Origin: Steromphala cineraria
Taxonomy: Eukaryota > Mollusca > Gastropoda > Trochida > Trochidae
Assembly (NCBI GenBank): GCA_916613615.1
Contig: OU744720.1
Span: 77,961,338 to 78,025,337, forward strand
Reading direction: 5' to 3'
Length of the DNA: 64,000 nt
The notes below the pieces were generated by a model that was not told where the DNA came from, did no database searches, and worked only from the letters and a program-made list of their open reading frames with translations. Position numbers and translations under genes: made by a program. Below, one piece after another: positions 1 through 64,000 of this stretch (within the stretch, counting starts at the first letter, position 1; each line of letters starts with the position of its first letter).

Positions 1-290
1 CACTTTACGGTATACCACTTAATATCAACCCATCCTGTCTGACCCATCCTTTTGTCACTGGATGAAACATTTAACACTGAACAGTTTATGGTATACCACT
101 TAATATCAACCCATCCTCTCTGACCTATCCTTTTGTCACTGGTTGAAACATTTAACACTGAACACTTTACGGTATACCACTTAATATTAACCCATCCTCT
201 CTGATCCATCCTCTTGTCACTGGTGGAATCATTTAACACTGAACACTTTATGGTATACCATTTAATATCTCATAACTTTTGCAACAAGTG
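1..290. repeat. 81-bp tandem repeat, left end of a longer array
   Basis: Copies start at about 1, 82 and 163, and a fourth partial copy at 244. Each carries the 'ggtataccacttaatat' core and an 'aacccatcct...tgtcactgg' segment. The period is 81 bp. The array runs off the left edge of the window, so its true copy number is unknown. No coding signal is seen. Confidence 0.9.
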
Positions 291-2870
291 CTGTAGAAAG
301 CATAAATTCTGACACATTTCAATTATCATGCAAATTGTATTTTTTTTCATAGGAAACCAAACCATTGTCACCTTTTTGAAGTGTCTACATTCATTTATAC
401 TAGTCCACCTATCTGGAATGAATCATGCGGCTTTAAACATTGTTTCTTCAATTAGATGCAAAAAAAACCATCATTAAATTAAATCATCAAAAAAATCATG
501 GCTGTCCAAAATTAATTTTTTGTATGGATTGTTACACATTATGTGACTTTCAGGTTCTAAATGGATAACCATAAAATTACATACATATCTATGCTGAAAT
601 GTTGTATTCACAGACAATCAGTTGTATATCCACAAACTTGCCTTCATTCTATTCACAATAAGTATGTGCTGTATAGTGTATATGTATATATACTGTATAA
701 GTCATTCACCTGAAGGAAGAAGGAACCTGGAATAAGTAATATCAGCTTACAGGATAATCCTTCTTTGTGTGCTACAACCCTCTACTTCTTGTTGCTAATC
801 TTGCTTAATACAAGTGTTAGAACCTACACAGAAATAGTGTATCTCTTTGCAATAAAGAAGTTGTAAATCTAATGAAGTTATATATCTTCAATTTGTCTCA
901 TATGTCTATTTTAACCCTTTACCCCTTCATGAAGCATAGATTTATTCTCAAAATGTATTTGTTACTCAGTGATCCAGATAAGCAGTGTAATTGCATATTT
1001 TTCACAATAAAATCATTAAAAAGCAATCAGTTAAAAAACTGGGAGTACAGATACGCAGACATTGACATGATCTGAAATATCAATCATGATTTAAGCCTTG
1101 GCCTGGTAATAACCAAAGCAAGAATTCTGTATTGTAAAAAGCACAATATATCAGAGCACAAATACTAAGTTTAAACATATTTTATTCATGAAGCAAAGGA
1201 TCAGGAACAAGTTTTCCAACTTAGAATACCTTCTCTAAAAATAATCCCACAACAGCTACTTCAAATTGTTGAACTATGTTATTGATTACTGGTGGACATA
1301 AGACAGCTAAAGGAGTGCTTGTATTTAGTGAGTTTAGGGTTGTAGGAAGACAAGATCAAGTCAAGAAATAAAAAAATAACCAAGTTGGTAATATCAGCTT
1401 ACAGGATAATTCTTCTTTGTGTGATATAGCTCTACTTCTTGTTGTAAATCTTGCTTGTGTGTTATATGCTGCTTGATATGTTAGAACATAAGCTGAAATA
1501 TCATATCTCTTTGCAATAAAGAAGTTGTAAATTAGAGTTTGTATTTCTTGAAGTTTTAGGCTAGACTCTCTTCACATGTCTGTCTCATTCACCAAACTCA
1601 CATGGTGTCTAACATTCTCTCCTGAAATCTCATTGTATTGACATTGATTCGACCTGTAATATCAATCATATCTGAAGCTCAACAGGCAATATTGAAAGCA
1701 AAAACTCTGGTTAACTTCTTTGTTGTAAAAAGCACAACATTTTTGAGCATCCTTAATGAATCTTAATACCCTTCAATGATTCGATCTGATAGTCAAAGAA
1801 TTCACTCCTAGCTGCCAGTCACCAACCCCAAGTGGACACGAGACAGCTACAACAGACTGCTTGTTGTAAGTGGGTCAGAAGGGTCGGCTGGTCAATCAAA
1901 CAGGGGGATCAAATCTGTTGACCAGAAAGTCAGACAGTGTGGTCATCTGGATCTGTGCATGGTCAGCATGTTGACCTGCCTTTGATATCAGACGAGGTTT
2001 ATCATTCACAACATATCCGAGGATGGTTTCATGCACTGGTATCCTGGACTTGGCCAGATCACATGGCCTCGATACCTTCCAAATATGTCACTGAGTAAAA
2101 TCCAAATATTTATCTCTCATATTCCCATTTCAAATATAAATCCACGTCATTAAAACATCTCATGATATTTAGTTCCATTTGCCATGTAACTACATGTCCA
2201 AAGTTAAATAAAAATATATATCTGATATAGTTCCATTTTTTATAAAACTACCGGTATGTTATAAAACATCACATCCTATATAAACTTAACACTCATTATA
2301 TATCACTGAATAACATCCAAATATCTTTCTAATATAATTCCATTTGTCATATTGCTCCATGTCCTATCTATCATATATATGTATATATCTCATACATAGT
2401 TTTTATTTGCCATAATTTATATCTACATGCCAAAACTAAAAAACAACACAATATACATGTATATCTGATTAAAATTTGCCTTGTCACTGCATTTATACCT
2501 TATACATATATATCTTTACCATAAGTACACTTTACTGGTACAATAATGTATACAGTTTGACTTGCAATATAATCACATATCTAGCTTACCGTATATCAAA
2601 ATATACTTATAGATGGGTGTATAGTTACATTGACCTTGTTAACATCTAAATCTACATCAGATCTACATTTTGACTTGTGAGACACATCTGCTAATGGTAT
2701 AAATGTACAAGTATACACGTCTATACATAAGTATACAAACATTAAGTCACTTGATAGCTCTATACTGGAGACCATGGATGTTTGTAGAGATGAAGAGTGA
2801 ATAATTCATGTACTTAGTGAGCTTCACGAGACACAGATACATTATAACCTGTACCCACCTTCCCTCTGTG
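291..2870. other. Gene-less AT-rich stretch
   Basis: I see no supportable gene. Two segments (about 720-870 and 1385-1530) share phrases such as 'atatcagcttacaggataat' and 'tctttgcaataaagaagttgtaaat', so they are diverged copies of one dispersed repeat about 650 bp apart. The rest is AT-rich without clear structure. Confidence 0.5.
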
Positions 2871-3690
2871 TCACTGCATCAATAATAATGTTCATTGCAT
2901 CAATAACAATGTTTACTGCATCAAATTACCATGTTCATAGCATAATTAACATCAGTAGCAATGTTCTCTACAGCAATAACAATTAAACTGCAGCAATAAC
3001 AATGTTCACTACAGCAATAACAATGTTCACTGCATCAAATTACCATGTTCCCTGCATCAATAACAATGTTCACTGCATCAATAACAATGTTCACTTGATC
3101 AATAACAATGTTAATTGCATCAGTAACAATGTTCTCTACAGCATTAACAATTCAACTGCAGCAATAAACACTTGATCAATAACAATGTTCACTGCATCAA
3201 TAATGATGTTCACTGCATCAATAACAATGTGCTTTACAGTATAACAATTCAACTGCATTAATAACAATGTTCACTGCATCAATAACAATGTTCACTGCAT
3301 CAATTACCATGTTCATAGCATAATTAAACATCCTTCACTGCATCAATAACAATGTTCACTGCATCAATAACAATGTTCACTGCATCAAATTACCATGTTC
3401 ACTGCATCAATTACCATGTTCATAGCATAATTAAACATCCTTCACTGCATCAATAACAATGTTCACTGCATCAATAACAATGTTCACTGCATCAAATTAC
3501 CATGTTCACTGCATCAATTACCATGTTCATAGCATAATTAAACATCCTTCACTGCATCAATAACAATGTTCACTGCATCAATAACAATGTTCACTGCATC
3601 AAATTACCATGTTCACTGCATCAATTACCATGTTCATAGCATAATTAAACATCCTTCACTGCATCAATAACAATGTTAACTTCTTCAAGA
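2871..3690. repeat. 21-bp satellite with a 107-bp higher-order unit
   Basis: The basic unit is about 21 bp, built on 'caataacaatgttcactgcat'-like words. From about 3314 the units group into a higher-order repeat marked by 'catagcataattaaacatcc', which recurs at 3314, 3421, 3528 and 3635, exactly 107 bp apart. Earlier units are irregular and later ones nearly identical, so the higher-order block looks recently amplified. All frames are broken, so this is not coding. Confidence 0.9.
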
Positions 3691-4152
3691 ACAATATTAG
3701 TATCTACATCCAATGTTGCATTCAGCCTATAGAGACGATTACTATGATTAAAACTTGCTTTCTTTTATTACTTCTAATATATAATGCTAAAATGTCTGTT
3801 TGATCATTAATATTTACTCCGATACATATTAAGCTCTTGTTCATTCATGAGCCTGCATGGCATAAGTTGAAAATATTGTACGTTCAAATTCTACATTCCA
3901 AATAATTCAATTCAATATTCAACTACAGTCTGTATTACTCTCAAACTTATAATGTTATGATAAAATATAGATAAGAAAAGACATCAAACAACTCCATCCT
4001 CACTAATTTATTGGAAATCAACACCCCCAGTCAAAGCAAGAAACCATACAATATCCAATAAACTAAAAATGTTATGTATATTAGGACACAAGGAGGAAAA
4101 TCTCTCTAAATGACATGACCATTTATGCAAATCAATGAAACTTTGTCATTAA

Positions 4153-4468
4153 AGGGGCAGTAGCACATTTTTAGGGGGAATATAAGGTGATGTCAGGAAA
4201 ATGAAAATGAAGCAGTTATAAATCAAATATATAATGTAAAGTTCAGCCATGCGATTCCTTCTTCTTACACAAAACGAATAAAAGGTGTTCACACAAAAAT
4301 GGCCGCAAATGGAATTTGTGTGAATCTTTATAATTTGTTCTGACTATGGATGATTGGTTTGTGCAATGAGATTTTTGACACTATCAAAATAATACATTTA
4401 GCATTAACTTACAATTATCAGTTGAAAATTGAAAGTATAAAATTTTCAATAAACATGCTTCTGTCTCT
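4153..4468. mobile_element. TTAA-flanked MITE, copy 1 (degraded right end)
   Basis: It begins 'aggggcagtagcac' directly after TTAA (4149-4152). It shares the internal 'ggtgatgtcaggaaaatgaaaa', 'gccatgcgattcc' and 'gactatggatgattggtttgtg' segments with five other copies in the window. The right terminal repeat has decayed, but a TTAA is present at 4469-4472. It is short, has terminal inverted repeats and a TTAA target duplication and no ORF, which fits a non-autonomous piggyBac-type element. Confidence 0.8.
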
Positions 4469-4472
4469 TTAA

Positions 4473-7400
4473 AAGATATGTTGTATGTATCAGAGTCAAA
4501 TAGATACAATAAACCTACTCCGATAAGGTGACTATACCTACTTCTACAAATTCTAACACTTGACTTAATTTCAGGATTTTCCTGTGCATATATAAATTTA
4601 CATTTAAGGAAAACTTCTCACTCAAATTTCCTTATTTCATTGTTAAAAAGATAAGCTAATCTATAAGTGACATTTACAGTAACGTTTTTGAGCATGACGG
4701 CTTATTCTAACGGAATGATTAACAATAAAGCCATACGCCTTTTTTGCGTGACCAAGTCATAAGGAAATTTGCATGAAATGTCGCATTTGAGTGTGATAAG
4801 GTCATTTCCTGTTGACCTCCCTCCCTCAGCATGACCTCGTCTGATTAAAGTTTTAATCAAGGTTTCCTTGTTGCTTGTTCTCCAACCTCGTTACACGCAC
4901 TTGCACCAAAAAAAAAATCATTTGAGAAAGGATAAATAGTCTTTTTTCAATCAGAACTTACAAACTGACATCATAGCACTTGTTATGGATTATATAAAAG
5001 CACTCCAAAGCATATGAAATTTCTAAAAAAATAGGGATTACTAATATGTAATTGAATGGTCATATGTGTAGCCGTTAGTTGTATAGGCTCACATATGAAA
5101 CTTTATGAATAGGCCATTTGATCAAAAAGTATCGACTGCTACAATAAAGTAGCCTTTTAAAGCTTATTGACATTGACAATGACGAGTGTCAATCAGTCAA
5201 ACATAATTTTGGAGCTTATCGTAAGCAATCAGAATGACAGTTACTGATACTGTTTGATAGGTTTTATAACTAGTATCAATATAAATTGGACATGTGAATT
5301 TGCCCTCAACGAACATAAATAACTATTTTTAAAATCATTGAAATGTGTTTATCGTATATTAGCCATTTTGAGATGCATGAGTGAGATGTTTTTGATTTAT
5401 ATAATGAATGCCATTTACGTTCATATCAAAGCAAAATAACAGATAATGAATATCATTGATATATCATCAAATTTCATCTGTTTAGAGACAAACCTTGTGC
5501 TTCTTGCTTGAAGGTGTCAGAATCTACATGAATATGTCACAATCTTTGCAATTCATGCCACAACCTTTCGTATGTGTGAATTCCTAAAGAAGTTATCTAA
5601 AATCATTCTAGCTAGCAAAGTATATGTTAATAAGGCCATCAGTAAAAAAATAAAAGTGGCATGTATTTGTAGATATATGGTCATGTCATGATATGGACAA
5701 TGTAAAGTGGAAAGCCAAATGGGAAAAGGGAAGTCCTACTAGAAGTGCCATAAAACATATTTTAACCGGAACTGGGTGATTTTAAATATGGCGACTGACA
5801 AATGACAAATAAAAACACTTTCTTTATTTTACATCGGGAGGGTAAATCAGGGTCGGCGGGAGATGAGAAACACAGAAAATAATAGGGTTCCCTAATCAAA
5901 AGGTCTTCAAAACTCAACATCTGTATGTAAATTCCACTAGTTCAGCATCTCAATGCCTTGCCACAATTTGAAAACAAGTATGCCTTTTAAACTCTCTTCA
6001 CTTTGCCATGAAAAGTATTTTTTAATTCACAACTTCTTTATTTCATGGATAGAACACTTTGATACACATCCTTTATGCAAGAATCTGAAATGCTGTTAAT
6101 TTAGAATAAGGAAGTTGTGAACTTAAAAAAATAACTCTTTATTGATATCCAACTTTAAAAATGCCACGCAATTAAGTTTTTCAAACATTTCACAAGATAA
6201 AAAACTACAGTGTTTTGTTTTTAAAAATTCAGATAATAATGACACCTTGTTGTTTGAACATGAAATTAGATCATCAAAGTACAGACGCATGCCAGTTATA
6301 TTCGAACAGTGACGTTTTTTCCATAGACTTCTATGTTAAATTAGTGCAGCAAAATAATTTTCATGAAAAAGGTTCTTGTTGTATTATAATCAAACTTGGC
6401 AGATTGGAATTTAAATCATCTCTCCTTGAAGTACATAATTTATATTTTATTGTCCGATTATTACTTATGTAATGTCACCAGATTTACGGATTTATGTACA
6501 AAATTAAGACACCGGTTCCATAGATCGCAATTATAAACTTTTTCACAATTATGTACATAATTTGATTGAATTTCTGGAATTCCTTAGATAATCGACCGAA
6601 AATTAAACAGAAATTATAAGGTTGTAGCTGAGATGATTCGTTATAAATGTGCAAAAAATTAACAGAATCTGACGGAAATTAAATGAGTGAAATTTATTTA
6701 TGCTACGCCAATTTAACATGCAAGTCTATGAAAATAACGCCACTGTCCGAATATAACTGGCCCGGGTCTGTAACTGACCATCCTGGACACAAAAATAAGC
6801 AAATCTGACACATTGTAAGTCCATTAAAGAAATGTTACAGATCAGTAAACTGTTCACCACACATACCTCATAAAACACTCCAAACTTCTATCGGCCGGCA
6901 CAAACCATGTGTAACTAAACAGAGGGTCAGTCGCTGGGCCGTGACGCTCAGATTGAGATATAGATTATACCTCCTGGATTATGGTATTAATAGCTACCAT
7001 GACTAAACATATCCCTCAGCATGTTTATTTTCAACCGTTTGACCATGAATGTAGGTATAAGTTTGTCAACAGTCAATACAACTTGTTCTACTCATTTTTT
7101 TACTCTATGCACTTGTTTTTCCTTTTAAACATGAATTCATCTGTAGAAAAGCTTTTTTCCATTTTATTTTTCTGACACTTTGACATACCTTTAAAAGATT
7201 TGATTTTTTTTTTAATTTTAAAAATACATTAAAATGAAACTGATTTTCAATATTTATGATAAGTTTGCTTTTTGTCCTTAAACTTTTGCTATCATACATG
7301 CCTGAAAAATATTATTAAACAAAAAAAGGGATTAATTGAAAAATAGAACACATTACTGTATTACTGGATATGTTGATATGATACAAAACAACATTCTGCT

Positions 7401-7680
7401 TAGAAATGGAATCTCAAATAATTTTGAAATTAGGTTTGCGTCAAATTGAAATTCCTACATAAATCAGCTTTGAAATTCACCATGAGATTTTGTAAACGTT
7501 TTATTCATAAAAGGGACCCTACAAGTTTGAAGAATATACAGAAAGACTGTTTCACTAATAATAATTCATCAATTTTTACTATCTAAAATTTTGTTAATTC
7601 AATGAATCAATGTCTTTACATCTTTACTCATTACAATGCCAAAGCAATTGACAATATATTTTGCAAAACACATAATTCAT
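4473..7680. other. Gene-less stretch
   Basis: I see only short chance ORFs, AT-rich sequence and no splice-supported exon. No repeat with clear boundaries was recognised. Confidence 0.45.
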
Positions 7681-7689
7681 ACAATCATG

Positions 7690-8276
7690 CATTCTCTCCC
7701 CACAGAGGCAACTCAGTCATACCCCAGTTAGCCTCTGTTCCATTACGCCAAAATCCTGGGGTTCCGGCAGATCGCCCTAGCGGCAAAAAGTTGTTACTTG
7801 AGATATCTCCCTTATTTGCAGCCAATGAAAACACCTTTTGGATGTCCACGACTTCGGGAATACTCAACGGTCGCTCAGAGACTTTCAAAAGAATCATGCC
7901 TTTAGGTTTCTTTTTCATTAACAGTGTGAGTCTCAGAGAGGGAAACTATTTCAAAATCAGATATGTATAGGGTTTTTCATTAGAAACATATTGTTTTATA
8001 ATTGTGTAAATTGTTCTTTGTTTTATGATAAATTTTATTTTAATAATTCACCAAATAAAAGCCAATGAGAAGGTAAAAAGCGATTGTTTTGTAGAAGGAA
8101 GAGTTATCTCCCTTTGGTGCGAATCCACACGGACCACTTTTGAAACGGCGTCGCTGATTGCACAACTAACTTCGATTGCCTCCAATCAGATTTCTACCTT
8201 TCTATCCCGTATGTTAGCCGTAATAGAACAGAGGCTAATTCAGGTATGACTGAGTTGCCTCTGTGGGGAGAGAATG
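7690..8276 (-). mobile_element. Mutator-like non-autonomous TIR element, copy 1
   Basis: The terminal inverted repeats are about 55 bp. The left end starts 'cattctctccccacagaggc' and the right end is its reverse complement. The element is flanked by a perfect 9-bp duplication ACAATCATG (7681-7689 and 8277-8285). Its interior ('ccgctagggc', 'ggtgttttcattgg', 'gattggaggcaatcgaagtt' on the minus strand) matches the copies at 27710 and 47400, but in opposite orientation. No transposase is encoded. A 9-bp target duplication and long TIRs are typical of Mutator-like elements. Confidence 0.88.
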
Positions 8277-8285
8277 ACAATCATG

Positions 8286-11157
8286 CTTGGCATAACATGC
8301 TAAAAAAACACATGACTGGATAGATATCTAACAATTCTTTTGTTTCAAATTTCATTGACTAGAGTTCACAGCATAAATAAATTTATTTAAGATATATTCT
8401 GAATTTTCATGATTAATACTTCATCAGGTTATCAATGAAGAAATACATTATTTTCAATGACATAAAGATTCTAATGTATCCCTTCCTACTTTTTCACAGT
8501 ATACACATTTGTCAATAAATGAATGAATATTAAACTTACAACTCGTTTTGTAAAGAAGTTCCTTCAGGGTTAACTGAAGCTGAATGAAGTAACCAGGAAG
8601 TGACTGCTGCATCTAGTAATGTGTATCCGACACGAGTACACCACACATGGTACACACGGTACACAGGACAGCACTGGTCTGTACCTGGTCGTTTAAGCTC
8701 TATACAGCACAATGAGCTCCATCCCTACTTGGAACCTGCTGTCAGATAAGAGGATTATCCCCATGCAGCCTTATAGTGAGGACTTAGCGGTATAGCGAGG
8801 GGGCACCTGCTTGTATAAGCCTAATTAGCTGCTTCAGTTGTATCTGATTCACCTCTTGGACTTGCTGAATGATATTTGGGTCAAATTAGAAATTGAAATG
8901 TTGAATTTTATGTAAATGTCCAATAAAATAAATGTTGATTTAAAGAAATAAATACTTAGGGAATAATGGTTTCATAAGCTTGAAATAATGAACTGAGTTT
9001 TCCCATTCTCTGGTTGAAAATGTATTACAATATTTGACTATAACAAAGGTATGGAGGATTTGTGTTCATAAACTATTATCTTAATGGAATTTGAAAACAC
9101 TGAGAAATATGGCCCACTTTTAACAGAAATTACATGTTGGAAATATCTTGAGTAAACTCTGTAGAGAGAATGATATTCTCTGTGTTTTGAAGGACATTTC
9201 CCCTCTGTGACACCTTGACTGACACCTTGCTGAAGACAATCTTATATTTGTTCTGTACAACCCTTAACCTACAGTCCATTCAAGCATTCAGAATAATTGT
9301 GTGTTTCATGGAGGTGATATTTAAAGATTGGTATTTTGTTTTGGGTATCATTTTTAAGTACTTGATAGTGAGCACCTGCAAAGTGTCTAATTAAACAGAC
9401 AGAAATTCTGCAATAGCACAGTTTATCAAGATAACACATTACTTGATCATAAGTTAAATTCTTTTATTACCTACTTATCTGAAGTCAAGATAATCAATTC
9501 TAAAAAATTATGATTTCAGTACCTCCCAGAACGACACTGATTATTCAGAAGAAAAGGAAAATAATGACCTGTGGTCCAATGACATAAATTTGCTCAATCA
9601 ATATGATATCCCAGGTGACTGGGCACACCTATGTAGGTGTGGTAGGTTGGTATTGATAACATGTAATATAATATAGATGTAAAGATAACCCTATTAGCAC
9701 TGTTCAATACTCAGCTCTATAACTAAGTGGCCACTGACAGCAGAGTTGAAAGCCAGGGCAGTAGGAATTGGTCAACTGATCCCCTCTCTTACCTTATAGT
9801 GAGGGGGCACCTGCGCTGCTCTTATAGAAGGGAATACACAATGTGTTTATCTACTGGGGATATTGATTGCCTGTTTGTTTACTGGGTATTAACAGACAGC
9901 AGCTTCTCAGGAGATCACTGGCCTGCTTTTATCATGTCACACCCCTAGTGCATTTTCATTTTCGGAAAACATTCTAAACATAATTATATTCTTTTTTTTT
10001 AATATTTTTTTTAAAGTTTGTAATTTGATCTCAAAATTAAAAATTGAAAGGTTGAATATACATTTGATCATAACTAAGAAGGATATTATCAAAACGTACA
10101 ACATTCTGAAGTGCAACAAGTCCCTGATCAACTATACCAAAACACGCGTTATAAGGAGGATGGTAAACAGTATTGTTTGTGGTACCAATGATGTCAGGGT
10201 ACTGTACTCTTACAGATGCCATCAAGTTTTCTTGATAAGCACATATGAATACTTAACAAGCACAAAATATCTTAATCAATTAGTTGGTATTAAAGAAACG
10301 TACCTGTTTATTTCTAATCAAGAGCCTGCATGGGAGTTGGCCAGTTCAGGTAACACTATTCCGTACAGGTAATGTATCCACCTGAACTTCTGAAATATCC
10401 TGGTTTACAGCATTGACAACAAATTATATCGCTGTTACGGCATCAGCTACGCTGTCAGCGTCACCAGATCGGCGATCTCGTTAGTTTGTATCACTCACAC
10501 CGGGCTGGTCGAGAGGTGCATCCGACCTTCCTGCAATTACCTGACAGGTAACATACTACTTCACCCACGACTAGTTGTGTTTGTATGAAGGCTTCAGCTG
10601 AACTGTGCTTGTATCACGTCTTTTACTTTTGGTTTAAATCTCGTTTGTGTGATTAGGAAATGAAATCGAATTTGAATGTCATTGCATTACAAGGTGTGGG
10701 GGATTAATATGAAGATACGCTTTGATTTTTTAAACTTTTTATTTTAATATCTTCATCACATAATGCAATATGAAGATACGTAATGACATTATCCCCTGAA
10801 TAAATGTCATTTATTAAAAAATGTTTCAAGAGGAAGCTCGTATACTTTCATCTTATGTTAACCGGCTCATACAAAAATGCTTTGTTTAAGAGTGAATTGT
10901 GAGCGCAGAGACTCTAATGTATTATATCTTTCAAGATCATTTAAATTTATTTTCAAAAATGAATGGATATAAAAGACGTGTTGGAATTAATCAGGAAACT
11001 GTATTCAGTGATTAGAAAAATAAATATTATATGATCAAGTCCTCATGTAGGCTTTGTTAAACGATAAAATAAAACTGAGAAAATATATAAAGTCAAGAAA
11101 TGTTATTCCACCGTTTCACGTGTTATCTCAAATATCGCCAAATATTCAAAGAATAAT
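8286..11157. other. Gene-less stretch
   Basis: No supported gene. Two spots (about 8770-8810 and 9790-9815) share 'ccttatagtgagg' and 'gagggggcacctgc', too little to define an element. Long ORFs are absent. Confidence 0.4.
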
Positions 11158-11166
11158 GGTAACCTG

Positions 11167-11357
11167 CATCCTGTCTCAGGGTACGAACGTTACGCTAACT
11201 CCACTAAATCGTTGAAGTTTTATCGAGAAGGTGACGAGAAAATGATTTGATTGGCTGTATCCCAAGTTGGGCCGCGCGACCGAATCTAGCTTCTGAGCCC
11301 AGGGTACATGTACAGATTAGTGGAGTTAGCGTAACGTTCGTACCTTGAGGCAGGATG
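11167..11357. mobile_element. Palindromic MITE with 9-bp target duplication (family M, copy 1)
   Basis: The 191-bp element starts 'catcctgtctcagggtacga' and ends with the near reverse complement '...cgtaccttgaggcaggatg'. It is flanked by the exact 9-bp duplication GGTAACCTG (11158-11166 and 11358-11366). The inverted repeats run through 'acgttacgctaactccacta' and 'gtaccctgggct'. It belongs to the same family as the elements at 23572 and 51074. Confidence 0.9.
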
Positions 11358-11366
11358 GGTAACCTG

Positions 11367-13335
11367 AAACTTACAATAAACCTGGCATAGCATCACGTTT
11401 TGTTACAGCACCAAAGAACCACGCATTCACTGTGACGGTTTGATAAGCGAGCAAAACGAACCCAGTGTCACGTTGTATGTATAAAACTCAACTGCTTGCA
11501 GTCAATGAAGTATAGATAAGTCAAAGATGTAAATTAATCAATGCTTTCTTTAGGTACAAGAATAATGAGTTTTTTTCTGGAAAACAACTGTTTTCTTTTG
11601 AAAATGAAGACGTTCGGGGCATATATGCTAACTCCATCAAATAACTAAAGAAATTTTAATCAAGAAATGTTTTGCTGTTTTAATGTATGTATACATATTT
11701 TGATTGCGTTCAAAGACTTCCTCTTTTAATGTCATATAGTGCCTTTGCGAGGCAATGGTATTGAGCAAATTGAAGGTTTTTTTGCAATGAATTGAGTGCA
11801 TCTCACATGGATAAGTTAGCCCGTTTTGCATTTTCTTACGAAAATGAAGTTGATAGACTGGGATATATATTGTATCATTCTACCTTATGCCTGTTTGATA
11901 CGAAATCATTTGGAGAAAATTCGTTTGGTGACTTATGTTCTCACTTGGCAGCGTTTAGTGCATCGTTGATGAACTCAATTACGCCACCGCAATAGGCATG
12001 CGTTATGCATTGATGAAACACTTAACACTTTGACTATACATTTCACTTTAAACAATGAATATGTTTTTGCTATAACGAAGACGACGTCATTTAGATTTAA
12101 TGTCATGTTAACCTCAGATAAGCTACTGTAACACTAAAAGTTAAATTAAGTTGTAAGGAAAGCAGTATGTCACAGTTGCTTGTCCTGAAGAACAGGTAAA
12201 TAACTGCTCTTTCTGACGAACGCAACAGGTGTATAAGAAAAAGAACAGTTAAAGAGTTTCAAATGCACGGTTAATAGCCATCATTATTATCGATATATGA
12301 ACTGTTATATGGAGTCTTCACTTGTCAACGTTCTCACACCGTGTACATAGTGGTGTAGCAGGTGTTAAGACTATACTACACTACGTTCATTCAGGGATGT
12401 TATAATGTATTATACTATGGTTCATTCAAGGAATTGTGAACCTCTCTCTGAGTCTTGGGACACTTCGTGTGTTATACATATCACTTAATAGTATTGATCG
12501 TGAGCGTGAAAACCTGTTTTGATATTTGTTAAATATATTAAAACCCTTAGTTATGAAAACCTGTTTTGTTACTCATGTTATTTTTTACAACATAAATACC
12601 AAAAGCTGCTTTGCTATTAGTTATTTTTAACCACAACATGCAACATGTTTTCGTCAAGTAAAAAGGCATTTTACTTAAGCTTAAGAGCATTTTCGATTAA
12701 TACGAAAACCTGTTTTGTTATTTGTTATTTTTTCAAACAAAACAAGCAGTATTCGTCAAGTTAAATGTATTTTACTTCAGCCTAAGTGCTTTATCTATAA
12801 TACGCGACAATAGTTTAGACTCACCATCAAATGATGATGCTATAAAATCGTAGTATTGGCAGGTATTTAAAACTGATTTATGCTTGCTCAAGTCTTAACT
12901 TATCACCAAAGTGCCATGCATTTGTAACTAATAGACCTTGATAAACATGTGCGTAATGAAACCTAGCTGACAAATGGTCAGGATATGTCCATGAACATCA
13001 TTGAAAATGCAACATTGTTACGTCTTTATGACCCCCTTCGTATCGGGGACAGTGTTTTATTATTGGGGTCGAATGAAATTGTCAAGCTTTCCTCACATCA
13101 ATGTTACTGCATTTATTTCTAATCATAAAGAATAGAGTCTCTACTTTTTACGATATTTGCGCTAGAAAATAAGACAATATATTCTGGACGGATTCTAAAC
13201 TTTGTCTTGTAGCGTATGTGTTACAAATTTTCATCTCATTATGTTAAAAAAACACTTCTATTTAAATCGAGCTGTTCATTCGCATCGTTAAAAATTCGTG
13301 TTCAAGAAGGCACAACTGTTTCGATAGTGTTTGTT
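11367..13335. other. Gene-less stretch with diverged direct repeats
   Basis: Three loose direct repeats begin with 'gaaaacctgttttg' at about 12509, 12555 and 12703, with the later ones followed by 'gtcaagt(a)aa...tttact(t)' segments. No supported exon was found. Confidence 0.45.
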
Positions 13336-13425
13336 GAAATGGTTTATGCCGCCTCGTTCAATATCAGCATCAAAAGGACACTCCGAGTGATGATGATATA
13401 ACGAGGCGGCATAATACGCCATTTC
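13336..13425. repeat. Foldback inverted repeat
   Basis: The arm 'gccgcctcgtt' and its complement 'aacgaggcggc', bounded by 'gaaatgg' and 'ccatttc', form a roughly 90-bp hairpin with a loop of about 40 bp. It resembles an internally deleted TIR element, but no target duplication was resolved. Confidence 0.7.
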
Positions 13426-15856
13426 AAAAACATGTATGGTGTCGTTTTTATACGCTTTTATCATTCTTATGTGGATTAGGCAAATACAAATAAGAGTATA
13501 TATATATATGTTATGATATTTGCTGTGAAGTATGAACTTTGTTTGTTTTGCCATCGTTTAATTTTAACTGGGTAGTTAATGACGAATTGTTGGTTTTCCT
13601 ATCTTTTGACTTGGTACAACTTTAAAAAAGCATTTGAAATTGAAACATACTGCAAAACAATGCTTTGATACCAAAAGTAACGACAGTCAGGTGTCAGGTA
13701 TGACAGTTACGACAGTCAAACATTTTTGATGTTTAAAAGAACATACCCGAGTTTCTGCGAGATAAGAAAAGTTAACATACTACCATGGGGAATAGAGAGT
13801 TTCATACAAGCATGGCACTACCTTTGATTGATTACAATAAGTATCTCTATGTAACCTAGTGCAGAAGTTCTGAATCAGGAGAAGCCGTTTTCTCTACTAG
13901 TTACAATTGATTATTTAACTCGTCATTGTTTTTAATAAAACAGAATATAAAACTTCTTTTACTGACCTTTCTTTACGTATCGACAACCGGATAAAGTCAA
14001 AACGTTGACACATTGAACGATGGCAACAGAAAGTACGTGTTTGTCAAAGCGTCGACAGTAATCATTTATGTAACCGTCAAAAAACCTTAAATACTTTACT
14101 GTTATTTTTGCTTCATTTTCATTTATGATATTGAACAAAGTATTATAATTGACACATTTATCCATTCATTAATTGATTCCTGGCTCTAAACGTTGTTATA
14201 TGATTACGATTAAGTTATTCGTGAAGGCAAACTATTTTGAATGAATAAACACATCTTTTTTTGGTCAATCCTTTGTGCATTCACAACATTTGTTTATCAT
14301 ATAAATTTTGTTAACATAATTGTAATTTTTTATTCAATAAGAAGAGATTATTTGAATGGTGAGATTGAATGGTAATGAGTAGAACATACAAAGTTTTGGT
14401 TTGTCTCCGTTTTGATACCATTCGCACGTATAGGTAATTGTAAATCTGACAAGGTTTTTATTTATTTACAGAAGCTGAAAAGCGTTCATTGTGACACAAA
14501 ATTTGGAAATAGTAGATATACATGAATAGGTAGAGCTTATGAATGTAAGAAGATGGTTGGAAGATAATTTATAGATCATCTCTCTGTATCCCAAAATTTA
14601 AGTTTTTATTATCAAACAGCTAAGATAAACTATCTCTTCGTTTTCATCATGCGTATAATTTCAAGTATAAATTCATAAAAAGTTCCCAGAAATAGTCTTG
14701 ATCTCTACCTTACATCGTATCGACAAAATATTGCCAAGCACAAGAGGGTCAAACGCACCAAGGTATATTATATAGGTGCATGGCACAATGAGACGAAGAA
14801 GAGGACAACGTTGCAAGCTTACACTTTATGAGAGGAAATTATATGGCAAGCGTGTGAATGATGAAAACAACGAAACGAATGTACCAGGTATATATGGCAC
14901 AATGATATATAAATATATATCGCCAAGCTTGCAGTTTATGAGTGGAAACATATATCCAGTTTATGTATACAGCTAGCTGGATACATTAAAACGGGTGTAG
15001 CCACCCTGCCCATCCGAGCAGAACCAGCTATTTGGACTGAGAAGGATCACTGGAGTAGCAAGTGCTATATATAGCTGAGGTTTATTGGCCTACTTCAAAC
15101 ACACTCATTCACTGATAAACTGGGACAACACGGACAGTGTGATTTCTTGTGCTGAAAGACTCGAGATGCAAAGTTGTTTTAATGTTAGTACTGGGACGGA
15201 ATCAAAGTGGATCTGACATCGATAATGTTACTTAATCGTGGTATTGACACTATATAAAAGGTATTTGTTAAACCGAACGAATAATTTGAAAGCACAAAAT
15301 GAACAACGTCAAGTGCTATGAAATGAGTACCTGGGGGAAAATAGTTGTAAAAATTGAAAGAATGGTGTAATAATGATTATTATGATTATTAAAGAGATGA
15401 ATCTTCTTAGCAGTAATCCGGATACGGAAACCCAGGTCGTAGAATAAAGAACATGAACATTTTTTCGAGGTTTCAGACTCACGTAGGCCTACATATATTT
15501 GGTAGCTGTGACGATTGAAATCCACGCCCAGATAACTGAAATTCGTCAAATTCAATTTATGAAAAGTCCAAAAGAAAACTCGAACACATATGTGATAGAA
15601 GAATTCTTACAATTCATTTCATGATACAGTGGAATTATATTTGGGTGTACAACATTATGGCTAAAGACTACAACTGTAACAATCCATATTGTCTTCTTGA
15701 AATATGCAGGGTAGTACAAGGTCGAAGCATTAAATCACTATTTTTATGATCGACGTTAATAAAAAACCTCTGAAAGTCTGAGACGTAACTTAAGTCACTC
15801 CTGGCAACCACCATAAAGTAAAAGTCAGATTAACGTCCAATAAATCAAAGTGACGT
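13426..15856. other. Intergenic stretch downstream of REC114
   Basis: No coding exon could be supported. A TATA-like 'ctatatatagc' lies near 15067 on the plus strand, but nothing downstream looks like a gene, so I do not call a promoter. Confidence 0.4.
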
Positions 15857-18800
15857 TCACGTTGACCCGGATATGACCTTCTGAAGGTGAAGGTCGACTT
15901 GTTGCACGAAGGCGGGAAAAGACGGGTCGGTGAGACAAAGTCTGATAGCAGTATCAATATCAGCTGGAGAGATGTCGCAGTGTTGGTAGGCTAGTGGCAG
16001 CTGAACGTTTGGACTTGCATTCGTCACTACCTGGGGATGGAAAAGATAACGTTGAAATCGTTGAAAGATGAAAGACTCGACATTTTGATGATGGCATTAA
16101 GTGTCATAAGAAAAATTACACGTGCATGTCCAGCTAAACAACTCTGTTCATTTATATACAATATCAGAAACTGTTCCTTCGTTATGAAAACGGGCTTCTT
16201 TTTTTTAAAAAGTTACATGAATTGCACCACTTTTCACGGATAAAATGATCGTCAATCTATATACATATATATATATACTGATGTTCAACAGAACAATTAC
16301 ATGAATCGGTTCGAGCTAAAAGAGCAGCCAAGGATTGTTTCTGTGTACATTAAGAAGGCATTGAACACTTGATTGTCCTGGGTAATGAAGACTTTGGATG
16401 ACAATACCCACCTGGCTTACGACTGACCATACCCATCTGGGATACGACTGACCATACCCATCTGGGATACGACTGACCATACCCATCTGGGATAAGACTG
16501 ACCATACCCATCTGGGATAAGACTGACCATACCCATCTTGGATACGACTGACCATACCCATCTGGGATAAGACTGACCATACCCATCTTGGATACGACTG
16601 ACCATACCCATCTGGGATAAGACTGACCATACCCATCTGGGATAAGACTGACCATACCCATCTGGGATAAGACTGACCATACCCATCTGGGATAAGACTG
16701 ACCATACCCATCTGGGATACGACTGACCATACCCATCTGGGATAAGACTGACCATACCCATCTGGGATACGGATAAGACTGACCATACCCATCTGGGATA
16801 CGACTGACTGTCTTGGTAACTTATGTAACATGATGCTAGGGAGGTTTTTGGACATTCTAACATGACTTTTGTCAACCCTATGGGACGCGAATTTCAAGGT
16901 ATGTCCCTATTAGAGTTCGTTCAAGACATTGACTACTAAGTGCCCATAACCTTTTGACACACGTCATTTACTCTGCCACGGCGCCGTTCCCCAAAACAGT
17001 TCACATACATTTGAGAAATGAACCGTTAACTGTTTTATATAATACACAAATCTTTACCAAAATCTTTTGTACTCCAGATCTGACCTATTCATCGCAAACT
17101 AAGACAGGGATGAGAGCACAGAAGAGACAGTAAGGAGACCGGACATATTTGAATAAAGACATCTATGTTATATCATCAACAGAGGAGACAGAAATTGCAC
17201 ATGGCACTTAAACATGACATTTAAAAATATCGGTGAAGTGTGAACAATCGGCTCTTGTTACAACTTCCGAGAATCAACTTTTGATAGATAATAAATAAAT
17301 CATGTTTACGCATAAAACAGCGACAGTATAAAAGTTTAAAAGTTCGTCAGGTATAGTAGAGGGGTTTTTGTTTTCAACATTTTAAATCACAAATTTTGCA
17401 AACGGGGATTGTGATACTGTTGTTTTCTTATTCAATCATTCACAAACTATCCTTGTAGAATGTAGATTTTCAGACTTTGATATTAAAATAAGAACCTTTT
17501 TATTGAAAGGACGTAATTTTGTTAATTTTTATAAGTTTTATCTTGTGTTTGGCTCACCATCGTGAATTATAGCAATTGTTCAGTTCATCTACCTGAGCGA
17601 GTTTGCCGAGTGTCACTTCCCCTGACAGAGTCTCTTTAACCTGGCTGGTGCTGCATGTGTCCTGGTCTGCATCCTGACTCGTGGCAAGTTGCTGTTGGAG
17701 GGACGTGAGTTAAAGTGTAAACCAACCAAACAAAAAAATAAAATGTTGAATGACTGAAATTTTGTCGATATGCGTGTTCAAAACAGGGTGAACGGAGCCA
17801 CCTAAATCGGTTGGTACGAGAAATCTAGTTCAAGTTTTTGAATTATCTTTAAAAGGTAATCTGATCTCAGTGTTCAAATAACTACATAACTAAGTTTGTG
17901 TGCTCTGTATATCGTAAGTTACACAGTCATGTGGTACCAACCTCTAAACAGCCAACTAGAGGGACCAGCATAAAGACTTCCAAATGGTTAATAAAAGAAA
18001 ACATTTTTGAAATACTGCATTATACTTCGAAAGTCATGTGGTAGCGCCCCCAAAACATATGATAAGATACCAGTAAAAAAACCTTTTCAATGACCATTAA
18101 AGAAAATAAGGAACCTTTTAAAAATACTGGATACAGGGATAAATTGGCTTATACTACGCAATGCGCGATGATGAAAATGTAGAATTGATCATAGTTTACG
18201 AAAGTGCTTCAGACACATAAAGAAATTTAATGAAAGACGAACAAAACATGATGAAATAGGGCTGATGAATGTTCCTTATAAAAATGTTAAACGTGTTATC
18301 AAGAAGGAGAATTTAAGAAAGAATATCAAACCGTTTGCCATTTATCAAAAGACTCGTTACAAACAACACTTTATATGATTAAAACTCAAATGATGCGACT
18401 CTTGCAGACAAAATCCACTTCCAAAACCAGTTTTATCATTATGATTAGTTGTTCCCAAAAATCAAGCTACCCAAATGACAAGCCACAGGTAAGAAAATCA
18501 TAGAAAAACTGGTTCAGAAACTTCAATGATTAAAGTGACAAAGTTGATATATCTTAAGATATAACTTAAACTATCTACAACCGGAACCTACTCCCCAGGA
18601 TGAGGCATATATACCTGAGCCTGATCTGTTTGAGATGTTGACTGGTTAACCAGTTTGACGGGGAAGAACTTGGCCAGGCACTCCGCGCAGTGTCTGCACT
18701 GGTCCTCGGGTGTTCTGCCCTCACTGGCGTAGAACTTCAGACGGAACCTCCGGGTCTCATTCTGAAAGGTAACGGCGATATCAGTCAGTATTGTTCCTAG

Positions 18801-21800
18801 TTGATCAGCTGAGGGGGCCATTTCGGCAAGTTTTTAGCAGATGGGCCCTTTTGCAATGATGAAAGTTTCGTATAACTAATAATTTCAAGGGACACCAATA
18901 CAAAAGGAAGGGCAAATTTCCTCGAAACACCCTCTATAACAGTACTACCAATTGTTTAAACTCAGACTAGTTAGTATTACTATCTCCCGCCACTTAGTGG
19001 AAGGGGGATATAGGTTTGCGCTCCGTCCGTGGCCCCTTCCGTCCGAGTTAAAGTGGGCAGTTTTTTTCAGAAACTATTTCAGATAGGACAACCAAACTTG
19101 TTGTGTGTCTTCATTGTATCAATACATTGACGGAGTTTGAAAATCAGACTAGTCAGTATTATTTTGACCAACACATAATCACTTGAAAGTCTTGATCTGA
19201 ATTGTAAGGGCCAATTTCAAGTAGGCTCCTTTCTTATAATTAATTGATACAGTAATTGTTATCAAATAGACTGAATAGATATGAGTCGTTACCACCAAGA
19301 TCATCGACATGTCATCGATATAGATTTTAATAGTCTATGATATGCAGCGAGATAATATGATAATCATCTGAAATCTGTCGATATAATAATTGGCATTATT
19401 GCATTCATGAATTATCTGCTACAACCTGATGCCTTATTGTTAAAGCCCAACAAAGATATTCGATGCCCTGTGATTTGAATAGAAAAAGGTGAGCATTTCG
19501 ATTCTCTCATTATTCAGATACCTCTTAAAGAAGTAATCAATTATTATTAATGAAAGAAAGCAGTAACATTATTTTACATAATTTTGATGTATGAATACAG
19601 GAAGTTGTAGAAACAAATATGTCAAAAACGAGACTCTGTATAGTTAAATGGACAGGACCATGTTTATAATTGATAACAGTCATGATATTGGCCAAACATT
19701 CACATATAGTGTGATGGAATGATAAGTGCTATAAAACATGGAAGCAACCAGAATAGGGTTAGCATTTACAGCTAATTTTATAACAAAACAAAAAGAATAT
19801 CTATAAAGTAAGAGAAGCGTATCAAAATGAAACATTAGTCTGTGGTATGTAAACCAGATGAGCAGATAAGAGAAGTGATACACTTACTAAGCTCTAAAAG
19901 TCTGAACACGACTCTTGACAGTTTGATGACATGACTCTGGAATGCGAGTTTCTCTCAAGATAGTGTCAGTATGTGTCTGTCAAAACTTAACTGGGCGACA
20001 TCATTATAGTCTACTACAGTGAATACCATCACCGTTACAGTATCTGTTATGTGGGTTGCGACACAGTGTGTTCCGTCAGATAGGAAGGTGATCGTATAAT
20101 GTCAATACAGCGCATAATCAATCTTAATAGATTTAGGGCAACAGGTTTTGATTGTATTTAACAGATATGGAATTATTGATCTAATTTTATTAGAGCTGTG
20201 ACATTCCTGGTATTCGCGAATCGTGATACTTAATCTGACAATACACGTATCGTGATACGTTCTCTGTATCGTGCTACGTATCGTGGGCTCTTTAAAGGCC
20301 TATTTTGGCTAAAAATCAAAGGATTCATGAAAAGTTAATGTTTTATTTTTTTAAATACCTTGAAATAGCGTATCGTAATGTGTATCGTATCGCTATGAGA
20401 TATCGTGATAGGTATCGTATAGTGAAACATCTGTATCGTCACCCCTCTAAAATTTATTTAGATTGGATAATGATATTTTAAAAGGATGTAGAAGAAAGAG
20501 AAGATCATTGTATGATAATGTTATCTGATGCATCGGTGTAATATATAGAAGTTCACTGAAGGACGGTCAAAGAAGAGATGCGATTCAACACAAGGAAATC
20601 ACGCGAACTTTCACGATATCATAGATTGTCTTCCCAGTTAAAGTTTCAAGATAAAAGCGAAAAATGAATCTAAAACAAGGCTAGTTAGAAATGAAAGACA
20701 ATCATTTCCCCCAAAATAAACCTAGAAAACAATCAAGTTTATCAGCTGTCTGAGGCCAGAAGTGCCTCATTCAATTAATATACCCTAGGCAATATCAAGG
20801 ATCTTATAGTATTAAAAATCGAATATCGCTTGGTCCAATATCATGATAACTGAAAATAAAGTTCTCTCCTCCCACTTCGATAAGATACAATGCGAACTTC
20901 CTTTTCAATACGACAAATAGTGAGAGTAAGATATGGACAGATGGCTAGACGTGTGTTGATAGCAACAGATAGGTAATGCATTGTTTTGTTGAATGAGACA
21001 GATAAGAGGAGGTATTTGTAAATGCGGGTACATATGTAGATTGAAGATGAATGAAACTGATGGGATTTAAAAACGTGCTTATTTGTGTAAACAGTTGTAG
21101 ATTAGGAATGGATGGAAAGTATGGGTTCACTGGTTGAGACAGATGGATAATGGATCGATTTAAAGATGTGCTCATTTGTGCAGACAGATGTAGATTAGGA
21201 ATGGATGGAAAGTATGGGTTCACTGGTTGAGACAGATGGACAATGGATCGATTTAAAGATATGCTCATTTATGAAGATAGATATGGATTAACAATGGATG
21301 GAAAGTATGGGTTCACTGGTTGAGACAGATGGATGATGGAGGGATTTAAAGAATAAAGACGTTGTCATTTGTACAGATAGATAAGTAGATGAAGGATGGA
21401 TGGAAAGTATGGGTTCACTGGTTGAGACAGATGGATGATGGAGGGATTTAAAGAATAAAGACGTTGTCATTTGTACAGATAGATAAGTAGATGAAGGATG
21501 GATGGAAAGTATGGGTTCACTGGTTGAGACAGATGGATGATGGAGGGATTTAAAGAATAAAGACGTTGTCATTTGTACAGATAGATAAGTAGATGAAGGA
21601 TGGATGGAAAGTATGGGTTCACTGGTTGAGACAGATGGATGATGGAGGGATTTAAAGAATAAAGACGTTGTCATTTGTACAGATAGATAAGTAGATGAAG
21701 GATGGATGGAAAGTATGGGTTCACTGGTTGAGACAGATGGTTGATGGAGGGATTTAAAGAATAAAGACGTTGTCATTTGTACAGATAGATAAGTAGATGA

Positions 21801-23928
21801 AGGATGGATGGAAAGTATGGGTTCACTGGTTGAGACAGACAGATAAGTAGATGAAGTATGGGTAGTGAAATATACCTTAGAAAACAATCAAATTTATCAG
21901 CTGTTTCAGGCCAGAAGTGCCTCATTCAATTAATATACCTTAGGCAATATCATGGTTCTTATAGTTTAAAAAATCGAATATCGCTTGTTGAGCCAGATGG
22001 ATAATGGATGGATGGAAAATACGTGCTCATTTTTGCCGGTTGGGACATAAGTTTTGTATGGAAGAAGATCGGGTTTATTGATATATTCAGCTTGGTAGAT
22101 GATGGATGTAGGGACGGACGGCTTCTTCATTGAGAGAGAGTGGAAAGGAAGGGCGAAGTAAAATGTTCCCACCTTGACCTTGTACATGAGGAGCATACTG
22201 TCCCGTTTCGTCATGGCTCTCATCCAGGCTCGCGCTGTCAGCAGGTTGTGGCTCTCCTATTCCGGGATTGAGATAAAATCAACATTGTTTCTCGCTAAAA
22301 CTCCCCAAAACGTGCTCTTACAGACATTGTAAGTAAGAAACGTTGCTCTGGTATGTAGAATTCATATATTACATTCTCAAAAACGGAAGTTTTAATTCAT
22401 GGGGAAAATATCCATGAATGAGGAATAATTTTCATCTGAAAATCCATGAAATGCTGGGTTTTGGAGGCGTAGGATAACAAATGTCGAAACTTTTGTTACT
22501 TTTGTGAACTGAGATACTCAGATTATAAGGCTGTCAATAATGATAACAGAATACTGATACAAGTAATGATTAAAGGGCAACATGTATATCGCAGAAGAGT
22601 TTGAGTTGATAGCCCTTTGTACTGTGGCAATGGAAGATCAAGATGGGAGATGAAGAATTAGATGGACCATACCATGACTGCAGAGCCGCGACACAGGACG
22701 AGCACGCTGGAATCTGTCAGGGTCAGCATCATTTCACCCACGCTGTCGTCATATTGCTACAGATGAGAGAAACATAAGAAAGGGAAAGTTTATCTGACAT
22801 CACGGTGATTTAGTATACGTCGTGTAATATATAGAGGATATCTGTCTTTTCTTGACTAATACCATGTTTATCTCATCGAGTGAGGTAGAAAGTTTATATT
22901 TTCACGAGTGGCGCAGCCACGAGTTAAAATATTTAACTTGTCTACCTCACGAGATTAGATAAACATGGTATTTGTCAAGAATTGACAGATATTCTATTTA
23001 TTATATGATTAAATCCTTCTAATTACGTCAAAAAGGCCAATTTCATGTTGAGCGGCCGCTTGGAAGAGCCCGTCACCGCAGTAACAGTGTGACGTCATAT
23101 GAAAATTCATGACGTCAGGCCATTGTTACATGACGTCAAAGTCTTGAACTTGACGTCACTCGAGTGGTGATAAAGTTTATCACCACTCAGTAGAGTGGCG
23201 ATAAAGGTTATCACCACTGTAGCCAGATAGAGGGTTTATTTCACTGATAGAACAGAATATCTCACCCTCAATCATATAATAAAACTTGATAATTCTTGAT
23301 TCAAACATTACAGAGCCAACAATACGAATAATAAAATGATCAATAATGACTCAATAATTCGTAACACGTATCAAATAGTCGTGAAATTCACATCACGCTG
23401 TCAAACATTTGAATTCAGAATTAATTTTAGATATTAATAAAAAAAAGTATCGTTTTCAATTGCAAGACCTGCCTTTCTTCAACTGCAAAAGTGGCCATGA
23501 CATGACAAATTCAGTGCCGATGACTTGCATATTCCCTAAGTTTCCAACTTTCTATTATTTTATCCTATCACCATCCTGTCTCAGGGTACGAATGTTACGC
23601 TTACTCCACTTGTCTGTACCCTGGGCTCAAACCTTCTCGATAAAATTTCAACGAGAAAATAATTTGATTGGCTATATCCGAAGTCGGACCGCGCGAGCGA
23701 ATCTAGCTTCTGAGCTCAGGGAACAGATTAGTGGAGTTATTGCCCTGAGACAGGATGTCCTATCACTCACTCTCTCTAGGCAGGGAAGTTATCTTGCATC
23801 TAAGTTGAAAAGTTGTATTGAAACCCCCAACCCCTAGGCGACAATGTACAAACCTTCCATTGTCCAGCGCCGGAGTCACCAGTGTTGAGGTAGCGAGCGT
23901 ACTTCTCCACCTTCCACGCACCTGTCAT
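15857..23928 (-). CDS. REC114: Meiotic recombination protein REC114 homologue (six exons)
   Basis: Exons on the minus strand are 23928-23854, 22756-22673, 22256-22173, 18761-18615, 17691-17593 and 16030-15857 (stop TGA). Every intron is GT-AG and phase 0, and the joined product is 220 residues. The ATG at 23928 follows an in-frame TAA at 23938-23940. Recognisable segments are WKVEKYARY at the N-terminus, a beta-rich middle (MMLTLTDSSVLVLCRGSAVM, ESHNLLTARAWMRAM, RRFRLKFYASEG) and a conserved C-terminus LCLTDPSFPAFVQQVD. REC114 family members have an N-terminal PH-like fold and a C-terminal helix that binds MEI4. Together with MEI4 and IHO1 they support SPO11/TOPOVIBL break formation on meiotic chromosome axes. 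The product is somewhat shorter than the human protein (about 266 residues). Introns 3 and 5 carry minisatellites. Identification is from recalled family features, not an alignment. Confidence 0.82.
16410..16812. repeat. 25-bp minisatellite in the last REC114 intron
   Basis: About 15 copies of a 25-bp unit ('tgggataagactgaccataccc' plus 'atc', with aag/acg variants) lie inside REC114 intron 5. Because 25 is not a multiple of three and the unit has no minus-strand stop, all three minus frames are open and spell the same rotating 25-residue peptide (YGQSYPRWVWSVLSQMGMVS and so on). I read this as an arithmetic artefact of the array, not a gene. Confidence 0.92.
18974..19090. repeat. Fragment of a dispersed mollusc-type repeat
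   Basis: The run 'tatctcccgccacttagtgg' followed by 'ggatataggtttgcgctccg' and 'tccgtccga' has the look of a dispersed repeat I associate with mollusc genomes. Its boundaries are unclear. It lies in REC114 intron 3. Confidence 0.45.
21018..21296. repeat. 93-bp tandem repeat, older part of the array
   Basis: About three units contain 'gatggaaagtatgggttcac' and 'tggttgagacagatgga', with anchors at 21111, 21204 and 21297 (period 93 bp). They continue directly into the 102-bp array. The repeat sits in REC114 intron 3. The minus strand is open here, but there is no splice or homology support for a coding role. Confidence 0.85.
21297..21850. repeat. 102-bp tandem repeat, younger part of the array
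   Basis: About five nearly identical 102-bp units ('gatggaaagtatgggttcac', 'gagggatttaaagaataaag', 'acgttgtcatttgtacagat'). The unit is the neighbouring 93-bp unit plus about 9 bp. Both periods are multiples of three, so a minus-strand frame stays open for about 199 codons, but it lies in REC114 intron 3 and looks non-genic. Confidence 0.9.
22812..23285. repeat. Nested foldback element in REC114 intron 1/2 region
   Basis: An inner palindrome pairs 'taccatgtttatctcatcga' with 'gagattagataaacatggta', and 'gtgaggtaga' with 'tctacctcac', around 22856-22970. An outer pair ('tattatatgatt' near 23000, 'aatcatataata' near 23270) encloses a second segment holding several 'tgacgtca' motifs. It looks like a composite TIR element. 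It overlaps the upstream part of intron 1, not an exon. Confidence 0.6.
23572..23758. mobile_element. Palindromic MITE with 9-bp target duplication (family M, copy 2)
   Basis: The 187-bp element starts 'catcctgtctcagggtacga' and ends '...gagacaggatg'. It is flanked by the exact 9-bp duplication TCCTATCAC (23563-23571 and 23759-23767). It lies in REC114 intron 1, about 95 bp from the first exon's donor. Same family as the elements at 11167 and 51074. Confidence 0.9.
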
Positions 23929-24054
23929 CCTGGAGTCTTAACATAAATTGAATCTATATCCACCATAAATCATCATTCAATGCTCTTTAGCTTTCGAATA
24001 AATAACTAAATGCTTTTCAATCCTCCGCCAACAAACGTTATGTCGTAAAAAAAC

Positions 24055-24690
24055 TTTACCAAACCTCTGTTGAAATACGAACCCTTCTCGGGCTTTCTGC
24101 AGATCCACTTAGATCTGATGAATTTCAACCGAGGAAAGAACATTTGTTTTGAAAGCTTGCTTGTAGTAATCGAGGCCTATTTGAATCATGTAGAGGCCAT
24201 ATACAACGTGACCGTGTGATCTGGCAAGTTGAAAGGTGCACGGTCGAATTAATTTTGTTTTCAAGAAGCATTCGGAAATGACTGGATCTTTCAAAGTCAT
24301 TACTTTTGAAATGGCCTCGCTGATAGTACAATTTTCGTATTATTTTTTACCAAACCTCTGTTGAAATACGAACCCTTCTCGGACTTTCTGCAGATCCACT
24401 TAGATATGTACCGGGATATTTTTATTACCCCAAGCTATCTGATGAATTTCTACCAAGGAAAGAACTTCTTGTGTTGAAAGCTTGCGTGTTGTAATCGAGG
24501 CCTTTATGACTCATCCATACGCGTGTTCTGGCAGGTTGACATTCGGAAATGATTGAACTTTCAAATTGATTATTTTGAAACGGCCTCGTTGATTTTGATT
24601 GCACATGAAATGATCCAACCACGCTTCTCGACCCGAGGTCGGGAACTAGTAGCCCAGCGGATAAGTGAAATAATTGTGCACATCGTGATG
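24055..24690. repeat. Two tandem copies of a ~290-bp repeat upstream of REC114
   Basis: The segment 'taccaaacctctgttgaaat' with 'acgaacccttctcgg(g/a)ctt' occurs near 24057 and again near 24347. Both are followed by related stretches ('gaaagcttgc', 'tgtagtaatcgaggcct', 'cattcggaaatga'). The copies have diverged. No promoter for REC114 can be picked out here. Confidence 0.7.
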
Positions 24691-26490
24691 CAAGCATGAA
24701 ATTTGGCATGATTGTAGTTTATACCTGTCTTATAACATACAGATCGAGATCATTTTTTTCATTTTTTGGGTGATATGCAAATAAATCCCTTCTTCTTATC
24801 ATTCTCCTAAAAGGGTTCAACTCATGAAGATTTAGATAGACATGCAGATAACTTGAGTCTCACTTCAACATCACAATTACATGTACAAAATAAAATCATT
24901 TTGTGTCAATATGAACAGATAGTTGAAAGCAGATATTATTGTATAAGTAGAATTGAATCACAAAATTCAACACGTGGCAAAAACTTCCTAAAACAAATTT
25001 CTTCTTTTTCTAATTGAAATCTTGTGCAGCAGAAAAGTGAAAATCCAATATTTGTTCATGTCCAGCACAATTCAACCAGACCGGTCGACCTCCGGGTTGT
25101 ACCTGTTGGACTTATGAAAAGAAGCACGTAGGAATGCTTTTGACCTCACCAGCAGAATATTGATACTTGATTGATGGTTATCCTTTATATCTTAAATATA
25201 TAGTTTCATTTGTAAAGTTTATCTTCTGATGACAAGTCCTAGAGAGATGATCAGCTACAGAGTCGGTGTCTGTTTTTTTTCCCAAAATAACATACTAACG
25301 GTAATCTATTTTCATGGCGTAATTCCTCTATGGTTTAAATCAAAGAATACAACTATTTCTGACATGCATAAATGTTAATAAATGTTTATGTTACAGTTTG
25401 TTTACATGCAATCGTCTGTGTTAGTTATAAGCGCAACTTCAAGGGGATATTATTCATGAAAATGTATCTGGCTCATTATTTATGAGAGGAGATCATACAT
25501 TGAACTATCGTCCTTTCATTCATTCTTAAAGCTGCATTTCATCAATTGCTGCCAACTCTTGTTCAAGCTCTCCAGCAGAGTTATCGCAAACCCTATTTGG
25601 AAGGTTGGTAGTTCAAGAAATCATATTGAGTATTATATACTCAAATATGAATTCAACTGTTCTGGTTTGTTTTTTCAAACTAAAAACATAATGATATGAT
25701 TGTTTAAAAAGATGCCTCTTTGAGAGTTCCCCCAGCTTCCAAGTTAAAGGTCCATGCCAGACCCAATTAGCGCTATTTAGTTGTTGGCATCTAACCAGGG
25801 ATTGACCCAAAACATACATTTAACAGCCCTGGTTTGCATATTAAACTCTATAAAACCCATTAAATTCAAATATAATGTGGATATTCTTTTATTATATACT
25901 AGTGGTAAAAAGACTGGATGGAAATTGATGACAAACCATTGGTTTGTAGTTCAAGCAGAGTCTTGAAGACCTAAATACTGTTGCGGCAGTCCTAGTTTTA
26001 GCGTTATGACGTCTGTAGACCTAACCGTTAAAGATAGAAATACATGCATAGAGAGAAAAATGATCAGTTTTGAATTTCCAACACTGTTCTTTATGATAAG
26101 TAAGTATTTTAGTGTTCAGACATTTTTTGGGAGCAAAATTAGTGAAAAAAATCACCTTTTTTCACTTTTTTACCCCAAAAATGAAAAATATGAAAAATTT
26201 GCAAGGCCTCTCGATCTGTATGTTATAAGACAGGTATAAACTACAATCATGCCAAATTTCATGCTTAAAGTTCACTTATCCGCTGTACTGCTCGTATTAC
26301 AACAGCTATAGATTGGATCAGGGTTTTATGAAATGGAGGAAAGAATCGTAACTTCAGTCTATTGAGCAGCAGGTTATTTTGATTAGGCCTATAGGCCTAA
26401 TTGGAGATATTTGGAGATCAAGATATCTTTTTTGTCAGAATATCACAATCATTGATATTTGAGTATCAAAGTTTCTCCCAGATTGCCAAC
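24691..26490. other. Gene-less stretch
   Basis: No supported exon or bounded repeat. Sequence near 26210-26290 ('aagacaggtataaactacaa', 'tcatgccaaatttcatgctt') resembles the reverse complement of sequence near 24690-24730, so part of it may be another copy of the repeat at 24055. Confidence 0.4.
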
Positions 26491-26496
26491 ATCTGG

Positions 26497-26521
26497 ATAT
26501 GGTTGGTTGGTTGGTTGGTTC
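26497..26521. repeat. (TTGG)n microsatellite
   Basis: Five to six perfect GGTT units in a row. Confidence 0.9.
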
Positions 26522-27700
26522 ACGATTGAAAACGTTGGCCCAACAAAATCATAATAACGTTAATACAATGGTTGTTTTTTGACAGTTGGTCAAATTATGG
26601 GCCAACATATGAAAGATTTCACAATTTTGTGATCATTTGTATGTTATTTCATAACGTCAGCCCAACGTTGGAAAAACTTTGTAAATGACATTATTTAATA
26701 GCCATTGTTTCGTATCTGTTATTTTTCGTTGAATTGAAATGGAGAGAGTTAAAGTAATATATCAAAAGGATAAAGAAGTTCATGTTCAATTCAAAGTGAG
26801 TCATACATGCAAAATTGGATATATTTTGTTTGTTTTACGTTAGGCCTATTGGTTATTGTTTTCGTACTGTCAAAAGCATCGAAGATGGCATTGAATAATG
26901 AATGAATAATAGGATCTTGTATCTGACCAAACTTAAAATATAAGCATGAGCATAAGAGAAAGAAATGTTTCGGGGAAGTTACCGGCCAGTGTATAAAGAT
27001 GATATCAGCACGCTACATTGAGAGTGCTCTCCCTTTCCATAAGCTGGACCGCTTGGGGATCGACACATGAGGCAATCCGGTGAAAAAGATTTATGAATAT
27101 TCATGACATTATTGTTGTGACGTCATGTTTTATAGCACGCGAGCAAGTGCCCGTGGTTTATATTATGCACCTGTCAGGGTTGTCTGGTTTTGAGGTTTCA
27201 ATTTTTATGTGTTGTATTAAATCCATTTATTTTCAAACCATCCTGTCATTAGTAACTTTAAGTAAGTTAGTGAATTTTTTTTATGAAGATTTTGATATAT
27301 CTGATCATAAACGACTCTGGATACACATCTAACATTCTGAGTATTTATATCTATCTATCTTTATAACTGTGAATTTGAGATAAGTAGATATTATTTGAAG
27401 TTTCATTTATCTTTGAAATAACTAAGCGAAAGAAAAGATCATTTTCAATATTGTGCATCGAAAATGATATGTTGCTTTGAATTAATATGAATGAAAAATT
27501 CCTTATATTAATTCACCTCTGCAAGAAAGATTTTCGTTTATTGATAGCAAACATTTAATTGTTAGGTTAAGTAAGAGGTGAGAGCTAGGAGAGAGGCTAG
27601 AGGCTAGAGGCTTTGTGATCTAGATTTTAAACCGAAAATGCTATCGGCTTGCAAAAGCATAAGAGTTTGTCTTTAATTTGTGTTATATACCAGATTTTGC
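26522..27700. other. Gene-less stretch
   Basis: It contains loose inverted 'ttggcccaac' / 'gggccaac' / 'gcccaacgttgg' motifs around 26530-26665 that may mark a decayed TIR element. No gene is seen. Confidence 0.4.
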
Positions 27701-27709
27701 ATTCTCTCC

Positions 27710-30235
27710 CCACAGAGGCAACTCAGTCATACCTGAATTAGCCTCTGTTCTATTACGGCTACTTCACGGGATAGAAAGGTAGAAATCTGATTGGAGGCAA
27801 TCGAAGTTAGTTGTGCAATCAGCGACGCCGTTTCAAAAGGGGTCATTCGCAAAAGCTCGGCTACTCCCGGCTATTCCCGGTGATTCGGCATTCAGGGGAG
27901 ATAACTCTTCCTTATACAAAACATCGCTTTTTTACCTTCTCATTAGTTTTTATTTGGTAGATTATTAAAATAAAATTTATCATAAAACAAAGAACAATTT
28001 ACACAATTATAAAACAGTATGTTTTTATTGAAAAACCCTATTCATATCTGATTTTCAAATATTTCTCTCTCACACTGTTAATGAAAAATAAACCAGAAGG
28101 CATGATACTTTCGAAAGTCTTTGTACGACCGTTGAGAATTCCCAAAGTCGTTGATATCCAAAAGGTGTTTTCATTATCTGCCTTTGCTGATGATGGACTG
28201 GGATTTTGTACAACTGATGCTTCGATTCGGACACTTTTAAAAATGTGTACAAGCTTTGGCAAAGCATCGGGGTCAAAATTAAATTATTCTAAAACAAATG
28301 GCATATTTATTGGGAAATGGAAAACTAGATCCGACCATCCCTTCGGAATATCTTGGATTGACCAGTCAAAAATCTTAGGTGTAATAACAGGCAACAATGT
28401 TTCAAGTGATGATCAATTTTTCCCTGTACTATCTAAATTTTGTAAAGTGTTAAACTTGTGCAAAGGGCGTGCACTTTCTATTTTTGGGAAAACAATAATG
28501 TGCAATATTCTGGGTTTGGCTAAATTGTGGTACCGTGGAGCAGTTACCCCAATTTCGAATCACTATGTCAAACTCTTTCAGAGGGAGACTTTTAGATATA
28601 TTTGGCATTCCACTGCTGAGCCTATTAGGCGCTCCGTTTTGTATAAATCTACTCTAGAGGGAGGGTTGGGGGTTACACATATACTTTCCAAATTACAGTC
28701 CATGCAGCTGAAACATGTACAATCTCTTATTAAAGGTAACTCAGCAAAGTGGACCTATTTTGCAAAATACTGGCTAGGCCTCTCTCTACGGCGCTATCGC
28801 TCTGATTTTATGTCTCTTCTTTCACCTCACTCAGAGACGATCCCTTTATTCTACCAGCAATGTTTTTCGGCTGTAAAGTTGTTCGAATCCCTCTCTCATA
28901 ACCCGCTGGTAGAAATGGTTAATTTTTTCACTAAGCAGTTCTACAACTGCCTTCTTTCAAAAATTGTAGAGAACAAAATTGAAAAGCTATATCCACGTAT
29001 TAATTTTGCATCTGTTTGGCGTAATTTACATCACAGTTTCGTGGATAACATTCCAAAATCTGTCAATTATCGTCTCATCTTCGACTCTCTTCCTCTTGGC
29101 TATCGATTATTTTGCCGTCACATGGCGGTCTCTCCTAACTGTAACTAACTTTGCTCTACTTCCATCGAAACTTCCGACCATCTTTTTATATTCTGTTCCT
29201 GTGTGAATGTGTTGTGGTCTGTTGTCTTCCAGTGGTTAAGTATTCTCTCTAACGGCCTTGTTGCCATATCCCATGAAATTATCCGTTTCGGACTTGTTCC
29301 AAAACTTCTAAATTCTCACCATTACGCTGTTTGTGTATACCTACTTTCTTTGGCAAAATATTCCATTTGGCTTACCCGTAATTTGAATAAATTCGAACAC
29401 AAACGGCTCACCGGGGAAGACATTGTCTCACGTTTTAAAAGTTTCCTTAAAACACGTATTCGGGTCGACTTCTTTCGTTTTCCGTCATATGTTTTTGCTC
29501 AATATTGGCTTTCATCATCAATCTTCTGTACAATTATCAACAATAAACTTTGCTTCCTTTTCTGAATGTCAATTGCCTTTAACCCATAATGCTTGTATGT
29601 TTTTTGTAAGTTAACTCATTTGTATCTGCACATCTGCACATGTTATTTTATTCCTCTGTGTATGCACCTCTGCGCATGATGCTTTATTCCTCTCCGCTTA
29701 ATATATGTAATTTAATTTCTTGTATATGTACATTTGCGCATGTCTGTGTATTTTCCTTGTACATCCACTTCAGCGCATGCATGTTGTGATTTTTCACTCA
29801 TACCTTAAATTCATGCACCCATTTCATGTTGTGGTACTGACCACGTATATTCATCTTTTCATGTTGACCTTATATTATACGCTCGCCTCTCATTTATGCC
29901 TTTCATCTCTTTCTATATCTTTACTATCTGCTCTTCTTTAGTTTTCAATATGTCAGGGTCACCACCCCACCCAACTGTGATATTTTCTCTCAGGGGTAGT
30001 GACCACCCAACTCTCTGTCCAAGTTTGTGCCGGCATTTTTATTTCATTTAGTCGTTCTTCTGAATAAAGCTTTATTATAAAAAAAAAGAAAAGTTTTCAT
30101 TGGCTGCAGATAAGGGAAATATCTCAAGTTACAACTTTTTGCCGCTAGGGCAATCTGCCGGAACCCCAGGATCTCGGCGTAATAGAACAGAGGCTAATTC
30201 AGATATGACTGAGTTGCCTCTGTGGGGAGAGAATG
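27710..30235 (+). mobile_element. Mutator-like TIR element, copy 2, split by a LINE insertion
   Basis: Same family as 7690-8276 and 47400-48008, and in the same orientation as the latter. It runs from 'cattctctccccacagaggc' to its inverted complement and is flanked by AGATTTTG (27702-27709 and 30236-30243). Without the 1917-bp insertion at 28176-30092 the element would be about 609 bp, the same as the copy at 47400. That order of events (element first, LINE second) is clear from the nesting. Confidence 0.9.
28176..30092 (+). pseudogene. 5'-truncated L1/Tx1-type LINE, reverse transcriptase C-terminal half
   Basis: The insertion is bounded by the 9-bp duplication GTTTTCATT (28167-28175 and 30093-30101) and ends in an A-rich tail after 'aataaagctttattat'. 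Translation opens just before the FADD catalytic motif of a reverse transcriptase and continues through typical L1/Tx1 features: SGSKLNYSKTNGI, KILGV, GRALSIFGKTIMCN, LAKLWYRGAVTPI and GGLGVTH. A single in-frame TAA at 29146-29148 interrupts a C-rich ET.HLF..C region, and the same frame then runs to 29565. The endonuclease and the N-terminal half of the RT are missing, so it cannot be autonomous. The 355-codon ORF starting at 28081 is a chimera whose first ~32 codons come from the host element. Confidence 0.88.
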
Positions 30236-30243
30236 AGATTTTG

Positions 30244-31750
30244 TTGCCTAAATAAATTTTCATCATGCAATAACTACCGTATTTCTTCTAATAATTAAGC
30301 GCCCGGGCGCTTATTTTTTCAGCACCCCTTTACCGCTTATTGGAGACCCGGCATCATGTAAATCTAAACAATCATATCTTCCTATTTTGTCAGGAGTAAA
30401 AAATCAGACGTACGATCATTTTCCCCGTGATTTCTAGAAATCAAAATGTCCGGGCCGAACGGGCAGCCGAGTCGTTTGCAAAGCCCACATTAGACCCTGA
30501 AAAATTAACTTTAGAACATATTTCGTTTACAATAGGGGTAGACAACTGAAGATAAATGAACAAACATTTTATTCAGTATATAATGCCTAAAGGTCAAGAA
30601 TGAAATTGCATAGCAAAGATGAAAACAAGCGCACATAAAAGGTTACGTGTTGATCCATGAATGTACAATTGTCATATAATTTACTTGTTAATGTATCGAG
30701 GAATTTTAGATACCGGTAATTGCAATCAACTTCATTCTTCATAAGAATTTCTAGTATTGAATTTATTTGGTGCTTCATCATACATTATTTCGGTAAGTAG
30801 TTGATCATCCAAATTGCCCTGATAAGAAGGCACAATCTTTGTCCAAGATACAGTTAAGAAACAAACAACAACATTTTAATCATAGGTGTGAATGAATGAC
30901 AGGCGCTTTAAAACTGATAATGTTAAAGCAATTTGTCGATTCCATATACACTCACGTCACATAGTTCTTGAATGAACGTCACAATGTCTAATACAACTTT
31001 TCATTAAATTGATTGCTGTCATCGCGTCAAGCATGTTTTTCTCCAGCTAGGGAAATGCAGACAAATATCTTAAGTACGTAACTTTCCTATGATACATGTA
31101 ATTATCTTAGATACGTATGGCGATAAAAGTAATAAGTTGATATACGGAATTTCCTCGCATGATCATGATCGCAGTCAACGAACTGAAACATTTTTATCTT
31201 GTTCCTCAGAACACAAATATTAAATTGTATAAAATATATCAATTATACATTCGGTGACCCTTTGTCGTCTCTTCGGGACCCATGCTTGGGCCATCACTAG
31301 AAGAGACACGAGCATTATTTTACGCATCTCAGCATAATTACGTACGTTACGTGGGAGATTTGTCTCATCGTGACCGTTGTGTTTTTCCTTGTGTTTTAGA
31401 TTGACTGTTTCTTTGGGATTTCTTTGATGGTTTCATCTCTGAAAGAGTGAAGATTGTCATAGCAATGCATTATTAAATCATCATATGAAAATTGCAATAG
31501 ACAATACCCAATGACAGAAAACATGAATGACGTAATACAAAAATGTAAAGTATTGTATATCTTTGAAGTTATAAAAAAATTCATAACTATACAAACAAAC
31601 ATTATAGTTAAACGGGTAATGAAACCATTACTGGCCCGTTGTTTTACCTTTATGCGTGCCAAAAACCCTTAATGTTTTGTTTAATTATCGCGCGCAAGAT
31701 CTTCGAATCAAAACGATTAAACTTCTACTTTTCACATACTTGCTTCACCA
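30244..31750. other. Intergenic stretch with one likely repeat fragment
   Basis: About 30278-30360 holds 'accgtatttcttctaataat', a palindromic 'gcgcccgggcgc', and 'gcttattggagacccgg', in the style of a dispersed TIR repeat, without resolved ends. No gene is supported. Confidence 0.4.
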
Positions 31751-31756
31751 GAATGA

Positions 31757-32855
31757 CTATCAATTCAATTCTTTTATTCGGTATAAAGGCCATAGGCCCA
31801 TGTACAAATAACAATCTTATTGTGACAGATGTGTATCATGTCTAACATTTCTCAAATATAATGCTTCCTTAATGAACTTAGCAATATTTAACAAAATAGT
31901 TTCCTTAGTACATGTTAAAAGTGTATAAAACTTATTCATATTCGTTGAAATACAATAATACTGTGGGATATATTTTAATCTAAGATGAGAATATAATGGA
32001 CATTTTAGAAGGAAGTGATACTCATCTTCTATACAACCTAACGCACAAAATTTACATATCCTATCACACCGTGCAATGCCACAACGTCTGCCAGTATTAA
32101 TCATCAAGGGAAGTTCACCAATTCGTAATAAACATAAGAGTCTTCTATATTCCCTCACTGGGATTACATTTAGATAATATTCTACTGATAACAATGATTT
32201 ATATTCTTTATAGCTAGATAACTTACTTGATTCACAAATTCTAGAGTACCAATCTTGAGTATTACAATCTTTAAGTCGTTGTACAAAGGTATTGATAAAC
32301 AAAGTACTATTACCAACATCCTGGGTAATCCATACCAACCCAAATCCATATGAAAACAAAATACCTTTTACATGCGTAGCCCATGTTGTGCGATTACACT
32401 CATCTAATGATTTACAGAGAAGATATCCCTGTTTTGGGTATCTATGTATGGGCATGAATAATAACTTTAACCAAAATTGAATACATTTTTTATGATAATC
32501 TACAAAAAGACCTTGTCGACCACATTCACCCAGTGCAGCATCATTTGAAACATAATACCCAACACCAAGAACGTATTTACAAAATTTAACATGAAAACGT
32601 TCGATGTATACATTTTTGGAATAGCCCCATATTTCACAGGAATAAAGTAAAATTGGTTTTATCTGGTTGTCAAAAATCTTAAATAAAACTGATGGTGAAA
32701 TATTCTTTAACTTGTATTGAAGTTGCTTAACAGCAAAAAGGGCCTTATTGGCTTTCTGAACTAAAACATTTATTCCTCTTGACCAACATAATCTATTAGA
32801 AAACACAAGTCCCAGATAATTATAATAGGTAGATATTTTAACATTATCAGTACCA
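31757..32855 (-). pseudogene. 5'-truncated non-LTR retrotransposon (RT C-terminal region)
   Basis: Reading minus, the frame enters at about 32855 with NYLGLVFSN, a YLG motif of the RT thumb region. It continues for more than 329 codons with KANKALFAVKQL, IFDNQIKPILLYSCEIWG, KFCKYVLGV and ALGECGRQGL, and ends with a cysteine-rich stretch (CDRICKFCALGCIEDEYHF) before a stop at 31817. These are features of Jockey/CR1/RTE-like LINEs; the clade is unresolved. The catalytic part of the RT and the endonuclease are absent. An AATAAA lies at 31778-31773 before an 'gaattgaattga' tail. The 5' junction is only about 15-85 bp beyond the end of gene A, on the same strand. Confidence 0.85.
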
Positions 32856-32867
32856 AACTATCTTCTC

Positions 32868-35800
32868 TTAATGATTTTGATAAAAAATCATTTTACCTTT
32901 TTTAGTATGGATTTTAGATCTACTGGAAGGGCGTTTCTGACTACCAACCACTTGTATGTTGGGATTTGTCTCTGGGACTCCGGCCTTGATCGGTTTGGTG
33001 TCTTGAAACTCTGACGTGTTGAGATTTGTCTCTGGGACTCCGGCCTTGATCGGTTTGGTGTCTTGAAACTCTGACGTGTTGAGATTTGTCTCTGGGATCC
33101 CGGCCTTGATTGGTTTGGTGTCTTGAAACTCTGACGTGTTGAGATTTGTCTCTGGGATCCCGGCCTTGATCGGTTTGGTGTCTTGAAACTCTGACGTGTT
33201 GAGATTTGTCTCTGGGATCCCGGCCTTGATCGGTTTGGTGTCTTGAAACTCTGACGTGTTGAGATTTGTCTCTGGGATCCCGGCCTTGATCGGTTTGGTG
33301 TCTTGAAACTCTGACGTGTTGAGATTTGTCTCTGGGATCCCGGCCTTGATCGGTTTGGTGTCTTGAAACTCTGACGTGTTGAGATTTGTCTCTGGGATCC
33401 CGGCCTTGATTGGTTTGGTGTCTTGAAACTCTGACGTGTTGAGATTTGTCTCTGGGATCCCGGCCTTGATCGGTTTGGTGTCTTGAAACTCTGACGTGTT
33501 GAGATTTGTCTCTGGGATCCCGGCCTTGATTGGTTTGGTGTCTTGAAACTCTGACGTGTTGAGATTTGTCTCTGGGATCCCGGCCTTGATCGGTTTGGTG
33601 TCTTGAAACTCTGACGTGTTGAGATTTGTCTCTGGGATCCCGGCCTTGATCGGTTTGGTGTCTTGAAACTCTGACGTGTTGAGATTTGTCTCTGGGATCC
33701 CGGCCTTGATTGGTTTGGTGTCTTGAAACTCTGACGTGTTGAGATTTGTCTCTGGGATCCCGGCCTTGATCGGTTTGGTGTCTTGAAACTCTGACGTGTT
33801 GAGATTTGTCTCTGGGATCCCGGCCTTGATTGGTTTGGTGTCTTGAAACTCTGACGTGTTGAGATTTGTCTCTGGGATCCCGGCCTTGATCGGTTTGGTG
33901 TCTTGAAACTCTGACGTGTTGAGATTTGTCTCTGGGATCCCGGCCTTGATCGGTTTGGTGTCTTGAAACTCTGACGTGTTGAGATTTGTCTCTGGGATCC
34001 CGGCCTTGATCGGTTTGGTGTCTTGAAACTCTGACGTGTTGGGATTTGTCTCTGGGATCCCGGCCTTGATTCGTTTGGTGTCCTGAAACTCTGACGTGTT
34101 GAGATTTGTCTCTGGGATCCCGGCCTTGATCGGTTTGGTGTCTTGAAACTCTGACGTGTTGGGATTTGTCTCTGGGATCCCGGCCTTGATCGGTTTGGTG
34201 TCTTGAAACTCTGACGTGTTGAGATTTGTCTCTGGGATCCCGGCCTTGATCGGTTTGGTGTCTTGAAACTCTGACGTGTTGGGATTTGTCTCTGGGATCC
34301 CGGCCTTGATCGGTTTGGTGTCTTGAAACCCTGACGTGTTGAGATTTGTCTCTGGGACTCCGGCCTTGATTGGTTTGGTGTCTTGAAACCCTGACGTGTT
34401 GGGATTTGTCTCTGGGATCCCAGCCTTGATTGGTTTGGTGTCTTGAAACTCTGACGTGTTGGGATTTGTCTCTGGGACTCCGGCCTTGATCGGTTTGGTG
34501 TCCTGAAACTCTGACGTGTTGAGATTTGTCTCTGGGACTCCAGCCTTGATTGGTTTGGTGTCTTGAAACTCTGACGTGTTGGGATTTGTCTCTGGGATCC
34601 CGGCCTTGATTCGTTTGGTGTCTTGAACCTCTGACGTGTTGGGATTTGTCTCTGGGATCCCGACCTTGATTCGTTTGGTGTCCTGAACCTCTGACATGTT
34701 GGGATTTGTCTCTGGGGCCCCGACCTTGATTCGTTTGGTGTCTTGAACCTCTGACGTGTTGGGATTTGTCTCTGGGATCCCGACCTTGATTCGTTTGGTG
34801 TCCTGAACCTCTGACGTGTTGGGATTTGTCTCTGGGGCCCCGACCTTGATTCGTTTGGTGTCTTGAACCTCTGACGTGTTGGGATTTGTCTCTGGGATCC
34901 CGACCTTGATGGGTTTGGTGTCCTGAACCTCTAACGTATTGGGATTTGTCTCTGGGGCCCCGACCTTGATTCGTTTGGTGTCCTGAACCTTTGGCGTGTT
35001 GGGATTTGTCTCTGGGATCCCGACCTTGATGGGTTTGGTGTCCTGAACCTCTGACGTGTTGGGATTTGTCTCTGGGGTCCCGACCTTGATTCGTTTGGTG
35101 TCCTGAACCTCTGGCGTGTTGGGATTTGTCTCTGGGGCCCCGACCTTGATTCGTTTGGTGTCCTGAACCTCTGACGGGTGAGGAATTGTCTCTGGGGCCC
35201 CGACCTTGATGGGTTTGGTGTCCTGAACCTCTGACGTTTTGGGATTTGTCTCTGGGGCCCTGACCTTGATTCGTTTGGTGTCCTGAACCTCTGGCGTGTT
35301 GGGATTTGTCTCTGGGATCCCGACCTTGATTCGTTTTGTGTCCTTAACCTCTGACGTGTTGGGATTTGTCTCTGGGGCCCCGACCTTGATGGGTTTGGTG
35401 TCCTGAACCTCTGACGTTTTGGGATTTGTCTCTGGGGCCCCGACCTTGATGGGTTTGGTGTCCTGAACCTCTGACGGGTGAGGAATTGTCTCTGGGGCCC
35501 CGACCTTGATGGGTTTGGTGTCCTGAACCTCTGACGTTTTGGGATTTGTCTCTGGGGCCCCGACCTTGATTCGTTTGGTGTCCTGAACCTCTGACGTGTT
35601 GGGATTTGTCTCTGGGGCCCCGACCTTGATTGGTTTGGTGTCCTGAACCTCTGACGTGTTGGGATTTGTCTCTGGGGCCCCGACCTTGATTGGTTTGGTG
35701 TCCTGAACCTCTAACGTGTTGGGATTTGTCTTTGGGGCCCCGACCTTGAATCGTTTGGTGTCCTGAACCTCTAACGTGTTGGGATTTGTCTTTGGGATCC

Positions 35801-37436
35801 CGACCTTGATGGGTTTGGTGTCCTGAACCTCTAACGTGTTGGGATTTGTCTTTGGGATCCCGACCTTGATGGGTTTGGTGTCCTGAACCTCTGACGTGTT
35901 GGGATTTGTCTCTGGGGCCCCGACCTTGATTCGTTTGGTGTCTTGAACCTCTGACGTGTTGGGATTTGTCTCTGGGGCCCCGACCTTGATTCGTTTGGTG
36001 TCCTGAACCTCTGACGGGTGAGGAATTGTCTCTGGGGCCCCGACCTTGATGGGTTTGGTGTCCTGAACCTCTGACGTGTTGGGATTTGTCTCTGGGGCCC
36101 CGACCTTGATGGGTTTGGTGTCCTGAACCTCTGACGTGTTGGGATTTGTCTCTGGGGCCCCGACCTTGATTGGTTTGGTGTCCTGAACCTCTGACGTGTT
36201 GGGATTTGTCTCTGGGGCCCCGACCTTGATTCGTTTGGTGTCCTGAACCTCTGACGTTTTGGGATTTGTCTCTGGGGCCCCGACCTTGATTCCTTTGGTG
36301 TCCTGAACCTCTGGCGTGTTGGGATTTGTCTCTGGGATCCCGACCTTGATGGGTTTGGTGTCCTGAACCTCTAACGTATTGGGATTTGTCTCTGGGGCCC
36401 CGACCTTGATTCGTTTGGTGTCCTGAACCTCTGGCGTGTTGGGATTTGTCTCTGGGGCCCCGACCTTGATTCGTTTGGTGTCCTGAACCTCTGACGGGTG
36501 AGGAATTGTCTCTGGGGCCCCGACCTTGATGGGTTTGGTGTCCTGAACCTCTGACGTTTTGGGATTTGTCTCTGGGGCCCCGACCTTGATTCGTTTGGTG
36601 TCCTGAACCTCTGACGTGTTGGGATTTGTCTCTGGGGCCCCGACCTTGATGGGTTTGGTGTCCTGAACCTCTGACGTTTTGGGATTTGTCTCTGGGGCCC
36701 CGACCTTGATTGGTTTGGTGTCCTGAACCTCTGACGTGTTGGGATTTGTCTCTGGGGCCCCGACCTTGATTCGTTTGGTGTCCTGAACCTCTAACGTGTT
36801 GGGATTTGTCTTTGGGATCCCGACCTTGATTGGTTTGGTGTCCTGAACCTCTGACGTGTTGGGATTTGTCTCTGGGGCCCCGACCTTGATGGGTTTGGTG
36901 TCCTGAACCTCTAACGTGTTGGGATTTGTCTTTGGGATCCCGACCTTGATGGGTTTGGTGTCCTGAACCTCTAACGTGTTGGGATTTGTCTTTGGGATCC
37001 CGACCTTGATGGGTTTGGTGTCCTGAACCTCTGACGTGTTGGGATTTGTCTCTGGGGCCCCGACCTTGATTCGTTTGGTGTCTTGAACCTCTGACGTGTT
37101 GGGATTTGTCTCTGGGGCCCCGACCTTGATTCGTTTGGTGTCCTGAACCTCTGACGGGTGAGGAATTGTCTCTGGGGCCCCGACCTTGATGGGTTTGGTG
37201 TCCTGAACCTCTGACGTGTTGGGATTTGTCTCTGGGGCCCCGACCTTGATGGGTTTGGTGTCCTGAACCTCTGACGTGTTGGGATTTGTCTCTGGGGCCC
37301 CGACCTTGATTGGTTTGGTGTCCTGAACCTCTGACGTGTTGGGATTTGTCTCTGGTGCCCCGACCTTGATTGGTTTGGTGTCCTGAACCTCTGACATGGT
37401 TTCCATATAGACCAGGACGACGTTTCTGACTACCAT
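32868..37436 (-). other. Second, overlapping open frame through the gene A repeat array
   Basis: This frame is open for 1522 codons across the whole 60-bp array and encodes units such as SEVQDTKPIKVGAPETNPNT and, in the distal third, EFQDTKPIKAGIPETNLNTS. It ends with a unique GSQKRPSSRSKIHTKKGK-containing tail. It is shifted by one base from the frame fixed by splicing from the PAN-like exon, so I do not treat it as the gene. GSQKR also occurs in the splicing-defined frame just upstream of the array, so a frameshift could once have joined the two. Confidence 0.5.
32960..37395 (-). repeat. 60-bp coding minisatellite, ~74 units, no indels
   Basis: About 74 consecutive units of exactly 60 bp, in perfect register from about 32960 to 37395. 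There are two subfamilies. The distal block (about 32960-34600) has 'tcttgaaactctgacgtgtt' with 'gggatcccggcc'. The proximal block (about 34600-37395) has 'tcctgaacctctgacgtgtt' with 'ggggccccgacc'. Seven units at 35761-36180 recur in the same order at 36901-37320, an offset of 1140 bp (19 units), so blocks have been duplicated. All plus-strand frames are closed. Confidence 0.95.
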
Positions 37437-40046
37437 GTTGTCTAGACCCTCTCGATGGATGATTTGGATTTCTCGAGCCCGATCCGTGATTAGTTTGTTG
37501 CCCTGAACCTCTGACGTGTTGGTCGTGACCTCGCAACCATTGATGGCTAAACCGACTGCTGGACTGACGATGACGACGGCCAGTGTGAGAACCGTGAGCT
37601 TTGTGTCGGTGTCTCCTTACAGCCCATCCTGGGTATTGTTTTGGTGTAATGCCGTCTGTTGACTCACTTTCTTGATCAGTAGTGCCTTTCGACCCAGTGA
37701 CTTGTACCAAATGACTCTTCATGAGTCTTCTTTTAGACAATCCTGGATATATTGTTTTTGTATTGCGCTCTATGGACCAAACGACCAGATTTGTATGGCC
37801 TGTCGACAAATTGTCTTCTGAAGTACGACCTGTTGACCTGCTGTCTCGATCAACATGGCCTGTCGAGTCTTTGTTTTGATCAGAATGTCCTATCGCCCTA
37901 CTGTACCGTGTAGAATGACCTTTTAACCCTCTATCTTGATCAGTATGTTCTTTTGACCCACTGTCTTTAGTAAAACGGCCAGGCGACAATCTGTCTTGAT
38001 CAGTATGTTCTATTAACCCATGTTCTTTTGCAAAACGGTCTGCCAACCCTCTGTCTTGATCATGATAACCTATCGACCCGCTTACTTTCATTTGACGGTC
38101 TACGGATCCACCATCTTGATCAGTTCGTTCTGTTGATTCATTGACTTGTGTAGTACCTCTGGGCCCACTGTCTGGATTAGTGTAGCCTACAGATTCACTG
38201 ACTTGTGAAGTACCTTTGGACCCAGTGTCTGGATCAGTGTAGCCTACCGATTCACTGACTTGTGTAGTACCTTTGGATCCACTGTCTGGATCAGTGTAGC
38301 CTACCGATTCATTGACTTGTGTAGTACCTCTGGGCCCACTGTCTGGATCAGTGTAGCCTACGGGTTCACTGACTTCTGTAGTACGGCCTGTTATCCCTCT
38401 GTCTTGTAATTCTTCCAAGATTGCTGATTGAACCTGGAAGGAGGAACGTGTTAAATAATGATCTCTCTTTATGATTACACAGTGAAAATTCATGTTAAGC
38501 CAATGCCAGTATGTTGTTGACCAGTCAGAATAAATGATTATGTCTATTCTAACATGTATTCGTATTTTACCTTTTTTTTTTAATTTCCATGTATTTAAAC
38601 TTTAATGCTATTTATTTTCAAGTACTTTAAAGGGGCAGTAGCACGTTTTAGGGGGTATATAAGGTGATGTCAGGAAAATAAAAATGAATGGTTCCAATTG
38701 AAAGACAATGTATTTAAACAAAATGGAGCAGTAATAACTGAAATATATAACGTAAAGTTTAGCCATGCGATTGCTTTTTCTTACACAAAATGAATTAAAG
38801 ATGTTTACACAAAATGGCCGCCAATGGATTTTATATGAATCTTCATGCTTTGTCGTCTGATCATGGATGATTGGTTTGTGTAATGAGATTTTTGACACTG
38901 TCAAAATAATACATTTAGCGTTAACTTACAATTATCAGTGAACATTTTAAAATATAAAATTAGCAAAAAACGTGCTACTGCCCATTTATATTACTTTAAA
39001 TTGAATAAACGCAAACATAAAAATGGTAAATTCAATGTCGCATGATTCTAAAACATTGTTTTTTAGTGCAAAACAACATTTAAAAAAAAACTGTCATAAT
39101 CTAAATCGTTAGAAGTCATTTCCCGTTTTGATAAAGGTCACATGTCATAAAATAAAATTGATATTTTAACTTGCATCCAGGATGGACCAACCTCTGTGAC
39201 ATTAAACAAAGAACGACTAACAGCTTCGTAGTAGACGGGGTTTAGTGGCCTTTTTGATTCTCCAAACCACTTCGCAATTCGTATATGGAAAAGGTTACTC
39301 AAAATGTACCTTGAGATTTTCAAGTTGTTCTTAACAGTGCATTTTCACATTTTGACATATCGATAACTCAAGAAATGTTTTAATCACATGACATGACGCA
39401 ATTTTGATAATAGTGATTTTAAAAACATTTCCAATGCAACCCATATTTAGGTATCGCCTCTTAAGGGTGAAATACTAAAGAGCTAAATTTATACATTAAG
39501 CACGTTAGTATATATCTAGATGCAATTCGTCATTACAATAGTTTGGTCCAACTTACTAAAACGACATGCAATGAAATTGTGACAAAAGTATATCTCAAAT
39601 TGACTTTGTAAATCACAAGTTTCTAGTTAATATTTTTTAAGAAAATCTGTCAATTTGCGATTTGGATTGGAAAAAAAGGTTACAAACGAGTACATGAAGA
39701 GGTTTTACGGAGGACAAAAAAACGTGAGTATTGCCCAATATGTAATCCTAGGTTGAAATATTGCATTGTTATGAATACCTTTTTAAGTTTAGATAAATGC
39801 AGTCCTTTGACAAAGCAAATGTGTCTTCTGTTCTTAGTTGTAGCTTCAGTTTCAGTATCTGTTGAGAGAGACCGACATTGCCCGCTGTAGAATGAGATCC
39901 TGCCACAAGGTGTAGAGAGCACACACTGCACAGCACAGTCGAGTCTTGATCTGGAAGTCCAGGAGTGGAGAGGAGACTTTCTGATACTTGAACATCCTCT
40001 CGAGAACTTCGTGGAGCTTGTGGACGAGTCTGTAGGGACCACCACA
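35344..40046 (-). CDS. Gene A: PAN-like module plus 20-residue basic repeats (partial 5', premature stop)
   Basis: Two exons are clear. Exon 40046-39779 (acceptor 'attaacag', donor AAG|gtattc) encodes the six-Cys PAN/Apple-like module (LDCAVQCVLSTPCGRISFY; Cys spacing 18-3-5-9-19). Exon 38433 onward (acceptor 'ctccttccag') continues in phase 0 as VQSAILEELQDRG. Residues then form 19-20-residue units (VGYTDPDSG.., later TDQDRG..) followed by the 60-bp array read as VRGSGHQTNQGRGPRDKSQH. A TAA at 35346-35344 (TCA to TAA in one unit) ends the frame after 1029 residues of this exon. Without it the frame would stay open to a TAG at 32943-32941, 1830 residues. The product is strongly basic and Arg/Gly/Gln/His-rich. 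The signal peptide and first exon(s) were not found in 40.05-47.3 kb. Likely secreted, because PAN modules are extracellular; the function is unknown. Confidence 0.72.
38631..38984. mobile_element. TTAA-flanked MITE, copy 2
   Basis: It starts 'aggggcagtagcacg' after TTAA at 38627-38630 and ends '...aaaaaacgtgctactgccca', where the right TTAA has decayed to 'tttata'. The interior matches the copies at 4153, 43727, 44705 and 53774. It lies in the gene A intron between the PAN-like and repeat exons. Confidence 0.85.
38985..39778. other. Gene A intron sequence
   Basis: Sequence between the MITE and the donor of the PAN-like exon. I see no further feature. Confidence 0.5.
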
Positions 40047-40925
40047 CTGTTAATTGATAAAAGTCTAAATTATAGTGTTAATGTTTGCTGGTTCTCAAAA
40101 TGACATTGCTTTTATCAGTGTGAATATAATAATAATGTAAATAATAAGGATTATTTTTTTGTTTTCAACTTATACATAGTTGAATGGGCCGTACAGTTGT
40201 ACAACAAACAGTTCTCCTGGCATAACATTGGTATAGTTGCTTTTCGGCTCTTGTATTCGTAGTCATATCATACCAACAAACGCTGTATTAAACAAGGTGT
40301 ACTTTAACGATACATTTGGCTAACAACATTTTTTTTAAATTAATACTTTAATGTAAACATAGAAACTTCACATACCTGAAGAATAAAGTGGACAAAATCA
40401 GTTTAATCAAAGGCATTTTATCCTCCAGTATAAATATTTCTTTACAGAAAACTACTTACAAATAGCATTTTCGAATTACCTTCATTTAATAATAACTGTG
40501 GATAGATTTCTCAAAACGATACACAATCCATGGCATTCATTAACTTCTTAACCCTGTAATGCTGATATATTTGTTTAACTATCAGTGAACAACATCGGTT
40601 TATCAACGTGCAGAGTGTTTATCCAATGGTTGGAATGCCTTCTTTATAAAGCGAATTTTATCTTCTTGTATCAGTATGAAATATAAGCACGTGTATAGAC
40701 TTCAGTGGCACCAGGGCTTCTTTAATCTCCAGGAGAAGAGGTGGATGAGGCCAAACAATGTAAACAGTATTCATTTGAAACTTCATTTGAAGATGTGTAT
40801 GGATAAGGTCATTAAAATTCCATGGGGTATTATCATTAGTATATCATAGGTGTTATGGAATGTATGATTTAAAAATCATTTAAAGAGTCATTGAAAGATG
40901 AACATTGTCTTATTCAATGACAATG
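40047..40925. other. Upstream intron of gene A
   Basis: By phase, at least one coding exon ending in phase 2 should lie upstream of 40046. I could not identify it in this stretch. Confidence 0.4.
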
Positions 40926-41038
40926 GAGAGAGAGAGAGAAAGAGAGGGAGGGAGAGTGAGAGACAGAGAGAGAGAGAGAGAGAAAGAGGGATGGAGGGAG
41001 AGAGAGAGAGAATGAGAGGGAGGGAGAGAGAGAGATAA
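40926..41038. repeat. (GA)n-rich microsatellite
   Basis: Interrupted GAGA tract with GGGA variants, about 110 bp. It produces a chance Leu/Ser-rich open frame on the minus strand. Confidence 0.9.
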
Positions 41039-41159
41039 GGGAGAACACTGAATGTTAAAATTAAACATTTTACTGTAATGGTCATCAACATCCTCGCCAA
41101 ATTAGTTTTTTGGTAAAGTTCCCATCATTTTCCTACATGGACATAACTCTGTTGCCTTT

Positions 41160-41710
41160 ATCTGATTTTCGAATTCGGCCAAGGTATTAATACCCCGAAA
41201 ACACACACCAAATTTGGTTTTCCTATATTGAACAGTTTCTCACAAACATTGTCTCCTTTGATGACACCCTCGATCACAGGTTAAAAACAAAAAAAACAAG
41301 GTTAAAACTACATTTAAAATAATTAGGTGGTTCTGATTTTCGGACTCCATCAAGGTATTGATAAAGTAAACATACACACAAAATTTTGTTATCTCATGTT
41401 GAATTGTTTCTAAGAAAGGTTGTCTTTGACGACACCCTCGAACAGAGTCCAAAACCACAAAACAAGGGCAATAAATCAGCGCGGTTCTGAATTTTGAACT
41501 CCACAAAGGTATTGATATCCTGAAGACACGCACCATATTTGGTAATCTTATAGTGTCATTACAGTTTCTGAGAAAAGTTGTCCCCTTTGATTGACACCCT
41601 CGAATAGAATCCAAAACCATAAAAGAAGGGCAATAACTCAGTAAAAAATAATTGCGCGGTTCTGATTTTCGAACCCTATCAAGGCATTGATACCCTAAAG
41701 ATCCAATCAC
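41160..41710. repeat. Four diverged ~160-bp direct repeats
   Basis: Phrases such as 'ggttctgattttcgaa', 'aaggtattgatacc', 'cacaccaaatttggtt' and 'gacaccctcga' recur near 41185, 41355, 41510 and 41685. This is a dispersed, degenerate tandem repeat. The minus-strand open frame of about 156 codons here is built from it and is not considered a gene. Confidence 0.7.
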
Positions 41711-42099
41711 AAAATCCTATCCTGGTTATCTTATCTTTATCCTATAATACATGAAAGTCAAGTAGTGCGTTGTAGATGGTATAATATTATTTTGAAGAAA
41801 AATAACCATCATAATTAAGGTCATGTTCAACTTATGGGCACCAATGGACATGTTTCTCCACTCAACTCTAGAAGACATTTCCTTCTCTTTGGCATAAGGT
41901 TCCACAATGTTTGTAGAATTGAGTATTATGAAAATAGTATTGTTACTGAATGAAAAGCTTAAGTGGCCTATTAGGGTCGTTGATTTGATTATTCATACCT
42001 TTATTCCTATTTTATGCTTATGCTATTTATTTCTTTGTGAGAGGGGTTAGCAGGAGTAACATTAGTTATTCGGACTCTTAGAGACACCGATATCGTTCA

Positions 42100-43135
42100 T
42101 GAACAAGACCCTTTCATGAACTGTCACAATGCACAACGAGGTTATAGATTCAATTATGGCAAGGCGTAGATTATCAATAGGGGAGATATGGCGAAAACTT
42201 TGTAGCGGAATGTTCTGCTGAGTTATTGCTAGACAGTTGGGGTATCACCGTGTTATCACACGCTTGGTACAAAAACACGTTAAAAAATGATGTGAAAGAC
42301 CCTGTGAGATCTGTAACCTCTGTACATGAAGACAGACCACTGATTCAGAACGTTAGACGCCTCCCCTTCACTAGTTCCTAAGTACTGAGGAATAACTGGA
42401 TTACCCACAGGAGGGTTTCCATATCAATGGAATCGCCTTCGAGCGGATGGTTATAGGGCACGTACACCTCTCAACCGCGTGAAATTATCACATTAAATAT
42501 TAAATATTCATTAATGAACGTCTAAGGTGGTGTAGAGGATGGGTTGAAATTTGGCATCATGGCGCTGGATCCATTGGTCTGATGAATGTAGGATGCTATT
42601 GTATACTGTGAATGGCCGAATTCGTGTTTGGCGACAAGCTAACACCCGTGGCTCTGTGATGATATGGAGTTGTGTCTCCTACGGTTGTAAACTCGACCTT
42701 TTGACCATGTGACGGTTCAAGGTTCCAGGTCCAATGGTCAGAAATATCGAGTAAACATCGTTCTCATGTGGTAAATCCACGATTCGACAACCACCCTCTT
42801 CGTACAAGACCAGTTTACATGGATGAAAATGCTAGACCCCACAGAGCCTCAGTGGTAATACAGATTCAACAGCGGAAAGCAATAACAATGCTACCAGGGC
42901 CTGCTTGCAGTCCCGACCGATAGAACATCTATGGGATATTCTTGGTCGTCGTATACGTGCATTGTAGAAGAGACCCACCTGTCCAAACTGTGACAGAGAA
43001 GGATGCAGCACTTTATCAGGAGTGACAGCATATTCCTCAACAAGGCATACAGAGACGAATACGTATCATGTCGAGGAGGGTCAATCAAGTCATCAATGCA
43101 CAAGGGTCATACACTCGCTGTTGACTAAACACTGG
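42100..43135 (+). pseudogene. Decayed Tc1-like transposase
   Basis: Fragments readable on the plus strand with frame changes are an N-terminal helix-turn-helix-like RQLGYHRVITRLVQKH (about 42230-42280), WSDE followed by LLYTVNGRIRVWRQANTRGS (about 42565-42655), and a C-terminal PIEHLWDILGRRIRAL (about 42915-42965) followed by RRVNQVINAQGSYTR (about 43073-43120). These match the order of motifs in Tc1 family transposases, including the SDE and PIEHLW landmarks. Many frameshifts and stops show it is dead. Terminal repeats were not located. Confidence 0.82.
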
Positions 43136-43726
43136 TTTACACTATTTTTAGGTCCGCAATGTTAACTTTTACGACAACCCCATATATAACAACCGATATA
43201 CCGATATAACAACTTTGGCAATAGTGGTTTTCATTGCACAATTTTTAAATTAAATTAAATTAAATTTCTAAATGGAATTAAGTCTGCAAAATCAGTAAAA
43301 TATAAACCCATCCGCTTATTGTTGTCAATTTTGTCAAGTCGACACACCCTTATTACCACTTGAAACCAATGTATACATCTCTATTCAGGAATACACTTGA
43401 ATTACGTGTATTTGTTTCACTTGAGTTTAAATTCTGGTGGCGTTGAACGTTTTGTCCTTTGTATATAAGATGGAAACAACTTTGAAATGATAGTGAAACT
43501 ATATTGTTAGTACTTACTACTGATTTAAGTGGAATGATATAATGGATAGTTATTGTGAATATTTACATCAAAATGGAATAGTATACAATATACCATATTG
43601 TTCTAAATGCATATTGACAACGAGAGTTAAACACTGCTTTTAATGAATATTGCTTCGAATATATACAAGGCACAAACAATAAAGGCATCCCTTTTTGGAT
43701 TCATAGTAGAATTTATGATACATTAA

Positions 43727-44110
43727 ATGGTCAGTAGCACGTTTTTAGGGGTAATATAAGGTGACGTCAGGAAAATGAAAATAAATGGTTCCAGTTAAAA
43801 GACAATGTACTAAATAAATGGTTCCAATTAAAAGACAATGTACTAAAATCAAATGAAGCAGTAATAATTAAAATATATAATTTAAAGTTCAGCCTTGCGA
43901 TTCCTTTTTCTTACAAAAAAAGTTAATTAAAGGTGTTCACATAAAAATGTCAGCTTAATGTGAAACCTTATAATTTGTTCTCTGACTATGGATGATTGGT
44001 TTGTGTAATGAAATTTTGGACGCTATCAGAGTAATACATTTGGCATTAACGTACAATTATCAGTGAAAAATTGAAAATATAGAATTTAAAAAAAACGTGC
44101 TACTGCTCCT
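43727..44110. mobile_element. TTAA-flanked MITE, copy 3
   Basis: It starts 'atggtcagtagcacgttttt' after TTAA (43723-43726) and ends 'aaaacgtgctactgctcct' before TTAA at 44111-44114. It contains a roughly 40-bp internal duplication of 'aaatggttccaattaaaag'-type sequence, which makes it the longest copy. Confidence 0.88.
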
Positions 44111-44704
44111 TTAAAGGTATATGTTGATAGCATTCGAACCCACAACTGAATGCATTCATGGCTGACACTACCTTATAGCACCATGTTCCCTTAACATACA
44201 TCACATGCACCCTGAATCGCACGTGCATTCAAAACAAAAATACAGTTAAACATGACCACCCGTGTTTACTGTAATTGAATGGATCAATCAGGTAATATGG
44301 TATTCTGATTATAATTCTGATTTTTATTTAGGGCTATTAAAAACACCGGGAGATCATGAAAGGTTTTCCAAACAATCGCTATATCTAAACGAATATGTAT
44401 AAGCTGTTTCACTATTGGAAAAGTTTCTTTTTATGAATTATGAAAAATAGGTATCCAGCTTAATATCGGGTAATCAGGATAAATGTTAAATCAATCATGC
44501 CTGAAAAAATGATAAGTACTTTTTTTTATCTCCATAAGAAATTATAAGATGAATTTTGCAGGAGCTAAAGATAACATTTAAGATAAGTAAATTTTCACAC
44601 GACGTTCGGCTAACGTATAATTCTGACGATATAACAAAAGCTTGCAAATGAATAATTATGCAAATAGGCTTTTAATTTTTTTTTTTTTTAATTTCAAAGC
44701 TTAA

Positions 44705-45061
44705 AGGGGCAGTAGCACGTTTTTAGGGGGAACATAAGGTGATGTCAGGAAAATGAAAAGAAATGGTTCCAATTGAAAGACAATGTATTTAAACTAAATT
44801 GAGCAGTAATAATTCAAATACATAACATAAAGTTTAGCCATGCGATTCCTTTTTCTTGCACAAAATGAATTAAAGGTGTTCACACAAAAATGGCCGCCAA
44901 TGGATTTTTTGTGAATCTTCATACTTTGTCCTCTGACTATGAATGATTGGCTTGTGTAATGAGATTGTTGACACTGTAAATATAATACATTAAACAACAA
45001 CTTACATTTTTCAGTGAAATATTTAAAATATAAAATTATCAAAAAACGTGCTACTCCCCCT
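44705..45061. mobile_element. TTAA-flanked MITE, copy 4
   Basis: TTAA at 44701-44704 and 45062-45065. Terminal repeats are 'aggggcagtagcacgttttt' and its near complement '...aaaaaacgtgctactccccct'. Interior as in the other copies. Non-coding. Confidence 0.9.
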
Positions 45062-45580
45062 TTAAAGGTTATAATATGTAAAAATACCACCATAAACTCA
45101 TTGTATATCACACTTAAAAAAGTAGCTCCAAGGATCGAAATTATCAAATGTTTATTACTCATCTTAATAGCTATTAATTCAAATAGAAGTTCGAAAAACG
45201 CAATAATGGGTAAAATACACTGAGAGGTAAAGCGGAATGTTTGTTAGCTTTTCGATTAGTTTAAGTATCGCGTCGTCCTTTCTTTTCTTCAGTGTATGCA
45301 TGCAAAAGCAGGAAAATGCATGTAAACTATATATGTCTTCGTACCAAAAATAGTTCTGTTGTAAACAGTAAAACCATGTGGTCTAAAGAGTGTCGATAAA
45401 CTGTTTCATAATCATATCTCAAGAGTTGCATCCCTATTCTGGAACAAAATTGGTAGAAATGATGTTTCTGACGCCATTGTTAGTCAAAATTAACGATAGG
45501 CTAATTGTGTTCGATGACCAATCGTCAACGTTTTGCTTTATAAACCATCTCATATAAGCTGACAATCTAAATAACTATGA

Positions 45581-46050
45581 ACTGTTTGTGACGTCGAATT
45601 TGATTGATCAAATCGCGAATTCCTTATTTGCATACGAAAGGTCACCGGGACGACCTCTCACACTGGTCAATCTTAGATCAACAGTTTGACAAAATAACAA
45701 ATCTGTTGATCTAAATTTATTTAGATTGGAACGACTATTAACTGTTTGTGACGTCGAATTTGATTGATCAAATCGCGAATTCCTTATTTGCATACGAAAG
45801 GTCACCGGGACGACCTCTCACACTGGTCAATCTTAGATCAACAGTATGACAAAATAACAAATCTGTTGATCTAAATTTATTTAGATTGGAGCGACTATGA
45901 ACTGTTTGTGACGTCGAATTTGATTGATCAAATCGCGAATTCCTTATTTGCATACGAAAGGTCACCGGGACGACCTCTCACACTGGTCAATCTTAGATCA
46001 ACAGTATGACAAAATAAAAAATCTGTTGATCTAAATTTATTTAGATTGAT
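45581..46050. repeat. 160-bp tandem repeat, three units
   Basis: Units start at 45581, 45741 and 45901 with 'actgtttgtgacgtcgaatt' and are nearly identical. Each contains short self-complementary words ('ttgattgatcaaat', 'gatcaacag...ctgttgatc'). A diverged fourth copy lies at about 46524-46672, separated by other sequence. Confidence 0.92.
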
Positions 46051-46435
46051 AAGCTGAAATCTTGTGTGCTGACCTCAGGGGGGAATAAATTTAAAAAAGG
46101 AGCCTTTTGCATGAATTTAGCCGCTAATATTTGCATGGACGAACATTCTTGAATGCTGATACTTTGTATACATGCAACTCATATGTTTATAATGATCATA
46201 GTTGAAATTATAGATTTCTGAGCAAAATTCGTTTTTACTAATTACCACGTCAAACAAGATTAGCATTTATGGGACACCAAAACAGCAGAGGAGTCCCGAA
46301 ACTTGTCGGATTTGCCTTTCTTGTTCTGCTTCAACATGGCAACATGGCATAAATGAAATGGACATTTTAACTAAACATGCCACAAAACAGAATGTCAATA
46401 CCTTAAAATAAAATTCACTAGATGAATGCGCGATT

Positions 46436-46510
46436 CATCCTGCTACATCAGCGTATATGTCTCCGCTAATGCTACAACCTATGATACATATACGCTGATG
46501 TAGCAGGATG
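46436..46510. mobile_element. Minimal 75-bp palindromic MITE (family N, copy 1)
   Basis: It is essentially two terminal repeats with almost no interior: it starts 'catcctgctacatcagcgta' and ends with its complement. It is flanked by TGCGCGATT (46427-46435) and TGCACGATT (46511-46519), a 9-bp duplication with one change. It is the internally deleted form of the element at 56067. Confidence 0.88.
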
Positions 46511-46523
46511 TGCACGATTTGGA

Positions 46524-46672
46524 ACTGTTTGTGACAGCGAATTTGATTGATCGATTGACGCTTTCCTTATTTGGACGCGAAGGGTCATCATGATGACCTC
46601 TCATACTGGTCATTGTTAGATCGACAGTATTAACAAAAATTTAAGTGTCGATCTAAATTAATTTAGATTAAA
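46524..46672. repeat. Diverged single copy of the 160-bp repeat
   Basis: It starts 'actgtttgtgacagcgaatt' and follows the same order of words as the array at 45581-46050, with many substitutions. It begins just beyond the 75-bp element at 46436. Confidence 0.8.
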
Positions 46673-47399
46673 GTTATGGATAAAAGGTCTGAAAAGCTTA
46701 GTTGAAAGTTATAGCCAGTATATATATTAGAGTACGTTTTTGGTTGATACTGCGTCGGCGCTGCTAAGTATGACGAAAACAAAGTTAAAACATGGAAATC
46801 AAATTTATTGTTAACTTTCTCTTTCATAATTTAAACAGAATTTTTTTGAAGAATGGGGGGTTTTACATTTAGTGACAATCATGATAATTTTGAGAATTGA
46901 AACAGAAAAAAGTTTCTAATTGAAGTAAAGCGACACTCACTAATAATGACGTCATGCTAATGATGCTATACATCCACAGTCCATGATATATTCCCTCAAT
47001 CAAATACTGTGTCAACTTAAATTCTCGCTTCACAGTTAACTGTATATTATTACATTGCCTTTTTAACTCCGATCTGATATAATGAAAAGGAATTTTGTAC
47101 ACCAATGTATATAATGTAGTGCCAAAGGTACATGTAGCCTAACTCATAAAACCTACGCTTATCTCTGTTTGAATAAAAGAAGAATTCTAGGACTTCCGTT
47201 AAATAGTCTTTCTGCAAACAAATACCAAAACAAACCATCAGCAAAACTTTAGCTCATGAAAACACTTACTGCTTGTTTTCACCAAAGTCTATGTCATGAT
47301 TCAGTCGCAATGTTACGTGAACGTGTTGTATCAAAACAGTTCATAGTGCAATATCGAACTAACTCAAAAACAAAATTTCCCAAAAACATGCGAAAATGC

Positions 47400-48008
47400 A
47401 TTCTCTCCCCACAGCGGCAGATCAGTCATACCCGAGTTAGCCTCTGTTCTATTACGACTAATACATGGAATAGAAAGGTAGAAGTTTGAATGGAGGCAAT
47501 GGAAGTTAGTTGTGCAATCAGCGACGCCGTTTCAAAAATGGTCATTCGCAAAAGCTCGGCTATTCACGCGTGGTTCGGCAAAGCCATCGTTGAAATTGAA
47601 CATCCAGGGGAAATAACTCTTACTTTTACAAAACATCGCTTTTTACCTTCTCATTAGTTTTTATTTGGTTAATTATCAAAATAAAATTTACAATTTACAC
47701 AATTATAAAACAGTATATTTCTAATGAACCCCCCTATCCGTTTTTAATTTTCAAATATTTTCCCTCTAACACTGTTAATGAAAAATAAACCAAACGGCAT
47801 GATGCTTTTGCATGTCACTATACGACCGTTGAGAATTCCCCAAGTCGTACATATCCAAAAGGTGTTTTCATTGGATGCAAATAAGGGAGATATTAGAGAT
47901 AATAAGTTACAACTTTTTGCCGCTAGGGCAAACTGCCGGAACCCCAGGATCTTGGCGTAATAGAACAGAGGCTTGCTCGCACTGAGCTGCCTCTGTGGGG
48001 AGAGAATG
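47400..48008 (+). mobile_element. Mutator-like TIR element, copy 3
   Basis: 609 bp, from 'cattctctccccacagcggc' to 'ctgtggggagagaatg', flanked by the perfect 9-bp duplication GCGAAAATG (47391-47399 and 48009-48017). It is an uninterrupted version of the copy at 27710, same orientation. It sits about 180 bp downstream of the gene B stop codon. Confidence 0.9.
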
Positions 48009-48187
48009 GCGAAAATGGCTAAGGGTTTGTGAAGGTATTATTATTACGGATTCACTGATTACAACATTCTCTCCCTTTTCATCCTGTGATGTATTCACAC
48101 AAAGGTTAATGAAGGTTTAATGACTTAAGCCATCTCCGCGGGTAGAGAATGCACTGACACAAACCATGATAGTTATAAGGTAACAAA

Positions 48188-51036
48188 CTATCCCATAATT
48201 GAACCTATACTCTGAATAAACCCCCCCTCCATAAAATTGTCAACCATTTTATTGACCCGATTAGCTGTTCTAGCTTGGTTTTCCTTGTTTTTACTGTCAC
48301 TAAATCCATTTTTTCTGTATTTAGCTTTTCGAGCCGGATTACCATTGTTTCTGGGTTGATCACCTTGATTTCTAAACCTTGCCCGGTTTTTAAACCTCCC
48401 TTCCTGGTAATCTCGCTTTTCAAACTCCTTTTCTAGAGTTCCAGCATTACGAAAACGGTTTGCATGTGAATTCTGGTTTCTAAAGCTTCTGGCTTGATTT
48501 TCCCGTTTTTTAAAGCTTCTGGCTTGATTTCCCCGATTTCTAAAGTCTTCTTCCTGCTTTCTCTGGTTGGCTTGGTTTCGAAAGTTTCCAACTCTTCTAG
48601 ACCCCCTCTTTTCTTGAGTGCCTCTGGTTGGAGCATTTTGTTCTCCATTGCCTCTTCCTTGACTGTCTTGTCTGAACACTCTTGCCTGATTATTTTGACC
48701 TCCAGCCCACCCGCCTTTACTGCCCTGCTGTCGTTGTCGTCTTGCTTGATTATATTGACCAGCGACATCTCTGCCTTGACGGCCCTGTTGTCGTTGTCTT
48801 CTTGCTTGATTATATTGACCAGCAACATCTCCGCCTTGACGGCCCTGTTGTCGTTGTCTTCTTGCTTGATTATATTGACCAGCATCATCTCCGCCTTGAC
48901 GACCCTGTTGTCGTTGTCTTGCTTGATTATATTGACCAGCGACATCTCCGCCTTGACGGTCCTGTTGTCGTTGTCTTGCTTGAATATATTGACCAGCAAC
49001 ATCTCCGCCTTGACGGCCCTGTTGTCGTTGTCTTCTTGCTTGATTATGTTGACCAGCAACATCTCCGCCTTGGCTGCCTAGCTGTCGTTGTCTTGCTTGA
49101 TTATATTGACCAGCAACATCTCCAGATTGACGGCCCTGTTGCCGTTGTCTTGCTTGAATATATTGACCAGCAACATCTCCGCCTTGACTGCCTTGTTGTC
49201 GTTGTCTTGCTTGATTATATTGACCAGCAACATCTCCACCTTGACGGCCCTGTTGGCGTTGTCTTGCTTGAATATATTGACCAGCAACATCTCCGCCTTG
49301 ACTGCCTTGTTGTCGTTGTCTTGCTTGATTATATTGGCCAGCAACATCTCCGCCTTGACTGCCTTGTTGTCGTTGTCGTCTTGCTTGATCATTTTGACCC
49401 GCAACAACTCCGCCTTGACGGCCCTGTTGTTGTTGTTGTCTTGTCTGAATATATTGATCGACGCTCCTTCCGCCTTGACTGCCCAGTTGTCGTTGTCGTC
49501 TTGCTTGATTATGTTGACCGACGCTCCCTCTTGATTGACTGCCTTGTTGTCGTTGTCTTGCTTGATTATGTTGACCAGCAACAACTCCGCCTTGACTGCC
49601 TTTATGTCGTTGTCTTGTTTGATTATATTGACCGACGCTCCCTCTGGATTGCCTGCCCTGTTGTTGCGACCGTTTTGCATTAATGTATTGACCAAGAACA
49701 TCTCCAGATTGACTGTCCTCTTGCCGTAAGCCACTTGCTAGCATTTGTTGACCGACGCTCATTTTCGATCGACTGTCCTTTTGTCTTTCTTGACTACTTT
49801 GGTCCCTGATCCTTCCCGCTTCAATGCTCTGGGGCCTCGGTTCTCCTGCTTGGTTATTTCTGCCACCAACGCCTCCGGGCCGACTGTCTTGTTTTCTTAC
49901 CCCTTGTGCTTGGTATTTTTCAAATCCAAATCCATGGCCTTGGTGATTACTTGTTGGTGTTTTATTATTTTGGTCTCCAACCTCGCTGGATCGACTTCCC
50001 TGTTGTTCTAACCCCCTTGATTGGTTACTTTGGTAGTTCTCTGGAGCGCCGGTTTTGTACTTGGAATCTGAAAGAAAAAATAGTCTTGTTCATTTATCAA
50101 ATTGTTAGTAACCTTTTTGAAAACAAATATTTTATCATTATCGCCTTTGACTTTCTCTAAAACATTTTAAATACTATCAGCAAGCTGTTATGTGATCATT
50201 CAAACTTGAATCCTTCTTGTATCAAATAAGATCATATTTAGAATATCATGTTCTATCTAGGGTAAACGCAATCTTAAATTAGAGCGACAAATTAATAAAA
50301 TATCGAAGTTTAAATCTTGTAAAATTTGGCCGATTCTACAAAAATCTTTTATTAAGCAGGTGTTCATTTAGAATAGAGAGTATTTTGAATCAACCAATCA
50401 GAATCATGTATGAATACATCTAAATCATGATAAATTGTTTATCATAGTGACTTGCTTATTTGTTTCTTTTGGTCTTTAATAGTTACTCATATTCTGTTAT
50501 TTTTGATAATCTGAGTTATATCATCCCCCAAATGTAGTATGTAATGTTTTGGTCGTGTAGAAGACTTAAGAAACAATAGTTACATTTCATTAACCAGGTT
50601 AGTGGTGAATCTTCTACGTCAGAAGGAAATTAACCTTTTTATTTCAATTACTGGTTGATTAGTTACTTGCTTTATCATTTATGAAATTATAAATTCGTCT
50701 TTAACAAGAAAAATATTTTGTTGTCACTAGATATCAAAATAATAATATGTCTTTTGGTCGATCATACCATTTTCTTCCCTAGTGAGGCAATCATTTTTAT
50801 TGTTCTCGCTGATTGCATTATTCCCAGGGACTGTTGAGAGAGACTGACATCGTCCGCTGTAGAAGGAGATCCTGCCACAAGGTGTAGAGAGCACACACTG
50901 CACAGCACAGTCGAGTCTTGATCTGGAGGTCCAGGACTGGAGAGGAGACTTTCTGATACTTGAACATCTGCCTCTCGAGAACTTCGTGGAGGTTGTGGAC
51001 GAGTCTACAGGGACACTCTCACTCGCAACCATCACA
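48188..51036 (-). CDS. Gene B: PAN-like module plus RQ-rich 19/20-residue repeats (partial 5')
   Basis: Exon 51036-50768 (acceptor 'atctttccacag', donor AATG|gtatga) enters in phase 2 and encodes the six-Cys PAN/Apple-like module (LDCAVQCVLSTPCGRISFY; spacing 18-3-5-9-19). It leaves in phase 1 and joins exon 50067-48188 (acceptor 'tttttctttcag'), 625 further residues to the stop. This exon has a degenerate start, then about 20 units of the type ARRQRQQGRQGGDVAGQYNQ, then a C-terminal part with 10-residue units such as NQARSFRNQ and a GGFIQSIGSIMG end. The product is extremely basic and Gln/Arg/Gly-rich. An ATTAAA lies at 48121-48116. The upstream signal-peptide exon was not securely found. 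Antisense open frames across the array are shadows. Family unknown to me; extracellular by the PAN module (inference). Confidence 0.78.
48710..49790 (-). repeat. 57/60-bp coding minisatellite of gene B
   Basis: Units of 57 or 60 bp ('ccgccttgacggccctgttg', 'tcgttgtctt', 'gcttgattatattgaccagc' on plus) with length changes only in multiples of three (ARQRQ or ARRQRQ). About 18-20 units are present, more diverged toward the 5' end of the gene. Confidence 0.92.
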
Positions 51037-51073
51037 CTGTGGAAAGATATTTGTCGAAAATATAATTTGTTTC

Positions 51074-51330
51074 CATCCTGTCGCAGGGTACGAACGTTAC
51101 GCTAACTCCACTAATCTGTACCCTGGGCTAAGAAGCTAGATTCGCTCGCACGGGCCGACCTGGGATATAGCCAATCAAATCATTTTCTCGCCACCTTCTC
51201 GATAACATTTCAACAAGAAAATGATTTGCTTGGCTATATCCCAGGTCGGCCCGTGCGAGCGAATTTAGCTTCTTAGCCCAGGGTACAGATTAGTGAAGTT
51301 AACGTAACGTTTGTACCATGAGACAGGATG
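51074..51330. mobile_element. Palindromic MITE with 9-bp target duplication (family M, copy 3)
   Basis: 257-bp element from 'catcctgtcgcagggtacga' to 'ccatgagacaggatg', flanked by ATTTGTTTC (51065-51073 and 51331-51339). Its interior is a longer inverted repeat than the copies at 11167 and 23572, and it folds into an almost continuous hairpin. It starts only 37 bp upstream of the gene B PAN-like exon. Confidence 0.9.
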
Positions 51331-51339
51331 ATTTGTTTC

Positions 51340-53770
51340 ATGAATTTAGTTTTCATATTTTTATTATCACATATCATTAATGATGTTGCTGTATTATTAT
51401 TGTTCTAATGTCTTTCTACATGTACCTTTGATATAGATATCTTCGTAAATATATGTCGAGATATGAAGTGAATGAGTACATCGCATTCTGCATCCATTAT
51501 TTTATATCTTACTAAACTCCAAACTATTCGACCTTACTATTTTAAACTAGGTATTCGGCTCATTCAAGATGTGCCTTGAAATTTTCAACTTCCTGGATTA
51601 ATTTTATTGGTTTGAATGGACACGAAACTTAGATCCTATCTGTAACTTAACTCTTAAACAATTAGGCCTTGCTCATTGAAACTAAGGATATCGATAACTC
51701 ATTATGTGTAGATTTGCCTTTTGGGATTTTAATTTTTTTCAGATTTATATTTTGTACGGTTTCCATGAAAATACAACTTTAAATTTTGTTTCCGAACATT
51801 ACTCGGAAACTTTTAGACCTAGCTAATTGAAACTGAGTACATTGATCAGCATATGACAATGAGTATTTTTTTTATGATTTTAAACTTTTTCTTCGGATAT
51901 TATTTTTGGTGGTTTAAATACAATTGGAACATGAAATTTGAAGATAACTTTTTTCTCTGTGTTTATTTTAAATAATATGCTTAATTGGGGGAACGGATGG
52001 ACATATCATCTTCTGATGACTCAAGTTATTGATATGACATATACAATATTTGAATGATATGATGATATCTGGTTTATCTTATTTCGCATTAAACAAAGTT
52101 TTACAGGAACATTATTAGTAAAAGACTCACCTAAAGTAAACTGTTGAAATAAGTATTTCATATACAGTCATTGTTCTTCGAAGGTGGGAAATCACAACAC
52201 AATGCCTGCTGAATCCTTATCTTTACTTGTAATGGTCAAATAAACATAATGTCCATCCAATTAATTTTTTTATTAATAATTGAGAAGTTAATTGATAAGC
52301 TCCTTAATAAATAAATTATCAATCACAACGCTTTTGCTTTTACTCACATATCGGTTATTAAAATATACAATCTTATAAGATTCTATATCTTGAATATCAA
52401 AAGGTAAATAGGAATGAAATGTAAAAAAGTGAATTTAAATGAGAAACAAGCAATAGACGAGCAATAAAAGTTGTTAGACGTCCCTTGCAAAGTATTGGCA
52501 AGAATTTGCTGAATTCTGCAATCGGTTAGACAAATTCTGGTCTTGAAAATGACTAGGTACAAAACATAGAAATCTGTAAAAAAATTCTAAAATAAACAAA
52601 ATCACTAGTAATTTGGCACTCATATAATGTGAGAAGACATTTGCAGACATTGAAATAAATCAGACGAATAGTTTTTGATGCAAATTCTGATAATGAAAAA
52701 CGACTAAGTACAAAACACGGCAAATCATGAAATATAAAAATAAAATTTAAAAAATCGGTCATTATTTGGCACTGCACCCCTCCTATAAGAAGGCATTTGT
52801 AAAATTTGAAATCAGTTGGACGAAAAAAATTTCTGCAATAGGTCGGATGAATTCTGAAGGAAATGGCATAAGAAACATAAGAAAGTACACATAAGAAATG
52901 GTTAAAAAATATTTTAAAATTGTGGAAAAAACGCTGTGAAGAAATAGCAATACAATTTTGGAATATCTATCTTATATCTGGTTTCAGTTAACCTAAATCA
53001 ATTAAAAAAACTTTATACGTGTCCTTCTTTTTTAATTCACTAAAGCTCTACCTCAAAGACAATAAGTAGATGTCCAATAAACTTCCTAATATAGATTAAG
53101 TAAATTATTGAGGAAAAACGCTTTTCCAGAAATAACCATTCAATATTGGAATATCTAGGGCAAATCTACTGTGAGTGTTGTTATGTAGTAAATAATACCC
53201 GGTACCGAGGGGTTATGGCTTTTGATCTAATAAAGTCGTTTTCTTTATTTAAAACTTCTGTTTGAAATAAAGTCATTTTCTTTATCAAATATATTTTCCA
53301 AAATAAAGTCTTTTTCATTATCAAATTTATATTCTCCAATAATCTGTTTATCAAAGTTATTTTTCAAAGAAAATCATTTTATTCATAAAAGTTAGTTTTT
53401 TAAAACTATTATCTTCTTTCTATCATGGCAAAGTTTTATCAGATCAATCTTTTCAATTGAATTTAGTTTCAGTATTAAAATTCATTTACATATCATATCA
53501 GTTATATAAATATTCCAAGATTGTACAGAAAATATCTTAAGATATTCACATATTCCAAGATCAAATAGGAGGCTTTCGGTTTCTTTCGTATATCTGAAGA
53601 TTTCCGTACGTATCTTAACATTTTCATACGATCTTGGAATATTGAAATATTCCAAGATGGTATAGGACAAATTTTAAGATATTTTCTCCAGGATTGTATG
53701 GTACAAGCATATCTTATGCTATTTTAATTTTTTTGAAATGTATAAAAAACACTTTCAGTATTGTAGCAAT
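51340..53770. other. AT-rich stretch upstream of gene B with diverged direct repeats
   Basis: Between about 52545 and 52830, two to three diverged copies of a ~137-bp unit share 'gactaggtacaaaaca', 'aatttggcactc' and 'agaaggcatttg'-like words. At 53480-53700 'atattccaagat' recurs in both orientations. No supported exon. Confidence 0.5.
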
Positions 53771-53773
53771 TAA

Positions 53774-54117
53774 AGGGGCAGTAGCACGTTTTTAGGGGGA
53801 ATATAAGGTGATGTCAGGAAAATGAAAATAAATGGTTCCAATCTTTAGACAATATATAAAAACTAAATGGAGCAGTAATAAATCAAATATACAATGTAAA
53901 GTTAAGCCATGCGATTCCTTTTCTTACACAAAATGAATTTAAAAAAATGGCTGCCAATGGATTTTATGTGAATCCTCATACTTTGTTCTTTGACTACGGA
54001 TGATTGGTTTGTGTTATGAGATTTATGATACTATCAAAGTAATACATTTAGCATTAACTTATAGTTATCAGTGAAAAATTGAAAATATAAATTGTCAAAA
54101 AACGTGCTACTGCCCCT
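53774..54117. mobile_element. TTAA-flanked MITE, copy 5 (best preserved ends)
   Basis: Both TIRs are intact: 'aggggcagtagcacgttttt' and its complement 'aaaaacgtgctactgcccct'. TTAA flanks at 53770-53773 and 54118-54121. 344 bp, non-coding. Confidence 0.92.
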
Positions 54118-54228
54118 TTAATGAGAAGGAGACTGCAATGCTTTGGGAACCACATTAGTGCTGAAATAGAGACACGCAGAATGGTGTAAATGTTTTAGGA
54201 AGTATTCCATGTTAAAAGATTCATTTAA

Positions 54229-54340
54229 AGGGGCAGTAGCAAGTTTTTAGGGGGAAAAAGATGGTGATGTCAGGGAAATGAAAATTGATGGTTCCAATTG
54301 AAAGACAATGTATTTAAACTAAATGAAACAGTCATAAAAT
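54229..54340. mobile_element. TTAA MITE, copy 6, left-end fragment
   Basis: It starts 'aggggcagtagcaagttttt' after TTAA at 54225-54228. It follows the family through 'ggttccaattgaaagacaat' and 'aactaaatga', then similarity stops near 54340. The right half is missing. Confidence 0.82.
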
Positions 54341-54594
54341 TCGTAACTTTGACGACATTGAAAACTGTTTTCTATTGATAATATGCTCAATAGATTACAG
54401 ATGAGTCTATTTAAAAACGTGTTTTCTGTATGTAATGACATTTTAATTGTTATGTGTTCTTTATGAAAGTGGACTGTACCGTTGTTTTGCAAGTGAGTGG
54501 AACCGGTCTGCACCGGTTTGACCTAATCACATTGCTTTTGCGCAAGTCAAAATAGTTCCACCTTTTTTTACTAATTAGTCATGTTAGAATGGTG

Positions 54595-54702
54595 ATAAAT
54601 CCATTCTGTTTTTTATTTTGGGGTTTTATGTCGTGCATTCTTTACCCCTAAATAAAGAATGCACGACATACAACCCCAAAATAAAAAACAGAATGGATTT
54701 AT
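54595..54702. repeat. Near-perfect foldback
   Basis: The arm at about 54595-54645 ('ccattctgttttttattttg', then 'tcgtgcattcttta') is repeated inverted at about 54652-54702, with a loop of only a few bases around 'cccctaaa'. DNA or RNA would form a ~50-bp stem. Its class is unknown. Confidence 0.88.
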
Positions 54703-56066
54703 TCCCTAATTTAATGATAAAACTGTAATTGATACTTTTAAAGTACAGTAATTTCTTCTCGATAAAATGACACCATTCGTTGACGTGGCTCCAAGAACTC
54801 ATCAAATGTCCCGTGATTAATAACTCGTAAGATATCTATGTAACAAGAGAATACCAATTTAGCACTATTGAAGGAAGAAACACACATGACAATTTTTAAT
54901 TGATTGAACAGTTTCAAAATTAGAACTCCTACCAATAATGGTATTCTAAGAGTAGAAATTTTTGGCAATCTAATAGACAATTGAAACTGAATTAAACATG
55001 CATTGGCATTGAATCTTGAATGTATATTTCTATGCTACAATCATGGTTGCGCTTAAATATCGAGGAATAAAGTCGGTTTGACTAAATGATCAACCAAAAC
55101 ATTTTTTGCTATCATGAATGGTATTAGTCCTGCCAAATCATACACGTGTATCATACATCAGCGTTAGTGACTCAGTCATTTAACTATTGTAACATAACCT
55201 ATTGTACAGCTGCATACCTTAAGTTTGTTCACTTACCTGCGTATTCTAGGGAAAATATGTTATTTGGGTAGTCTTTGAGGCATCTTAGCATTGTGAAAAC
55301 GAAACGGGTAATGTTGAAATTTCCCTACATAAGTAAAAAATGTTTTTCTTTTAACAAACTCTTATATCGTGCCTAACAGTACACTGTAAAGATTTTGGCG
55401 GGTGAACTGACCATGTGTCAAAATTTCGAAAAACATATTTCTATTTTTTCTCTACAAATCCTTCATTAGTGATCCACAGCTCTCGGTCCAAGACATATTT
55501 GTCTCTTGCACCAAGTCAATGTTTTGGTGCTGATTTTATCCTCAGAAAGTCAATATCGAATGTATTAATCCAAATTTAAGAAAATTGGAATTTTAAAAGT
55601 ATTCAAAAAACTTTATGGAAGATGAACAACATGTTTTGTTGTATTGTCCTCTGTATGCTGGTGAGCGAAGGCCACTCTTATCAAAATGTACTAATCTTTT
55701 TGGTGGTTTATAAATTTTAGTGACGTTGAGAAGGTCAGCGTTATTTTGGCTTCCCCTGAGTTATCGTCTTTGTCTGCCAAAACCTCTTTTAATGTTCTTA
55801 AAAAACGCACTGCAAATATGTATATATCTTATTATTAGTTACATCTAGTTACAATACTGTTTTACTTTAAATGGCTATTATAAATGAAATCGTAATTCCT
55901 TAGGGAATTGGCTCAACTTAATACATTGACTTTGTATTTTAATGAATGTATATATATATGTTTGTATCATGTTGAGGTGAGACATGAATTAACTATCTGT
56001 CTATCTGTATGTCATAAGTATTTAAATAGTGTTGTTACAACAACTTGTCCAGAAATAAATTTTACG
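54703..56066. other. Mostly featureless, upstream of gene B
   Basis: Apart from the candidate exon at 55237-55324 I see nothing supportable. The stretch at 55600-55800 contains a degenerate 'EDEQHVLLYCPLYAGERRPLL'-like reading on the plus strand (the C-rich tail region typical of a LINE), which may be a small retroelement remnant. Confidence 0.35.
55237..55324 (-). CDS. Candidate exon upstream of gene B (unproven)
   Basis: On the minus strand an acceptor-like 'ttttttacttatgtag' precedes an 88-bp segment that ends at a consensus donor CAG|gtaagt. Only one frame is open and reads GNFNITRFVFTMLRCLKDYP and then NNIFSLEYA, leaving in phase 1. The PAN-like exon of gene B needs an incoming phase 2, so this exon could not be its direct neighbour; another exon would be required between them. 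It may be a chance match. Confidence 0.22.
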
Positions 56067-56506
56067 CATCCTGCTACATCAGCGTATATGTCTCCGCTAA
56101 TGCTACAACCTATCCCCTGATATCCTCCTATGGTCTTCTGTCGTATCGCTGACGGGTGGTTGCTCAGCGCTATTTATAGCCTGTCTGTTGTCAGTCAAAC
56201 TATTTCGAACTCCATACACTGTTTGTCTAGTCATGTCGCACGTGGAAATCTAAGAGTGCGTGATTTGGAGCTTAGCGGGATACTGCAGTGAGAATCAGAT
56301 TTATTATCTAATAGCACTCCTATTGGTTATTTTGAATCACGAGGTGAGCACGCGGAACGAAGCCAAGAAACTAGTTTGCCGCTATCGCTGAAAGGGCATC
56401 ATTTGATTGGCTTACTATATATAGCGATACGACAGAAGACCATAGGAGGATATCAGGGGATAGGTTGTAGCATTAGCGGAGACATATACGCTGATGAAGC
56501 AGGATG
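56067..56506. mobile_element. Palindromic MITE with 9-bp target duplication (family N, copy 2)
   Basis: 440-bp element. The left end runs 'catcctgctacatcagcgta', 'tatgtctccgctaatgctac', 'aacctatcccctgatatcct', and the right end is its reverse complement. It is flanked by the perfect 9-bp duplication AATTTTACG (56058-56066 and 56507-56515). It is the long relative of the 75-bp element at 46436. Confidence 0.92.
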
Positions 56507-56515
56507 AATTTTACG

Positions 56516-57747
56516 ACGATTTGTCAGTTTACAAGCAACAACATGTCATCACCGCGGCTTACAGCATGTGTCGCTGATATTTCTTCATAACTTCACAACC
56601 ATAAAAGCACGAGTAAATGTTCGTTTGCATATAACAATACAACAAACTAAATATGATAACGATAACTTACTATATTTTTAATTCTAAAGTATGTTTACAT
56701 TCGATCAAGAAAGTCCATGTTAAACATATTGACCTCTCATATAAATACCTTTTACAAGAGTGTCCAAACGTTTCTTATCTGATTATGAAAATTTGCAGAA
56801 AAGTTAAAACGATAACCAGCATTGATTATCACTGAATTTTGTCAAGCCCTTTCTCACTCGTCAACCCAACTGAAAACAATTCGCCCCATCTTTAACATTT
56901 CTCTTCTGACGCAACATTGTTCCTGTCTCTGTCAAATGAATGGCCACAGAGTTGTGTTTTCCAGCGAGAGGAGACAAGAAAGTCCGAGGGGTAAAGGTCT
57001 GAAGAATAGACAGGGTAGGCAGAAGCCAGAAGCCAGAGTCCTTTGTCGAACTCACTGCAATACGGAGATTTGTACAATTTCGCTTCTCTTTGAAATTTTT
57101 CCGTGTAATTGCCGCAGTTCATTTTGTAATAAAACCAGTGATAGTACACCCCATTTAACAAGTAACAAGTAACACAAGTAATAGTTACTGGCATAGTAAA
57201 TGGCATGCATCGTATAATGGCAGGGACACTTTGTCCGAGAGGCCAGTACGAGGCGGAGCCAGCTTGTTTTATTTGATTATTGATACTTTCAGTTCATTTC
57301 TATGTCTATGTTGTTGATTTATTGTTTTAAAGCTTGTGCACGAAAGGTTTACAAAAGTGTCCTTGCTTCAGATGTCAGGACTCTTTGGCCTAAGAGTTCC
57401 CGATACTGATAATGAACAGGACACTTTTATGAATGGTTGCTATAGACGACAAGGTCTAAGTGGGATGTACCGGGCCCAAAAGCCATAGAGGTTCGAATCG
57501 TTGATTTTACCTAATGCAAAGTTTAAAAAGATTATCTGTTTTGTGGCACGTATCGCTTTTATTTGTTCGGGTGAAGAAATAATAAAAACAAATAGACCTG
57601 TTATACAAAAACACAAGGGAGGACGTAGTCTCCGAACACTACAACCTGCTCGGAAATGGATAGTTTTATCGTGTGCTTTAAATCCAACCTTATGAACAAA
57701 ACAGTGCATTGAAATCGTAGTTTATTCTTTTAACTTGGAAAATAGGT
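56516..57747. other. Gene-less stretch
   Basis: No supported exon. Sequence near 57365-57450 ('taagagttcccgatactgat', 'atgaacaggacacttttatg') loosely resembles sequence near 42075-42130 beside the Tc1 remnant, so it may be another piece of the same element. Confidence 0.35.
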
Positions 57748-58065
57748 CACCAAAGCTATACATTATAATCCTCTCTGGTCAACGAGTCTGTAAAAAGGTT
57801 TCAGCTTTCTGGGCCTTGTGCTTCTGGAAAAGAAGATGAGGCAGGTTTTAAGGGTGTGGCCCCTGTGGCCCTTATTAGGGGCCACATAGTCACCAAAGCT
57901 ATAAATATAATCCTCACTAGTCAAGGACTATGTACAGAAAGTTTGAGCTTTCTGGGCCTTGAGCTTCTGGAGAAGAAGTCGAAAGTGCACAAAGTTTACA
58001 GACGGACGGACGCCGGACATCATGTCATGCCTTAAGCCCATCGGGCCTAAAAGGCCCAATGAGCT
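57748..58065. repeat. Two copies of a dispersed ~140-bp repeat with a mollusc-like tail
   Basis: 'gtcaccaaagctata' ... 'agctttctgggccttg' ... 'gcttctgga(a/g)aagaag' occurs at about 57747-57830 and again at 57890-57975. The second copy continues into 'acagacggacggacgccgga' and 'catcgggcctaaaaggccca', a tail of the kind found in many mollusc repeats. Confidence 0.7.
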
Positions 58066-58353
58066 AAAAAGGAAACTAATATGCAAACTCTTCATTTCTC
58101 AAACATTGATTGGGCTACAACAGATTAGACAATCGTCATAATTGTTTTCCAGGTTAAAGTGTTTTCATTTTTGATTTACGACAGGGAAGTTCCCGTTGCT
58201 ACGAACATGACCGTCTTTGAATAGGTGTAAGTCTTATTAAGGTATACTTTTTCAAACTAAACGCTTTACACGTATATAATAATTACAAGGCAAAGCCATA
58301 AATGCAGCGGTAGAATGATTGTTAAGATGCTGACGTAAATTGATTACAGTTGA

Positions 58354-61300
58354 CTATTTACCAAAAATCGAGCCTAACTTCTTAACAGGGCTTAATAAAC
58401 ACTTTGTAAGCATTGATTTAAATCCACTACATTCTTTTCTCAGTTTGGCTTTCATTTCCTCCTCTTCACTCCTATAGTCCTGATAATTCTGATCTCTGTA
58501 CTCCTCGGCTTGATTACCCTGATTTCTGTACTCATCGGCTCGATTACCCTGGTTCCTGTACCTTCTAGCACGGTTATCCTGCTCTCTAAAAGCTCTTGCC
58601 TTATAACCCTGACCTCTTAACCCTCTGGCTTGGTTACCCTGATCTCTAACTCCTCTGGCTGGGTTACCCTGATCTCTAAACCCTCTTTCCGGGTTACCTT
58701 GACCTCTTAACCCTCTGGCTTGGTTACCGTGACTTCTCAACCCTCTGGCTTGGTTACCGTGACTTCTCAACCCTCTGGCTGGGTTACCTTGATCTCTTAA
58801 CCCTCTTGCTTGTCCATCACGGCTTCTTAATTTTCTGGCTGGGTAACCTTGGCCTCTAAACCCATTGACTTTATTATCCTGTTTTTGAAACCTTCTGACA
58901 CGATTCAATAGGTGTTCGTACGGCTTTGCTTGATTATCCTGCTCTTTAAAATGTCTTGCTTTGTAATCCTGTCTAGCGTGGTTGCCCTGTTCTCCAAACA
59001 CTCTGGCTTGATTGCCTTGGTTCCTAAACCCTTCAGTTTGATTGCCTTGATTCCTATACCCTCTCGCTTGATTGCCTTGGTTCCTTAATCCTTTAGTTTG
59101 ATTGCCGTGGTTTCTAAACCCTCTAGCTTGATTGCCTTGGTTCCTTAATCCTTTAGCTTGATTTATCCGGTCTCTTAACCTTTCGGCTAGTTTGCCCCGA
59201 TCTCTATTTCCCACTGCTTGGTTGTCCAGTCGTTTGAACCCTTTGGCATTTTTACCCTGATCTTTTAACCCTTTGGCTGAATTATCCTGGTCACGTGACT
59301 CTCTTTCTCGAATACCTTGGTCTCTAATCATTCCTACTTGATTACCTCTGTCTCTGAATCTATTGGCTCGATTATCCTGGTATCTTAACCCTTTGGCTTG
59401 GTTATCCTGATTTTTAATCAATCTGGCTTGGTTACCCTGGTTCTTAAACATTCCTTCTTGGTTAGTCTGATCTCTATACCCTATGTTGTCGTTGCCCTGC
59501 TTTTTAGAATCTTCTATGTGTTTTAAAAAGTTTTTGGCAAGAACACTATGGTCTTTAAAATCCCTTTTGTTACTCTTTCTTTTAGACTGTTCGGAATGAT
59601 TACTATAGTTGCTCAATCCTCTTGTTTCATTACTTTTGGTTATAAAACTTCCAGCTTGAACCACCTCTTCTGATAATCTACCTGCGTGTTTCCTTCCATG
59701 CCTCAATTCTTTAACTTTCTTTAACTTTTCCCTTAACTTTTCCCTTAACTTTTCCTTTAATGCACCGTTATACATCCTACTTTGATGATAATTATTTCCC
59801 AACTTTCCGTGTTGACGTCGTAACCTTCTTTCTTGATATCGTAACCTACCTGCTTGATTAACCTGTTTTCGTATTCCATTGTTATTGATTTGATTACCAC
59901 TTTTTCTAAGGTCATTTCTTGGGTTATCCAGATCTCTAAAACTTCGAGATTGGTTCGTCTTAAAAATTTCTCTAGCCGCATTTTTGCTGTCACCCTGACC
60001 CCCTTCTGAGGTCTTCAGCACCGCCACATGATCGTAATTGTCTGCCCCTTGATGTTGGTTAGTAGTTCTGTCTGTTGTTTCAATACTTATAACCCCGTGT
60101 ACTGTTGCTTTTGTAACGCTGTCTGGAATTCCTCCTACTTCATTAGTAAAATCTGGATAACTCGAGTTTTCAGATTGAGGAGATACCAATTTTCTAGCTT
60201 GGTCAGTGATTTCTTTAAATGCTTCACTTTGCCTTATTTGATCTTTGATCCGTTTGGGGCGGCTTGTAATGTCTTCAAATCTTTTTTCATGACTAGTAGA
60301 GTATTTAAACTCCTGGTTTTTATTTTTTGGGTATTTACGTTTATCAGAGAGATGTCTGAATTTTTGTTCTGTGAAAGGTCTAGTTGTAGTGTTTTTACCT
60401 GTGTAACCTTCTGGTTGATTGGTGTGGTGAACGAAACCTTCCAGTTGATATGAACCATTTTTGGCCGTGTTGCTAAAACGATGGACGAACTCTCGAAAAT
60501 CACCAGTACGTTGTGTAAAGCCCGCACGTTGAGTAGTCTTGTCTGTGAATCCTCTAGGCTGATAGGAAGAAGGAGTGACGATTCTGGGTTGAACAGAACG
60601 ACCTGTGAACCCCCTTCGTTGACCTGTTAACTCTTCATGATGATTAGTAGGACTTGTAACGTCCCTTGGTAGATGTTTGCTACCTGTGGACCAGTTGCCT
60701 TGTTTAGTATGACCTGTGAACACCCTGGATCTAGTGGTACGTTGGGTAGGAAGTATTGGTAGGTTTGTGCGGCCTGTGAAGACGGATCCTTGATTGGTGG
60801 AGCCTGGAAGATCTCTTGGTCGATTGTTAGCGCCTAAAAGGTGTCTTGGTTGATTGGTCAGATGTGTAGGAAGTTTCGGCTGATGTGTACGGCTTGTGGA
60901 GACTTTTGGTTGATGATAACTGTCTATTGTCTGTCCAACTAGCCCATCACTGTTTCTTGAGTCTGCAAGTAGACAGCAAATAACCATACGCGGTTAAACT
61001 TCATGTATAAATTCATGTATCACGCATAACCTTAATTGATACCAAATACTTATAAGTGCAATCATGGTAGCGTATATTCATAATCCCTGCTATTTATATA
61101 TTGTTGCTTTATTTAAGGAAGAATCACACTCGGAGAAAAATCGGTTATTACATGCAAATTAAACTGTAACTAGAAAACGAAAAATGTCATTGTTGGAGTA
61201 CTCATATTTCCAATAACATCAATATTTGTTTCCATAGCGGTAGAAAACTAAATCTGATAAAGATTTTCCTTCAGATCGGAGTCCTATTAAATCTTTATAA

Positions 61301-62002
61301 ACGGGAAAATAAACTTCAAGAAGTTCCTTTATTCTTTAAGCAAAAGAGCGACTTTTGAATGATGGGCTCACAAAGGCGGTATATATCACTTTAAATGTCA
61401 TTGTTGGAGAACTCATATTTCCAATAACATCAATATTTGTTTCCATAGCGGTAGAAAACTAAATCTGATAAAGATTTTCCTTCAGATCGGAGTCCTATTA
61501 AATCTTTATAAACGGGAAAATAAACTTCAAGAAGTTCCTTTATTCTTTAAGCAAAAGAACGACTTTTGAATGATGGGCTCACAAAGGCGGTATATATCAC
61601 TTTAATGTTAGGGGCCAAATTGAATAAAATGTTAAGTAAATGATGAACATATTAATGAAGTGACATAGAAACATTGATTACACGTTTCTGTAATATACAA
61701 TTTTATGCTACAAACCCATTGCCATGTTGATACCATCAGCCCTCTTTATCAAACACAGGTTTCCGTTGCTTCGGGAATCTGCTTGGATCTTCGGATATGT
61801 TGAGAGAGACCGACATTGTCCGCTGTAGAATGAGATCCTGCCACAAGGTGTAGAGAGCACACACTGCACAGCACAGTCGAGTCTTGATCTGGAGGTCCAG
61901 GACTGGAGAGGAGACTTTCTGATACTTGAACATCTGCCTCTCGAGAACTTCGTGGAGCTTGTGGACGGGTCTGCAGGGACACTCTCACTCGCAACCATCA
62001 AA
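58354..62002 (-). CDS. Gene C: PAN-like module plus 10-residue NQAR repeats (partial 5')
   Basis: Exon 62002-61734 (acceptor 'caatccacag', donor GATG|gtatca) enters in phase 2 and encodes the six-Cys PAN/Apple-like module with the same spacing as genes A and B. It leaves in phase 1 and joins exon 60962-58354 (acceptor 'gctgtctacttgcag'), 868 further residues. This exon opens with a Thr/Pro/Arg-rich section (units like FTGRTNQPR, roughly the first 170 residues) and passes through a degenerate charged middle. It then gives about 30 units of a 10-residue repeat (NQARGLRNQG, GNQARGFRNH), and ends with an unrepeated tail rich in Glu/Lys with two Cys (MLTKCLLSPVKKLGSIFGK). Strongly basic. The missing first exon(s) lie between 62.0 kb and beyond the right edge. 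Function unknown; secretion is inferred from the PAN module. Confidence 0.78.
58480..59480 (-). repeat. 30-bp coding minisatellite of gene C
   Basis: Units of about 30 bp ('ctggcttggttaccctgatc', 'tctaaaccct' and variants on plus) encode NQARGLR-type decapeptides. They are best conserved at 58600-59170 and more diverged on both sides. Length changes preserve the frame. Confidence 0.9.
61184..61605. repeat. 211-bp tandem duplication in the gene C intron
   Basis: Two nearly identical copies starting with 'atgtcattgttggag' at 61184 and 61395 and ending with 'gcggtatatatcacttta'. They lie between the PAN-like exon and the repeat exon of gene C and differ at very few positions, so the duplication is recent. 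Confidence 0.92.
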
Positions 62003-62326
62003 CTGTGGATTGACATTATTATCACATTGTAAATAAATGCAATGGGATCAACGTCAACAAATTTCAAAATAATCCTTTTCTGTTTAAACATTAAGTGAAT
62101 AGTTCTAATATTTGCCTCTGAACATGCACAGTTTTCAATGGAAATCAACTAGGAAAAGGAAGTAAAAGTGTACAGAGTTTTGCATATTTAGAAGACTATA
62201 CAAAATAACCAGCTTATTTTAACTAAAAGAGATACTCAAATTGGTTTTCAAAATAAAAAGTCTGTCTAATTCTCAACTTCAATCCCTTTTGTGTTGATTC
62301 CGAGGAATAGAATATAAAAAATATTG

Positions 62327-62659
62327 TCTCTATCGGGGCTCGAACCATTCGGGATATCCTCTCCGTCTCGGTCTGAATGCACCCACCTCTATCGCGTGTT
62401 GCTATAACCAGTTTAGCGCAGACAAACCCAGTCGTAAGCTATCCAAGCACATCCTCGTTTTTAAATAGCGTTTAGCAGCGATTATGTATAACGAATGGTA
62501 CACTGGAGTTACCTGCCCCTAGCATGATATCGAAGCTTTTACTGCGCTCCTTTCGATTGAATAGATGAGCTTGTGTCAGAACATGCCGGTAATAAGGGTG
62601 CTTTCAGACTGGGAATGAGAGGAAAGCCGGGCTGGGTGAGGTTCGAACCCCGCTAGAGA
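62327..62659. repeat. Inverted pair of tRNA-like B boxes (possible SINE or TIR element)
   Basis: The left end 'tctctatcggggctcgaacc' and right end 'ggttcgaaccccgctagaga' are inverted repeats, each holding a GGTTCGA-nn-CC B-box-like sequence of a polymerase III promoter. No clear A box or tRNA fold was found, so a functional tRNA is unlikely. It may be a tRNA-derived SINE or a TIR element. Confidence 0.5.
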
Positions 62660-64000
62660 TAATATGTTTACACTTTTTCCCTCGAATCACAGTCGATTTT
62701 AATCAGATTGGAAAATAAACAGCCTCGTGATATGTGCAAAAATGTCGAAACTGGAATAACATTTACATGCATGCTTGTCTAATATAATACAGCAAACACT
62801 TTTGACTCAAAACTTTTTGGCTTCATCAGATGAATCGGATAATTTTGGCTGATTTTACTCCTTGATGTTATCCTTTGCCTTTCGCTCATCATCGCGACCA
62901 AATATCTTCATGTAATCATTCTACCAACCGATCAGCTCGAATGAAGACATTTTCGGGATCAGTTGGTTCTTCGCGATCAAAGACACCATTGGTTAAATTA
63001 AGCATGGTTGACTCAACAACCAGAGTATAGCTTTAACTCAATATAAATGATATTTGACACTTTTAAAACACCATTTAAACCGAATAAGTGTATCAATGTT
63101 TTTCTTTAGACCTCTGAATAAACTACATGCAGTGAGCACAGCAAAACCTATTGGGATAATAGTATTCACATAATCTGTATCGATGTCATGCAGGCCAGGA
63201 AAACAACACGGTCAGTTGAAGACTTACCCTAGAGAAAGTATGGCTTGGATCACCTTTGTGATAACCATTTTGTCTTTCGTAATTCTTTACCTGGACATTT
63301 GTATGGTGTTTCTTAAATGGTCACACACTTATATATTCATTCATACCCACGTACGATTGATTCCAATTAAAGATTTAAGCTATTAATCATGTATAAGAAG
63401 ATAAGATTTTGAATTAATATACTATGGATACCAAATCTACTCTTTTTGTATTCCTCATTATTTTTTTTCAAATCTAAATTTGTTAAATGAAAATTAAATA
63501 AACTGACAGGTAAAAGAAACTACAAACTTCAGTTAGATTTATCAAAAGTAAGGTTTTCAATTATAACTATAGCGTGTTTGATGACCTGATTAAACAAAGA
63601 TATTTAACAAAACATGAACCAGAAAACAATTTGTCTTTTCAAACTACTGTAAAAATGTGTGACTGTGAACGTGTGATAACACATTACTTCATGTCTTTTA
63701 GATATAAGATAAATTTAAACAAGCTTTTGTTTGTATTTGTTTTTTGCCTGCGGTTTAGATACTTACAGTAGAACACAACAAAATGGAAAATCATGTTATT
63801 TTCAATCAGTTTTTGTTTTCAGCCATTTCTTAAACCATATTCATTAAAAAAGCGACTTTCACTTAACAGGTAAGTTGACTTTTAAGACCCTCATAGGAGG
63901 TCATTTCTGGTTTTATCGATAAAAAAATAGTTAAGTTGTTAAACTTTATTTTAACATAGCCCCTTTGACATTTACCATGTCATAGCTTTTTAACATCTTT
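62660..64000. other. Right-hand stretch upstream of gene C
   Basis: No signal-peptide exon for gene C could be identified here by reading the minus strand from each ATG. A plus-strand acceptor/donor pair near 63823-63870 bounds a 47-bp open segment, too little to call. Confidence 0.35.

Follow-up and report, generated by a model that had tools for sequence, protein, structure and literature searches.

Shell matrix, mucus, glue and other materials secreted by animals often change so rapidly in evolution that the families of their genes are difficult to recognise. A cluster of three genes in Steromphala cineraria raises the question of how such a family could stay coherent when only its heads are alike and its tails and introns are barely alignable. 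The window analysed was a 64-kb stretch (bases 77,961,338-78,025,337) of a 98.8-Mb contig in a 1.27-Gb genome of 281 contigs. The original prediction of three paralogous same-strand loci about 11 kb apart, each with a 268/269-bp six-Cys exon entered in phase 2 and a single long terminal repeat exon, was borne out. All three loci are read from the minus strand: A occupies ~40.4-32.9 kb, B 52.2-48.2 kb and C 63.3-58.4 kb. The first bases of their six-Cys exons are 40046, 51036 and 62002, i.e. with spacings of 10,990 and 10,966 bp. Each predicted gene model has three exons (i.e. a 41-nt signal-peptide-like exon, the 268/269-nt six-Cys exon and a giant repeat exon), with an AG at 6/6 acceptors and a GT at 6/6 donors as predicted from the sequence. 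The second exon spans 39779..40046 in A (268 nt), 50768..51036 in B (269 nt) and 61734..62002 in C (269 nt), and is entered in phase 2 at all three loci and left in phase 0 in A and phase 1 in B and C. The terminal exon runs from 38433 to an in-frame TAA ending at 35344 in A, from 50067 to 48188 in B and from 60962 to 58354 in C (stop codon at 58356-58354), giving stop-free reading frames of 729 codons in B and 972 codons in C across the three predicted exons. Our main reading, held with a probability of roughly 0.62, is of three tandem paralogous genes for secreted proteins, each carrying a divergent PAN head and a long cationic repeat tail, with the heads homogenised by recent gene conversion or copying.

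The first exon had been left to be found, and a candidate of 13 codons plus 2 nt with a phase-2 GT donor was located upstream of each six-Cys exon. These 41-nt candidates lie on the minus strand at 40376..40416 in A (MPLIKLILSTLFF, then AG and the donor gtatgt), 52131..52171 in B (MTVYEILISTVYF, then AG and gtgagt) and 63228..63268 in C (MVITKVIQAILSL, then GG and gtaagt). Their addition moves the upper end of the cluster, predicted to span 32868..62002, to ~63268 and leaves the core anatomy intact. Across both strands of the 64 kb, exactly three ATG frames combined a length of 41 nt, a phase-2 donor and hydrophobic content, one per gene, under thresholds chosen with the three exons already known. 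The B candidate was the weakest of the three and was recovered only with relaxed thresholds. A scan admitting any length of 9-39 codons returned six frames, one of the extra ones also being upstream of A (at 43031). At its N-terminus each of the three predicted proteins has a hydrophobic core scoring 2.0-2.4 (Kyte-Doolittle); exon 1 joined to the hydrophobic start of exon 2 would form the predicted signal peptide through which secretion would proceed.

The relationship of the module to PAN domains was examined by profile comparison. Six cysteines are invariant in 3/3 modules, with the alignment giving a spacing of C-x18-C-x3-C-x5-C-x9-C-x19-C in all. PMC9249922 describes the core of PAN/Apple domains as having between four and six cysteines that are conserved. 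Scores for Pfam PAN_1 (PF00024) were 16.9 bits for C, 14.3 for B and 13.9 for A, all under the gathering cut-off of 21.4; PAN_1 was nevertheless the top-scoring Pfam family for the C and A modules and the second for B. A protein search of the genome with the module produced nine matches, comprising the three of this cluster and six weak ones (E 0.07-8). Five of these six weak relatives were scanned against Pfam: L014 (29.5 bits) and L011 (25.0 bits) exceeded the PAN_1 cut-off, L012 (20.5 bits) fell slightly under it, and L013 and L016 matched no family, even with E values as high as 1 admitted. Pairwise E values of the module were 5e-7 with L014 and 4e-7 with L011, as single comparisons of pairs preselected by the search. 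A profile was also built from 33 PAN exons of the genome, which included both intermediates and of which three had been found with the module itself. Against 2587 background ORFs it ranked the three modules first, at E values of 7e-5 to 2e-4, the best unrelated ORF after them having an E of 1.7. An independent profile of 30 PAN exons, i.e. without the three intermediates, still placed the modules at the top with E values of 0.016-0.13 that are non-significant alone. Homology to accepted PAN domains was thus reached through L014, L011 and the 33-exon profile. Because the Pfam scores are sub-threshold and the independent profile gives only these values, the module is termed a divergent PAN, or PAN-like, domain and is not filed as a member of PF00024. 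The predicted PAN-like identity is upheld as a relationship to PAN_1 exons of this genome, and falls short at the Pfam cut-off.

An Apple fold consists of one helix on a beta sheet. The AlphaFold model of the module was poor (pLDDT 62, pTM 0.46), with one helix (37-50) plus strands, and a fold search with this model returned no solved structure. The PDB sequence search gave no significant match (best E 0.19), and an NCBIfam scan returned only bacterial look-alikes far under their cut-offs (B, 14.6 against 117 bits; C, 25.1 against 750 bits). Like PAN_1/Apple domains, the modules have six cysteines and the C-x3-C-x5-C-x9-C core, and PAN_1 exons are among their weak relatives in the genome; they differ in being sub-threshold, in being single and in having a giant cationic repeat tail as partner. 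PAN is common in this genome, with at least 150 places above the PAN_1 cut-off (150 scored of 1802 candidates), and it is the head-tail combination that is unusual among the few PAN places whose surroundings were inspected. Among 30 PAN loci fetched with PF00024, the five with long frames were scanned and 5/5 had a PAN-Sushi-GON arrangement.

The predicted tails comprise 1029 residues in A (to the TAA), 626 in B and 869 in C. Their pI values are 11.6, 11.6 and 10.7 and their net charges +101, +65 and +86, respectively, supporting the prediction of strongly basic repetitive tails on the PAN-like modules of a putatively secreted paralogous family. Cysteines are absent from the A and B tails and two are present in C. 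Tandem units are of 60 bp in A (74.0 copies at 32957..37395 on the minus strand, 94% matches, 0% indels), 57 bp in B (19/20-aa units, e.g. GQYNQARQRQQGSQGGDVA) and 30 bp in C (NQARGxRxQG decapeptides). The B and C tails have NQAR-type repeats and a like C-terminus in common, with a best BLAST E of 2e-9 between two sequences of like composition. The C tail also resembled the decapeptide repeat region PF25296 (E = 5e-10), at 39.6 bits under a cut-off of 45, and this resemblance is likely to be composition-driven. A genome search with the C tail returned 20 rows, one of them a self-match of 1922 bits; the remaining 19 scored 23-47 bits and 13 of these carried internal stops, so these rows were judged to be low-complexity likeness and rejected as tail homologues. 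No strong C-tail homologue was present elsewhere among the 52 scored of 364 candidates, and the B tail was absent from the rows.

The composition of the tails was compared with that of known secreted materials. DOPA-type mussel foot adhesives have Tyr-rich tails. Tyrosine makes up 10/1029 residues (1.0%) in the A tail, 18/626 (2.9%) in B and 24/869 (2.8%) in C, and these low levels speak against a DOPA-type glue. Mucins have Pro/Thr/Ser-rich, heavily O-glycosylated tandem repeats, whereas the tails here are not dense in Pro/Thr/Ser but Gln/Gly/Arg/Asn-rich and basic, the commonest residues being G, R and Q in A, Q, G and R in B, and R, G, N and Q in C. The likeness to mucin-type proteins lies in the one huge tandem-repeat exon, a giant VNTR exon being a general feature of such proteins (PMC13345508). 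Snail and slug mucus is described in PMC9873654 as combining positively charged proteins with polyanionic glycosaminoglycan networks, and the cationic protein and polyanion network proposed here from tail composition would be analogous to such glues. Among the titles and abstract openings listed by literature searches, no described shell, mucus or byssal protein with a PAN head was encountered; PMC7333891 contained no PAN/apple protein, its sole match to the term being an author's name.

A cluster-restricted family of secreted matrix, mucus or glue proteins is the best reading, with this material function suggested by composition. The PAN head might act as a common docking part, as PMC9249922 describes binding to protein or glycan for the PAN family. 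The tail is probably long and disordered and, being Gln/Gly/Arg/Asn-rich, could act as a flexible polycation that condenses with polyanions (e.g. sulfated glycans or acidic proteins), a condensation that would yield a matrix, mucus gel or glue. The alternatives to our reading are partly compatible with each other, and the one that survives best, although unlikely, is a role in defence or gamete recognition, in which a lectin-like PAN head would carry a cationic and possibly antimicrobial or membrane-binding tail. The high net positive charge of the tails suits this role, as do the diverged tails and tandem cluster, both being familiar from fast-evolving immune or reproductive families; the length of the tails does not, as 626-1029 residues far exceed typical cationic peptides, which are much shorter.

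Whether the arrays are maintained as coding sequence was assessed from their units and reading frames. The nine 19-aa units of B exhibited a synonymous fraction of 0.42 vs 0.25 expected, with 0.18 and 0.08 in the other frames, these fractions being pairwise counts and so non-independent. For the eight 20-aa units of B the fraction was 0.30, not above that of another frame, and for the 15 C decapeptides it was 0.60, a value inflated as the units were picked by amino-acid pattern. Four 57-bp units were available for this comparison in A, and no clear sign of amino-acid selection was observed in any frame of its 60-bp array. A stop codon (TAA, 35346-35344) lies in frame halfway through this array, which extends past it. 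A long open stretch does exist in A, but the frame entered from exon 2 is stopped by this TAA and differs from the open frame at 32868-37616. The latter was rejected as the main frame of A, being preceded by a stop at ~37617 and unreachable from the acceptor at 38433. As an unproven alternative, this open frame could be spliced from a candidate donor at 32897 to a short basic exon further downstream (~31438). A LINE-like fragment, judged by eye and with no Pfam match, adjoins the 3' end of the A array.

Truncation or decay is the probable state of locus A. Extending this state to most of the cluster, with arrays open by chance and A already broken, appears distinctly unlikely. The in-frame TAA, the lack of a clear selection signal in the A array and the LINE-like fragment at its end would all fit a largely pseudogenic cluster, but B and C run for 729 and 972 codons free of stops over three exons with canonical splice sites, and the B 19-aa units carry an excess of synonymous change.

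The heads were compared at the DNA level among the three loci. A block of 60-61 codons within exon 2, with limits set with the exons already in view, exhibited 93-95% DNA identity among A, B and C. The block copies lie on the minus strand at 39857..40039 in A, 50832..51051 in B and 61798..62017 in C, the C copy matching B over 220 nt (95.5%) and A over 186 nt (95.2%). Between B and C the block takes in ~15 nt of intron with the acceptor (51051-50832 / 62017-61798), and the blocks shared with A begin within exon 2. Within the block each pair showed between 1 and 4 synonymous changes and between 3 and 6 non-synonymous ones, plus one codon absent in A, with a pS of 0.022-0.088 and a pN of 0.022-0.045. 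The remaining 21 aligned codons of exon 2 had a pS of 0.69-0.95 and may be non-homologous, such that this high value may also reflect replaced sequence. The difference between the block and the rest of exon 2 was significant for all three pairs (Fisher p 1.1e-4, 1.8e-9 and 1.5e-10). BLAST of the three regions (A 43500-38300, B 56000-49700, C 64000-60600, covering the tails at their beginnings only) detected no other similarity of >35 bp in introns, upstream DNA or tail beginnings, except for one separate repeat. This repeat is common to intron 2 of A and the DNA upstream of B. Ungapped comparison of 300 bp of intron on each side gave 42-54% identity in the first 50 bp and 14-36% at 50-300 bp from the exon. 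A recent whole-gene duplication was rejected, as it would leave alignable introns and these introns do not align.

These three sequences from one genome strongly indicate that the PAN heads were recently homogenised, through gene conversion between the loci (or copying) of a tract of ~180-220 bp. Homogenisation explains the likeness better than selection does because the likeness extends to synonymous positions and ends within the exon, and conversion, or local copying of the exon core, is the simplest reading of the alike heads. A one-off local exon transplant is possible and equally compatible with the data. GC3 was 0.53-0.56 in the block, 0.27-0.39 in the tails and 0.52 in the rest of C exon 2, and intron GC was 0.27-0.375; the elevated block value fits GC-biased conversion weakly, given the similar value for the remainder of C exon 2. 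The original prediction of a constant adhesive module holds for the near-identity of the heads, and recent homogenisation fits better than selection as its cause. Strong purifying selection, whether its target is the protein or a nucleotide-level signal within the block, with no gene conversion, is quite improbable as the reason for the constant block: 40/43 residues from C24 to L66 (C module numbering) are invariant in the three copies, as such selection would produce, but selection on the protein leaves synonymous sites free, and pS in the block is close to pN while neighbouring synonymous sites differ at 0.69-0.95. A nucleotide-level signal would be compatible with these values.

Conversion that keeps the heads alike would let all tails dock alike while introns and tails evolve apart, which would make the three genes a source of materials that differ in tail length but have one docking head in common. 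A tentative extension of this mechanism is a material kit of constant head and variable tail, in which recurrent ~200-bp conversion might keep the cationic tails interoperable in the same secreted matrix; if true, it would be a structural-protein counterpart of constant/variable multigene systems. In conotoxin-type precursors the head is conserved even at synonymous sites and the variable product exon has diverged. The cluster is like these in its constancy to the synonymous level with divergence of the rest, with no sequence relation claimed, and unlike them in pairing a constant PAN-like module with a variable giant repeat polymer. The sequence identity of such heads is no guide to the age of the family, and the cluster illustrates a route to family coherence in which conversion would hold a recognisable head.

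The copy number of the module was determined across the 1.27-Gb genome. A DNA search found three matches, all in this cluster; the search ignores very common words, and those of the block were evidently used as all three copies were recovered. The rest of the window and ~40 kb beyond C contained no fourth family member. Had the modules been copies of a genome-wide transposable element, dispersed matches would be expected; with three DNA matches here and only the six weak protein matches elsewhere, a dispersed transposable-element origin was ruled out. Placement of the block at three sites as a mobile element or exonised repeat is highly improbable, since, for all its shortness, sharp edges and unrelated flanking introns, the block is matched in DNA at these three places alone, with no further strong match at the protein level; the copies have one orientation and one exon phase, and each is flanked by the signal exon and the tail of its locus. 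The neighbouring gene on the C side (L004) exhibited a weak, sub-threshold match to MFS.

The PAN_1 complement of the 1.27-Gb Steromphala cineraria assembly was found to be very large, with at least 150 places above the Pfam gathering score of 21.4 bits. A total of 1802 candidates was obtained, of which 150 were scored and all 150 exceeded this cut-off. Examples are loci L047, L054, L060, L066 and L069, and some of the places were clustered on contig C35. PAN-Sushi-GON proteins encoded in a single open frame were present in all five long-frame PAN_1 loci scanned. A pair of near-identical PAN_1 genes was located ~15 kb apart on contig C41 (L019, 7543-9046, minus strand, and the L012 region). 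Their PAN_1 exons scored 25.0 and 20.5 bits, respectively, and were followed by basic frames of 261 aa (pI 9.9 and 9.8); a Pfam scan of this frame from one of the pair detected no confident domain.

Repeats were also noted in the window that holds the three tandem paralogues (A, B and C). BLAST-type comparison of the loci identified a repeat of ~110-360 bp (38627-38988, 53770-54120 and 54224-54337; 85-87% identity) common to intron 2 of A and DNA upstream of B, to which the exons were unrelated. Exon 2 of B is preceded, at a distance of 37 bp on its upstream side, by a MITE-like foldback element (51074-51330) whose 115-nt arms are 94% complementary; related stretches occur at 11211-11308 and 23652-23739. 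A fragment judged by eye to be non-LTR retrotransposon-like (31817-32857, minus strand) adjoins the array of A at its end, shares its strand and had no Pfam match. Another such fragment (27961-29565, plus strand) gave weak, sub-threshold Pfam matches to RVT_1 and zf-RVT. A 160-bp unit is present in three copies (45574-46048; 98%), and a 211-bp unit occurs twice inside C intron 2 (61182-61605; 99%); both represent recent local duplications.
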